The notes below the pieces were generated by a model. The model was not told the origin of the DNA. It made no database searches and was given only the letters and a program-made list of their open reading frames with translations. The translations under genes and the position numbers were made by a program. From positions 1-48,596 of the forward strand of contig JANYDM010000190.1 of assembly GCA_025363575.1 (NCBI GenBank): a DNA stretch of 48,596 nt, read 5' to 3'. This document shows, one piece after another, positions 1 to 48,596 of the stretch. Each line of letters begins with the position of its first letter. The first letter of the stretch is position 1. The DNA comes from Betaproteobacteria bacterium (lineage in GTDB: Bacteria > Pseudomonadota > Gammaproteobacteria > Burkholderiales > SG8-41).

Positions 1-385
1 GTCGAATGCGGCAATTCGCGCGGACAACGCTGCGATGTCGAATGCTGCGATCCGCGCGGGGAACGCTGCCATGTCGAATGCGGCGATTCGGACGGGCAAT
101 GCTGCCATGTCGAACGCTGCAATTCGGGCGGGCAACGCCGCGATGTCGAATGCGGCAATTCGCGCGGGTAACGCTGCGATGTCGAATGCGGCAATTCGCG
201 CGGACAACGCTGCGATGTCCAATGAGGCAATCCGGGCGGGGAACGCTGCCATGTCGAATGCGGCGATTCGGGCCGACAATGCGGCGATGTCAAATGCGGC
301 AATCAGGGCGGACAATGCTGCGATGTCAAACGCAACGATCCGGGCGGGAAACGCCGCGATGTCGAACGCGGCCGTTAGAAGTTAG
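1..385 (+). CDS. 3' end of a 12-residue-repeat protein (partial)
   Basis: The open frame starting at base 2 runs in from the left edge and stops at 383-385. It encodes ten consecutive 12-residue units of the form S-N-A-A-I-R-A-(G/D)-N-A-A-M and an eight-codon truncated last unit ending in AVRS. The product is rich in Ala and Asn with one Ile, one Arg and one Met per unit, so it probably forms a regular repetitive fibre or helix. I do not recognise the family and propose no function. The frame starting at base 6 is also open through the repeat and on to base 506, but gives an implausible Arg/Cys-rich product. The chosen frame stops exactly where the repeat ends. The true start lies outside the window. 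Confidence 0.6.
   Translation, partial: SNAAIRADNAAMSNAAIRAGNAAMSNAAIRTGNAAMSNAAIRAGNAAMSNAAIRAGNAAMSNAAIRADNAAMSNEAIRAGNAAMSNAAIRADNAAMSNAAIRADNAAMSNATIRAGNAAMSNAAVRS
2..361 (+). repeat. 36-bp coding tandem repeat, 10 complete units
   Basis: Ten head-to-tail 36-bp units lie at 2-361, and a partial unit follows to 385. All are in frame with the host gene. Units 1 (2-37) and 6 (182-217) are identical over all 36 bases, and units 2/7 and 3/8 resemble each other, which suggests that a 180-bp block of five units was itself duplicated. Differences between units are mostly at third codon positions or exchange Gly and Asp at residue 8, as expected if the protein repeat is under selection. Confidence 0.9.
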
Positions 386-438
386 GTTCTATGCTTGTAG
401 CATGGGCCGCAGGGTAATAGCATTGAATTGCACCCATC

Positions 439-473
439 TGGCGTCCAAGCCCCGTGCGGGGTTCCGGTCGCCA
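439..473 (+). other. Two-tier stem-loop in the 3' untranslated region
   Basis: TGGCG at 439-443 pairs with CGCCA at 469-473. Inside it, AGCCCC at 448-453 pairs with GGGGTT at 458-463 (one G-T wobble) around a four-base loop. The structure lies between the end of the repeat gene and the terminator at 508-532. It could protect the 3' end of the repeat-gene mRNA or be part of a small RNA of roughly 120-140 nt that ends at the terminator. No promoter for a separate RNA is convincing. Confidence 0.4.
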
Positions 474-507
474 ATGTCAATGCCCTCTTTCGTGGGGAGG
501 TTTTAAG

Positions 508-532
508 GCCGGAGCGATCCGGCTTTTTTTTT
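508..532 (+). terminator. Rho-independent terminator
   Basis: GCCGGA (508-513) and TCCGGC (518-523) form a perfect 6-bp stem with a GCGA loop, followed at once by nine T (524-532). This is a classic intrinsic terminator for transcripts from the left and isolates the kinase operon that follows. Confidence 0.9.
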
Positions 533-538
533 GCCGCT

Positions 539-564
539 GAGTTCATCTGAAGCGGAATGAACTC
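539..564. promoter_or_regulatory. 8-bp inverted repeat upstream of the sensor kinase
   Basis: GAGTTCAT (539-546) and ATGAACTC (557-564) are perfect inverted repeats with a 10-bp spacer, about 95 bp before the kinase start at 659. Arm length and spacing suit a dimeric regulator operator, for example an autoregulatory site for the NarL-type regulator of this operon. That link is inference. The rest of 565-658 shows no feature I can name. Confidence 0.35.
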
Positions 565-658
565 TGTACAATCCAATCGGATCGATCGTTCCTGCATGAT
601 CGACGGGTAATCAGAGAACTGGGCGATGGATGCGCGATCAGCCGGCAATCGAAGATAG

Positions 659-3247
659 ATGAAAGCCGTTCTCGCGGCCGTTGAAAACGTAACGCGACGT
701 ATCATTCAGTCCGCCGGGCTGCCTTGGCTTGTGCTGGCGATCGGAGTGCCGGCTTCGATATGCCTCGCCCTGTTAATACAAAATTCAGTGGAGCGCGTAG
801 CGCGATTGCGTTTCGAGCGCGAGGCTAACAGCGCAAACAGCATTATCGATGACCGTTTGCGCTCATACAGTGACGTTCTGTATGCGTTGCGGGCGCTGTT
901 CGCAACTGACGAGCCAATCGATAGACGACGTTTTCACTTCTTCGTCGAATCTCTCGATCTCAAGCATCGTTATCCGGGGTTTATTTCGCTGAACTATGCC
1001 ACCTACGTTCCCGCACACGACAAGCATCAATTTGAGGAGTCAGTGCGTCGCGACGCGAGCCTGAATGGAAGCGGTTATCCTGATTTTGCGATAAAGCCCC
1101 CCGGAGAACGCCCGGAATACTATGTGCTCGTGTATCTGGAGCCGATGGCGGGTTACGAATTCGCTCTCGGCTTGGATATTGGCGCGAACCCCATGGCGGC
1201 CAATCCGGACAAAGTAGCGGAAGCCGTGCGCCAGCATCGAGACACCGGCGATCTCAGCGCCTCCGCCCAGCAGCTGCGCGTGAAACGCGCGAAGGACGCG
1301 ATATATCTGGCGATGCGGCTTGGCGTATACCGCAAAGGTGCGGAGCTTGGCTCGAAAGAGCAGCGTCGCGGCGCATATTTAGGCTCCGTCGGCGCAGCGT
1401 TCGATGTCGAGAGCCTCATGCGCGAGGCGCTTGACGAAGAAATGTTGCGCCATATTCGGTTCAAGTTATACGACGCGGGGCCAGCGGCCGAGTCGGGCGA
1501 AGCGCTGGTCCCGGAGGCAAAGCGCTTATTGTTCGATAGCGAACAGCTTGGCAAGGTGCCGCGGACCGTCACTGCCAAGGGCTCCGCCGATAGTTCTTTT
1601 GTCCATCTACTGCCTGTTCCCGTCGCGGGACGGATCTGGAACTTCGAGTACAGCGCGGAGAAACACTCAGTTATCAATGACACTGACAGACTGTTGCCGC
1701 TCGCGGTTCTAGTCAGTGGATTGTTGTCGAGTTTCCTACTTTCGGCACTGCTCTATTTCCTGGCCTCCTCGCGCCGCCGCGCAGTGCAAATCGCCAGCGA
1801 AATTACGCGGACGTTGCGCGAGAGCGAATCGAGCCTCGCCGAAGCCCAGCATATTGCGCACCTCGGCAACTGGTCACTCGATCCTGCCAACTCGAACATG
1901 ACGTGGTCGGAGGAGACTTTCCGCATCTTCGGGCTGGAACCGCGGCCGGGCCCGCTCGCGTGCGCTGATGTCCTGCTGCGTGTCCACGAGGATGACCGCG
2001 AACTTTTGCGCCAGACGATACGCCGCGCCATTGTGAGCCGGCATGACTGTGAGATTGACTATCGCATCCTGCTCGACGACGGCACCGTGCGCTGGGCGCA
2101 CACGATCGCGCGCCCGGGGCGGCATCTGCGCCAGTCGCCTATTTCGGGAACGGTGATGGATATCACCGAGCGCAAAGTCGCCGAGCAGGAGCTGCTCGAG
2201 AACCGCGCGCTGCTCAACGATGCGCAGAAGCTTTCGCATGTCGGCTGCTGGCAGTACACGCCGCAGGAGAGGCGCATGGTCTGGTCGGAGGAGGTCTACC
2301 GGATTTACGGCGTCGAAGCGCGGACGTTTGAGCCGTCGTACGAGACTGCGCTGAACCTCGTGCATCCGGAAGACCGGCTCGCGACGGGGCGTGCAGTCGA
2401 TGCCGCGTGGCAGAGCGGCCAGGGCTTTACGATCGACTACCGTATAGTGCAGCCGGGCGGCATGGTGCGCTACATTCGCAGCCTCGGCGAAGTCGTCGGC
2501 AGCGGCAGGGGCAGGGCGGCAACCATGCTTGGTTCGATCCTCGACATCACCGACCAAAAGCACGCGGAAGATGCCTTGCGTGCTTATGCGGAGCAACTCG
2601 CCGGATTGTCGCGCCGGTTGGTCGACGTGCAGGAAAGCGACCGCCGGGAGTTCTCGCGCGAGTTGCACGATCGCATCGGCCAGAACCTCACCGCGCTGAG
2701 CCTCAACCTCGACATACTCAAATCGCAGCTGGCAGGCGATGCAGACGCCGCCCTGCGCTCGCGCCTTGACGATTCTTCCGCGTTGCTGGAGTCCACCGCA
2801 GGCTCCGTCGAGAATCTGCTTTCGGAGCTGCGCCCGCCGATGCTCGACGATTATGGTCTGCTGTCGGCACTGCAATGGTACGGCAACGAGTTCTCCGTGC
2901 GCACGGGCATTGATGTTAAAGTGCATGGCGACGAAAACATGAAACGCTTGCCACCCTCCGCCGAAATTGCGCTGTTCCGCATTGCGCAGGAAGCGCTCAA
3001 CAATATCGTCAAGCATGCGCACGCGAACATCGTCGACGTGGCGCTGCAGCACGAGGGCGGGCAGTGCGTCATGTCGCTGGCGGACGACGGCGTCGGCTTT
3101 GAGAGCGTGCCGGTGGCCAGTTCAAGGCGCCGCGCGCGTCTCGGCATGCTGACGATGAGAGAGCGCGCGCAGACGGTCGGTGGCCAATTCGAGGTCAGCG
3201 CCGTGCCAGGCGGCGGCACACGTGTCAGCGTGCGCGTGCCTTATTGA
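659..3247 (+). CDS. CHASE-PAS-PAS sensor histidine kinase (NarX/DegS type)
   Basis: Membrane sensor kinase of 862 residues, expected to autophosphorylate in response to a periplasmic ligand. Transmembrane segments at about 21-41 and 346-368 flank a periplasmic CHASE domain (about 75-335, with the RYPGF motif near 104-108). Two PAS domains follow at about 395-510 and 520-640. The HisKA_3 dimerisation motif RELHDRIGQNLTALSL carries the phospho-acceptor His670, and a HATPase_c domain follows with EALNNIVKHA (N box) and DDGVGF (G box). HisKA_3 kinases pair with NarL/LuxR-type regulators, and one starts two bases after this gene. CHASE ligands in other bacteria include small organic molecules, so the signal cannot be predicted here. 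Confidence 0.95.
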   Translation: MKAVLAAVENVTRRIIQSAGLPWLVLAIGVPASICLALLIQNSVERVARLRFEREANSANSIIDDRLRSYSDVLYALRALFATDEPIDRRRFHFFVESLDLKHRYPGFISLNYATYVPAHDKHQFEESVRRDASLNGSGYPDFAIKPPGERPEYYVLVYLEPMAGYEFALGLDIGANPMAANPDKVAEAVRQHRDTGDLSASAQQLRVKRAKDAIYLAMRLGVYRKGAELGSKEQRRGAYLGSVGAAFDVESLMREALDEEMLRHIRFKLYDAGPAAESGEALVPEAKRLLFDSEQLGKVPRTVTAKGSADSSFVHLLPVPVAGRIWNFEYSAEKHSVINDTDRLLPLAVLVSGLLSSFLLSALLYFLASSRRRAVQIASEITRTLRESESSLAEAQHIAHLGNWSLDPANSNMTWSEETFRIFGLEPRPGPLACADVLLRVHEDDRELLRQTIRRAIVSRHDCEIDYRILLDDGTVRWAHTIARPGRHLRQSPISGTVMDITERKVAEQELLENRALLNDAQKLSHVGCWQYTPQERRMVWSEEVYRIYGVEARTFEPSYETALNLVHPEDRLATGRAVDAAWQSGQGFTIDYRIVQPGGMVRYIRSLGEVVGSGRGRAATMLGSILDITDQKHAEDALRAYAEQLAGLSRRLVDVQESDRREFSRELHDRIGQNLTALSLNLDILKSQLAGDADAALRSRLDDSSALLESTAGSVENLLSELRPPMLDDYGLLSALQWYGNEFSVRTGIDVKVHGDENMKRLPPSAEIALFRIAQEALNNIVKHAHANIVDVALQHEGGQCVMSLADDGVGFESVPVASSRRRARLGMLTMRERAQTVGGQFEVSAVPGGGTRVSVRVPY

Positions 3248-3248
3248 T

Positions 3249-3893
3249 ATGACGATCAGGATCCTCATCGTCGACGATCACGGCGTGGTAGCGGATGGCC
3301 TGCGGTTCGTCGTTGAGGCGCAGGCGGACATGCAGGTACTCGACTGCATCCAGGACAGCCAGCAAGCGATACCGCGCGTGCTCGAAACACACCCCGACAT
3401 TGTGCTCATGGACCATGCGATGCCGGTATTGAACGGCACTGAAGCGACCCACCTGATTTGCGAGCGCTCGCCGCAGACGCGCGTCATCATGCTCTCGATG
3501 TATTCCGACCGCGTGCACGTGCTGCGCGCGCTGCAAGCCGGCGCCAGCGGCTACGTGCTCAAGAAATCGGCCGCCAAGGAAGTGGTCGAGGCGATCCGCG
3601 TGGTGCACAAGGGCGGCCGCTACCTGAGCAAGCAACTCGCCGACGAGGTCATCGATCAGCTGGTGAACAAGGGTGCCTCGGATGATCCGCTGACCCGCTT
3701 AAGCTCGCGTGAGCGGCAGGTCCTGCAGATGCTGGCGGAAGGTCATGCAGTGGCCAGCATTGCGAGCGGCCTCTCGCTGTCGCCGAAGACGGTAGAAACC
3801 TATCGCGCGCGCATGATGGAAAAGCTCGAAATCCACGACTTTGCGACGCTCGTCAAGTTCGCGATCCAGAACGGCATCACGTCGCTGGAATAA
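3249..3893 (+). CDS. NarL/FixJ-family response regulator
   Basis: DNA-binding response regulator of 214 residues, cognate to the kinase just upstream. The receiver domain starts MTIRILIVDDHG and carries the phospho-acceptor Asp55 in DIVLMDHAMP. A LuxR-type helix-turn-helix lies in the last 65 residues (LSSRERQVLQMLAEG, then LSPKTVETYRARMMEKL). An in-frame start at 3180 would add 23 residues that overlap the kinase gene and match no receiver. I chose ATG 3249 because it gives the canonical receiver N-terminus and a one-base gap after the kinase stop, as expected for a co-transcribed pair. Confidence 0.95.
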   Translation: MTIRILIVDDHGVVADGLRFVVEAQADMQVLDCIQDSQQAIPRVLETHPDIVLMDHAMPVLNGTEATHLICERSPQTRVIMLSMYSDRVHVLRALQAGASGYVLKKSAAKEVVEAIRVVHKGGRYLSKQLADEVIDQLVNKGASDDPLTRLSSRERQVLQMLAEGHAVASIASGLSLSPKTVETYRARMMEKLEIHDFATLVKFAIQNGITSLE

Positions 3894-3907
3894 GCCGGTC
3901 GGCCGCT

Positions 3908-3949
3908 TGTCGGGAAAACCCTGACACCGTTTGTCAGTCACTCCCGACA
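3908..3949 (+). promoter_or_regulatory. Nested inverted repeat between regulator genes
   Basis: TGTCGGGA (3908-3915) pairs with TCCCGACA (3942-3949), and inside it CTGACA (3921-3926) pairs with TGTCAG (3932-3937) around a five-base loop. There is no T run, so it is not a standard intrinsic terminator. It may attenuate or process the transcript between the NarL-type gene and the single-domain receiver, or act as an operator for the latter, which starts about 100 bp downstream. Confidence 0.4.
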
Positions 3950-4053
3950 GCGCTATGCGTGCCCCTTCGTTAGATTGGCTGTCCGCGCCTGCGCAAGCGG
4001 GAGCGGCGCGCAGGCGCCGCCGCAATCAACCCAGGAAGAGCACTAAGCAAACG

Positions 4054-4491
4054 ATGAGCATGGATGCGCCGCGTCGGCCTGTCGCACTTGTCGTAGACGA
4101 TCATGGCGTGGTCAGACGCGCTTTGTGCGACCGCATCCGGGCTTCGTTTTCCCAACTCGGCATGCGCGAGGCCGGCTGTGTGGACGAGGCGCTGAAGATC
4201 GTCGCAGCGGAAAAGGTCGACATCGTGCTGATGGACATACACCTGCCCGGCATGGACGGGGTCAGCGGCACGCGGTTGCTGCTGGAGCGTTCGCCGCAGA
4301 GTTCCGTGATCGTGGTTTCGACGTTCGATGATCAGAGCCACCGCGCGGCCGCGAGCAAGGCGGGCGCGGCTGCTTATGTGTGCAAGCGGTGCATAGGCAC
4401 CGAGCTGATTCCCGCGCTTACCAGCCTGATGAATCACCGCGGCGGAACAGCGGGCGCGGCCGGCGGCGTAAGCGAAAATATATCGAATTGA
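4054..4491 (+). CDS. Stand-alone response-regulator receiver protein
   Basis: Single receiver domain of 145 residues with no output domain. It has the acidic pair in VALVVDDHG near the N-terminus and the phospho-acceptor Asp61 in DIVLMDIHLPGMDG. After the domain there are only about 20 low-complexity residues (Gly/Ala-rich, ending ENISN). Single-domain receivers act as phosphate sinks or shuttles or bind other proteins. The position after the kinase and NarL-type regulator suggests it takes phosphate from the same kinase, which is inference. ATG 4054 gives the normal receiver N-terminus; an in-frame start at 3931 would begin inside the nested hairpin. The 170 bp to the next, convergent gene show nothing I can name. 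Confidence 0.88.
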   Translation: MSMDAPRRPVALVVDDHGVVRRALCDRIRASFSQLGMREAGCVDEALKIVAAEKVDIVLMDIHLPGMDGVSGTRLLLERSPQSSVIVVSTFDDQSHRAAASKAGAAAYVCKRCIGTELIPALTSLMNHRGGTAGAAGGVSENISN

Positions 4492-4662
4492 TTTGCCGGA
4501 TGGCAGAGCGCAATTTCGCTTGCAATTTTCAGAATGTCGCGGTGGTTGGCGAAGGTGTCAAAACTTTCGCGCCAGCCGCGGCCCGCAGCGGAAATCGTTG
4601 GGCTACTTGCGGCGTGCCTGGCGCAGTTCCGCCGTGCAGTTTGCGCGTAGCGCAACGGCCCA

Positions 4663-6348
4663 CTATAGTTCGGCATCCAACGGCAGCAGCGACAGCGCGT
4701 TAAGCATGAAGCGCTGACCGCCGGTGCGCGCGGGCTCCTTGTCATATTGGATCGCCCGCCCGTTTTCTTCAGTGCGCCAGGCGAGCACCGGCGGACGGTC
4801 GCCCCCGCGCGGCACCAGCACGATGGCATAGCTGTTCGCGGGACGCACCATCGCCTCAAAGCGTTGCACCGTCTGCGCGGCAAGTTCCGGACTGTCGATG
4901 ATCAGCCCGATCTCGGTGTTCAAGTGCATCGAGCGTTGATCGAAGTTCATCGAGCCGATGAACAGGCGCTGGCGGTCGAACACAAAGAGCTTTGCATGCA
5001 GCGAATAATTGCCGAAACGCGCCAGGCGCGCGGTCTCGCCGCTGCCGCGCGTATCGCCCAGCAGCGACCGTATTTCATAAAGCTGTACGCCTTGCTCGAG
5101 AAGGGGCACGCGGTACTTGACGTAACCGGAGTGGGCAAGAATGACGTTCGACGATTCAAGCGAGCTGGTCAGGATACGCACGCGCACATCGCGTTGCCGC
5201 AAGCCGGCGAAGAGTTGCATGCCTTCTTCGCCCGGCACGAGGTAGGGTGTAATCATCAGCAGCTCGGTCTGCACCCCCGCGACGGCCTTCGCAACCGACC
5301 GGTGCATCAGGCGGCCAACCATGCCGTCTCTTTCGACGGCCATTTTATCGGGTGGGTCGCATACCAGTTGAGCATCGGCCCACACTACCGGCAACCGGCC
5401 CGACAGCAGGCTGGCCAGCGGTTCGCCAGTCTTGATGCGGCTGACGTAATCGCTGCCATCGGCTTTCTTTTCGTACTGGTGCCCGGCGAGGACTTTGCGG
5501 TACGCCGCCAGGGCCTCATCCGTAGTCCTTTCCTTCGCCAGCGCCTGAATCGGAATTGCAATCGCGGAGTTCCAGAATTCGTCGAAAGTGCCGGACAGCC
5601 GCTCGACCATCGGGCCGACGGCAAACACATCGTCGTCCGCGAATTGGGAATCGGGCTTCACCTGAAAATACTGGTCGCCGACGTTGCGTCCGCCGAGCAA
5701 CGCGATCGAATTGTCGACGACCATCAGCTTATTGTGCATGCGGTAATCAAGCCGGCCGCCGCTGAAGCTGAACTCGAGCCCGCGCAGGAATACGGAATGG
5801 CCGCGGTATCCAAAAGGATTGAACATGCGTATCTGGATTCGCGGGTGGGCTGCAAGAGCGACCAATTGTTCATCGCCGTCGACGGTTTCTCCGTCGTCGA
5901 GCAATACGCGCACGCGCACGCCGCGGTCCGCGGCGTGGAGCACTGCGTCGGCCAGGAGCTTGCCGGTTTCGTCGGCGCGAAAAATAAAATATTGCAAATC
6001 GAGGGTTTGCTCCGCCGCGTCGGCCATTTGTATGCGTGTCAGGAAGCCGTCGATGCCCTGCGTAAGCAGGCGGTAGCCGGACTTCCCTTCGCGCTCGCGC
6101 GCGATTGCCGCGAAATTCTTGCCAAGGCGAGTTTCTTCCGGCTGGGCCAGTGCCGTTGACGGCGTCTTCGGATAATTGGCGCCGGGCAGTGAGGCGCAGC
6201 CGCCCATGACTCCGGCCATTACGAGGACTGCCAGGGACTGTGCGCCTGCGCGGCGCATTGCGCATGCGAACGATACGAGTGATGCGAACAATCGGGCCCG
6301 CGGCGCCATCGATGTCATTTGTTCGCGTCGGATGCCATTAATCTGCAT
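4663..6348 (-). CDS. clsC: Phospholipase D-family cardiolipin synthase, ClsC-like lipoprotein
   Basis: Protein of 561 residues with two HxKxxxxD motifs: H205/K207/D212 (HNKLMVVD) and H451/K453/D458 (HAKLFVFD), each followed by the usual G-x-x-N region. This is the bacterial PLD-type cardiolipin synthase fold, which joins phosphatidyl groups at the inner membrane; the closest type is ClsC/YmdC. A lipobox-like VMGGC at Cys51 after a hydrophobic stretch indicates a lipoprotein. The start at 6348 is preceded by a G-rich Shine-Dalgarno-like run (6352-6357) at short spacing. A start at Met31 (6258) would give a more typical signal peptide, so the first 30 residues are uncertain. It is transcribed convergently with the receiver gene. 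Confidence 0.88.
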   Translation of the reverse strand: MQINGIRREQMTSMAPRARLFASLVSFACAMRRAGAQSLAVLVMAGVMGGCASLPGANYPKTPSTALAQPEETRLGKNFAAIAREREGKSGYRLLTQGIDGFLTRIQMADAAEQTLDLQYFIFRADETGKLLADAVLHAADRGVRVRVLLDDGETVDGDEQLVALAAHPRIQIRMFNPFGYRGHSVFLRGLEFSFSGGRLDYRMHNKLMVVDNSIALLGGRNVGDQYFQVKPDSQFADDDVFAVGPMVERLSGTFDEFWNSAIAIPIQALAKERTTDEALAAYRKVLAGHQYEKKADGSDYVSRIKTGEPLASLLSGRLPVVWADAQLVCDPPDKMAVERDGMVGRLMHRSVAKAVAGVQTELLMITPYLVPGEEGMQLFAGLRQRDVRVRILTSSLESSNVILAHSGYVKYRVPLLEQGVQLYEIRSLLGDTRGSGETARLARFGNYSLHAKLFVFDRQRLFIGSMNFDQRSMHLNTEIGLIIDSPELAAQTVQRFEAMVRPANSYAIVLVPRGGDRPPVLAWRTEENGRAIQYDKEPARTGGQRFMLNALSLLPLDAEL

Positions 6349-6679
6349 GGACCCCCCTGATATTTGACAAGCTGGAGGTAGTGCGTATTGCCGGCTTCAG
6401 GCAACCGCGCGGTAGCGTATACCCCTTTGCACCAGCGCCTCGAACCATGGCCCGCGCCCCTGCAATCCGCACCTGCGCACAAGCAAGCCAAACCGGCACG
6501 GCTTTTTTAATCAACCACGGCATTCTATTGAGCAAGCCGGCTTGCTTTCCGTGCGTTAGCGCACGGAGCAATGGTTTCGTCTCGCGTAGTCTTTTCATCG
6601 TCGTATCTATCCTCCGGTTGCCGCGATGTTCGACTGGCGCAGGTGGAGCACTTATCAACTTTCCGACGGAGCAACGATC
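6349..6679. other. Non-coding region with a 16-bp palindrome
   Basis: Divergent control region between the ClsC-like gene (minus) and the small-protein run (plus). It holds the perfect 16-bp palindrome AGCAAGCCGGCTTGCT at 6531-6546 and, four bases further on, the stress-type motif at 6551-6567. TTGACA at 6364-6369 with TATTGC at 6386-6391 resembles a weak sigma-70 promoter reading right. Longer frames here show no codon bias or known domain, and I read no gene. Confidence 0.5.
6551..6567 (+). promoter_or_regulatory. Recurring stress-gene motif, copy 1
   Basis: GTGCGTTAGCGCACGGA fits the window consensus GTKCGnnAnCGyACrGA at every defined position. It lies 112 bp before the 25-residue membrane-protein gene at 6680 and the DUF883 run. 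The core GTGCG/CGCAC arms make it nearly palindromic, but the trailing GGA gives it a direction, here towards the downstream gene. Confidence 0.6.
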
Positions 6680-6757
6680 ATGGGCAAATATCTACTGGGT
6701 TGGCTGTTGGGCGTACCGGTTTTCGTGCTGGTGCTCGTCTATCTGTTTTTCCACTGA
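6680..6757 (+). CDS. 25-residue single-span membrane protein
   Basis: Very short gene encoding MGKYLLGWLLGVP followed by a run of Val/Leu/Phe ending YLFFH. Nearly the whole product is one transmembrane helix with a Lys at the N-side and a His at the C-terminus. A good Shine-Dalgarno GGAG (6668-6671) sits eight bases before ATG 6680. It is the first gene after motif copy 1 and lies 110 bp before the DUF883 gene, so it probably belongs to the same stress-response unit. Tiny hydrophobic proteins of this sort usually tune membrane complexes, but no role can be assigned here. Confidence 0.65.
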   Translation: MGKYLLGWLLGVPVFVLVLVYLFFH

Positions 6758-6867
6758 CCGGCGCGGATGTTTTAAGAGGGCGCTCGCGTCTTGAGTTTTG
6801 AGTTCGATGCAAATCTTTCAGCAAGTATTATTCAATTTCAACCGGTTCACCTTAGAGGAGATTCAAA

Positions 6868-7227
6868 ATGGAATCAGGATCACGCGGTAACGCAGGGGGC
6901 AATTCAGGCAAGGGCGAGGGCGCCATCAACAATGCATCCTCGAGCGCGCATGCGGCGGTTAATTCGCTCGCCGGCGCCGCGGACGAGGCTGCACGCAAAG
7001 CGAAGCCGGCAATCGACCGCGTCGCGGGGATGGCACATCAGGCAGTTGACAAGGCGGCAAGCGCCGCGGCGCCGGCCGCTGACTGGCTGGGCGAGCAGGG
7101 CGAAAGCCTGACGGCCGCGCAGAAAAAACTGATGGATGATACCTGCAGCTATGTTTCGGCCAATCCGCTGAAGTCAGTGGGCATCGCACTGGTCGCGGGT
7201 ATCCTGCTGAGCCGCATCATTCTGTAG
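6868..7227 (+). CDS. DUF883 (ElaB/YqjD-like) membrane-anchored protein
   Basis: Protein of 119 residues: an Ala/Gly/Ser-rich N-terminus, an amphipathic helical middle with many Ala and Lys, then YVSANPLKSVGIALVAG and a C-terminal hydrophobic anchor ending LLSRIIL. The NPLKSVGIALVAG pattern is the hallmark of the DUF883 family; YqjD and ElaB of E. coli are tail-anchored inner-membrane proteins that associate with ribosomes in stationary phase. A strong Shine-Dalgarno (AGAGGAGA) lies just before the ATG. The next two genes resemble YqjE and YqjK, which reproduces the E. coli yqjDEK order. Confidence 0.85.
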   Translation: MESGSRGNAGGNSGKGEGAINNASSSAHAAVNSLAGAADEAARKAKPAIDRVAGMAHQAVDKAASAAAPAADWLGEQGESLTAAQKKLMDDTCSYVSANPLKSVGIALVAGILLSRIIL

Positions 7228-7283
7228 TCGCTGTGCTCCCTCGCCTGGCAACCCTGTGGAACGTTCTGTGCCGGCCTTACGCC

Positions 7284-7712
7284 ATGGTACCGCCTGAGGG
7301 CGGCGCCGCGCCGGCCGCAGAGCGTCCCGCTTCCGCGGCCGCATCGCCCGGCGTACTCGAAGAATTATCGGGTGCGCTCGCCGGGGCGCGCGCAGTCATT
7401 GCGAACTTGTGCGAACTGGCCGCTCTCGAGGCGCACCGCGCAAGTATTGCGCTAATGGGGATGTTGATGGCGGCGCTGGTGGCCGGGGTATGCCTGGTCG
7501 CAGCATGGCTGGGCATTATGCTGGCGCTTGGCATGTGGGCAGTCTCTTTGGGCGTTCATCCCGTCGCTGCGGTAGTAGCGATCGCGTTCACGAACGGCCT
7601 TGCGGCCGCAGTGCTCGCCAAATTTTGCATGGGTCAGAGCCGCGCCTTGCTGTTCCCGGCGACGCGGCGGCAAGTGGCGGGCAAACCTCCCGCAGTGCCG
7701 GTGCGGCAATGA
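7284..7712 (+). CDS. YqjE/holin-X-like (DUF1469) membrane protein
   Basis: About 142 residues: a Pro/Ala-rich N-terminus, an amphipathic segment (LEELSGALAGARAVIANL), then two transmembrane helices at roughly 55-80 and 85-112 and a basic tail. This topology, after a DUF883 gene, is that of YqjE-type phage-holin-superfamily-3 proteins. I chose ATG 7284; a GTG at 7233, six bases after the upstream stop, would add 17 residues, and neither has a clear ribosome site. The stop overlaps the next start (TGA at 7710-7712, ATG at 7709). Confidence 0.7.
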   Translation: MVPPEGGAAPAAERPASAAASPGVLEELSGALAGARAVIANLCELAALEAHRASIALMGMLMAALVAGVCLVAAWLGIMLALGMWAVSLGVHPVAAVVAIAFTNGLAAAVLAKFCMGQSRALLFPATRRQVAGKPPAVPVRQ

Positions 7713-8155
7713 AGCAGCCACCCACTTTGGAAGCGATATATGCCGCGGAATTGCGGGTTGTGCAGGCGCGGCAGCGCACCGGCGACAGCCTCGCGCGAGC
7801 GCGCACCTCGCTTCGCGCGCAACGTGCCTTGCTGCGCGCTCGACTGGCGCGACCTCAAACCCTCATAGCGGTGGCGGCGACGGCCGGATTGTTAGGCTTT
7901 TGGCTCATGCGCAGATCGCGCACACGGCGTGCCGCGGCAGCGCCCGGGCCTGCTGTGAAGACATCGCTGGCCGGCCTCTTGCTGGCATCGTTCATGCGCT
8001 ATGGCAGGCCGGCCTGGCCCTTCCTCGCAAGGCAGGCACGCGCTGCCTGGCAGCGGCATCAATTCCGCGCGGTAGCAGCCGCGGAACTCCGGGCGGTACG
8101 CAGCCAAAACGTTACCGTCAGTGCTTCTCAACCTTCAATCGGCGCTTTGCACTGA
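7709..8155 (+). CDS. YqjK-like small basic protein
   Basis: A 148-residue protein translationally coupled to the YqjE-like gene by a 4-base ATGA overlap. It is rich in Arg and Ala, with one hydrophobic helix (about 50-65, PQTLIAVAATAGLLGFWLM) followed by RRSRTRR, and a weaker hydrophobic stretch at about 84-95. No catalytic motif is visible. Position and size suggest the third member of a yqjD-yqjE-yqjK type unit, but the sequence similarity I can judge is low. I chose ATG 7709 over upstream in-frame starts, which would lie inside the YqjE-like gene. Confidence 0.65.
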   Translation: MKQPPTLEAIYAAELRVVQARQRTGDSLARARTSLRAQRALLRARLARPQTLIAVAATAGLLGFWLMRRSRTRRAAAAPGPAVKTSLAGLLLASFMRYGRPAWPFLARQARAAWQRHQFRAVAAAELRAVRSQNVTVSASQPSIGALH

Positions 8156-8220
8156 GAGCATTACACAGCAGCCACTGCGCATTAAGTGCGCCGCCAACCG
8201 CCCGCAGATGACGCGCCAGC

Positions 8221-9180
8221 GTGAACACTCAAGACTACGTTAACTCACCGGTGATTGCGGCCAACGATAGGCCCGCTGATAGCGTCGGCGACTCCCGCCA
8301 CAGCAATGTGCCGGGATGCGGGGCCGTGTTGCGCGAGACATTCCGCTCGTGGTCGACGCACCGCGCTTCGAGCATGGGCGCCGCGCTTGCGTTTTACGCG
8401 ACGTTTTCGCTGGCGCCGCTGCTCGTCATTGCGATCGCGCTCGCCGGTTTCGTGTTCGGCGCCGACGCAGCGCGCGGTGAAGTGGTCGCGCAGTTCAGCG
8501 GCCTGGTCGGCAAGGATGGCGCGCAGACCATTCAGGGACTGCTGGCCGCTGCCTATCATTCGAACATGAGCATCTGGGCCAGCCTCGTCGCAGGCGTCAC
8601 CTCGCTGATCGCGGCCACGACCGTATTCGCGGAACTGAAAGACAGCCTCGATGTGGTCTGGGGGCGCAAACGGCCGGCCAGCAGCGGCATCTGGGCGCTC
8701 GTGCGCGGGCGCATGCTCAGCTTCGGGCTTGTGCTGACCGTCGGATTTCTGCTGCTGATCTCTCTCGTCGTCAGTGCCTCGCTTGCAGCGTTGCAGAAAT
8801 ACTGGGGAGGCTCATTCATCGGCACGGGGCTGCTGCTGGAAGCCGCCAACTCCTTATTGTCTTTCGTCGTCGTCTCGATGCTGTTTGCGGCGATCTATAA
8901 ATGGCTGCCCGATCCGCATATTGCGTGGAGCGACGTTATGCTCGGCGCGATTGTGACCGCGGCGCTGTTTACCGTCGGTAAGTTTCTGATCGGGCTCTAT
9001 CTCGGCCGCAGCGATATTGCCACGGGTTTCGGCGCCGCGGCTTCGCTCGTCGTGATACTGCTGTGGGTGTATTACTCGTCGCAGATATTTTTCCTGGGCG
9101 CCGAGCTGACGCGCGTATACGCGGAATCGAGGGGCTCGCACCAGGCCCGCTCCCGCGCCACAGCCGGCACGCAGGTCTAG
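8221..9180 (+). CDS. YihY/BrkB-family inner-membrane protein
   Basis: Protein of 319 residues with about six transmembrane segments. The family signature is clear: ASSMGAALAFYATFSLAPLL near 50-70, an AELKDSLDVVWG segment near 140, and the C-terminal WVYYSSQIFFLGAELTRVY. BrkB/YihY proteins were once called RNase BN; their transport or envelope function is not settled. The start is GTG 8221 with no clear ribosome site, so the first 30-50 poorly conserved residues are uncertain. It lies in the small stress-protein block and may share its transcript. Confidence 0.88.
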   Translation: MNTQDYVNSPVIAANDRPADSVGDSRHSNVPGCGAVLRETFRSWSTHRASSMGAALAFYATFSLAPLLVIAIALAGFVFGADAARGEVVAQFSGLVGKDGAQTIQGLLAAAYHSNMSIWASLVAGVTSLIAATTVFAELKDSLDVVWGRKRPASSGIWALVRGRMLSFGLVLTVGFLLLISLVVSASLAALQKYWGGSFIGTGLLLEAANSLLSFVVVSMLFAAIYKWLPDPHIAWSDVMLGAIVTAALFTVGKFLIGLYLGRSDIATGFGAAASLVVILLWVYYSSQIFFLGAELTRVYAESRGSHQARSRATAGTQV

Positions 9181-9201
9181 TCGTCTTAGCTCATGGAGTT
9201 T

Positions 9202-9218
9202 GTTCGGGAACGCACAGA
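9202..9218 (+). promoter_or_regulatory. Recurring stress-gene motif, copy 2
   Basis: GTTCGGGAACGCACAGA fits the consensus GTKCGnnAnCGyACrGA at every defined position and lies 106 bp before the glycine-zipper stress gene at 9325. The spacing is close to that of copy 1. Confidence 0.6.
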
Positions 9219-9324
9219 TCAGCGTATCCGCGGCCGCGATAATTATTGTTACGGTCCGGTTTGTCGTCCCGCCGCGGCGTCCTCCGCGGCCAACGCGCGG
9301 ACCCCCGCTAACCAGGAGACAACG

Positions 9325-9390
9325 ATGACTACGATCATCGACGGCAGATTTCAGCAGCAGGATGCAGCGCAGCAGGTCATGGTGGAATGA
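9325..9390 (+). CDS. N-terminal piece of a frameshifted stress protein
   Basis: Short frame of 21 residues (MTTIIDGRFQQQDAAQQVMVE) with a strong Shine-Dalgarno AGGAG (9314-9318) seven bases before its ATG. Its sequence is the usual beginning of general-stress proteins of the 17M-like type, in which a phrase like this runs straight on into the segment encoded by the next frame. The stop at 9388-9390 overlaps ATG 9387 of that frame by four bases. So either one gene has lost a base, or a -1 slip or start/stop coupling yields the product. A real sequencing error cannot be excluded. Confidence 0.6.
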   Translation: MTTIIDGRFQQQDAAQQVMVE

Positions 9391-9920
9391 TGGGCGCCGG
9401 TTTTGCGGACGGCAGCACCGCGATGTTCTTCGTCAACCCGCCGGGGCAGCATGATCGATTTCCGGTCGGCGGCGACCGGGACGAATCGCCCGGCACCGAA
9501 CAAGCCGGGGGCGGTTCCACGGCCCAGGCGGCGGTCGGCGGTGCAATCGGCGCTGTGGTCGGCCTCGCAACGCTGCCGGTACTCGGGCCCGGCGCGGCTG
9601 TTGCTGCAGCGGGCGTAGGCGCATACGGCGGCTCACTGTATGGAGCGCTGCATAACACCAACGGCGCAATCAATAATGGCGCGACGCCAGCGCAGCAAGC
9701 CGCCGGCCCGAAGGGCGAGCACCGGCATGCCGGCATCGTAGTCGCGGTCGCCGCGCCCACGCCGGCGCAGCAGGCGACCGCGGCGCGTATTCTACGCAAA
9801 CACGCCGCAGTCGATGTCGAAGCAAGCGATGGCACCATCGTTGCGGGCGAATGGGTCGATTTCGATCCACTCAAGTCCCTGGCGCTGCTCGCGAACCAGC
9901 GAGTTTGCGGGCGCGCGTGA
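9387..9920 (+). CDS. Glycine-zipper general-stress protein, main part
   Basis: Frame of 177 residues beginning MMGAGFADGSTAMFFVNPPG. It has a conserved HDRFPVGGDRDESPGTEQAG segment near 30-50, then a glycine-zipper membrane-inserting region (AVGGAIGAVVGLATLPVLG, then GAYGGSLYGAL) at about 60-100 and a C-terminal alpha/beta region near 115-165. It has no Shine-Dalgarno of its own; ribosomes probably come from the 9325 frame through the ATGA overlap. Family knowledge says the two parts normally form one protein. The role is probably in envelope stress, in line with motif copy 2 upstream. Confidence 0.7.
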   Translation: MMGAGFADGSTAMFFVNPPGQHDRFPVGGDRDESPGTEQAGGGSTAQAAVGGAIGAVVGLATLPVLGPGAAVAAAGVGAYGGSLYGALHNTNGAINNGATPAQQAAGPKGEHRHAGIVVAVAAPTPAQQATAARILRKHAAVDVEASDGTIVAGEWVDFDPLKSLALLANQRVCGRA

Positions 9921-9951
9921 ACATGCAGACAGAACCTGGCCCGCGCCTCGC

Positions 9952-10245
9952 ATGTGGACGGAGTTGATCGGCTGGTGTGCCGCTGCCATTCTGCTGCTCA
10001 CGATCAGCCGTCAGGTGTATACGCAATGGCGCCAGCGCAGCACGCAGGGATTGTCACGCTGGTTGTTCATCGGGCAGCTCGCTGCGTCGGGCGGTTTCGT
10101 CGTCTATAGCTGGCTGCTGCAGAACTGGGTGTTCGTCGTCACGAACGTCCTGATGCTGGCGACTGCCGCCATCGGCCAATGGATTTTTCTGAGCAACAAG
10201 CACCGCGAAGAAAAGCGCGGGAGTTCCGGCGCGAAACGCGCCTGA
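9952..10245 (+). CDS. SemiSWEET/PQ-loop-like three-helix membrane protein
   Basis: Protein of 97 residues with three hydrophobic helices (about 5-20, 36-56, 62-80) and a basic C-terminal tail. The first helix ends in SRQVYTQWRQRSTQGLS, which matches the first half of a PQ-loop motif (usually P-Q, here R-Q, followed by a K/R-S-T-x-G-L-S pattern). SemiSWEETs are three-helix half-transporters that dimerise to move sugars, so sugar transport is a reasonable guess but not shown. ATG 9952 gives a standard N-terminus; no strong ribosome site is seen. Confidence 0.65.
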   Translation: MWTELIGWCAAAILLLTISRQVYTQWRQRSTQGLSRWLFIGQLAASGGFVVYSWLLQNWVFVVTNVLMLATAAIGQWIFLSNKHREEKRGSSGAKRA

Positions 10246-10250
10246 ACAGG

Positions 10251-10290
10251 AAAAGAAAAAACGGCGCGTCGTTCGCGACGCGCCGTTTTT
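10251..10290. terminator. Bidirectional rho-independent terminator
   Basis: An 11-bp perfect stem, ACGGCGCGTCG (10261-10271) with CGACGCGCCGT (10276-10286), has a TTCG loop. It is preceded by an A-rich run and followed by T residues to 10290. It can end transcription from both sides, fitting the convergent SemiSWEET-like gene (plus) and WXXGXW gene (minus). Confidence 0.93.
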
Positions 10291-10352
10291 ATGGCGGTTG
10301 ATCGCTGGTTGGCACGCCCGTTTAGACGGGCGCAAACCAGCGCTTAAACAGG

Positions 10353-10727
10353 TTACCGGCGGTTCGGATCGTTCGGATGATTGTCGCGGCGGTCCGGCAC
10401 GCCATCGCCGTCCCGGTCCCAGCCGCCACGGCGCATTTGCCAGCGGCCGTCGCGTTCGATCCATTCATGCGGACGGTAAGCATAGCCCCTACGCTCCCGT
10501 TCCCAATGGCCATTGACCCAGACGTGCCGGCGGCCCTGCCAGTTCCAGAAGCCAGGCGCCCAGACATAACCGCGGCGCGCCGCGGGCACGCGCTCTTGAC
10601 GCGGCGGCGGCGGCGCGGTATTGACGAAGACATCGACGGCGGCCATCGCCGGCAGCGGCGCTACCACGGGCGCGCCGAGAATTCCGGCGGCAAACATTGC
10701 CGAGAGCAGGATTTTTTTGCTGAACAT
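10353..10727 (-). CDS. WXXGXW-repeat exported protein
   Basis: Protein of 124 residues with a signal peptide (MFSKKILLSAMFAAG, cleavage near PAMAA). The mature part has the aromatic repeat WAPGFWNWQGRRHVWVNGHW followed by a YRPHEW unit and a C-terminal DRDGDGVPDRRDNHP, which looks like a calcium-binding thrombospondin-type-3 motif. WXXGXW proteins are periplasmic or outer-membrane proteins of unknown function. The ATG at 10727 has a good Shine-Dalgarno (GAGGAGA); an in-frame start five codons earlier would place the ribosome site inside the gene. Confidence 0.85.
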   Translation of the reverse strand: MFSKKILLSAMFAAGILGAPVVAPLPAMAAVDVFVNTAPPPPRQERVPAARRGYVWAPGFWNWQGRRHVWVNGHWERERRGYAYRPHEWIERDGRWQMRRGGWDRDGDGVPDRRDNHPNDPNRR

Positions 10728-10857
10728 GTTGTATCTCCTCAAGAACCATCATAAGGGACTGAGCAACGGCGATGCGACCGGATGGCGAACGGCCGCTCCC
10801 TGAATGCACGCGTTGACGCGGAAGTTCTTCATATAGTGCCCGCGTGACCGTAAGATT

Positions 10858-10874
10858 TCTGTGCGGTGGCGCAC
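10858..10874 (-). promoter_or_regulatory. Recurring stress-gene motif, copy 3
   Basis: Read on the minus strand, this is GTGCGCCACCGCACAGA, matching the consensus GTKCGnnAnCGyACrGA at every defined position. It points to the WXXGXW-repeat gene, whose start is 130 bp downstream. Together with copy 4 it gives each of the two divergent genes its own correctly oriented site. Confidence 0.6.
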
Positions 10875-10930
10875 CATCAGTGCGCGGACAGGTGACGACC
10901 GTAGTTGTCTTGCACCGCGCAATCCAGTGT

Positions 10931-10947
10931 GTGCGCCAGCGCACGGA
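10931..10947 (+). promoter_or_regulatory. Recurring stress-gene motif, copy 4
   Basis: GTGCGCCAGCGCACGGA contains the perfect palindrome GTGCGC-CA-GCGCAC (10931-10944). It lies 65 bp before the dehydrogenase start at 11013 and points towards it. All defined consensus positions match. Apart from copies 3 and 4, I see nothing else definite in the 285-bp divergent region 10728-11012. Confidence 0.6.
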
Positions 10948-11012
10948 CTAAGCCACGGTGCGCCCTCAAAGTGATGAATCTTCCCTGCTGGTTGTCGTTG
11001 TTTTTCCCTTGC

Positions 11013-12350
11013 ATGCACCCCAACGTGATGCTTACTGAGCTTTGTCGCTGTGCATTGGGTTTTCTTGTGGCAGGCAGCCTCGCCGCATGCGGCGGTGCCG
11101 CGCAGCATACGGTTGCCGAGGGCACCGGGCCGAACCCCGCGCTGCCGCAGCCGGAAAAATCACTGATCCCCGTTGTGCAGATCGCGCCTGTCAAGGGCTG
11201 GCCGGCGGACGGCAAGCCGGTTGCAGCGGCGGGCACGATAGTCGCACGCTACGCTGAGGGCCTTGATCACCCGCGCTGGCTGTACGTGCTGCCCAATGGC
11301 GACGTGCTCGTCGCGGAGAGCAACGCGCCACCCAAGCCGGACGATAGCAAAGGCATCAAAGGCTGGGTCATGAAGAAAGTAATGGCCAGGGCCGGCGCCG
11401 GCACGCCCAGCGCCAACCGCATCACGCTGCTGCGCGACGCGAACGGCGACGGCATCGCGGACAGCAAATCGGTGTATCTCGAAAACCTGAACTCGCCATT
11501 CGGCATGGCGCTTGTCGGCAATGATTTGTATGTCGCCAATTCCGATGCCGTAATGCGGTATGCATATATGCCGGGCGCGGATCGTATATCCGCGCCCGGC
11601 GTCAAGATTACCGACCTGCCCGCGGGCCCAATCAACCATCACTGGACGAAGAACATCATTGCGTCCACGGATGGCACGCGGCTGTACGCGACGGTGGGCT
11701 CCGACAGCAACGCCGCGGAAAACGGCATCGACAAGGAGGAAGGGCGCGCAGCAATCTGGGAAATCGATTTGAAGACCGGCAGCAAGCGCCTGTTCGCGAC
11801 CGGCATCCGCAATCCGAACGGCATGGCGTGGGAGCAGGACAGCGGCGTGCTGTGGGCCGTCGCCAACGAGCGCGACGAGCTCGGCAGCGACCTTGTGCCG
11901 GACTACATGACATCGGTGAAAGACGGCGCGTTCTATGGCTGGCCGTACAGTTATTACGGCCAGCATGTGGACGCACGCGTGCAGCCGCCGCGTCCCGATA
12001 GGGTCGCGAAGGCGATTGCGCCCGACTACGCACTGGGGCCGCACACCGCGTCGCTCGGCCTAGCGTCGGCGCAGGGAACAACCTTGCCCGCGGATTTTCA
12101 ACGTGGCATGTTTATCGGCCAGCACGGTTCATGGAACCGCAAGCCGCATAGCGGCTACAAAGTCATTTTCGTCCCATTCAACGGCGGCAAGCCGTCCGCC
12201 GCGCCGCGCGACGTGCTGACCGGATTCCTGAGCGCAGACGGCGACGCCTACGGCCGGCCGGTCGGCGTCGCGCTCGACAAGACCGGCGCGCTGCTCGTCG
12301 CGGACGACGTCGGCAACATCATCTGGCGTGTAAGCGCCGCTAGCCGCTAG
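11013..12350 (+). CDS. Sorbosone-dehydrogenase-family PQQ-type lipoprotein
   Basis: Lipoprotein of about 445 residues: a hydrophobic signal ending LAACG, then a six-bladed beta-propeller with the family motifs [43 protein letters not shown] and [16 protein letters not shown]. The DANGDGIAD segment near 148-156 is a probable Ca2+ site. This family (L-sorbosone/aldose dehydrogenase type) oxidises sugars in the periplasm with PQQ as cofactor. The substrate here is unknown, and the window holds no PQQ synthesis genes. ATG 11013 or ATG 11028 could be the start; both keep the signal peptide. Confidence 0.88.
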
Positions 12351-12433
12351 CCGGGTCGACAGTGAAACGCGGCCCGAAAAAACAGTAGCGACCGCTTCGA
12401 TGATGACCTCGAGCTGACACCAGCAGACCAGCC

Positions 12434-13504
12434 ATGACCGAAGTCCGGAAGGGGCAGGCGCCGCCGCATCTCGCGCGCGCCGAATTCAGCGAGCGGTTTC
12501 GCGCGTCATTTGCAGACCCGGCATTTCGTGCGGAAGATCCCGCGATTGCGCGGCTGGAGGACATCGCGTGGCAAGCTTATGCCGGTAGCCGCAAGGCACC
12601 GGTGACGCAGAAGGCGGGCGCGGGCTATGCCGATCCGGATTATGATTTGTCCGTTGAGTGGGCCGCGACGAGGCGGCGCATCAATGACGCGCAATCGCGC
12701 TGGCAGGAGGCCGCCACACCGTCGCGCGTCCTTCTCATCTGCGCTTCGGCGCGCAATGACGGCACTTGTCCCGGTGAGATGTCGAAAACGTTTCGACTCA
12801 CGGAACTGGCGCGGGATGTGCTCGAACAGTCCAGTATCAAGCCGGATCTGCTCGACTTGAGCCTGTTGACGTCGGAGTACGGAAAAAAAATTTACCCCTG
12901 CAAAGGCTGCGTATCGACGGCGATGCCGCTGTGCCATTGGCCGTGCAGCTGTTATCCCAACCATTCGCTTAATCAGACCAACGACTGGATGGCCGAAATC
13001 TACGAGCGCTGGACCGCGGCGCATGCAGTGCTGATAACAAGTCCGGTGTACTGGTACCAAAGCCCCAGCCCCTTGAAACTGATGATAGACCGGCTGGTGT
13101 GCGCGGACGGCGGCAATCGCGATCCGACCTCGACTGGCGGCAAAAAACCGGCCAAGGCCAAGGAGATCGAAATGGCCGGTTGGGACTATCCGCAGCATCT
13201 GGCCGGACGCGCGTACGGCTTGATCGTACATGGCGACGTGGCCGGCACCCAGGAAACGCGCCGCGCGCTGTCGGACTGGCTCGACGGGATGGGCTTTATC
13301 GACGCAGGCGCGGCAGCGCGGCTTGACCGCTACATCGGCTATTATGAACCGTACGCAACCAGCCACGAAGCGCTCGATCGCGATGAAGCCATGCAGGAAG
13401 AAGCGCGCAATGTGGCGCGCGCGGTTGCGCACGCCGTGAGTGAGCTGCGCGCAGGCCGCTTGCAAGCGGTGCAGCCCAAGGTGAAGGAGCCGCGGCCCAA
13501 ATAG
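12434..13504 (+). CDS. Flavodoxin-fold NAD(P)H-dependent FMN reductase-like protein
   Basis: Protein of 356 residues. The middle matches the FMN-reductase/flavodoxin fold: the phosphate-binding loop RVLLICASARNDGTCPG (about 96-112), then ITSPVYWYQSPSPLKLMIDR (about 200-219), the usual flavin-site segment. An unusual Cys-rich insert lies between (CKGCVSTAMPLCHWPCSCYP, about 156-175), with five Cys and a His that could bind a metal or cluster. The first 95 residues are an extension not found in short family members. It is followed 21 bp later by phosphoketolase, so co-transcription is likely. The substrate is unknown. Confidence 0.75.
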   Translation: MTEVRKGQAPPHLARAEFSERFRASFADPAFRAEDPAIARLEDIAWQAYAGSRKAPVTQKAGAGYADPDYDLSVEWAATRRRINDAQSRWQEAATPSRVLLICASARNDGTCPGEMSKTFRLTELARDVLEQSSIKPDLLDLSLLTSEYGKKIYPCKGCVSTAMPLCHWPCSCYPNHSLNQTNDWMAEIYERWTAAHAVLITSPVYWYQSPSPLKLMIDRLVCADGGNRDPTSTGGKKPAKAKEIEMAGWDYPQHLAGRAYGLIVHGDVAGTQETRRALSDWLDGMGFIDAGAAARLDRYIGYYEPYATSHEALDRDEAMQEEARNVARAVAHAVSELRAGRLQAVQPKVKEPRPK

Positions 13505-13525
13505 CTGCGCGCCTTAGTTACAGCG

Positions 13526-15910
13526 ATGACCACATTCACACTTACGCCTGACCTGCTGCGCAAGGTCGATGCGTACTGGCGCGCGGCCAACTACCTGTCG
13601 GTCGGGCAGATCTATCTTTTCGACAATCCGCTGCTCAAGCGGCCGCTCGCAATCTCCGATGTCAAGCACATGCTGCTCGGGCACTGGGGCACAACGCCGG
13701 GCCAGAATTTCATTTACGCGCATCTCAACCGCGTCATTAAAAAGTACGACCTCGACATGATCTACATCTCGGGGCCCGGTCACGGCGGCCCGGCGGTCGT
13801 CAGCAATACCTACCTCGAGGGAACCTACAGCGAGGTCTATCCCGCCATCAGCCGCGACGAAGCCGGGTTGCGAAAACTGTTTGTCCAGTTCTCGTTCCCC
13901 GGCGGCATTCCCAGCCACGCATCGCCGGAATGCCCGGGGTCCATCCATGAAGGCGGTGAGCTCGGCTATTCACTGAGCCACGCGTTCGGCGCAGCTTTCG
14001 ATAATCCGCAACTGGTGGTCGCGTGTGTCATCGGCGACGGAGAGGCGGAGACGGGGCCGCTCGCGACCGCGTGGCATTCCAACAAATTTCTCAACCCCGT
14101 GAACGACGGCGCGGTGCTGCCGATACTTCATCTAAACGGCTACAAAATCGCGAACCCGACACTCTTGGCGCGGATCAGCCGCGAAGAGCTCGAACAGCTG
14201 CTTCGCGGCTACGGATGGACGCCCTATTTTGTCGAAGGCCATGAGCCCGCGCTAATGCACGAGGCAATGGCGGCCACGCTCGATACTGTGATCGAACAGA
14301 TAGGCGCAATTCAGCGCGCCGCCCGCACCCAGGGCAACACTGCGCGCCCGCGCTGGCCGCTGATCGTGTTGAACTCGCCGAAAGGCTGGACCGGGCCTGT
14401 CGCCGTTGATGGCGTGCCGAACGAAGGCACGTTTCGTTCGCATCAGGTGCCGGTTCCGGTGTCCCCAGCGCATCCGGAGCATCTGCAGCTGCTGGAAGAC
14501 TGGCTCATGAGCTACCGTCCGCGGGAACTCTTCGACGAACGCGGCTGCCTGTTGCAGGAACTGGCGGAACTGGCTCCCGCCGGCGAGCGCCGCATGGGCG
14601 CGAATCCGCACGCCAACGGCGGCCTGCTGCTGCGCGATCTGGAGCTGCCGGATTTTCGCCGCTACGCGTCGGAAGTTGCGGCGCCGGGCGTACGCGGCAA
14701 CGGCGATACACGGGCACTGGGCCCTTTTCTGCGCGACGTCATCAAACTGAATGATGCGCAGCGTAATTTCCGTCTCTTCGGCCCGGACGAGACAGTATCG
14801 AATGGACTGGAGGCGGTGTTCGGCGAGACCGACCGCCAGTGGGTGGCCGCGTTGGCGCCGAACGATGAGTATCTCGCGCCGGCGGGACGCGTCATGGAAA
14901 TGCTGAGCGAGCACCAGTGCCAGGGCTGGCTCGAAGGTTATCTGCTGACCGGGCGGCACGGTCTATTTAATTGCTACGAAGCGTTCATCCACATCGTCGA
15001 TTCCATGCTCAATCAGCACGCCAAGTGGCTGAAGGTGACAGCCCATTTACCGTGGCGCGCGAAGATTGCTTCGCTGAATTATTTATTGTCATCGCATGTA
15101 TGGCGCCAGGACCATAACGGGTTCACGCATCAAGACCCGGGATTCATCGATCACGTGGTCAACAAAAAGGCCGAGATCGTACGCGTGTACCTGCCGCCGG
15201 ACGCAAACTGCCTGCTGTCTGTGATGGACCACTGCCTGCGCAGCCGCCATTACGTAAACGTGGTGATCGCGGGCAAACACCCCGCACCGCAGTGGCTGAC
15301 GATGGAGGCCGCAGTCAGGCATTGCGCCGCCGGCATTGGCGTCTGGCAATGGGCGGGCAACGATCAAGGCGGCGAGCCCGACGTCGTGATGGCGTGCTGC
15401 GGCGACGTGCCCACGCTTGAAACGCTCGCGGCGGTTTCAATACTGCACGAGCATCTGAGCAATCTGAAAGTACGCGTCGTCAACGTCGTCGACCTCATGA
15501 AGCTGCAACCGCAGAGCGAACATCCGCATGGATTGAGCGATAAGGATTTCGACGCGCTCTTCACGACAAACAAGCCGGTCATCTTCGCCTTCCATGCTTA
15601 CCCGATGTTGATACATCGCCTGACCTATCGCCGCGCCAATCATGACAACATCCACGTGCGCGGCTACAAAGAAGAAGGCACCATCACCACGCCTTTCGAC
15701 ATGACGGTGCTGAACAATATGGACCGCTTCCAGCTTGTGATGGATGCCATCGATCGTTTGCCGCAAACAGGCGACGCGGGCGCTTCACTGAAACAGCAGT
15801 TGAAGGGCAAGCTCGTCGAGCATCGCCGGTACATCAATGAACACGGCCAGGACATGCCGGAAATCCGCAACTGGCAATGGCGGCCCCGCGCAACGCATGC
15901 CGCTACCTGA
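13526..15910 (+). CDS. xfp: Xylulose-5-P/fructose-6-P phosphoketolase
   Basis: A 794-residue thiamine-diphosphate enzyme of normal family length. It splits xylulose-5-P (and often fructose-6-P) with phosphate into acetyl-phosphate and glyceraldehyde-3-P or erythrose-4-P. Family signatures are clear: [50 protein letters not shown] and [19 protein letters not shown] (ThDP/Mg binding), and near the C-terminus [14 protein letters not shown]. The family transketolase-like domains appear complete. It stands upstream of gnd-zwf-pgi-pgm, where transaldolase is reduced to a fragment, so it may carry the non-oxidative pentose-phosphate flux. Confidence 0.96.
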
Positions 15911-16248
15911 AGGAGCATTGCGATGCATCCCGAATTGATCGGGCTCGGGCTTATGCGCTGAGTGCCGTCACTTGCACCACGAAGCGCAGACGACCAGCTC
16001 AAACGAAATGTCGCAGCAGCACGATCCTCTTGCAATGAGTCCGAGTGTCGCTGACGATCGTGTTCGACTGGACGAGTGGTTGCCCGCCGCGAGCAGGTGT
16101 CGTAGCGTAAACCGCCCCCGCGAGTTTTGACAACCCGCGTGGCGGATTCCGAAAGTACGCCTGCGCGGGCGTTGGCGTGCGATGCTGTTTGCCGAATCAC
16201 GGAGTTGTTCGCTACGCTCGCGACGCGCAGTTAATAAGGAGAATCAAG
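15911..16248. other. Intergenic region between phosphoketolase and gnd
   Basis: About 340 bp without a recognisable gene. Right after the phosphoketolase stop an AAGGAG (15910-15915) precedes a 12-codon frame at 15923-15961. The remainder shows short frames without codon bias and an imperfect inverted repeat (CCGCGAGTT...AACCCGCG near 16110-16140). A promoter for the gnd operon probably lies here, but I cannot place it. The gnd ribosome site AAGGAGA precedes ATG 16249. Confidence 0.5.
15923..15961 (+). CDS. Possible 12-codon leader or remnant
   Basis: ATG 15923 has a perfect Shine-Dalgarno AAGGAG at seven-base spacing and reads MHPELIGLGLMR before TGA. The phrase IGLGLM resembles the start of 6-phosphogluconate dehydrogenase-type NAD-binding domains, and the gnd gene itself begins [12 protein letters not shown]. 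It may be a decayed gene start, a leader peptide or chance. Evidence is thin. Confidence 0.25.
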   Translation: MHPELIGLGLMR

Positions 16249-17271
16249 ATGCAACTCGGCATGATCGGATTAGGGCGCATGGGCGCAAATCTGGTGCGGC
16301 GTCTGGCGCGGGCCGGCCACCGGTGCATCGTTTACGACGTGAACCCCGCCGTCGTGACGAAGATGGCGGGCCGCGGCGTGCGCGGCGCAGTTTCGGTCGA
16401 AGAACTGGTCGCGAAGCTCGCCAAACCGCGCGCGGTCTGGGTGATGGTTCCCGCTGGCGTCACGGGCAAGACGATCGATGAGCTGGCCTCGCACATGGAC
16501 GCCGGCGACGTCATCATCGACGGCGGCAACAGCTACTACCGTGACGATATCCTGCGGGCGACGTCGCTCAAGCGCCGGGGCATACATCATGTCGATTGCG
16601 GCACGAGCGGCGGCGTGTTCGGGCTCGAGCGCGGCTATTGCCTGATGATCGGCGGCGAGAAATCGACCGTCAAATATCTCGACCCGATTTTCAGGAGCAT
16701 AGCGCCCGGCGTAAAGGCCGCAGCGCGCACCCCGGGCCGGAAGAACAATGCCGGCACCGCCGAGCGCGGCTATTTGCATTGCGGCGCGGCCGGCGCGGGC
16801 CATTTCGTCAAGATGGTGCACAACGGCATCGAGTACGGCCTCATGGCGGCGTACGCCGAAGGTCTGAACATTCTGCGCAACGCCAACGCCGGCAAACGAG
16901 CGCGCGTTGCGGATGCCGAAACGGCCCCTATGCGTAACCCCGAGTATTACCAATACGACTTCGACCTGGCGGAAATCTCGGAACTCTGGCGCCGCGGTAG
17001 CGTTATTGGCTCCTGGCTGCTGGATCTGACGGCTGCTTCGCTGCAGGATGCCGCCGATTTCAAGAATTATGCCGGCCGCGTATCGGATTCCGGCGAGGGA
17101 CGCTGGACGATAGAGGCCGCCATCGACGAAGCGGTGCCGGCCCCCGTGCTTAGCGCCGCCCTTTACTCGCGCTTCAGTTCGCGCGGCGGCGCGGATTTCT
17201 CCAATCGCGTGCTATCTGCCATGCGCAAGCAGTTCGGCGGGCACGACGAGAAAAAAAAGGGGCGAAGCTGA
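16249..17271 (+). CDS. gnd: 6-phosphogluconate dehydrogenase, decarboxylating (short form)
   Basis: Protein of 340 residues catalysing NAD(P)+-dependent oxidation and decarboxylation of 6-phosphogluconate to ribulose-5-P. It starts with the Rossmann motif [31 protein letters not shown] (substrate-binding region) and [19 protein letters not shown] (catalytic Lys and Asn-containing helix) follow. The short length of about 300-340 residues is typical of the GntZ/YqeC-like type, which often uses NAD+. ATG 16249 has a good ribosome site (AAGGAGA); upstream in-frame codons do not match the fold. The stop is one base before the zwf start. Confidence 0.95.
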
Positions 17272-17272
17272 A

Positions 17273-18688
17273 ATGAACAAGACCCAGAGGGGCACGCCGC
17301 GGTCCGATGCGCTCGTCCTGTTCGGCGTGACCGGCGATCTTGTGCAGAAGAAAATTTTCCCCGCGCTCTACGCGCTGGCGAAGCGCGGTGCACTTGACGT
17401 GCCCGTCGTCGGCGTGGCCTCGTCGCCGCTTAGCGTGGCGGAGCTGCGCAAACGCGCGACCGACAGCATCAAGGAGTACGGCCGCATTGACGACCAGCGC
17501 GCGTTACATCACTTGCTGTCTCTGCTGAGCTACGTCAGCGGCAACTACAATGATCCGCCCACGTTTGCCATGATTAAAAAAGCGCTTGGCGTCGCGCGCC
17601 GCCCCGCCTTTTATCTCGCTATCCCGCCCGCCCTGTTTTCAACCGTCATCAAAAGCCTCGGCGCGGCCGGACTGGCTTCCAATGCGCGCGTCATCGTCGA
17701 GAAGCCGTTCGGCCGCGACCTGGCTTCCGCGCGCGAGCTCAACGGCGTCGCGCGCTCCGTCTTTCCGGAAAATTCGATATTCCGCATCGATCACTATCTG
17801 GGCAAAGAAGCGATCATGAATATCCTCTATTTCCGGTTTGCCAATTCTTTCCTCGAACCGATCTGGAACCGCAACTATGTCGCCAGCGTTCAGATCACGC
17901 TCTCCGAGAGCTTCGGTGTCGACGGCCGCGGTGCATTTTATGAGACCGCCGGTTGCCTGCGCGACGTCATACAGAACCACATGTTCCAGATCGTCGCGCT
18001 GCTCGCCATGGAACCGCCCACTTATCGCGGTTTCGAAGCCGTGCACGGAGAAACCGCGGACGTATTGCAGGCGATGCGGCCGTTGAAGTCGTCCGACATG
18101 GTGCGCGGCCAGTATGCGGGTTACCGCAAGGAACGCGGAGTCGCAAGAAATTCCGACGTGGAGACTTTTTGTGCGCTGCGCCTTTTCATCGATTCATGGC
18201 GCTGGGCCGGCGTGCCATGGTACTTGCGCTCGGGCAAGTGTCTCGCTGCTACCGTTGCCGAAGTCATCGTCAAGCTGAAGCCGCCGCCGCAGCGGCTGTT
18301 TGCCGATTCGGCGCCGCCCGGGGGCGTCACCAATTATCTGCGCTTCCGGCTGTCGCCGAATTCGGCGGTGGCGCTCGCCGCGCGCGTCAAGCGCGCCGGC
18401 CAGGAATTCGTCGGCGACCAGCATGAGCTCTACATGATCGACGAGCGGCCAGGCGAGGAATCGCCCTACGAACGCCTGATCGGCGACGCGATAACCGGCA
18501 AAGGCGCGCTGTTCACGCGCGAAGATGCAGTCGAGGCGGCGTGGGCTGCAGTCGACCCTGTTTTGAAGAAACATCCTCGCGCTATCGTTTATCCGCGGCA
18601 TAGCTGGGGACCCAGGGAGGCGGATGCGTTGATCGCGGGAGATGGCGGCTGGTACCGCCCTGGAATCGGCGATGCCCCTGCCGATTGA
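17273..18688 (+). CDS. zwf: Glucose-6-phosphate 1-dehydrogenase
   Basis: Protein of 471 residues that oxidises glucose-6-P to 6-phosphogluconolactone with NAD(P)+. The nucleotide-binding motif [18 protein letters not shown] is at the N-terminus, the active-site RIDHYLGKE (catalytic His region) near 170, and the EKPFGRDL segment just before it. It begins one base after gnd, so the two oxidative pentose-phosphate enzymes are co-translated. The 3' end overlaps the GH15 remnant by 17 bp. No 6-phosphogluconolactonase gene is in the window. Confidence 0.96.
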
Positions 18689-18875
18689 AGACCATGCGCT
18701 GATCGGCGATTGCCATACCGCAGCGCTGATCGGACGCGACGGTTCCTTCGCCTGCGCATTTGCGGGCGGATTTCGCCTGTGGGACGACAACCGCAGTGCG
18801 CCGCTGGCAGGCCGCCCGCCGGGCGCGCGCGTGAGCCCCGGTAACGAAGCCGCAAGCCAGCAGGCGGATTCATGA
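18672..18875 (+). pseudogene. N-terminal stub of a GH15 glucoamylase-like gene
   Basis: The frame reads [20 protein letters not shown] then GRDGS, the standard N-terminus of bacterial family-15 glycoside hydrolases (PIEDYALIGDxxTAALVGRDGS...). Those proteins are usually about 600 residues; here the match fades after about 25 residues and the frame ends after 67 codons. The rest of the gene has gone and the catalytic domain is absent. The stub overlaps the zwf end by 17 bp, and its TGA (18873-18875) overlaps the HAD start by four bases. Related genomes often carry GH15 next to zwf and gnd, which supports deletion here. It might persist as a translational relay. Confidence 0.7.
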
Positions 18876-19591
18876 GCGCACGCAGCGATCTCGTCGTACT
18901 TTTCGACGTCGACAATACGCTGTTGGACAACGATGCTTTGCACGATGATCTCAGCCGCCATCTTGAATGCGAACTGGGCGCGGCCAACCGCGATCGCTAC
19001 TGGAATATTTTCGAGTCGCTGCGCGCGGAACTCGGTTACGCGGACTACCTGGGAACGCTGCAGCGATTCAGGGCCATGGCAAGCAGTGCCGAGCGCGGTG
19101 ATCCCCGGCTCGCGTCCGTTGCCGGGTTCCTGCTCGATTATCCGTTTTCAGACCGGTTATACCCGCGTACACTCGACGCTCTCGCGCACGCCGGCGCGCA
19201 GGGCACGACAGTCATTCTGTCGGATGGCGACGTCGTATATCAGCCGCGCAAGATCGAGCGCTCCGGATTGCAGGCGGCGGTGCAGGGCCGCGTGCTGGTA
19301 TATGTCCATAAGGAGCAGATGCTCGACGATCTCGAGCGACGCTATCCGGCGCGCCGCTACGTAATGGTCGATGACAAGCTGTCCATATTGGCGGCGATGA
19401 AAAGCGCGCTTGGCGCGCGCTTGCTGACAGTGTTTCCGCGGCAGGGTCACTACGCACTCGATCCGCACAATCTCACCGCTTATCCGCCGGCCGACATGGC
19501 GGTCGAACGCATAGCCGATCTGGCCGGTGCCGACTTTGCCGGCTGCTTCGGCGCGGCCGGCATCACTGACAAAATACAGGAGGCAACATGA
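18872..19591 (+). CDS. HAD-superfamily hydrolase
   Basis: Protein of 239 residues with the haloacid-dehalogenase motifs: FDVDNTLLDND (nucleophile Asp12, acid Asp14), VILSDGD (motif II Ser), HKEQM (probable motif III Lys) and MVDDKLSIL (motif IV acidic pair). It is probably a phosphatase for a sugar phosphate or similar small molecule, given the operon. It starts inside the GH15 stub stop and ends in an ATGA overlap with the transaldolase remnant. AGGAGG (19578-19583), the ribosome site of that remnant, lies in its last codons. Confidence 0.85.
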   Translation: MSARSDLVVLFDVDNTLLDNDALHDDLSRHLECELGAANRDRYWNIFESLRAELGYADYLGTLQRFRAMASSAERGDPRLASVAGFLLDYPFSDRLYPRTLDALAHAGAQGTTVILSDGDVVYQPRKIERSGLQAAVQGRVLVYVHKEQMLDDLERRYPARRYVMVDDKLSILAAMKSALGARLLTVFPRQGHYALDPHNLTAYPPADMAVERIADLAGADFAGCFGAAGITDKIQEAT

Positions 19592-19971
19592 ATGCTGCAC
19601 AGCAGTTGCACGAACTGGGACAAAGCCTGTGGCTCGATAACATCACGCGCGCGCTGCTGAACGACGGGACGTCCATCGCGTCCATCTTCGTCAGCCGGCG
19701 GGACGTCGCGGTCAAGGACAAAGTAAGCGCGGAATTGCGCAACCGCCTCGGTATCGCAATCGCCAAGCGCGCATACGCGGCTTATCGCAATCTGCTGTCG
19801 TCACCGCGCTGGCAGAAGCTCGCCGCCGTCGGCGCCCTGCCGCAACGGCTGCTGTGGGCCAGCTCAGATCTCCAGCGTGCAGGCGCCGCGGCGTTCAATA
19901 AATCATGGCACGATCTCATGACGCGCATCGCCGAAAAAAGCGCGGTGTTGGCCGCCGCCGGGCACGCATGA
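19588..19971 (+). pseudogene. tal: Internally deleted transaldolase, still an open frame
   Basis: The 127-residue product is three pieces of transaldolase joined in frame. The N-terminus (LHELGQSLWLDNITRALLNDGT) is followed directly by a mid-protein piece (ASIFVSRRDVAVKDK ... LGIAIAKRAYAAY, SPRWQKLAAVGALPQRLLWAS), then by the extreme C-terminus ([17 protein letters not shown]). Full-length family members of this type have about 360-380 residues. Missing are the TSNPTIF region, the Schiff-base lysine region and about 75 residues before the C-terminus, so it cannot be an active transaldolase. It keeps a perfect AGGAGG ribosome site and ATGA overlaps on both sides, so it is probably translated. 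An assembly artefact is possible but two in-frame deletions make it less likely. Confidence 0.8.
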
Positions 19972-21626
19972 GCGGCGCGGAGCGCACTGCGCAGGCGCAG
20001 CCACTGACGCAAAAAGCCGCGTGGCGGGCACTCGCCGCGCATTTCGCAACGATACGCGACCGGCATCTGCGGCAGCTCTTCGCCGAAGATCCGCGGCGCG
20101 GCGAGCGCATGACCGCGGAGGCCGCGGGGATTTATCTGGACTATTCCAAAAACCGCATTACCGGCGAGACGATAGGATTACTGACAAAGCTGGCGGCGGA
20201 GTGCGGTCTGCGCGAGCGCATTGAGGCGATGTTCGGGGGCGCGCCCATCAATGTGACTGAGAAGCGCGCCGTTCTTCACGTCGCACTGCGGGCGCCCGCG
20301 ACCGCGCGCATGATCGTCGATGGATCCGATGTCGTGCCCGCAGTGCATGCGGTGCTGGAGCGCATGGCGGCATTCGCACGCGCCGTGCGCAGCGGCGAGT
20401 GGCGCGGACATACTGGCAAGCGCATCGCTAACGTCGTCAGCATCGGCATCGGCGGCTCCGATCTCGGTCCTGTCATGGCCTATGAGGCCTTGCGCTATTA
20501 CAGCCAGCGCGACATGACATTTCGTTTCGTGTCGAACGTAGACGGCACCGACTTTGCGGAAGCCGTGCGCGATCTCGACCCTGCGGAAACGCTTTTCATC
20601 ATCTGCTCCAAGACTTTCACGACGCTCGAGACGTTGACCAACGCCCGCACGGCCCGCGCGTGGAGCCTGCAGAAGCTCGGCGACGAGCAAGCCGTGCGCA
20701 AGCATTTCGTCGCCGTCTCGACGAATGCCGAAAGCGTCGCGAAATTCGGCATCGACACCGCCAACATGTTCGGTTTCTGGGATTGGGTCGGCGGGCGTTA
20801 TTCGATGGATTCCGCGATCGGCCTGTCGACGATGGTGGCCATAGGCCCCGAAAATTTTCAGGCGATGCTCGCGGGCTTCCATGTGATGGACGAACACTTT
20901 CGTCTTGCGCCGTTCGCGCACAACCTGCCGGTGCTGATGGCGCTGCTGGCAATCTGGAATTGCAATTTCCTCGATGCGCCGACAGTCGCGGTGTTGCCGT
21001 ACGATCAATATCTCAAACGTTTCCCTGCCTACCTGCAGCAGCTGACGATGGAGAGCAACGGCAAGCATGTCACGCTCGAGGGCGCGCGCGTCGATTGTCA
21101 GACGGGGCCGGTGTACTGGGGCGAGCCCGGCACCAACGGCCAGCATTCGTTCTACCAGCTCATTCACCAGGGCACGCGCGTGATTCCCTGCGACTTCATC
21201 GGCTTCTGCCGGACGCTGAATCCGCTGGGCCGTCATCACGATCTGCTGATGTCCAACCTCATCGCGCAGACCGAGGCGCTTGCGTTCGGCAAGACCGCTG
21301 AGCAGGTGGCGGCGGAGGGCACCCCGGCATGGCTGGCGCCGCACCGCGTTTTCGAAGGCAATCGCCCGACCAACACCCTGCTTGCCGATCTTCTGACGCC
21401 GCGCACGCTCGGTTCGCTGGTCGCGCTGTACGAGCACAGCGTATTCACGCAAGGCGTGATCTGGAATATAGATTCATTCGATCAATGGGGCGTCGAGCTG
21501 GGCAAGGCGCTGGCCGAGCGCACCACCGTTGAACTTGAATCCCGGGACGAGCCGAAACTCGAGCACGATAGCTCGACCAACGCGCTCATCAGGCGCTACC
21601 GTCAATCGAGGGAAACACAAGCATGA
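19968..21626 (+). CDS. pgi: Glucose-6-phosphate isomerase
   Basis: Protein of 552 residues interconverting glucose-6-P and fructose-6-P. Motifs: [47 protein letters not shown] (usually ...SLWSAIGL; Trp is replaced here), [19 protein letters not shown] with the catalytic Glu and His, and [10 protein letters not shown] near the C-terminus with the catalytic Lys. ATG 19968 overlaps the transaldolase-remnant stop (TGA 19969-19971); an earlier in-frame start at 19905 would lie inside that frame. It ends in an ATGA overlap with pgm. Confidence 0.96.
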
Positions 21627-23275
21627 GCGGGATCAGCCCATTGGCCGGCAAGCCGGCACCGGATTCCTTGTTGGTCGACGTGCCCGCATTGTTGGCCGCC
21701 TATGCCGCATTGCAGCCCGATCCGGCGGAGCCCGCGCAGCGCGTCTTGTTCGGTACGTCGGGTCATCGCGGAGTAGCGCTCGAGCGCAGCTTCAACGAGT
21801 GGCATGTGCTGGCGATCACCCAGGCGATTTGCGAATACCGCGCGAGCAAGGCCATCGAAGGCCCGCTTTTTATCGGCATCGACACGCATGCCTTGTCGAA
21901 ACCCGCCTTCGAGAGCGCGCTGGAGGTGCTGGCGGCCAACGGCGTGGAGACGCTGATTGCAAAAGGCGGCGAATACACGCCCACCCCGGCGATTTCCCAC
22001 GCGATATTGACTTACAACCGCGGACGCACAGTGGGCCTTGCGGATGGCATCGTGGTCACGCCTTCGCACAATCCACCCGACAGCGGCGGATTCAAGTACA
22101 ACCCGCCGAATGGCGGGCCCGCCGATACAGACGCGACCGGCTGGATAGAAGCAAGAGCGAACGACTATATGAAGGACGCGCTGCGGGGCGTGCGCCGGGT
22201 TCCCTACGCGCAGGCCGTGCGTGCGAACACCACGCACCCTTACGATTTTCTCACGGCCTACGTGGCCGATATCGGCAATGTGATCGACATGCGCGCGCTG
22301 CGCGACGCGCGCATACGCATGGGCGTCGATCCGCTCGGCGGCGCCGGCGTGCGTTACTGGCCCGCGATTGCCGAACGCTACGGATTGGATCTGACGGTAG
22401 TGAATGACGTTGTCGATCCGACGTTCCGCTTCATGTCGGTCGACTGGGACGGCCGCATACGCATGGACCCGTCTTCGTCCTATGCGATGCAGAATCTGGT
22501 TGGCATGAAGGACCGCTTCGACATCGCGTTCGCGTGCGACACCGATCATGACCGGCACGGGATCGTCGCGCCGGGTTGCGGCCTGCTGCCGGCGAACCAC
22601 TATCTGGCGGCCGCAGTCGACTATCTGTTTCAGCACCGGTCGCAGTGGAGCGCTGCGGCAGCGGTGGGCAAGACCGTCGTCAGCACGCAGATGATAGATC
22701 GCGTCGCGTCGCGCCTGGGGCGCAAGCTTTACGAGGTGCCGGTCGGCTTCAAGTGGTACGTCGACGGTCTTTACGGCGGCACGCTCGGCTTCGGCTGCGA
22801 AGAGAGCGCCGGTGCAACCTTTGTGCGCCGCGACGGCGCTGTCTGGACGACCGACAAGGACGGCATTGTTGCAGCGCTGCTGGCGGCGGAGATGACCGCG
22901 CGCCAGGGCTGCGATCCGGGCGCCAGCTATCGTGCGCTGGAGAGCGAGTTCGGGGCGTCTTATTCGCAGCGCATCGATGCGCCGGCCACGCGCGCGCAGA
23001 AACAACGCCTGTCGAAACTATCGGCGCAGCAGGTGCAGAGCACGGAGCTCGCGGGCGAAAAAATTCAGCACATCCTGAGCCACGCGCCGGGCAATGACGC
23101 GCCCATTGGCGGATTGAAAGTCGTGGCGGCGGGCGGCTGGTTCGCGGCGCGCCCGTCCGGCACGGAAGACATTTACAAGATTTACGCGGAGAGCTTCCGC
23201 AGCGACGGCCATCTGCACGATATCCTGCGCGAGGCGCAGGCCATGGTCGATGCCGCGCTGAACGGCGCGGCGTAG
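21623..23275 (+). CDS. pgm: Phosphoglucomutase, alpha-D-glucose specific
   Basis: Protein of 550 residues converting glucose-6-P and glucose-1-P through a phosphoserine. Motifs: GTSGHRG near the N-terminus, the catalytic [15 protein letters not shown] with the active Ser, a metal loop DTDHDRHGI, the sugar loop [13 protein letters not shown] and the phosphate loop [15 protein letters not shown]. Family length is normal. It ends the gnd-zwf-pgi-pgm operon by ATGA coupling and faces the glucan synthase gene, only 19 bp away. Its product glucose-1-P leads to UDP-glucose, the donor of that synthase, so a link by substrate supply is plausible. Confidence 0.97.
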
Positions 23276-23294
23276 ACGGCGCCGCACCGCGGAC

Positions 23295-26200
23295 TCAAGC
23301 GCGGGGGACGGTCACCTCGACTGCATGCTCGGCGCGGTCGTTGACGAGCGGAACGAATGCTTCCTGCTGTTCGGCCCCATCGACGCTGACGCGCAATTTG
23401 CCGTCGACCGCGCGCGTTTGCGACACCTTGAGATGGTAGGTCGTTTCGCGATAGCGGTAAGTCAGCCCGAACGACTCCCAATCCGCCGGCAGGCACGGCG
23501 CAAAACGCAGCTTGTCGACTTCGAGCCTGAGGCCCAGCAGCGATTCGACGATCAGCCGGTAAAGCCAGCCCGCCGAACCGGTGTACCACGTCCAGCCGCC
23601 GCGCCCCGTGTGCGGCGCCACCGCGTAAACGTCGGCGGCGACGACATAGGGCTCGACCTTGTAGGTCGCGATTGCCGCGGCGGAGTTTGCATGGTTCACC
23701 GGATTAATCATGCCGAACAATTCCCAGGCGCGCTGGCTGTCGCCGAGCGCGGCGAACGCCATCACGGTCCAGATGGCGCTGTGCGTGTACTGGCCGCCGT
23801 TCTCGCGCACGCCAGGCACGTAGCCCTTGATATAGCCGGGGTTCATGTCGGATTTGTCAAACGGCGGATCGAGCAGCTGGATCAGGCGATGATCGCGGCG
23901 CACGAGGCGGCGGTCGACGGCGCCCATTGCCGTGCGGGCGCGCCGCGCTTCGGCCGCGCCCGACAGGACCGACCAGCTTTGCGCGATGGCGTCGATCTGG
24001 CATTCGGCATTTTCGGCGGAACCCAGCGGCCGGCCGTCGTCGAAAAACGCGCGCTTGTACCATTCGCCGTCCCAGCCGTCGCGCTCGACGTTCTGGCGCA
24101 GCTGCGCGGCCTCGCGCTGGCAGCGTTCGGCGAACTGGCCGTCGCCGCGCAGTTGCGCGAGCCGCGTAAACTGCATCAGCACTTCGTAGAGAAAAAAGCC
24201 GAGCCACACGCTTTCGCCCTTGCCCTGCGCGCCGACGAGGTTCATGCCGTCGTTCCAGTCGCCGGTGCCCATCAGCGGCAGGCCATGCACGCCAAAGCTG
24301 AGCCCATGCTCGATCGCGCGCACGCCGTGCGCATAAAGACTGATTGCTTCCGATGAATGGCCGGGCAGATCGTAATACGAGTCCTCTTCCGGATTGACGG
24401 GGCGGCCTTCGAGCAGCGGCACGGGCTCGTCGAGCACGCCGGTATCGCCCGTGCTGAAGACATAGCGGCACAGCGCAAGCGGCAGCCACAGATAGTCATC
24501 CGAGCAGTGCGTGCGCACGCCGCGGTCGGAGGGCGGGTGCCACCAGTGCTGCACGTCGCCTTCACGGAACTGGTGAGCCGCGCAGCGCAAGAGCTGTTCG
24601 CGCAGGAGCGCGGGCTCCGAGTGCACGAGGGCCATGGTGTCCTGCAGCTGGTCGCGAAAGCCGAACGCGCCGCCGGACTGATAAAACCCGCTGCGCGCCC
24701 ATAGCCGCGACGCCAGTATTTGATAGACGAGCCAGCCGTTGGCGAGCACGTTGAGCGCGGGATCGGGCGTATCGACCTGCACTGCGCCCAGCGTGCGCTG
24801 CCAGTAGCGCCGCACTTTCTCGAACGCATCGTTGGCCGCGGCGCCGCCGCGGCAGCGGTGCATGAGCTGGCGCGCATCGTCGAGGTTGCGGCCGGCGCCG
24901 AGACGGAAAACGAAGTTGCGCTGCTCGCCGTGGGCGATGTCGAACTGCAACTGGATCGCCGCGCACGGATCGAGCCCCGCACCCACCTTGTTCGAGAGCT
25001 GCGTGCGCAGCATCGCCGCGGGATTGCGCAGCGTGCCGTTGCGGCCGATGAATTCGGCGCGGTCGCCGGTGAAGGTGCGCTTCGCGTCGTCGACGTCAAA
25101 GAACGCGGTGCGCTCGGCGAACTCGGTGTTGTACGAATTGCGCGCGCACAGCCCGCCGCTCACCGGATCGGTTTCTGTGATGACGTGCATCGAGGTTTTG
25201 GGCTGCAGGTCGCCGAGCACCCATTCGACATAGCCGGTCGCGGACAGCCGCCGCGCGCGTCCCGAGGTGTTGGATATCTTCAGCATCGAGAACTTGACTG
25301 CGGCATCGAGCGCGACATAGACGGTCAGTTCCGAGCGAATGCCGCCTTCCTCGTATTCGAATGTGCTATAGCCGAACCCGTGGCGGCTCAAGTACGGCGC
25401 GGCGCCGCGGCAGGGCGCCGGCGCGGGCGACCAGAAATGACCGCTCTCTTCGTCGCGGATATAGAACGCTTCGCCGCCGCTGTCGCTCACCGGATCGTTG
25501 TTCCACGGCGTCAGGCGATACTCATGCGCGTTCTCGCTCCAGGTATAGCTCATGCCGCTCTCGGAGATGACGCTGCCGAAGTAAGGGTTCGCGAGCACGT
25601 TCACCCAGGGCGCGGGCGTGACCTGGCCGTGCGCCGTCGCGATCAGGTATTCGCGCCCGTCGGTGCTGAAGCCGCCGATGCCATTGCCGAAGAGCAGGTC
25701 CTGGCGCACGGGCACGGTGGTGGACGCAATCTCGGGACGCAGTGTGCGAGTGGGCTTCAAGCGCGGCAGATTCAGGTGCGGCGCGCGCACTTCCAGCATG
25801 CCGCGGCGGTTGATCTGGTCGCCGAGCGCGCCGCGCCGGTCGCTGATGATGGCGCGCGCGACCGCCTGCACCAGGATACGGTCTTCGTTTGATATCTGCT
25901 CGGCGCGCCGCACGAAGATGCCGCCGGGCTTGTCCATCACGTGCGCTTCGATGCCGGCGGCGATCAGCCCCATGATCTGGTCCTGCAGCAGCTGGCGGTA
26001 GCCGGCACGGTCTTCGTTCCAGACGACGAGGTCGACGATGAGCCCTTTCAGCCGCCAGTAGGCATGCGCCTGCACGAGCTGGCGAACCAGTTCGATATTC
26101 TCGAACTCGCCGATCTGCAGCAGCACGATCGGCAGATCGCCGGATATCGCATAGCTCCACAAGCCCGACTGGCCGCGGCGATTGGCCGCCAGCACGCGCG

Positions 26201-29200
26201 ATTCTCCGCGCAGGCTGGCGTTGGCGTAAACCACGCAACCGGCGAGGCGCGCGTACAGTTGCGTGTCGGCTTCCGTGGCGTTGATCTGCCGCAGCACGAC
26301 CTGGCTATGCGTCCACGCGAGCTCGAACACGCGGTCGGCGAGATGACGGTCCTGGTATTTGGCGGCAAGATTCAGCGCGGCCTCGCGCGTGGCGCCGACG
26401 CCGGTGACCACGTCGACCACCACTGCCTGCTCCGGGTCCAATGCGATGCGGCAGCGGATGGCGATCACCGGATCGAGCACGGAACCCGCGCTGTTCGACA
26501 GCGCGCCGTGCTCGCCCAGCGCTTGCGGCGCGGCCACAGTGCGCCCGCGACCGATGAAGCGCGCGCGGTCGGTTTCGTACGAGATATCGCCCATCTCCGC
26601 GCCGCGCACCGCCATTACGTGCAGCATCCACGGCGGCTGCTCGGTGTCCGAGCGCGGCCGCCGCGTGCACAATATCGCCTGGCGTTCGCGCACGATCTCG
26701 GTCTGCACGAACAGATTGCTGAACGCCGGATGCAGCGCGTCGGCGGCCGGCACCGCGAGCGTCACTTCGGCATACGTCGTGACTTCTATCGTGCGCCGCG
26801 TGCGCGCGCGGTTGGTGATGCGGATGCGGCGCAGCTCGATGTCGTCTTCAGGGGAAACTACGATTTCGGTGTGGGTGTCGTAGTCGAGATCGCGGCGGCG
26901 GAATTCGGCGCGTCCCTCGGAGAATATCGCTTCATAGTTCTCCGCGCGCTTGAGCGTCGGTTGGTGCGTGTTCGACCAGAATACGCCACTCGACACGTCG
27001 CGCAGATAGCAGAACGCGCCCCAGTTGTCGCATGTCGTGTCCTCGCGCCAGCGCGTGACCGCCAGCTCCTTCCAGCGGCTGTAACCGCCGCCTGCATTGG
27101 TGATCATCACGTGATAGCGGCTATTGGACAGCAGCTGCACTTCGGGGGCCGGTGTGTCTGGCGTGCGGATGACGCGCACCGGCATTTCAACGTCGTTGAC
27201 CGTGGCGCGGATCGACGAGAATTCGCTCGTATGCAGCTGGACCGGGCCCGCCCGCGGCACGCGCTCCTGCAGCAGCAGGGTCGTCGCCTGGAATTGCGGA
27301 TCGGCGGCGAAGCGCTTTTGCATGGGGCGGTCGCGCAGCGCGTACGCGAGCGCGAGGAAAATCATGCCTTGATGGTGCGCCATGAACGAGCGGATCACCG
27401 CGCTCGTTTGTCCGCGCGGCAAACGCGCGGCGGTGTAGTCGACGGCTTCATACAAGCCATAGCCGCCGGCAAGACCTTCGCCCGCGAGCCGCTCGAGATT
27501 GGCGCATGCGCGCGCAGGCGCCACCATCAGCGCGAGCGCGGACGCATAAGGCGCGATCACAAGATCCTCGGCCAGTCCGCGCTTGAGCCCCAGTCCCGGC
27601 ACGCCGAATGCGCGGTATTGATAATTAAGCGCGGCGTCGACCGTGTTGTAGCCGCACTCCGAAATGCCCCATGCCACCCCGCGCCGGGTCGCGTAGGCGA
27701 TCTGGCGCTCGACGGCTGCTTCGCAGGTGCGTTCGAGCAGGGTATTTTCGTAGCTCGGCATGATCAGCATCGGCATCAGATATTCGAACATCGAGCCGCT
27801 CCACGACAGCAGCATGGGCTCGCCGCCGCTCGCCGTCAGCAGGCGACCCAGCGCAAACCAGTTTTCCTGCGGCAGCTGGCCCTGCGCGATGGCGACGAAG
27901 CTGGCCAGCCGCGCTTCCGACGCGAGCAGATCGTAATAGCTGGTGTCGCGCCGGCGGTCGCTGACGTTGTAGCCGATGGCAAGCAGATGACGCGATGGGT
28001 CGTAGAGGAAACCGTAGTCCATGACGGCCATCTCGGCGGCCTGCATGGCCAGGCGCTCGATGGCGGCCGCGCACTCGCGGGCGCGCGCGCCGGCGAGCGC
28101 GACGCAGCGCTGCAATTCGTCGAGCGCCGTCTGCTCGGCCGGAGCGGGGGCCGGCACGACGCGCTGCGCGATTTCTTTGAGCCATTGCTCGTCGCGCGCG
28201 GCCAGCTCACGCAACGATGGAATGTCGATGGATTCGACGAGGTGCCGCACGCGGTCCGGCAGCCCCGTCAGCGCGAGCCACGGCGCAAGCAACAGCAGTT
28301 CTTCGAGCGCATCGCGGCACTGCCGTGTCAGCGCCTGCGTCCACCATTGCGCGCTGCCATCCGGCGCAGCAGCATCCCCGCTGCCGCGCGCGAGCTCTGC
28401 GGCGGCCGGGGCGAGACGCGTCAGCCAGGCGTGCACGGCGGCGAGCGTGGGGGCCCGCGAATCGAAGGCGGATTCCACGTCTCTTTGCAGCTGCGCGTGC
28501 TGCGGTGTTGCCGCATCGCCGGCGATTTCCACCAGCACGGCCAGCGTATTGGCTATGCCTTCGAACCAGCGCGTGCCGGCGACCTTGTCATCGCAGAGCG
28601 CCAGCAGGCCCGGCTGCAGCGTCAGCAGATTGCCGGCGAGATTGCCGCTGTCGACCGAAGAAACATAGAGGGGCGCCAGCGGCCGCAGCGTCTGGGTGTC
28701 GTACCAGTTGTAAAAATGACCTTCGTAGCGCTCGAGTCCCTGCATGGTCTGCAGCGTATCGGTGGTGCGCACGATCAGCTGTCCGGCCGGTATGAAGCCG
28801 AAATCGTAGGCGGCGAGGTTGGCGAGCAGCGACAACCCGATGTTCGTCGGCGATGTGCGGTGGGCGATCACCGGCAGCGGTTGTTCCTGATAGTTGTCCG
28901 GCGGCAGCCAGTGATCTTCAGCGCTCACGAACGTTTCAAAAAAAGCCCAGGTCCTGCGCGCCAGTGTCTGCAGAAAGGCGCTCTGTCCGCTGGTGAGCCT
29001 GGCGGCGCGCGACGGCCGCGGCCGGCCGAGCCACCAGATAATCGCCGGCGCCAGCGTCCACAAGAAGAGCACGGGCGCGGCGACGATGAGCGCGCGCGGC
29101 GCCGCGTTCGCCAGGTACGCGGCGGCGGCTGCTGCGATCACGGGCGAAATCAACATCGTCCGGTAGCTCGCGACAAAGCCGGTGCGCACGCTCCTTTCCA

Positions 29201-32200
29201 CGCCGCTCGAAGGCGTCCATTCGAGCAGGCGCGTGTGCGAAACCAATATGCGCCAGTTGGTGCGCAGGATGGCGTCGCAGCTGTACCAAGCCTCGAACGG
29301 CAGGCACGCGAATGTCAGCCCCGCCCGCGCCAGATGGCCTCGCAGAGTCTCCAGCGATGCTGCAACGTGCTGGCGCGGCGGCGCGTCCGGCGGTTTGTGC
29401 AGCAGATCGAGCGCGGACGCGAACAACGGCGGGAGGGCAATGATGCCGACGACGACCGCTGTCCAGAACCAGGCCGGATGAAACACGCTCCAGCCCAGCA
29501 GTAAAAGCAGCGTCAACGCGGGCGCCACAATGCTGCGGCGCAGGTTGTCGAGGATTTTCCACTGCGAGAGCCACGACAGTGGATTGGGCTTGCGCGGCCC
29601 GCCGGCCTCGCCGGGAACGCGCGGCAGCAGCCACGAAGCAATCTGCCAGTCGCCGCGTATCCAGCGGTGGCGGCGGCTTACGTCCGCGAAATAGTGGACC
29701 GGATGTTCTTCGTACAGCTGTGACTCGCTGAGCAGCGCCGAGCGCGCGTAACAGCCTTCGAGCAGGTCGTGGCTGAGAATGCGGTTTTCGGGAAAACGAT
29801 CTTTGAGCGCGAGCTCGAACGCGTCGACGTCGTAGATGCCCTTGCCGATGAACGAGCCCTCGCCGCACAGGTCCTGATACACATCGGAGACCAGGCGTGT
29901 GTACGGGTCTATGCCGGGCTCGGCGCCGAACAGGCGCGCATAGCGCGAGCGGTTGGTGCCCGGCAGGCTGGTCTCGACGCGCGGCTGCATGATTCCGTAG
30001 CCCGCGGTGACGCGCTGGCATGCGGGATCGTAGCGCGGGCGATTGAGCGGATGCGCCATGGCGCCGACGAACTGGCGCGCCGCGTCGCGCGGAAGCTGCG
30101 TGTCGGTATCGAGCGTGATGACGTACTTGATGCCCGACAGGACGGCGGTGTTGCCGGCGATCAGGGCAAAACGTCCAGCGGCGCCGCCGCGCAGCAGCGC
30201 GTTCAGTTCGCCGAGCTTGCCGCGCTTGCGCTCATAGCCCATCCACAGCTTCTCACGCGGATTCCAGCGCCGCGGGCGGTGAAACAGAAAAAATACGTCG
30301 CTTTCGCCGCCGGCATATTTCCGGTTCAACTCGTCGATGCGATCGCGCGCGCGCGCGAGCCGTGCGTCGTCCTGCGGCAGCTTTTCTTCGCTCGCATCGG
30401 CAAAGTCGGTCAGCAGTGCGAAATGCAAGTGCGCATCGCGGTTGCCGAGATAACGGACTTCAAGCGCCTCGGCCAGTTCGTCGATGCCCTCCACGCTGCC
30501 GAGCAGCGTCGGCACGACGACGAGCGTCCGGCATTGCGCGGGTATGCCCCGCGTGAAATCCAGGTGCGGCAGGGCTTGCGGCGCGGCAAGCAGCGTCGCA
30601 CACCAATTGACGAGCGCGACCGCCAGCTGGCTCGTGCCGACGGCAGCGAGCAGACCGAGCGTAGCTAGCGGCCATCCATGAATGCCGCCGACGAGCGCTT
30701 GCCTGAGCAGGCCCGCCGAGAAGAGCAGCGTCAGCAGCCCAATCGATCCGATATAGAGCAGCAAAGGAAATCTGCGCGCGGCCTGGCACACGGCGTCGCC
30801 CGCAGACCACCGGGTTCCCGCCGCGCGCTTGAGCAGCAGCAACCCTTCGCCGATCAGAAAGCAGCCGACATGGGCATCGCGCGGTGAGACCGCCGCTTCC
30901 GCGGCCGGCGCCTGGACGCTTATTGCGAGCGCCGCCGCCGCGCCTTCATGCGCGAGCTGGATGGCTTTGCGCGCGACTTCGATTTCAGACAAGCGGCTGG
31001 CTCTGGCGATCTTCTCCACGGCATGGCGATAGTGGTCGCGCGTTGCGAAATCCATCGTGCCGTACACGCCGCCCGGGTCTTCGCGCAGTTTCTGCTCGAC
31101 ACCGCTCATGGTTTCGACGAACTCACGCCAGTCCATCGCGGCAAGAAAGCGCAGGCTGCCGATGCTGTTGCTGATCGAAACCTGGCCCGATGCCTGTTTC
31201 TGGGTTTCGGATTGCACGAGCTGTTCGATCGTGCCGCCCGATTCCGACAGGCGTTGCTCTATCCACGTCAGCGGCAGCGCGAGTGCGGCGCTCTGGCCCT
31301 GCAGTCGCCGCGCAAGCTCCGCGACAAAGGAACTTGCCATCGGCGGATTCGAGCGCGCCATGTCCGCGACCACCAAAATGAGGCTCTTGGGGTCTTTCTC
31401 GGCGACTTCCATCATTTCATCCGCCCATACGTCCGCGCGCTCGCGGTCGGTCGTGCTGGCGCTGACGCGCGCGCCGACGCGGCGCAGGTTTTCGATCAGC
31501 GCCAGGCGCAGCATGATGGGTATCGCCCACAGTTCGCCGAGCCTGAGCTGCGTCGTTTTCTGGTAGGCGGCGACGAAACGGCTGAGGCTGTCGGCATCGA
31601 CGTGGCCGTCGCCATGCGATACGGCCTCGAGCGCTATGTCATACACGCGCGGCAGGCCGGCCGAAGGACCGTGGGCGAGCCGCGGCAACTCGCGGCTGTA
31701 GCCTTTCGGCAGGTGTCTGCGCGCGGTGCGGACCTGCTCTTCGATCAGGTACAGGTTGTCGAGCAGCCATTCGCCGGCCGGGGATATGCGGCGGTTGGCT
31801 TTCACCGCTGCGGCCAGCACGTTGCACGTTTCGAACAGCACCTGTTCGTTTTCGCCAAGGCGCACGAGCAGCAGGTCGGGTGCGCGCCCCAGGCTTACGC
31901 GGTGCAGGGCCGCGAGGTCCTTGCCGTGCTGCTCCATTTGGGCGGCGCTGAACAATTCCGCGCGCAGCGGCGCTTCGTTGTCGATGGGCCTGCGTTTGCC
32001 GCGATGGCCGCCGCGCAGACTCGCGAAGAGCGCGCGCCACGCGGCGGGAATCGTGTCACCGCTCAATTTCAATTGTGAGATTTCCTTGTGTGCATGAAAT
32101 CGGGACGTTCGTATGAGGCCATGCTGGCGGGGCCATGCGGCGCGTGCGGAACATCTCCCAGCCGCCGCCCGGCTGCCCTGGATAATTTGTTCTAATTCCG

Positions 32201-32231
32201 CGGCCTGGAGGCCGGCGGGAAGTGTCGTCAT
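23295..32231 (-). CDS. ndvB: Cyclic beta-1,2-glucan synthase (NdvB/ChvB)
   Basis: Giant inner-membrane protein of 2978 residues, slightly longer than the usual 2800-2870. It initiates, elongates and cyclises a UDP-glucose-derived beta-1,2-glucan for the periplasm. Order: N-terminal helical region; transmembrane helices near 490, 905-935 and 1025-1065; between them the glycosyltransferase core (GT84) with TLDTDTQLPRDA near 705 and RRHRWIRGDWQI near 855; then a glycoamylase-like region (about 1150-1560), two GH94 phosphorylase N-domains (about 1600-1850 and 2080-2350) and the GH94 catalytic domain with GTGDWNDGMN near 2655. Family members use GH94 to control ring size. The first 80 residues are poorly conserved and lack a Shine-Dalgarno, so the start is uncertain. 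A long frame on the opposite strand (25941-29504) is a shadow. Confidence 0.95.
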   Translation of the reverse strand: MTTLPAGLQAAELEQIIQGSRAAAGRCSARAAWPRQHGLIRTSRFHAHKEISQLKLSGDTIPAAWRALFASLRGGHRGKRRPIDNEAPLRAELFSAAQMEQHGKDLAALHRVSLGRAPDLLLVRLGENEQVLFETCNVLAAAVKANRRISPAGEWLLDNLYLIEEQVRTARRHLPKGYSRELPRLAHGPSAGLPRVYDIALEAVSHGDGHVDADSLSRFVAAYQKTTQLRLGELWAIPIMLRLALIENLRRVGARVSASTTDRERADVWADEMMEVAEKDPKSLILVVADMARSNPPMASSFVAELARRLQGQSAALALPLTWIEQRLSESGGTIEQLVQSETQKQASGQVSISNSIGSLRFLAAMDWREFVETMSGVEQKLREDPGGVYGTMDFATRDHYRHAVEKIARASRLSEIEVARKAIQLAHEGAAAALAISVQAPAAEAAVSPRDAHVGCFLIGEGLLLLKRAAGTRWSAGDAVCQAARRFPLLLYIGSIGLLTLLFSAGLLRQALVGGIHGWPLATLGLLAAVGTSQLAVALVNWCATLLAAPQALPHLDFTRGIPAQCRTLVVVPTLLGSVEGIDELAEALEVRYLGNRDAHLHFALLTDFADASEEKLPQDDARLARARDRIDELNRKYAGGESDVFFLFHRPRRWNPREKLWMGYERKRGKLGELNALLRGGAAGRFALIAGNTAVLSGIKYVITLDTDTQLPRDAARQFVGAMAHPLNRPRYDPACQRVTAGYGIMQPRVETSLPGTNRSRYARLFGAEPGIDPYTRLVSDVYQDLCGEGSFIGKGIYDVDAFELALKDRFPENRILSHDLLEGCYARSALLSESQLYEEHPVHYFADVSRRHRWIRGDWQIASWLLPRVPGEAGGPRKPNPLSWLSQWKILDNLRRSIVAPALTLLLLLGWSVFHPAWFWTAVVVGIIALPPLFASALDLLHKPPDAPPRQHVAASLETLRGHLARAGLTFACLPFEAWYSCDAILRTNWRILVSHTRLLEWTPSSGVERSVRTGFVASYRTMLISPVIAAAAAAYLANAAPRALIVAAPVLFLWTLAPAIIWWLGRPRPSRAARLTSGQSAFLQTLARRTWAFFETFVSAEDHWLPPDNYQEQPLPVIAHRTSPTNIGLSLLANLAAYDFGFIPAGQLIVRTTDTLQTMQGLERYEGHFYNWYDTQTLRPLAPLYVSSVDSGNLAGNLLTLQPGLLALCDDKVAGTRWFEGIANTLAVLVEIAGDAATPQHAQLQRDVESAFDSRAPTLAAVHAWLTRLAPAAAELARGSGDAAAPDGSAQWWTQALTRQCRDALEELLLLAPWLALTGLPDRVRHLVESIDIPSLRELAARDEQWLKEIAQRVVPAPAPAEQTALDELQRCVALAGARARECAAAIERLAMQAAEMAVMDYGFLYDPSRHLLAIGYNVSDRRRDTSYYDLLASEARLASFVAIAQGQLPQENWFALGRLLTASGGEPMLLSWSGSMFEYLMPMLIMPSYENTLLERTCEAAVERQIAYATRRGVAWGISECGYNTVDAALNYQYRAFGVPGLGLKRGLAEDLVIAPYASALALMVAPARACANLERLAGEGLAGGYGLYEAVDYTAARLPRGQTSAVIRSFMAHHQGMIFLALAYALRDRPMQKRFAADPQFQATTLLLQERVPRAGPVQLHTSEFSSIRATVNDVEMPVRVIRTPDTPAPEVQLLSNSRYHVMITNAGGGYSRWKELAVTRWREDTTCDNWGAFCYLRDVSSGVFWSNTHQPTLKRAENYEAIFSEGRAEFRRRDLDYDTHTEIVVSPEDDIELRRIRITNRARTRRTIEVTTYAEVTLAVPAADALHPAFSNLFVQTEIVRERQAILCTRRPRSDTEQPPWMLHVMAVRGAEMGDISYETDRARFIGRGRTVAAPQALGEHGALSNSAGSVLDPVIAIRCRIALDPEQAVVVDVVTGVGATREAALNLAAKYQDRHLADRVFELAWTHSQVVLRQINATEADTQLYARLAGCVVYANASLRGESRVLAANRRGQSGLWSYAISGDLPIVLLQIGEFENIELVRQLVQAHAYWRLKGLIVDLVVWNEDRAGYRQLLQDQIMGLIAAGIEAHVMDKPGGIFVRRAEQISNEDRILVQAVARAIISDRRGALGDQINRRGMLEVRAPHLNLPRLKPTRTLRPEIASTTVPVRQDLLFGNGIGGFSTDGREYLIATAHGQVTPAPWVNVLANPYFGSVISESGMSYTWSENAHEYRLTPWNNDPVSDSGGEAFYIRDEESGHFWSPAPAPCRGAAPYLSRHGFGYSTFEYEEGGIRSELTVYVALDAAVKFSMLKISNTSGRARRLSATGYVEWVLGDLQPKTSMHVITETDPVSGGLCARNSYNTEFAERTAFFDVDDAKRTFTGDRAEFIGRNGTLRNPAAMLRTQLSNKVGAGLDPCAAIQLQFDIAHGEQRNFVFRLGAGRNLDDARQLMHRCRGGAAANDAFEKVRRYWQRTLGAVQVDTPDPALNVLANGWLVYQILASRLWARSGFYQSGGAFGFRDQLQDTMALVHSEPALLREQLLRCAAHQFREGDVQHWWHPPSDRGVRTHCSDDYLWLPLALCRYVFSTGDTGVLDEPVPLLEGRPVNPEEDSYYDLPGHSSEAISLYAHGVRAIEHGLSFGVHGLPLMGTGDWNDGMNLVGAQGKGESVWLGFFLYEVLMQFTRLAQLRGDGQFAERCQREAAQLRQNVERDGWDGEWYKRAFFDDGRPLGSAENAECQIDAIAQSWSVLSGAAEARRARTAMGAVDRRLVRRDHRLIQLLDPPFDKSDMNPGYIKGYVPGVRENGGQYTHSAIWTVMAFAALGDSQRAWELFGMINPVNHANSAAAIATYKVEPYVVAADVYAVAPHTGRGGWTWYTGSAGWLYRLIVESLLGLRLEVDKLRFAPCLPADWESFGLTYRYRETTYHLKVSQTRAVDGKLRVSVDGAEQQEAFVPLVNDRAEHAVEVTVPRA

Positions 32232-32257
32232 AATGACACGAATAGCGCACCCTCAAC

Positions 32258-32274
32258 GTGTGCTAGCGCACAGA
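32258..32274 (+). promoter_or_regulatory. Recurring stress-gene motif, copy 5
   Basis: GTGTGCTAGCGCACAGA differs from the consensus GTKCGnnAnCGyACrGA at one defined position (T for C at 4). It lies 84 bp before the BON lipoprotein and points to it, while being only 27 bp from the probable start of the divergent glucan synthase gene. Confidence 0.55.
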
Positions 32275-32358
32275 AAAAAACGGCCGAAAGGCGGATGTTC
32301 GCATGCTGATCCGATCGCCACCAGGACAGAGCAGTTGCCCACACAAGAAAGAACCGGA

Positions 32359-32922
32359 ATGCCCGCATACAGTTACAGAATATTGGCTTTGGCAGTGGTG
32401 ATAGTCATCGGTGGTTGCGACCGGCCGCCGGCACCCGCCGGCACTCCTGCGCCGAAGACGACCGTTGGCACCGAGATCGACGATACGGTGGTGACCACCC
32501 GCGTCAAGGCCGCATTGATTCAGGACCCGGCCATCAAGAGCTTCGGTTTCAAGGTCGATACGCACAAGGGCGAAGTGCAGTTGAGCGGCTTCGTCGACAA
32601 CCAGGCGCAGGTCGACCGCGTGGTCGAAGTCACGCGCGCCGTTGAGGGCGTCAGGAGCGTCGACAACAAGGTCAGCGTCAAAGAAGGCGCGACGACCGTT
32701 GGCAACAAGGTCGACGACGGCATCGTGACCGCCAAGGTCAAGGCCGCGCTGCTGGCGGACGCCAGCGTCAAGAGCTTCGACATCGCCGTGGTGACGCGCA
32801 AAGGCGAAGTGCAAATGAGCGGGTTCGTCGACAACCAGAACCAGATCGACCGTGCGCTCGAAATCGCGCGCGGCATTGAAGGCGTGCGCAGCGTCGGCAA
32901 TGAGATGAGCGTCAAGAAATAA
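32359..32922 (+). CDS. BON-domain lipoprotein, OsmY-like
   Basis: Lipoprotein of 187 residues with a lipobox near residue 20 (VIGGC) and two BON domains in tandem (about 45-110 and 120-185). Each carries the VTTRVKAAL.../KGEVQLSGFVDN...VEGVRSVDN pattern, and the two halves are about 60-70% alike by eye, which points to an internal duplication. BON proteins such as OsmY and DolP bind phospholipids and protect the envelope under osmotic or other stress. ATG 32359 gives the signal peptide. Motif copy 5 upstream fits a stress-induced gene. Confidence 0.92.
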   Translation: MPAYSYRILALAVVIVIGGCDRPPAPAGTPAPKTTVGTEIDDTVVTTRVKAALIQDPAIKSFGFKVDTHKGEVQLSGFVDNQAQVDRVVEVTRAVEGVRSVDNKVSVKEGATTVGNKVDDGIVTAKVKAALLADASVKSFDIAVVTRKGEVQMSGFVDNQNQIDRALEIARGIEGVRSVGNEMSVKK

Positions 32923-32936
32923 GCGCCGCCCGCGCC

Positions 32937-34110
32937 GTGACTGAAACCGCGGGTTCAGCCGGCGCCGCGGTCCCCGCAGTGGCCGACCCGGCCCTCGACG
33001 AAGCGACGCCTGTAGCGGGCCGCGCCACGCGCGTCGCGCGACTTACCGTCGCGGTCGGCATACTCACCGTCATCGCTCTGGTTGCGGCTTTGTATCTGGC
33101 ACGCGCTTTTTTTTGTCCCGTTGCTGATAGGCATACTCGCAAGCTACGCGCTGACTCCGCTGGTTGACTGGTTAGACGCGCGCCGCGTACCGCGCCTGCT
33201 GGCGGCGGCCCTCGTGCTGACCGTGCTTGCCGGTGGCGTTGGCGGGATTGCCTATTCCCTGCGCGATCAGGCTGCGGCAATGATCGAAAAACTGCCGGAA
33301 GCGGCGCGCAAGCTGCGGCAGAAGCTGAATCAGGCGCGCACGGGCAGTCCGACCGCGTTGCAGAATATGCAGGATGCCGCCAATGAAATTCAGGCGGCGG
33401 CCGTCGACGCCGGCGCCAAGGTAGGCGCGCGCGCTCCCGCGGTGAGGCCTCCCGAGCCCACCGCCTGGCTGCGCGATTACGCGCTGGCGCAATCCGCGCT
33501 GCTGTTTGCCGTCGCCGCGCAAACGCCCATCGTGCTCTTGCTCACTTATTTTCTGCTGGCGTCGGGCACGCATTTCCGCCGCAAGCTGGTGCAGTTGGTG
33601 GGCCCTTCGCTTACGCGCAAGAAGGACGCCGTGCGCATACTCGAGGAGGTCGATTCGCAGGTGCAGCGTTATCTGCTCGTGATGCTGGTGTCGAATACGC
33701 TGGTTGCCGTATGCACCTGGCTCGCGTTCGCGGCGCTCGGCGTGGAACAGGCGGGGGTGTGGGGCGTCGCGGCGGGCATCCTGCATTTCATACCCTATCT
33801 CGGCCCGCTGATTGTTGCTCTCTTCAGCGGCGTGGCCGCTTTCCTGCAATTCGGGACGCCGTCCACCGCCCTGTTGGTAGCCGCGGTCTCTCTGCTTGTG
33901 TCAGGCAGCATAGGATTCGTGTTCGTGGCGTGGCTGCAAAGCCGCCTCGCGCGCGTGAATCCGGCGGTATTGTTCATTGCATTGTTGTTTTTCGGCTGGC
34001 TGTGGGGCGTTGCAGGGCTGCTGCTGGGTGCGCCGCTGGTCGCTATCGCCAAGGCAATCTGTGACCGCGTCGACTCGCTGCACGCAATCGGCGATCTGCT
34101 GGGACGCTGA
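32937..34110 (+). pseudogene. AI-2E family permease, frameshifted at an eight-T run
   Basis: The frame from GTG 32937 encodes an N-terminal extension and the first membrane helix, up to ...ALYLARAFF at 33114, then goes out of frame. The second frame carries the rest, beginning VPLLIGILASYALTPLVDWL and ending near LHAIGDLLGR. The break is a run of eight T (33107-33114); with seven T the two frames join as ...LARAFFVPLLIGIL. The downstream part has the family signature GVWGVAAGILHFIPYLGP and several helices. AI-2E family permeases include TqsA-type exporters, but substrates are mostly unknown. It could be a real loss, a slippage-expressed gene or a homopolymer error. Confidence 0.75.
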
Positions 34111-34146
34111 TGTGCGCTTCGCATCGCACTGAGAAGACCGGCGTGC

Positions 34147-34163
34147 GAGCGCTACCGTACAGA
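34147..34163 (+). promoter_or_regulatory. Recurring stress-gene motif, copy 6
   Basis: GAGCGCTACCGTACAGA differs from the consensus GTKCGnnAnCGyACrGA only at position 2. It is 31 bp before the ATG of the membrane-protein gene at 34195, the shortest spacing of the eight copies. Confidence 0.5.
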
Positions 34164-34194
34164 CCTCAGCGGCGATGACGCGGACACTGGCTTC

Positions 34195-34725
34195 ATGTCG
34201 AATCAATCTCGCGCGTGGCGATGGAGCTGGATGGCGTTGGCGGTCGTGTGGACGCTCATCGCAGCTGCGTACGGCTGGCTTAACTTGCCGCGAGCCCGGT
34301 ATATTCCGCACGATCCCCAGTTTCTAAGCGGCCTTTCCAGCGAGTCTCTCGCGATATTGCGCGGCGAAGGCGCCCCCGCGACGCCTGCGCGCGGTGCCTG
34401 GTCGCTGGACCCGCGTATCGTGAGCACGCCCAACGGCACGCGCCTGGCGTTTCCGTCGTTCACCACGGATGCCCGCGCGGCGCTGGTCGTCAACGAGTAT
34501 CACAAACTGTTGATTGCCGAAGCGGATCAACAAAGAATCCCTTACCTGCTGGACGTGCTGGTGGTCTGGCTGGTGCCTTTGCTGGGCGCGGGGCTGGCAT
34601 TGCGATTGTCCCGCCGCAGCGGCAGCGAATGGCGCATCATTCCCGACAGTGCTCATCAGCCCGCCGCTTCCAGCGCGGGGGGCGACCGTCGTCTGCATGA
34701 CGAGACGCCCGTCAATCCCGCATAA
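34195..34725 (+). CDS. Unrecognised two-helix membrane protein
   Basis: Protein of 176 residues with transmembrane helices at about 10-30 and 120-141 and an intervening region of about 90 residues, probably periplasmic. No domain is recognised. The central region has a Pro/Gly-rich stretch (residues 55-80) and the C-terminal 35 residues are hydrophilic. It follows the AI-2E permease and lies 31 bp behind motif copy 6, so it probably has its own promoter. I propose no function. It stays in frame with good codon use from ATG 34195. Confidence 0.7.
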   Translation: MSNQSRAWRWSWMALAVVWTLIAAAYGWLNLPRARYIPHDPQFLSGLSSESLAILRGEGAPATPARGAWSLDPRIVSTPNGTRLAFPSFTTDARAALVVNEYHKLLIAEADQQRIPYLLDVLVVWLVPLLGAGLALRLSRRSGSEWRIIPDSAHQPAASSAGGDRRLHDETPVNPA

Positions 34726-34992
34726 GCGCGGCCGCGCCACGTCTATATCGCGCTTTGCCGCGGCCGCCCGTCAACACCATCCCTCCTGACTGCCCCGTCC
34801 ATTTACCGTACGCGCAATCTGACGCGGTAAACGCAAATTCATGATGATTCCGCTGCATGTTCGCTGCGCCATCTAAAGTTGAATTCGCTGTATGTGGGAT
34901 GACGCACAGTATTCACCAGCCGTTACGACGAGAATTGCCGCTTCGATTGGCAAGCTAATCCGCCCCGTAGCCGGGGCACGAAAGGTTTCATC
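34726..34992. other. Non-coding region with inverted repeats
   Basis: The 267 bp between the membrane protein and the 50-residue gene contain TTTACCG (34802-34808) inverted as CGGTAAA (34825-34831), motif copy 7 at 34894-34910, and a short CCCCG/CGGGG hairpin shortly before the AAAGG ribosome site of the next gene. The hairpin near the ribosome site might modulate translation; nothing shows this directly. Confidence 0.45.
34894..34910 (+). promoter_or_regulatory. Recurring stress-gene motif, copy 7 (weak)
   Basis: GTGGGATGACGCACAGT is the least faithful copy, with three departures from the consensus GTKCGnnAnCGyACrGA (positions 4, 8 and 17). It is listed because it lies 82 bp before the 50-residue stress-type membrane protein and keeps the CGCACAG half. 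Confidence 0.35.
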
Positions 34993-35145
34993 ATGCTGTA
35001 TATCATTGCGGTAGTTCTCATCATCCTTTGGCTGCTCGGCCTTGTCACTTCGTATACGATGGGCGGCCTTATCCATGTTCTGCTGAACATTTCCGTCGTC
35101 GTTATCCTGCTGAGATTCATCGGCGATCGCAAGCCGCCGCTGTAA
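34993..35145 (+). CDS. lmo0937-type (DUF5670) small membrane protein
   Basis: Gene for 50 residues, MLYIIAVVLIILWLLGLVTS then YTMGGLIHVLLNISVVVILL and a basic tail RFIGDRKPPL. The phrase W-L-L-G-x-x-T-x-Y-T-x-G-G-x-I-H is the signature of lmo0937-family membrane proteins, two-helix proteins common in stress gene sets of many bacteria. ATG 34993 has an AAAGG ribosome site at seven-base spacing. The function of the family is unknown. Motif copy 7 precedes it. Confidence 0.85.
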   Translation: MLYIIAVVLIILWLLGLVTSYTMGGLIHVLLNISVVVILLRFIGDRKPPL

Positions 35146-35179
35146 AGAGCCCGGGACACGAAGAGTCGGGGCAGCAATA

Positions 35180-36061
35180 ATGATCAGACTCAAATTCTCC
35201 ATCAGTCTGCAATACGAAATCGTCGACTATGCGAGCGATTTCATATTTAACATTCATGCAGCGAAAACGCGCCACCAGACGGTGGTTACGGAGGCGCTGC
35301 ACCTGAGCCAGCAGATCACGCCTGTGATCTATGCGGACCCGGCATTCGGCACTCGTTACATGCGGTTGAAGGCTGAGCCCGGGCAGCTCACGGTGCGTTA
35401 TGACGCGACTGTCGACATCGACCATTACAGCGAGTCGCCGGGCTGCCTCGTCGAAGTGCCTATTGCACAGGTGGCGCCCGAGGTGCTGCCTTTTATTTAT
35501 CCAAGCCGCTATTGCCAGTCGGACCGTCTGCACAAGTACGCGGCCCGCGAGTTTGGCCACTTGCGCCAGGGCTACTGGCGGGTGCAGGCGATCCTCGATT
35601 GGGTGCGCCATCGCACCAAATTCCTGTCGGGCAGCTCGAATGGCAGCACATCGGCAGTCGACACGCTGATCGAGCAGGTCGGCGTGTGCCGCGATTTCGC
35701 GCACTTGATGATCGCGTTGTGCCGGGCGGTAAATATCCCCGCGCGCTTCGTATCGGGCATCGACTATGGCGCGGATCCGGCGCTGGGGCCGACGGATTTT
35801 CACGCGTACGTCGAGGTCTACCTGAGCGACCGCTGGTACCTGTTCGACCCGACGGGCGTGTCGCCGCCGATGGGGTTGGTCAGGCTGGGCACCGGCCGCG
35901 ACGCAGCCGATGTCTCCTTCGCCACCATGTTCGGGACGATTAAATCGACCCAGCCGCTGATCGTGATCGAAGCCGTGAACGACCCGGCCAATGGCTACAC
36001 GCTGCCGCGGTATTGTCAGGAAGCGCTTTCGTCGCACGGTGAACTCTCCGCCTTGCAGTAG
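35180..36061 (+). CDS. Transglutaminase-like cysteine hydrolase
   Basis: Protein of 293 residues with the transglutaminase-core triad: Cys170 (GVCRDFAHLM), His208 (TDFHAYVEVY) and Asp223 (YLFDPTG). An N-terminal beta-rich domain of about 100 residues precedes the core, as in the SMc04130/YP_… type of bacterial transglutaminase-like proteins. No signal peptide or membrane segment is visible, so it is probably cytoplasmic. These proteins act as peptidases, amidases or cross-linkers; the substrate is unknown. It begins 35 bp after the small membrane protein and may share its transcript. It converges with the Crp/Fnr gene. Confidence 0.9.
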   Translation: MIRLKFSISLQYEIVDYASDFIFNIHAAKTRHQTVVTEALHLSQQITPVIYADPAFGTRYMRLKAEPGQLTVRYDATVDIDHYSESPGCLVEVPIAQVAPEVLPFIYPSRYCQSDRLHKYAAREFGHLRQGYWRVQAILDWVRHRTKFLSGSSNGSTSAVDTLIEQVGVCRDFAHLMIALCRAVNIPARFVSGIDYGADPALGPTDFHAYVEVYLSDRWYLFDPTGVSPPMGLVRLGTGRDAADVSFATMFGTIKSTQPLIVIEAVNDPANGYTLPRYCQEALSSHGELSALQ

Positions 36062-36086
36062 TAAGAGTGCGCGGCCCGCCGGCGGC

Positions 36087-36836
36087 TTAGTTAGTAGCAG
36101 GCATGACCTGCGGGCTGCGCACGTCGGACAGCAGGCGCGCGAATTCTTTCTTGACCAGGGCATAGCATTCGCAGGCGCCGGCTTCGAGCCCGGCCCGCTC
36201 CAGCACGGTGAGATGCCCGCGGCGATAGCGGATGACGCCGGCACGCTGCAGTTTGCCAGCGGCCTCGGTGATGCCTTCGCGGCGCACGCCGAGCGCGCAC
36301 GCCACCAGTTCCTGCGTCATCACCAGCTCGTGCCCGGGCATGCGGTCGAGTGTCAGCAGCAGCCACCGGCACAATTGCTGGTCTATCGAGTGATGGCGGT
36401 TACATGCGCCCGTCTGAAACATCTGGGTAACGAGGGCCTGAGTGTAACGCAGCAATAACCGCTGGGTCGGGCCGCCGCGGTTGAATTCTTCCTTCAGCAG
36501 GCGCCCCGACAGCCGGTAGCCGTGTCCGCCGGTCTGCACGACGGCCGAGCTGGGGGTGGTATCGCCGCCCATGAAGAGCGAAATGCCGAGCACCCCTTCG
36601 TTACCAACCCCGGCCATCTCCGCCGACATACCCGATTGCAGGATGTAGAGCAGCGATACGATCGCGGTGGTGGGGAAATAAACATGCTGCAATTGACCGC
36701 CCGGATCGTAGAGCGTGTCGCCAAGCAGCATGGGCACGAGCTCCAGATTCGGGGCAAGGCGCGCGAATTCCGCCGCGGGCAGCGCGGCCAGCAGGTGATT
36801 TTGATCGGGGCTGTGGAGAGGGCGTGTGGCAATCAT
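36087..36836 (-). CDS. Crp/Fnr-family transcription regulator
   Basis: Protein of 249 residues: an N-terminal cyclic-nucleotide-binding-like beta-roll (about 15-130, VYFPTTAIVSLLYILQSG, GNEGVLGI) and a C-terminal winged helix with ELVACALGVRREGITEAAGKLQ as recognition region. The classical cAMP-binding residues and the Fnr cysteines are not visible, so its ligand, if any, is unknown. Its start overlaps the stop of the REC-PAS gene by four bases (36833-36836), which makes it the third gene of a kinase operon and the likely output of that system, though it has no receiver domain. Confidence 0.9.
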   Translation of the reverse strand: MIATRPLHSPDQNHLLAALPAAEFARLAPNLELVPMLLGDTLYDPGGQLQHVYFPTTAIVSLLYILQSGMSAEMAGVGNEGVLGISLFMGGDTTPSSAVVQTGGHGYRLSGRLLKEEFNRGGPTQRLLLRYTQALVTQMFQTGACNRHHSIDQQLCRWLLLTLDRMPGHELVMTQELVACALGVRREGITEAAGKLQRAGVIRYRRGHLTVLERAGLEAGACECYALVKKEFARLLSDVRSPQVMPATN

Positions 36837-37669
36837 GTCGCAGCCCCCTTCTGCTGGTCATCCAGTTCAACGCCGATGCCGCGGTAACCGATGAAGCCGC
36901 ACGCCTGGTTGAACATCGGCTCGCCGCTGACCTGGAATTTCTGGTGCGAGCCGTCGGCATTCACGCGACTGAAAGCAAAGTCGACAAACGGCTGGCGCGC
37001 AGCGATTTTTTCGTGCAGTGCCGCGCGCTCCGCCTTGTTCCAGCCAGTCGCGTCTGTTTCGATATTTTCGCCGGTCAGCCCATCGACGCGGATGCCGAGC
37101 ATCTCGAGCACCGGACCGGACACCTTGGTGAAAGCGCCGGTCGCATCCTGTTCCCAGTACCAGTCGGACGCGAGCTCGGTCAGGCTGCGAAACCGCGCTT
37201 CGCTTTCGCGCAGCTCGGCGGTGCGTTCCGCGACCTTCTGCTCGAGGATTTTGCTGTAGTCCTCGAGACGCTTGTACAGCAGCCGCACTTCCAGCATGTT
37301 GTGGATGCGCGTCTTGACTTCGACGAGATCGAACGGCTTGCTGATGAAATCCTTGGCGCCGGCCTGCAAAGCGCGCAGCTTGTGCGCGGGCTGCGCCGTC
37401 AGCACGATCACGGGCAGGTAGCTGTCGGCGTTGTTCGTTTTGAGCCCCGCCATCACGGCAAAGCCATCCATCTCCGGCATCTGCAGGTCGAGCAGGATCA
37501 GGTCGTAGTGGTTTTTGCGGTGCAGCGCGCAGACCTCCTGCGGATTCATCGTCGTGGCGACGTTGACGTAGCCCGCTGCGCTCAGCAATTCCTTCAGCAG
37601 CGTGACATTGGTCTCCTGATCGTCGACGATCAGAATGCCGGCGTTAAGAACGTCGGGTGCGCTCGTCAT
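36833..37669 (-). CDS. REC-PAS signal-transduction protein
   Basis: Protein of 278 residues: an N-terminal receiver (about 11-130, phospho-acceptor Asp61 in DLILLDLQMPEMDG), a coiled linker (KRLEDYSKILEQKVAERTAEL) and a C-terminal PAS domain (about 165-270). It has no DNA-binding or enzymatic output, so it may pass the signal to the kinase or to the Crp/Fnr protein by contact. Both ends overlap neighbours by four bases: its start lies in the end of the hybrid kinase and its end in the start of the Crp/Fnr gene. Confidence 0.92.
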   Translation of the reverse strand: MTSAPDVLNAGILIVDDQETNVTLLKELLSAAGYVNVATTMNPQEVCALHRKNHYDLILLDLQMPEMDGFAVMAGLKTNNADSYLPVIVLTAQPAHKLRALQAGAKDFISKPFDLVEVKTRIHNMLEVRLLYKRLEDYSKILEQKVAERTAELRESEARFRSLTELASDWYWEQDATGAFTKVSGPVLEMLGIRVDGLTGENIETDATGWNKAERAALHEKIAARQPFVDFAFSRVNADGSHQKFQVSGEPMFNQACGFIGYRGIGVELDDQQKGAAT

Positions 37670-40185
37670 AGTGTTTTGTCCTTAAGAATTGCGCGGTCTG
37701 CCCGGCTCTTCACGAACTGCAGCGCCACGTCCAGCGTATCCATGAACTCATTGACCTTGATCGGCTTGGTGAGATAGCGGAAGAACCCGGCTTGGAGTCC
37801 TTTTTCAATGTCGCGCGGCATCGCATTGGCGCTCACCGCAATCACCGGGATATGCGTCACCGTCGGGTCCTCCGTGAGTATACGCAATACTTCGATGCCG
37901 CTGATGCCGGGCAGGTTGATGTCCATCAATATGACATCGGGCATCGACGCCAGCGCCATCTCGATGCCGCTGGCGCCGTCGCGCGCGCTCAAAAGGCGCA
38001 GATCGGGCCGGCGCGCGATCAGATCTTCGACCAGCATCAGATTGGCCGGGTTGTCTTCGACATAAAGTACGGTGCGCAGCGGCGCATCGGGTTGCGCCGG
38101 CAGGCGCGCGGGCATTGCGTGACGGGCCGCAGCGGCCTGCGTGTCGGTCGTCACGTTCAAGTCGATCCAGAACTCGCTGCCCTTGCCAACCGTGCTGGCG
38201 ACGCCGATGACGCCGTCCATCAACTCGACCAGCCGTTTGGACACCACGAGACCGATGCCGGTGCCTTCCGAGGTGTCCTCTTCCTTGCCCATGCGGTTGA
38301 ACGGTTCGAACAATTGCGCGAGCTTCTCGGCCGGCAATCCCGCCCCGGTGTCCTTGACGGCCACCCGCACACGGTGCGGCATGGGCGTAGTGCAGGTCAC
38401 AATCACCGTCCCGCCTTCGGCGTTGTACTTGATCGCATTGGAAAGCAGGTTGATAAGGACCTGTTTCACCCGCGTGCGGTCGGCTTTGACGAAGCAAGGA
38501 GCGGCGAACCTTGGAAAGGTCACGCTGACGCCGCGTTTATGCGCTTGCGGCTCTATCATGGTCGCGCATTCGTGCATGACGTCGGCCAGCGACAGTGGTT
38601 CGATCGACAGCGACAGCTTGCCGGACTCGATCAGCGCGAGATCGAGAATCTCGTTGATCAGGTCGAGCAGGTACCAGCCCGCCTTTAGTATCTGGTCGAT
38701 GCTGCGTTTCTGGCCGGCAGTCGGCCCGGGCGAGCCGGATTCGATGAGCTGCGCAAACCCCAGTATCGCGCTCAAGGGCGTGCGCAGCTCGTGGCTCATG
38801 CTGGAAAGAAAATCCGATTTCGCGAGATTGGCCTTGTCGGCGACGGCACGCGCGTCCTCCAGCTCCGTGTTTTTGGCGTGGATCAACTGATCGAGGCGCG
38901 TGCGTTCGGTGACGTCGCGGAACACCAGCACGGCGCCTACGGTGTGACCGGCGCGCGTGCGTATCGGCGCGCAACTGACGGCTATATCGCATTCGCTGCC
39001 GTCTCGCGCGATCAAAATTGTGTGATTGGTCAGGCCGCGGGTTGTACTATTCGCGAGCGTGTCGCGAACCGGCGCGACGACGGGCAGTCGCGTTTGCTGG
39101 CTGATAATGTTGAAAATGTCTTCGATCGGACGAGTAAGCGCGTCTGCCAGAGCCCAGCCGGTCAATTTCTGCGCCAGCGGATTCTGCAGGGTCACGCGCC
39201 CGCCGGCATCCGTCGCGATAACCGCGTCGCCGATGGAATTGAGGGTAATGGCGAACTTTTCCTCGCTGATCTCCACGATGGCATTGGTCCGCTGCAGCTC
39301 CTGATTCAACTCTTCCTGCTTTTTCAGCAGGTGCGTTGTTTCCAGATGAATCAGTTCGTTGAGTTTATGCCGGGACTCCCGGTAGATCAGCCACGCGAAC
39401 GACAGCGCAAACAGAAATGTCAGCACGCTGACCGTCACGATCAGGGCGAACAGCCGGCGCATATCCGATTTCAGTTTGGCGTCGTAGCCGGCCAGCGCTT
39501 CTTCCTCGATTTCGATGTAGCGGCCGGTCTCGGCGCGAATCGAATCCATCAACCGCTTGCCTTCGCCGTTGCTTTCCGCCGTCAGGACCGCAGTCATCTT
39601 CAGATGGCGGCGCAGGTCGACGATGCGCGTCATCTGCTCCATTTTGCCCACCACCAGCGGCGTCAATACGTCGAGTTGCTGCTGCGCTGCGCCGATCAGA
39701 GTCAGCCGGCGTAACTCGTCGAGATGGCCGTCGACTTTATCGCGGGCGGCCAGATACGGCTGCAGAGATGTCTCATTGCCGCTGAGCGAATAGCCGCGCT
39801 GGCCGGTTTCGGCATCGTTCAGTTCGGCGAGCAGCGCGTGCGCGCGGCTGATGACGTCGTAAGTGAGCTTGCGCGCGTCGGTGGAGATCTCGATCTGCTT
39901 GAACGCCCAGAACGACAGCGCTACCACCAGCGCAACCAGCAGCGCCGCGCCGGTCAGCGACGCCGTTTTGTAATCTGCGGTGGGCGGCAGCCCAGTCCCG
40001 GTCCCGGCGGGATTCTCTGCCGCGCTTTCTTTTTTTAGCAAACCCTGCCTTTGTAGAAAGCGTACAGTCGAATGCGGGCCAATCCCGCTGGTGCACGCGC
40101 GGGATAAGCGCGGAAAAACCGGTTGATTTAATTCGTCAGGGCAACATTGCTCTGGCCGCGTGCAGGCGTTCTCTATTGCGGCCAT
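37666..40185 (-). CDS. Hybrid histidine kinase: CHASE3-PAS-HisKA-HATPase-REC
   Basis: Protein of 839 residues. Transmembrane helices at about 77-97 and 244-268 flank a periplasmic CHASE3 domain (with DAETGQRGYSLSGNE at about 124-138). PAS (about 305-430), HisKA with His465 (SMSHELRTPL), HATPase_c (N box LSNAIKYNAEGG, G box DTGAGLPAEKL) and a C-terminal receiver with Asp755 (DVILMDINLPG) follow. The first 60 residues are not conserved, so a later start cannot be excluded. It heads the operon with REC-PAS and Crp/Fnr genes. Motif copy 8 lies 64 bp upstream. Confidence 0.93.
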   Translation of the reverse strand: MAAIENACTRPEQCCPDELNQPVFPRLSRACTSGIGPHSTVRFLQRQGLLKKESAAENPAGTGTGLPPTADYKTASLTGAALLVALVVALSFWAFKQIEISTDARKLTYDVISRAHALLAELNDAETGQRGYSLSGNETSLQPYLAARDKVDGHLDELRRLTLIGAAQQQLDVLTPLVVGKMEQMTRIVDLRRHLKMTAVLTAESNGEGKRLMDSIRAETGRYIEIEEEALAGYDAKLKSDMRRLFALIVTVSVLTFLFALSFAWLIYRESRHKLNELIHLETTHLLKKQEELNQELQRTNAIVEISEEKFAITLNSIGDAVIATDAGGRVTLQNPLAQKLTGWALADALTRPIEDIFNIISQQTRLPVVAPVRDTLANSTTRGLTNHTILIARDGSECDIAVSCAPIRTRAGHTVGAVLVFRDVTERTRLDQLIHAKNTELEDARAVADKANLAKSDFLSSMSHELRTPLSAILGFAQLIESGSPGPTAGQKRSIDQILKAGWYLLDLINEILDLALIESGKLSLSIEPLSLADVMHECATMIEPQAHKRGVSVTFPRFAAPCFVKADRTRVKQVLINLLSNAIKYNAEGGTVIVTCTTPMPHRVRVAVKDTGAGLPAEKLAQLFEPFNRMGKEEDTSEGTGIGLVVSKRLVELMDGVIGVASTVGKGSEFWIDLNVTTDTQAAAARHAMPARLPAQPDAPLRTVLYVEDNPANLMLVEDLIARRPDLRLLSARDGASGIEMALASMPDVILMDINLPGISGIEVLRILTEDPTVTHIPVIAVSANAMPRDIEKGLQAGFFRYLTKPIKVNEFMDTLDVALQFVKSRADRAILKDKTL

Positions 40186-40249
40186 ACTGCGGCCGGTGCC
40201 TATGGGTGCCTATTTTGAGGGAGAATTATCCTGCGCCGAGCAGACACAG

Positions 40250-40266
40250 TCTGTACGCCAGCGAAC
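40250..40266 (-). promoter_or_regulatory. Recurring stress-gene motif, copy 8
   Basis: On the minus strand this reads GTTCGCTGGCGTACAGA, differing from the consensus GTKCGnnAnCGyACrGA only at position 8. It points to the hybrid-kinase gene, 64 bp downstream, in the 150-bp gap after the sulfatase gene. Confidence 0.5.
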
Positions 40267-40335
40267 TTATAACGGGCCAATCCTGCTGTCGCCCCGCTTT
40301 TAAGCCGGGTTTGCCCGCTTGCGTGCCAATGCCGG

Positions 40336-41820
40336 TCACCGCCGCGGTATCGCCCACGCCTCCGTGCTCGACACGCCCGGCGGCGGGGTGAAGATGATCT
40401 GCTCCGCGCCGCGCAGTTTGTCGGGGCCGCCCCAGAATTCGGCCATCTTGCGCTGATCGGCTTTGGCGCGGCGGTCGACTTCTTCGGGGTCGCAGATCGC
40501 GCGCAGTTTTGCCGTGAGTGCCTGCGCGCGGCCGCCGTCGCGGTTTTCTTCGACGAGGTCGTGCGCTTCGACCGGATCGGCCGCGAGATCGAACAACTGC
40601 GGCTGCATGCCGACGTGATAGATGAGCTTGAGGTTGCCGTCGCGCAGCATGAACTGACCGCTCTTGGACGCCTGCGCGTGATATTCGGCAAACGCCGTGC
40701 GCGTCGAAGCCTGGCCGCTCAGCGCGGGGAACAGCGAGACGCCGGGCAGACTGGCGTCGGGCGCTGCGAGTTGCGCACCCGCATTGGCGACCACGGTTGG
40801 AAACAAGTCGACGTGTGAGGCGAGTTGATCGAGGACCTGTCCCGCCGCTATGCCGGGACCGGACACAATGAGCGGCACGCCGACCGAGCCTTCCCACAGG
40901 CTTTTCTTGCCGAAGAGACCGTGCCAGCCGAAGAGCTCGCCGTGGTCGCTGGTGTAGATGATGCGCGTGTTGGCGAGCAGGCCCAGTTCCTCAACGGCTT
41001 TCATTACCGCGCCGACCTGCTCGTCCATATGCGTAATAAGACCGAAGTAGGCGGCGGCGATGCGCCGCAAAATCCGCTCGTCGGTCATGTCGCGATAGCC
41101 GTCGATCTCGCGCAGATGGCGCACCGCCGGATGTTCGGGCCGGTCGCCCGGCCGGTAACGCTCCGGTAACGGCATGGCGTTCTCGGGGTAAAGATCCAGC
41201 AATCGCTGCGGCACCGTGAACGGCGGATGCGGGCTGATATAGCCGATCTTGAGCGCCCACGGCTTCGCATGCGGCGCGGTGTTCGCGCGCAGCCATGCGA
41301 TCGATTTTTCGGTGATCTGCCGGTCGTATTCCTGGTAGTGCGTCTCACCCGCGCCAGAACGCAAAGTGTAGAGATCCCATTTGCTGCCATCTTCCAGCGG
41401 CGGCTCGGCATCGTAGCCGCGCAGAAGGTTCTTGATCGCGCCCTGGCCCTCGTGCAGATGCATCGGGATGATTTCCTCGGAGAAGCCATTCGCCGGCGTG
41501 CTCTCGCGGTAATGCAGCTTACCGACGCCGGTCACCGTATGGCCCTGTTCGCGCAGGCGCAGCATCCAGCTCGGAAAGCGCGCGTCGTAGGCGATCGCGT
41601 TGTCCCAATAGCCGGTCTCGAACGCGTAGCGGCCGGTCGCCATCGCCGCGCGTGCCGGGCAGCACAGCGCGCTGGTGCTGTAGCTGTTGGCGAAAAGCGC
41701 GCCGCGCGCAGCCAGCCTGTCGAGAGCCGGCGTCTTGACGATCGCGTGACCATAACAGCCCGTGATGGCGCGGTTATGGTTGTCGGACTGGATGAAAATA
41801 AGATTGGCGGGAGCGGTCAT
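40336..41820 (-). CDS. Sulfatase-family hydrolase (1)
   Basis: Protein of 494 residues of the alkaline-phosphatase/sulfatase superfamily. It starts LIFIQSDNHNRAITGCYGH (metal-binding Asp13) and has the CxPxR formylglycine motif C53-C-P-A-R57 followed by AAMATGR. A second metal site is IIYTSDHGELFGWHGLFGKK. Such enzymes need an anaerobic or FGE-type maturation enzyme, which is not in the window. No signal peptide is visible, so it is probably cytoplasmic and acts on a small sulfate ester, phosphonate ester or similar. It differs from sulfatase 2 enough to suggest different substrates. Confidence 0.88.
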   Translation of the reverse strand: MTAPANLIFIQSDNHNRAITGCYGHAIVKTPALDRLAARGALFANSYSTSALCCPARAAMATGRYAFETGYWDNAIAYDARFPSWMLRLREQGHTVTGVGKLHYRESTPANGFSEEIIPMHLHEGQGAIKNLLRGYDAEPPLEDGSKWDLYTLRSGAGETHYQEYDRQITEKSIAWLRANTAPHAKPWALKIGYISPHPPFTVPQRLLDLYPENAMPLPERYRPGDRPEHPAVRHLREIDGYRDMTDERILRRIAAAYFGLITHMDEQVGAVMKAVEELGLLANTRIIYTSDHGELFGWHGLFGKKSLWEGSVGVPLIVSGPGIAAGQVLDQLASHVDLFPTVVANAGAQLAAPDASLPGVSLFPALSGQASTRTAFAEYHAQASKSGQFMLRDGNLKLIYHVGMQPQLFDLAADPVEAHDLVEENRDGGRAQALTAKLRAICDPEEVDRRAKADQRKMAEFWGGPDKLRGAEQIIFTPPPGVSSTEAWAIPRR

Positions 41821-41983
41821 GACAATTCCTGAAACTCAATTGAAAATTCACAAGAGCTATTGGCCACAGCGGCACAGCGCTCACAGAGGAAAAACAAATC
41901 AGAATTATGCGAGAAATTCCTGACTTGCTCTAATTTCTCTGCGTTCTCTGTGGCAGATTTCGCTTTTTATTTTCGAAAGATCA
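41821..41983. other. Intergenic gap between sulfatase 1 and the Bug protein
   Basis: About 160 bp on the path of the minus-strand genes. It is less GC-rich than the surroundings, and no gene or hairpin with a T run is seen. Sulfatase 1 may have its own promoter here. Confidence 0.35.
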
Positions 41984-42982
41984 CTAATCGTCTAGGCGGA
42001 TGTTGGCCTGCTTGCCGAGGTTGGCAATGCGCGCGCGCTCGGCGCGCATGAACGCGGCGAATTGCGCGGGCGACTCAGGCTGCACTGTCGCGCCCTGTTT
42101 CGCAATCAGGTCGCGCACTTCCGGCGCTTGCAATGCTGTGATGAGCTCCGCATGCAGCTTCGCCGTGAGCGCTGCCGGCGTATTAGCCGGCACTACCACG
42201 CCCCACCACTGCGTGATCTCATAGCCGGGAACGGTGTCGGCGAGCACCGGCAGTTCGGGCACGAGCAGATCGCGTTTTGCGCCGGTGGTCGCGAGTACCT
42301 TGATGCGGCCGCTTCTGGCCTGCGGCATGGCGACGAGCGGTGATGTCACCAGATATTGCAATTGGCCGCCAATGACATCCGTCAGCGCCTGCGCGGCGCC
42401 TTTATACGGTATGTGATTGGTTTTGACACCGGCGAGCAGATCGAACATTGCGCCGGCCAGATGTGCCGGCGTGCCATTGCCCGCGGAGCCGTAGTTGAGC
42501 TGGCCCGGTTTCGATTTCGCGAGCTGCACGAAGCCGGCCGCACTGTCGACGCCGAGGCCTGCGTAGACGGCGAGCACGTTGGCGACCGACGCCATGCGCG
42601 TCAGCGGTGTGAAATCACGGTCGGGATCGTAGCCGAGCCTCGTTTTGAGAGCGGGCAGGCTGGCGAACAAAGTCGACGTGGCCGCAATGAGCGTATAGCC
42701 GTCGGGCGCGGCGGCCTTGCCGAGCTCGATGCCAATGATGCCGGATGCGCCGGCGCGCACGTCGACGACCACCTGCTGACCGAGTTGCTGCGCCAGCTTG
42801 TTCGCGACAATGCGTGACAGCACGTCCTGCGAGCTGCCGGTGGCGCCGGGCACGAGAAAACGAATGGGACGCGCAGGATAGACGTTAGCGGCAGGAGCGG
42901 CCGTCAGCAGCACGTCCGCGGCAGAGGCGGCTTGCAGCAGCGCCATGCCGAGCAGTGCGCTCAGCGCGCGCGCCTTATTCAC
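41984..42982 (-). CDS. Bug/TctC-family periplasmic substrate-binding protein
   Basis: Protein of 332 residues with a signal peptide (MNKARALSALLGMALLQAAS, cleavage after ASA) and the Bug fold: YPARPIRFLVPGATGSSQDVLSR, VVVDVRAGASGIIGIELGKAAAPDGYTL, and the later NYGSAGNGTPAHLAG loop that binds a carboxylate ligand. Bug proteins feed tripartite tricarboxylate transporters or act as solo sensors; no TctA/TctB gene is adjacent. It overlaps the EEP gene by four bases (42979-42982), so it probably brings in or senses an aromatic or carboxylic substrate of this cluster. Confidence 0.93.
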   Translation of the reverse strand: MNKARALSALLGMALLQAASAADVLLTAAPAANVYPARPIRFLVPGATGSSQDVLSRIVANKLAQQLGQQVVVDVRAGASGIIGIELGKAAAPDGYTLIAATSTLFASLPALKTRLGYDPDRDFTPLTRMASVANVLAVYAGLGVDSAAGFVQLAKSKPGQLNYGSAGNGTPAHLAGAMFDLLAGVKTNHIPYKGAAQALTDVIGGQLQYLVTSPLVAMPQARSGRIKVLATTGAKRDLLVPELPVLADTVPGYEITQWWGVVVPANTPAALTAKLHAELITALQAPEVRDLIAKQGATVQPESPAQFAAFMRAERARIANLGKQANIRLDD

Positions 42983-43752
42983 TGGTTTTGCGCAACGGCG
43001 ATTTCATACACGGCCTGCACCGGCCAGTGATCCGACGGCGCGGCGTCCTGCAGATAGAAATGCGGCACTGCTGCCGCGATCGCGCGGGCTTCGCGATTGG
43101 CGACCAGCCAGTCTATGCATTGATTGACGACGCGATCGCCGGGCTTGATGTCCGCGGTCGGATAGCAATGGTAGGTCGGCGGCGCCTGCACACCGAGCGA
43201 CGCAAAGCAGCTCACATAGCCCGCTTCCTGCAGCATGCGCGGCGGGTGCACCGGGTCGTTCATATCGCCCATGAAAAACAGCGGCTCGCCGGCGCGGTTA
43301 AGGCGCTGCAGAGCGGCGATGATGTTGCGGATCTGGCCGACGCGCGGCGACTGGCCGGTTTCGCATTCTTGCTTATTGCGCTGGGACGTAAGGTGTGCGG
43401 TCGCCACCAGCATGCTGCGGTCGAGCTCGCGAATTTTCAGACGCGCCCAGAACAGGCGGCGATGGCCATCGGGGATGCCAACGTCTTCAGCGCCGTGCTC
43501 AATCTTGCTGAACAATGCGTCGCGCCAGTAAATGTTGCTTTCACAAGTCCAGCCTTTGAGCGCATCGTCGACGCGTTTATGCCCGCGCAAAGTGTCGTCG
43601 ATGAAGGCGCGCGATTCTGCCTGCAGTTCCTGCAGGCACAGAATATCGGGATCGAACGATTCGAGAAATCCGCGCAGCGCAGGACTGCGCACTGGCCAGC
43701 GCTGCGTGAGCCAGATGTTATAGGTGACGATGGAAAATCGGAGCGGCAGCAT
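42979..43752 (-). CDS. Endonuclease/exonuclease/phosphatase-family protein
   Basis: Protein of 257 residues with EEP-superfamily motifs: FSIVTYNIW (Asn12), DILCLQE (Glu42), FFMGDMNDP (Asp/Asn metal site) and APSDHWPV (catalytic Asp-His) at the C-terminus. Family members include exodeoxyribonuclease III, sphingomyelinases and sugar-phosphate phosphatases. In a catabolic cluster with sulfatases a phosphodiesterase or phosphatase role is likelier than DNA repair, as inference. I chose ATG 43752 because MLPLRFSIVTYN is the usual start; a longer in-frame version would run through the sulfatase gene. Confidence 0.85.
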   Translation of the reverse strand: MLPLRFSIVTYNIWLTQRWPVRSPALRGFLESFDPDILCLQELQAESRAFIDDTLRGHKRVDDALKGWTCESNIYWRDALFSKIEHGAEDVGIPDGHRRLFWARLKIRELDRSMLVATAHLTSQRNKQECETGQSPRVGQIRNIIAALQRLNRAGEPLFFMGDMNDPVHPPRMLQEAGYVSCFASLGVQAPPTYHCYPTADIKPGDRVVNQCIDWLVANREARAIAAAVPHFYLQDAAPSDHWPVQAVYEIAVAQNQ

Positions 43753-43766
43753 TGCAGCCTCCGGCG

Positions 43767-45221
43767 CTAGTAGTAGGCCGCCTTCGATCCGGGCGGTGGC
43801 GAGTAACGAAACGTACCGCGTTTCAATATCGCGTCTTTGCCGCCGACCGCAGCTATCTTCGCGCTCTGGTCGGACTTTGCGAGCTTGTCTACTGCGTCCG
43901 GATCGACAACTTTGCGCAGCGCCGCTTCGCATTCTTTGACGATGGTGGCGGCGTTTGCGTCGCGGCCGAGATCGTTGCGCTCGTGTGGATCGGCCGCAAG
44001 GTCGAACAGCATGGGCGGCAGGCCCGCGTAGTGGATGTACTTGTATTTGCCGTGGCGGATCATGTAAGCGCCAGTCATCGCACCCGCGGCGTGGTATTCC
44101 GAAAGTATTGTGCGCGCGGGCGCATTGCCTTGCGCGATGTCGATCAGCGAATGCCCTGGCAGCTGCGCATCGGCCGGGTCGGTTTTTGCGCCCGTGCCTT
44201 CGACAAGCGTCTGAAATGCGTCGGCCAGCATGACCGGCGTGGCGCAGACTTTGCCCGGCGGAACGTCGGGGCCGGCGAGGATCATCGGGATGCCCGCTGA
44301 CTCTTCATACATCGTCGACTTGCCCCACATGCCGCGCGTGCCGAGGTTGTCGCCGTGGTCGGATGAGTAGAGCACGCGCGTCGTCTTGTCGAGTCCGGTC
44401 GCTTCGAGTGTCGAAAGAATCTTGCCGATGTTGTCGTCGAGAAACGAAGTGAGCCCGAAGTAGGCAGCGATCGCGCGCCGCACCATCGGCGCGTCGAAAG
44501 GCTCGTCGAAGCATTGGCATAGCCGCATCGCATCGGTGAACGGATGGCGCGGACGTTCGGCTTTCTCGTACATGAGCGGCCACGGCACGTCTTTTTCGGG
44601 ATACATGTTGAAAAATTCCGGCGGCGCGATCAGCGGGAAGTGCGGGCACACGAAGCCGACGTAGAGCACCCACGGCTTGTCACGGTACTTGGGCGCTTCG
44701 TTCGTCAGCCACTGCTGTGTTTGCGCTGCTATGTCGCGATCGTACTGCGTGTATTCGGATTCGCCGGGCCCCGCTTCCGGGCCGAGCTTCTTCGAGCCCT
44801 GGCGTACCGGCAACTCGTCGCGGATCAGGCCGAGCAGATCGCCGACGCCGTTGACGATGTGCATGGGCAGTATCTCTTCGTCGAAGCCGTTGCGTTTTGG
44901 GTCGCAGTCTTGATAGTGCAGTTTGCCGATGGAAGTAACGCGATGGCCCTGCGCCATCAGGCGATGGCCCCACGTCGGCGGCGTGCCGTTATATGCGATC
45001 GCATTGTCCCAGCAGCGGTGCTTGTGCACGTACTGGCCCGTGGCGAACGACGCGCGCGCTGGCACGCAGATCGGGCAGTTCGTATAGGCGGAGGTAAATC
45101 GCGTGCCGCGCGCGGCAAGCTTGTCGAGGTTGGGCGTCTTGATTTGCGGATGGCCGTAGCAGCCCGTGACGCGCTTGTTGTGCTCGTCCGAAAGGATGAC
45201 GATGTGATTCGCTGGCGTCAT
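43767..45221 (-). CDS. Sulfatase-family hydrolase (2)
   Basis: Protein of 484 residues with metal-binding ILSDEHN (Asp12, Glu13), GCYGHPQIKTPNLDKLAARG, the CxPxR motif C52-V-P-A-R56 and a second metal segment YSSDHGDNLG. The SDEHNKRVTGCYGH start groups it with the phosphonate-monoester-hydrolase/choline-sulfatase-like branch. No signal peptide. It overlaps the RraA-like gene start by four bases (45218-45221) and is 14 bp before the EEP gene, so it is in one operon with them. The length of 484 is normal. The substrate cannot be named. Confidence 0.9.
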   Translation of the reverse strand: MTPANHIVILSDEHNKRVTGCYGHPQIKTPNLDKLAARGTRFTSAYTNCPICVPARASFATGQYVHKHRCWDNAIAYNGTPPTWGHRLMAQGHRVTSIGKLHYQDCDPKRNGFDEEILPMHIVNGVGDLLGLIRDELPVRQGSKKLGPEAGPGESEYTQYDRDIAAQTQQWLTNEAPKYRDKPWVLYVGFVCPHFPLIAPPEFFNMYPEKDVPWPLMYEKAERPRHPFTDAMRLCQCFDEPFDAPMVRRAIAAYFGLTSFLDDNIGKILSTLEATGLDKTTRVLYSSDHGDNLGTRGMWGKSTMYEESAGIPMILAGPDVPPGKVCATPVMLADAFQTLVEGTGAKTDPADAQLPGHSLIDIAQGNAPARTILSEYHAAGAMTGAYMIRHGKYKYIHYAGLPPMLFDLAADPHERNDLGRDANAATIVKECEAALRKVVDPDAVDKLAKSDQSAKIAAVGGKDAILKRGTFRYSPPPGSKAAYY

Positions 45222-45949
45222 TTATATTTGCGCTGCAGGATTTCGACAAGCGGCACGCCGCTGTCGATGTCGGCTTTGCGTTTGGTGTCGGCACCGTCGA
45301 TTTTTCGTGAAACCTCGAGAACCTCCGCGGCGCGCGCATAGGGCACGAACGCGATGCCCGCTTCGTCGGCGCATACGAGGTCGCCGGGCCGCACGCCGAT
45401 GCCGGCGATGTGCACGATGCCGTTGATTTCCACCGTCTGCATGCGCCATTTGCCGGTAATCGGCGAGAAGCCCTTGCACCAGACGGGCCAGCCCATCTCG
45501 CGATACTGATCGGGATCGCGCAGCGTGCCGTCGACTACCGCACCTATGCAGCCTTCGCGCCGGCTGATAGTGGCCGACTGGCCGCCCATGTTGGAGCAAC
45601 CCATCACGCCTTCGATCACGAGCACATCGCCGTGTGTCGCGAGATTGTGCGCTTCGGTTTCGCCCTGGCCGCTCGCGTTGTCCTGCGCAGCCTTGTGGAT
45701 CTGCGTCGCATGGTGGATGTTGCGCACGGTGAGCGCGGGCCCGACGATGCGTTTGCCGCTGTTCACCGGCGGCATCACATAGGCGGGGATCACGCCGACG
45801 ATGCCGAGCAGATCGCAGGCATCCGAGATCGTGCCGGTGAGATCGACGAGCGCCTTGAAGCCGTCGACGATTTCGGCTGGCAGGCGCGGCAATTCGAGCA
45901 TGCGGATCGAGTCGCGCGGGAGTTTGCCGAGGGGTTTCTTTTCTGTCAT
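45218..45949 (-). CDS. RraA/HMG-aldolase-like family protein
   Basis: Protein of 243 residues. It matches the RraA-like fold: SDACDLLGI near the N-terminus, VIEGVMGCSNMGGQSATISRR, then GAVVDGTLRDPDQYREMGWP with the conserved Asp-Gly-x-x-Arg-Asp site, and PGDLVCADEAGIAFVP. Such proteins include 4-hydroxy-4-methyl-2-oxoglutarate/oxaloacetate-cleaving aldolases of aromatic catabolism and the RNase E regulator RraA. In this cluster an aldolase or decarboxylase role is likelier. ATG 45949 fits the family start; a longer frame to 46009 has no support. The 136 bp upstream probably hold a promoter. Confidence 0.85.
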   Translation of the reverse strand: MTEKKPLGKLPRDSIRMLELPRLPAEIVDGFKALVDLTGTISDACDLLGIVGVIPAYVMPPVNSGKRIVGPALTVRNIHHATQIHKAAQDNASGQGETEAHNLATHGDVLVIEGVMGCSNMGGQSATISRREGCIGAVVDGTLRDPDQYREMGWPVWCKGFSPITGKWRMQTVEINGIVHIAGIGVRPGDLVCADEAGIAFVPYARAAEVLEVSRKIDGADTKRKADIDSGVPLVEILQRKYK

Positions 45950-46085
45950 GGAATTTCTACGCGGTAACGCCGGACTGGGATTGTAGGAGGGCGCTAACTG
46001 CGGCGTCAATGCATAGTGCGTCGCTTGCCGCGGATAACAACATCGTGATGTCGTGCCGCTTCTTGAGCGATGCTGAATTCGTTTT

Positions 46086-46967
46086 TCAACGCTTTACCGA
46101 CGCGAAATAGGCTTCAGCATTGCGGTAAAATATTTTTTCGAGCACTTCCTCGTCATAACCGAGCGAGCGCCAGTCGGCGACGATCTTCGCGTATTCGAGT
46201 ACTGGAAAGTCGCACCCGATCATGACGCGGTCCTGCATCCGGCGGCCGACCTCTTTCTTGACGTTGTCGGAGAGTTGTTTGGGCCCCCACCCGTGCAGTT
46301 CGTAGCTTACGTTGCCCTTGTGCAGCAGCACCGCGATCATCTCGTCCTGCCATGGGTACGCCGGCCGCGCCGCCAGAATGCGCAGTTCCGGATAGCGCGC
46401 GGCCGCGAAATCTATGTGGCGCGGGTGTCCGTGGTCGAGTATCAAACCGTAGCCTCCGGGCACGCCCTGGCCGATGCCGGTAAGTCCCGTCATGATCATG
46501 ACCGGCGCATTGTGCTCAATCGCGCGTTCGTAGAACGGAAACCACAGCGGATCGCTCGCCGGCACGCCCACGCCCTGACCGGATACCGCAAAACCCATGA
46601 AGCCCGCGTCGGCGGCGCGCGCACGCTCGTACTCGGCTAGCGACTCTTCGCTGCGCCGGGGATCGAACTGAAGCCAATGGCCGAAAATTACATCCGGGTG
46701 GCGGCGCGCCACGCCGAACGCGTAGTCGTGGACCGCGCGAATCTCTTCGATCGGATACAGCTTGTGGAACGACAGGTCGAGTATGGTGCGCACGCCGTTG
46801 CCGCGCATGTAATCCATCATCTCGTCCTCGGTCCAGTTGCGCCCCTTCGTTTTCCATATTTTTTCCTGCCGCGCCAATTCAGCGGGGGTGCGAAAGATAT
46901 GCCCCTCTACGGTTCCCCAATGCGAATGGCAGTCGAAAAATTTCGTCTTGCGGGTTGATTCTGACAA
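46086..46967 (-). CDS. Amidohydrolase-family (ACMSD-type) protein
   Basis: Protein of 293 residues of the amidohydrolase-2/metal-dependent hydrolase family: KFFDCHSHWG gives His14 and His16 for the metal, with IGCDFPVLEY carrying the catalytic Asp near 257. Other family motifs (GFAVSGQGVGVPASD, LILDHGHPRH) are in place. Family members decarboxylate aromatic acids (such as ACMSD or gamma-resorcylate decarboxylase) or hydrolyse lactones. It follows the CoA ligase by 15 bp on the same strand. The substrate is unknown. Confidence 0.85.
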   Translation of the reverse strand: MSESTRKTKFFDCHSHWGTVEGHIFRTPAELARQEKIWKTKGRNWTEDEMMDYMRGNGVRTILDLSFHKLYPIEEIRAVHDYAFGVARRHPDVIFGHWLQFDPRRSEESLAEYERARAADAGFMGFAVSGQGVGVPASDPLWFPFYERAIEHNAPVMIMTGLTGIGQGVPGGYGLILDHGHPRHIDFAAARYPELRILAARPAYPWQDEMIAVLLHKGNVSYELHGWGPKQLSDNVKKEVGRRMQDRVMIGCDFPVLEYAKIVADWRSLGYDEEVLEKIFYRNAEAYFASVKR

Positions 46968-46982
46968 AGCGGATTCTCCTTT

Positions 46983-48452
46983 TTAACGCGGGTTCAGGGC
47001 TGCATAAGCTGGCCGGCGGTCCACCAGCCGACGCGCCTTGCCCTCGCGGCCGCCGGTATTGGCGAGCTCCGCGAGGCTGCCCTGATCGGCAAGCCGCACT
47101 TGCACCGATACGCCCAGATCCCCGCGCAGCCGCTGCTCGAGGATTTCCTTCAAGCCCTCGCGGTTCGCGGCGTCACGCTTCACTTCGACGAGGACTTCCA
47201 TCTCGTCGCGTGCGCTGCCGGCCGTCTCGTTGCGTGTGACGACGCACACCCACTCACCGGTTGTGCGCGCGTCGCTTTTTACAGCGGGCAGGCATGCCAT
47301 GGGATAGACGCTCACTCCGCGCAGCTTTACCATCGCGTCGCTGCGGCCAAGGAAATGATCCATACGCCGGAAATGGCTGCCGCAACCGCAGGCCTTCGTC
47401 AACGAATCGGGGAGGATACGGCCGAGGTCGCGCAGGTTGTAACGGATCACGGGCGGAACATTGCGAAAGAACACCGTAACCACCATGTTGCCGCGTTCGC
47501 CTGGCGCGACCGGCTCGCCCGATTCGACATCGACGATTTCCAGAAAGAGCGTGTCTTCCATCACATGCATGCCGGACTGCTCGCGACAGTCGAAGCCGCA
47601 GGTTCCCATTTCGTGGGTGCCGTAGGTGTCGTAAACGGGACAGCCCCAGGTGTCGGCGAGTTCACGCCGCAGCGCACCGTCGAGATCCGGGCCGAGATAG
47701 CTGCGCACGAATTTGGTCTTGAGCTCGCGCACGTCGCGTCCAAGTTCCTCGCGGCAAACGTCGGCCAGCCGCGTCAGGTATTCGGGAAAGCTCGTCCACA
47801 GGTTCGTGCCGTAGCGGAATGCGATTTCGAGCTGTTGTCGGCTGGAGGTAACGACGCCGCTGCCCGTAGTCAGCGGCATTATGCCGAGGAAATCGTGGCA
47901 GGCTTTGTAGGTCTGCCACGGCGCGTTGGCGAGCGAGCAGGTCATCGGGATCTGCATGACATCGCCCGGCCGCCCGCCCTGAATATAGATGGCGCGAGCG
48001 CTGCTCAACGCCTGCGTTTCCCACGCGAGCGGCTCCGACAATGTGCCGCGCGGAATGCCCGTGGTGCCGCCGCTGGTCTGGAGCTTGAAGGGCAACAAGG
48101 CGAGACCGTCATGGCCGATGCCGTGGAAGGCGCCATAAGGCGGGTCGGCCTCCATGCTCTGCTTGATGTCCTCGGAATTGAACATCGGCAGCTTGGCAAT
48201 GTCATCGATGCCGCAAATGTCGCCCGGCACGAGCCCTTGCTCGCGCCAGCGCCGGCGGTAAAAGGGATTGGCCCAGCCGGCCGCGACAACTTTCATGAAG
48301 CGTTCATTCTGCAGCGCACGCACTTTCTGCGGGGAGTAGCGGTAAACCGTCTGCTCGAAAACGTCGGGCAGCGGATAGTCGCGGCAATACTGGTCCCAGT
48401 CGAACGAGCGCCGGTAAACCGGCAGGCTGCTGAGCGGAAAACTGTCGGTCAC
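46983..48452 (-). CDS. Phenylacetate-CoA ligase-family AMP-forming enzyme
   Basis: Protein of 489 residues of the adenylate-forming PaaK branch. Motifs: TSGGTTGIPRG (about 126-136, ATP loop), YDTYGTHEMGTCGFDC (A5-like region), NMVVTVFFRNVPPVIRYNLRDLG and a C-terminal lid domain. It would activate an aromatic or other acid to the CoA thioester. It begins with GTG 48452, seven bases after the CMD-like stop. Its neighbours (amidohydrolase, CMD-like, RraA-like) suggest an aromatic catabolic route, with the acid unknown. Confidence 0.9.
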   Translation of the reverse strand: MTDSFPLSSLPVYRRSFDWDQYCRDYPLPDVFEQTVYRYSPQKVRALQNERFMKVVAAGWANPFYRRRWREQGLVPGDICGIDDIAKLPMFNSEDIKQSMEADPPYGAFHGIGHDGLALLPFKLQTSGGTTGIPRGTLSEPLAWETQALSSARAIYIQGGRPGDVMQIPMTCSLANAPWQTYKACHDFLGIMPLTTGSGVVTSSRQQLEIAFRYGTNLWTSFPEYLTRLADVCREELGRDVRELKTKFVRSYLGPDLDGALRRELADTWGCPVYDTYGTHEMGTCGFDCREQSGMHVMEDTLFLEIVDVESGEPVAPGERGNMVVTVFFRNVPPVIRYNLRDLGRILPDSLTKACGCGSHFRRMDHFLGRSDAMVKLRGVSVYPMACLPAVKSDARTTGEWVCVVTRNETAGSARDEMEVLVEVKRDAANREGLKEILEQRLRGDLGVSVQVRLADQGSLAELANTGGREGKARRLVDRRPAYAALNPR

Positions 48453-48459
48453 GGGCGTT

Positions 48460-48596
48460 CTACTTTACCGCGGGTGGTGCGAACTTGCCGCCGGTCTCCG
48501 CCATTACCTCCTTCAGGCGCCGCATGGCGTACAGTCCCTTGGACTGGCCAGCGTAATACATGACCTGAAGAATTACCTCGCGCATTTCGTCGAAGT
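48460..48596 (-). CDS. Carboxymuconolactone-decarboxylase-like protein (3' end only)
   Basis: Open frame entering from the right edge on the minus strand and ending at TAG (48460-48462). The readable C-terminus is FDEMREVILQVMYYAGQSKG then LYAMRRLKEVMAETGGKFAPPAVK. DEMREVILQVxYYAG is the C-terminal signature of carboxymuconolactone decarboxylase/AhpD-like proteins. The N-terminus is outside the window. It belongs to the catabolic operon, as the ligase starts seven bases later. Confidence 0.7.
   Translation of the reverse strand, partial: FDEMREVILQVMYYAGQSKGLYAMRRLKEVMAETGGKFAPPAVK

Follow-up and report, generated by a model that had tools for sequence, protein, structure and literature searches.

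A 20-bp palindrome that precedes genes for cell-surface stress-type proteins in a 48,596-nucleotide stretch of betaproteobacterial DNA (the window) is very probably a docking site, as yet putative, of an unstudied Crp/Fnr-type activator. We consider it likely that a Crp/Fnr dimer uses the element, centered near position −41.5, as its operator and activates in class II fashion, and that this dimer is most likely P0001, a protein encoded in the same window, and its relatives. Computation established the palindrome, its fixed distance from a −10 element, its intergenic placement, its recurring targets, and its tendency to co-occur with, and lie near, members of the regulator family. An initial annotation of the window had proposed a shared regulon on the basis of a recurring, directional 17-mer; the −10 spacing, intergenic placement, recurring target families, and Crp/Fnr co-occurrence lend that proposal strong support.

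A palindrome at a fixed distance from a −10 element

The eight sites listed in the initial annotation are eight views of one 20-bp palindrome, TATGTKCGCTAGCGMACAGA, with the consensus TATGTKCG-N4-CGMACAGA and the core TGTKCG-N4-CGMACA. Their coordinates and strands were correct on rescanning the window; the weak site at 34894 matched the pattern only in reverse (34891, minus strand, two mismatches). With up to two mismatches allowed, the 17-mer gave 12 strand-matches in the window (mean of 4.8 and maximum of 11 in 100 shuffles), a clear but modest excess, and 2 of the 12 (6548 and 10928, minus strand) are the opposite strand of palindromic sites. A site profile refined on 37 related loci and the window returned 10 sites in the window, namely, the same eight and two look-alikes within genes (centers 1537.5 and 35609.5) that have NANNNT on neither side. 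That all eight sites are intergenic was borne out when open reading frames scoring below 12 in our gene caller, a crude one that makes gene starts approximate, were disregarded. An Rfam search of the window gave no match.

Over the window and the 37 loci, the profile, which had been fitted to those very loci, gave 220 strand-hits and 112 sites, whereas three Markov-shuffled controls gave 13, 13, and 6. Ninety-seven of the 112 sites are intergenic, though coding calls cover 84% of that DNA. The 17-mer matched 12 times in the loci versus 0 or 1 time for forms with altered spacers or permuted letters; a variant loosening just the last bases (ACAGR) also matched 12 times, and it overlaps the motif. 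The bare palindrome GTKCG-N4-CGYAC occurred 68 times in the loci versus 7, 15, 15, 25, and 31 times for five altered forms.

A hexamer of the form NANNNT (background, 0.042) lies exactly 29 bases downstream of the center at all eight window sites, compared with 0 to 3 of the eight at the other 62 distances tested. The resulting P value (∼1e−11; 6e−10 corrected for 63 distances) is optimistic, the loose form having been chosen post hoc, after the flanks of the window sites had been inspected. The stricter TANNNT fits one of the eight window sites at this distance. In the window and 37 loci together it is found at distance 29 in 38 of 224 flanks, at distance 30 in 8, and elsewhere between 12 and 99 in 0 to 5; with the window left out, 37 of the remaining 204 flanks have it at 29 (P = 2e−37). 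The site profile stopped short of the −10 element.

Given a −10 element fixed 29 bases from the center, the middle of the palindrome would fall near −41.5 in sigma70-type promoters, as in class II CRP/FNR activation, with start points placed from the predicted −10 elements. Among 34 sites with a one-sided TANNNT, GAC occupies bases 8 to 10 on the promoter side in 15 and on the opposite side in none. The promoter-side half-site merges into a degenerate −35 element (CAGACN) that has GAC in common with TTGACA at a 17-base spacing, and the 17-mer of the initial annotation ended in a directional RGA because this half-site runs into the degenerate −35. A reading of CGYACAGA near −35 as an ECF-sigma element was dropped; the element is the full palindrome with a sigma70-like −10. 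Neither the palindromy, nor the fixed −10 spacing, nor a minus-side CATTAT at site 32258 had been recorded in the initial annotation.

Putative target genes in the window

Site 6548..6567 (plus strand; center 6557.5; −10 TAGTCT, 6587-6592) points toward a run at 6680..7227 (plus) made up of a 25-residue membrane peptide (6680-6757) and a DUF883_C protein (6868-7227; 25.5 bits, under the Pfam cutoff of 27); on its other strand, TAGAAT at distance 30 (6522-6527) faces a PLD-family gene. Site 9199..9218 (plus; center 9208.5; −10 GATAAT, 9238-9243) precedes a gene at 9325..9920 (plus) that was labeled glycine-zipper-like in the initial annotation; its frame is broken (9325-9390 and 9390-9920), and a Pfam search of its product found no family. 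Site 10858..10877 (minus; center 10867.5; −10 CACTAT, 10833-10838) faces the gene of a WXXGXW protein (10353..10727, minus), and the GACCGT at distance 29 on its plus side is probably due to chance. Site 10928..10947 (plus; center 10937.5; −10 CAAAGT, 10967-10972) faces the gene of a glucose/sorbosone dehydrogenase-like protein (11067..12350, plus; start uncertain).

Site 32255..32274 (center 32264.5) lies between divergent genes. On the plus strand, GATGTT (32294-32299) faces the gene of an OsmY-like double-BON lipoprotein (32395..32922, plus; start uncertain); on the minus strand, CATTAT (32230-32235), also at 29, faces an additional target overlooked earlier, a 2,925-residue protein with GH94 and glycoamylase domains (23295..32072, minus). 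Site 34144..34163 (plus; center 34153.5; −10 GACACT, 34183-34188) precedes a membrane protein gene (34195..34725, plus; the caller's start is 34231) whose product found no family in a Pfam search. The formerly weak site, 34891..34910 (plus; center 34900.5; −10 GAGAAT, 34930-34935), faces a DUF5670 (lmo0937-type) membrane protein gene (34993..35145, plus; PF18919, E = 3.6e−13). Site 40250..40269 (minus; center 40259.5; −10 GATAAT, 40225-40230) heads an operon that encodes a hybrid kinase, a receiver-PAS (REC-PAS) protein, and P0001. Centers lie 77 to 140 bp from called starts; for the kinase, the distance is 218 bp by the called start and 74 bp if the open reading frame starts at 40185. Judged by their families, these targets seem fairly described as envelope-stress types, the term used in the initial annotation.

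A candidate regulator and its co-occurrence with the sites

The regulator that the initial annotation could not recognize is probably P0001 (249 residues; 36087..36836, minus), the third gene product of this operon. The first gene encodes a CHASE3-PAS-HisKA-HATPase-REC hybrid histidine kinase (P0003; 37666..40185, minus), and the second encodes the REC-PAS protein (P0002; 36833..37669, minus), in which Pfam detects no DNA-binding domain. P0001 has the Crp/Fnr fold: an N-terminal cNMP-type β-barrel, a long dimer helix, and a C-terminal helix-turn-helix of the Crp type (PF13545, 43.2 bits versus a cutoff of 27). A PDB search with P0001 alone gave no match, and one with a profile of its family matched CRP/FNR structures. 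The subfamily is large: 7,999 candidates were scored, every one at E ≤ 0.001, and names among the best 120 of these are generic only. In the 400 bp upstream of genes, we found a site before the regulator gene in 14 of 37 loci and before other genes of the same loci in 59 of 403 cases (P = 9e−4), leaving 23 loci with no such site before the regulator. Uniform site density predicts 2.5 of 37; the other genes are the fairer control, against which the contrast is weaker but still significant.

Genome-wide, we searched for a strict pattern, consisting of the half-sites and the spaced A...T of the −10 element; like the profile, it had been adjusted to fit the window and the regulator loci. Thirty genomes reached through regulator loci contained 74 matches, in 18 of them (reversed control, 2). 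We then sampled 250 genomes of Burkholderiales, the order to which G010 (L010, Massilia sp.) belongs, G010 itself included, and obtained 140 matches, spread over 60 genomes (control, 5). A P0001 homolog (E ≤ 1e−20) is encoded in 78 of the 250. Both site and homolog were found in 49 genomes, homolog only in 29, site only in 11 (one match each), and neither in 161 (P = 3.8e−21, with genomes counted alike whatever their size), and 129 of the 140 matches fall in homolog genomes. By raw count, 61 of the 140 are no farther than 20 kb from a copied regulator position.

The targets recur as well: BON, DUF5670, CsbD, WXXGXW, and PLD proteins, the CHASE3 kinase, and the GH94 enzyme are found across genomes, and sites are enriched upstream of genes in relatives of the window's genome. 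DUF5670 is present in 41 of the 250 genomes, 37 of which also have a P0001 homolog. Conservation of individual sites in relatives is partial: 12 of 30 DUF5670 loci keep an upstream site, 10 of these with NANNNT at 29 (1 of 239 stretches in a null of simple letter shuffles), and 18 have none.

Proposed mechanism, alternatives, and meaning

We propose that a Crp/Fnr dimer, most likely P0001 and its relatives, binds TATGTKCG-N4-CGMACAGA and, centered near −41.5 of a sigma70-type promoter, recruits RNA polymerase in the class II manner. Genes of envelope or general stress types would thereby be turned on, as would, in positive feedback, the operon that encodes the kinase, the REC-PAS protein, and the Crp protein itself. 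That the dimer binds the DNA, that it activates genes instead of repressing them, that it answers a signal, and what the kinase and REC-PAS protein contribute are points that we infer here from sequence.

It may be that another Crp/Fnr paralog, or several with a common operator, and not chiefly the P0001 subfamily, bind the sites; we regard this reading as possible but unlikely. Homolog genomes encode 1 to 8 homologs each, often side by side; 5 of 19 genomes with a distant homolog alone (best E-value exponents of −20 to −70) keep strict matches; and sites also precede more distant Crp-like genes in loci L015 and L033. Furthermore, a site precedes the regulator in 10 of 29 loci with ≥64% identity and in 4 of 8 with 42 to 52%; such sites are thus no commoner among close relatives than among distant ones, and the operator is not private to the P0001 subfamily. 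On the other hand, strict matches per genome drop as the best homolog diverges from P0001 (2.22, 1.10, and 0.47 in classes set by exponents of best E values, with G056, at 1.1e−90, put in the closest, and 0.064 without a homolog), and five genomes reached through homologs of ∼40% identity or less have none.

That the Crp protein represses these genes seems improbable. Promoter overlap alone does not prove activation, but repressor sites are usually variable in position, and a rigid −41.5 position with a degenerate −35 is the arrangement of class II activation. Alternatively, the site could belong to an unrelated regulator traveling with the Crp gene in one stress island, and such linkage between targets and regulator could yield co-occurrence without binding; this too is improbable, given that the Crp gene is preceded by sites more often than other genes, that the geometry is that of CRP/FNR, that homolog genomes have some strict matches at a great distance from any copied regulator position, and that TGTKCG as a half-site is in register with that of CRP and keeps the G contacted by the conserved Arg. 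Palindromes that arise by chance or for structural reasons in GC-rich DNA, such as REP-like elements or terminators, would agree with the modest 17-mer count in the window (12 versus a shuffle maximum of 11) but are scarcely credible beside the fixed −10 spacing, the near absence of altered patterns in the loci, and the concentration of matches in homolog genomes.

The proposed P0001 system differs from its known relatives. Class II promoters of CRP, GlxR, and MtbCRP have the half-site TGTGA rather than TGTKCG, and where P0001 has E191, GlxR has Lys and CRP has Arg185. The cAMP-binding CRP operator TGTGA-N6-TCACA is not matched by the TGTKCG-N4-CGMACA that P0001 would bind. Conserved Glu and Arg residues of the CRP phosphate-binding cassette mediate cAMP binding; in a profile alignment, P0001 has other residues at both of the corresponding GlxR positions. 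FNR, DNR, and FixK have the fold and class II position in common with the P0001 system but a different operator, TTGAT-N4-ATCAA. The N-terminal 4Fe-4S cysteine cluster of FNR is missing: the first cysteine of P0001 is C145, and no earlier one is conserved across 44 sequences, in which C145, H149, C222, and C224 are invariant instead. PhyR-EcfG of Alphaproteobacteria and RpoS of E. coli have similar targets (OsmY/BON, CsbD) and an upstream histidine kinase, but they switch sigma factors, whereas a Crp/Fnr activator would here act on sigma70-type promoters.

More tentatively, and with considerable doubt, the kinase, REC-PAS protein, and Crp might form one pathway in which two-component output passes through a Crp/Fnr activator in place of a response regulator that binds DNA, with an invariant C145/H149 and C222-E-C224-Y site sensing in place of cAMP. 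The pathway might then be, for Burkholderiales, an RpoS-independent equivalent of the general stress response of Alphaproteobacteria. REC-PAS orthologs (E ≤ 1e−90) occur in 19 of the 250 genomes, all with a close Crp homolog; in 18, a Crp homolog lies within 5 kb of the REC-PAS gene. Scoring at most 10 candidates per genome found no REC-PAS in 30 of 49 close-Crp genomes; since sites persist in 22 of these 30, REC-PAS is seemingly not generally required.

A literature search over titles and abstract openings of the papers listed gave nothing recognizable as this regulon, a weak result in that the spelling "Crp/Fnr" may escape such a search; in the main text of a regulon reconstruction in Proteobacteria (PMC5343134), the terms crp, stress, and cyclic nucleotide and the half-site sequence are absent. 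The analysis connects a large Crp/Fnr subfamily with an operator and a promoter geometry that are both defined and with a recurring set of small stress-type proteins. The recurring targets DUF5670, BON, CsbD, and WXXGXW are mostly uncharacterized, and they and the regulator become testable. Together they would make up a candidate circuit for stress that, within part of the Burkholderiales, works without an alternative sigma factor.

The operator palindrome and its promoter geometry

A pattern search of the window recovered, at their positions, the eight copies of an oriented 17-mer that the initial annotation had placed ahead of stress-type genes (6551, 9202, 10931, 32258, 34147 and 34894 on the plus strand; 10858 and 40250 on the minus strand). 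The underlying element is a 20-bp palindrome, of which the 17-mer is one rendering. A profile seeded with 18 exact matches was iterated on the window and 37 loci around homologues of the in-window Crp/Fnr-family protein P0001 (L001 to L036 and L046, out of 49 homologue loci) and converged on GTCTGTGCGCTAGCGCACAGAC, with 220 strand-hits representing 112 sites. Three Markov shuffles gave 13, 13, and 6 strand-hits, a contrast somewhat flattered by the fitting of the profile to the real loci. The exact 17-mer, its halves separated by N4, occurred 12 times in the 49 loci, and versions with altered spacers or letters occurred 0 or 1 times, except for one variant that overlaps the motif. The intergenic placement first noted for the eight sites was borne out more widely, with 97 of the 112 sites lying between genes versus 84% of the DNA (window and 37 loci) being called coding. 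The evidence for a shared regulon is strong.

TANNNT starts 29 bases past the palindrome centre in 38 of the 224 flanks of the 112 sites and 30 bases past it in 8, compared with 0 to 5 at other distances; because the profile extends just 14 bases from the centre, this spacing is independent of it. With the window left out, the count at 29 was 37 of 204 flanks (background 0.0084; p = 2e-37). Within the window, TANNNT stands at 29 at one of the eight sites, and NANNNT, a looser form picked after the flanks were inspected, at all eight (TAGTCT, GATAAT, CAAAGT, GATGTT, GACACT, GAGAAT, CACTAT, and GATAAT); at the remaining distances tested, NANNNT occurs at 0 to 3 of them. Two look-alikes within window genes have NANNNT at 29 on neither flank. 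A -10 element lies about six bases from the transcription start, so the palindrome would be centred at -41.5, where CRP and FNR sit at class II promoters.

Eighty flanks chosen by [TCG]ANNNT at 29 gave the oriented consensus TATGTGCGCTAGCGCACAGAC, whose promoter side terminates in CAGAC, which falls into place as a -35 hexamer CAGACN (consensus TTGACA) 17 bases from the -10. Among 34 sites with a one-sided TANNNT, GAC occupies the -35 place on the promoter side in 15 and on the opposite side in 0. Such a degenerate -35 accounts for the directional RGA of the 17-mer.

P0001 as the candidate regulator

Very probably, the palindrome is the operator of a class II Crp/Fnr activator, with P0001 (36087 to 36836, minus strand; 249 aa) and its relatives the most likely predicted binders. 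P0001 belongs to an operon (40185 to 36087, minus strand), headed by the site at 40250, that encodes a CHASE3-PAS hybrid kinase (37666 to 40185), a REC-PAS protein with no detected DNA-binding domain (36833 to 37669), and P0001 itself. The predicted structure of P0001 (pLDDT 91.6) has the CRP/FNR fold. The recognition helix is GVRREGITEAA, in which G183, V184, and R186 do not vary across 44 Crp-family sequences. In the CRP register, we take R186 to correspond to Arg180, the residue contacting an operator G, and E191 to correspond to Arg185, whose corresponding base here is mostly G or T; the G matched to R186 is invariant in all 80 oriented sites. By analogy with CRP, these base-contact assignments are plausible. 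In the profile alignment to GlxR, P0001 retains neither the Glu nor the Arg of the cAMP cassette, and C145, H149, C222, E223, C224, and Y225, invariant in the 44 sequences, may indicate a signal other than cAMP. These six residues, near the dimer-helix end and the C-terminal tail, could make up a metal or redox site.

Of the 37 loci, 14 have a site in the 400 bp ahead of the regulator gene; for the other called genes of these loci the figure is 59 of 403 (p = 9e-4). Where a kinase or REC-PAS gene is ahead of the Crp gene (13 loci), a site stands at the approximate head of the run in 4. Homologues at 42 to 52% identity are preceded by sites as often as close ones (4 of 8 loci and, at 64% identity or more, 10 of 29), and they may share the operator. 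The sites could then be bound by another Crp/Fnr paralogue, or by several sharing the operator, rather than mainly by the P0001 subfamily. We gave this alternative slightly more weight, and the P0001 reading slightly less, because of these distant homologues and because the other-gene control weakened the autoregulation contrast; we nevertheless consider it rather unlikely. Crp/Fnr homologues of ~40% identity often adjoin the P0001 orthologue (G175:C52, G181:C11, G076:C21, and other genomes), and one genome holds up to 8 Crp/Fnr homologues.

Co-occurrence of sites and regulator

Genomes were searched with a strict pattern that required the two half-sites, AGA, and the -10 A...T at fixed distance. 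Among 30 genomes reached via 30 of the 49 loci, it matched 74 times in 18 (reversed control, 2), and 0 times in the five reached via distant homologues (L037, L038, L041, L047, and L048). An even sample of 250 genomes from Burkholderiales, the order to which Massilia sp. CF038 (L010) belongs, gave 140 matches in 60 genomes (control, 5), and 78 of the 250 had a P0001 homologue at E ≤ 1e-20. Both occurred in 49 genomes, the homologue only in 29, the site only in 11, and neither in 161 (odds ratio 24.7; p = 3.8e-21), and homologue genomes hold 129 of the 140 matches. Matches per genome were 2.22 where the best-E exponent was -90 or beyond (n = 49), 1.10 at -70 to -90 (n = 10), 0.47 at -20 to -70 (n = 19), and 0.064 without a homologue (n = 172). 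From part of the regulator positions, at least 61 of the 140 matches fall within 20 kb of a regulator and at least 11 in the 400 bp preceding one; as a rough yardstick, two regulators in a 4-Mb genome cover ~2% at 20 kb either side. The case for the P0001 subfamily as binder of the sites is good but correlative.

Of the 29 loci at 64% identity or more, 21 have a REC-PAS relative close to the Crp gene, arranged in one of two gene orders (counted by eye). With up to 10 candidates scored per genome at E ≤ 1e-90, REC-PAS was found in 19 of the 250 genomes, all with a close Crp homologue, and in 18 it lies within 5 kb of a Crp homologue; at that threshold it was not found in 30 close-Crp genomes, 22 of which still have sites. 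The kinase/REC-PAS pair is coupled to the Crp protein, yet does not seem to be a general requirement.

Predicted targets and neighbouring genes

NANNNT at 29 marked 64 site-gene pairs, and 47 proteins, five from the window, were hand-picked for Pfam. Among the 25 of 36 matched families listed, BON occurred in 9 of the 47, histidine-kinase domains in 5 (CHASE3 in 3), Crp HTH in 4, PLD and WXXGXW in 3 each, OmpA, CsbD, PRC-barrel, and glycine zipper in 2 each, and AI-2E transporter and DUF5670 in 1 each. DUF5670 is present in 41 of the 250 genomes, 37 with a P0001 homologue (p = 4.6e-18). Conservation of the sites in relatives held in part: of the 30 top-ranking DUF5670 loci, 12 carry a site in the 350 bp ahead of the gene (NANNNT stands at 29 in 10 of these), and 18, including both from genomes without a homologue, have none in that interval. 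At site 32258, a further -10 (CATTAT) faces a 2,925-aa GH94-type protein, whose L007 homologue also has a site upstream.

That protein (23295 to 32072, minus strand) carries GH94 and glycoamylase-like domains, and relatives lie near the regulator in L003 to L005, L007, L024, and L025. The glycine-zipper-like target is split, with 9325 to 9390 stopping and an overlapping frame, 9390 to 9920, going on, through assembly error or a real frameshift. Outside the regulon are sulfatase-type genes at 40336 to 41820 (Pfam-tested) and 43767 to 45221 (by look), both on the minus strand, near a receptor-like gene that we presume to be Bug-type. A phosphoketolase (XFP) gene followed by 6-phosphogluconate and glucose-6-phosphate dehydrogenase-like genes (by look only) spans 13526 to 18688 on the plus strand.

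A literature search found no description of this regulon or this regulator subfamily. The signal that the regulator would sense, and the "stress" role that the regulon would have, are what we infer. Class II Crp/Fnr activation, the mechanism proposed here, is itself already known.
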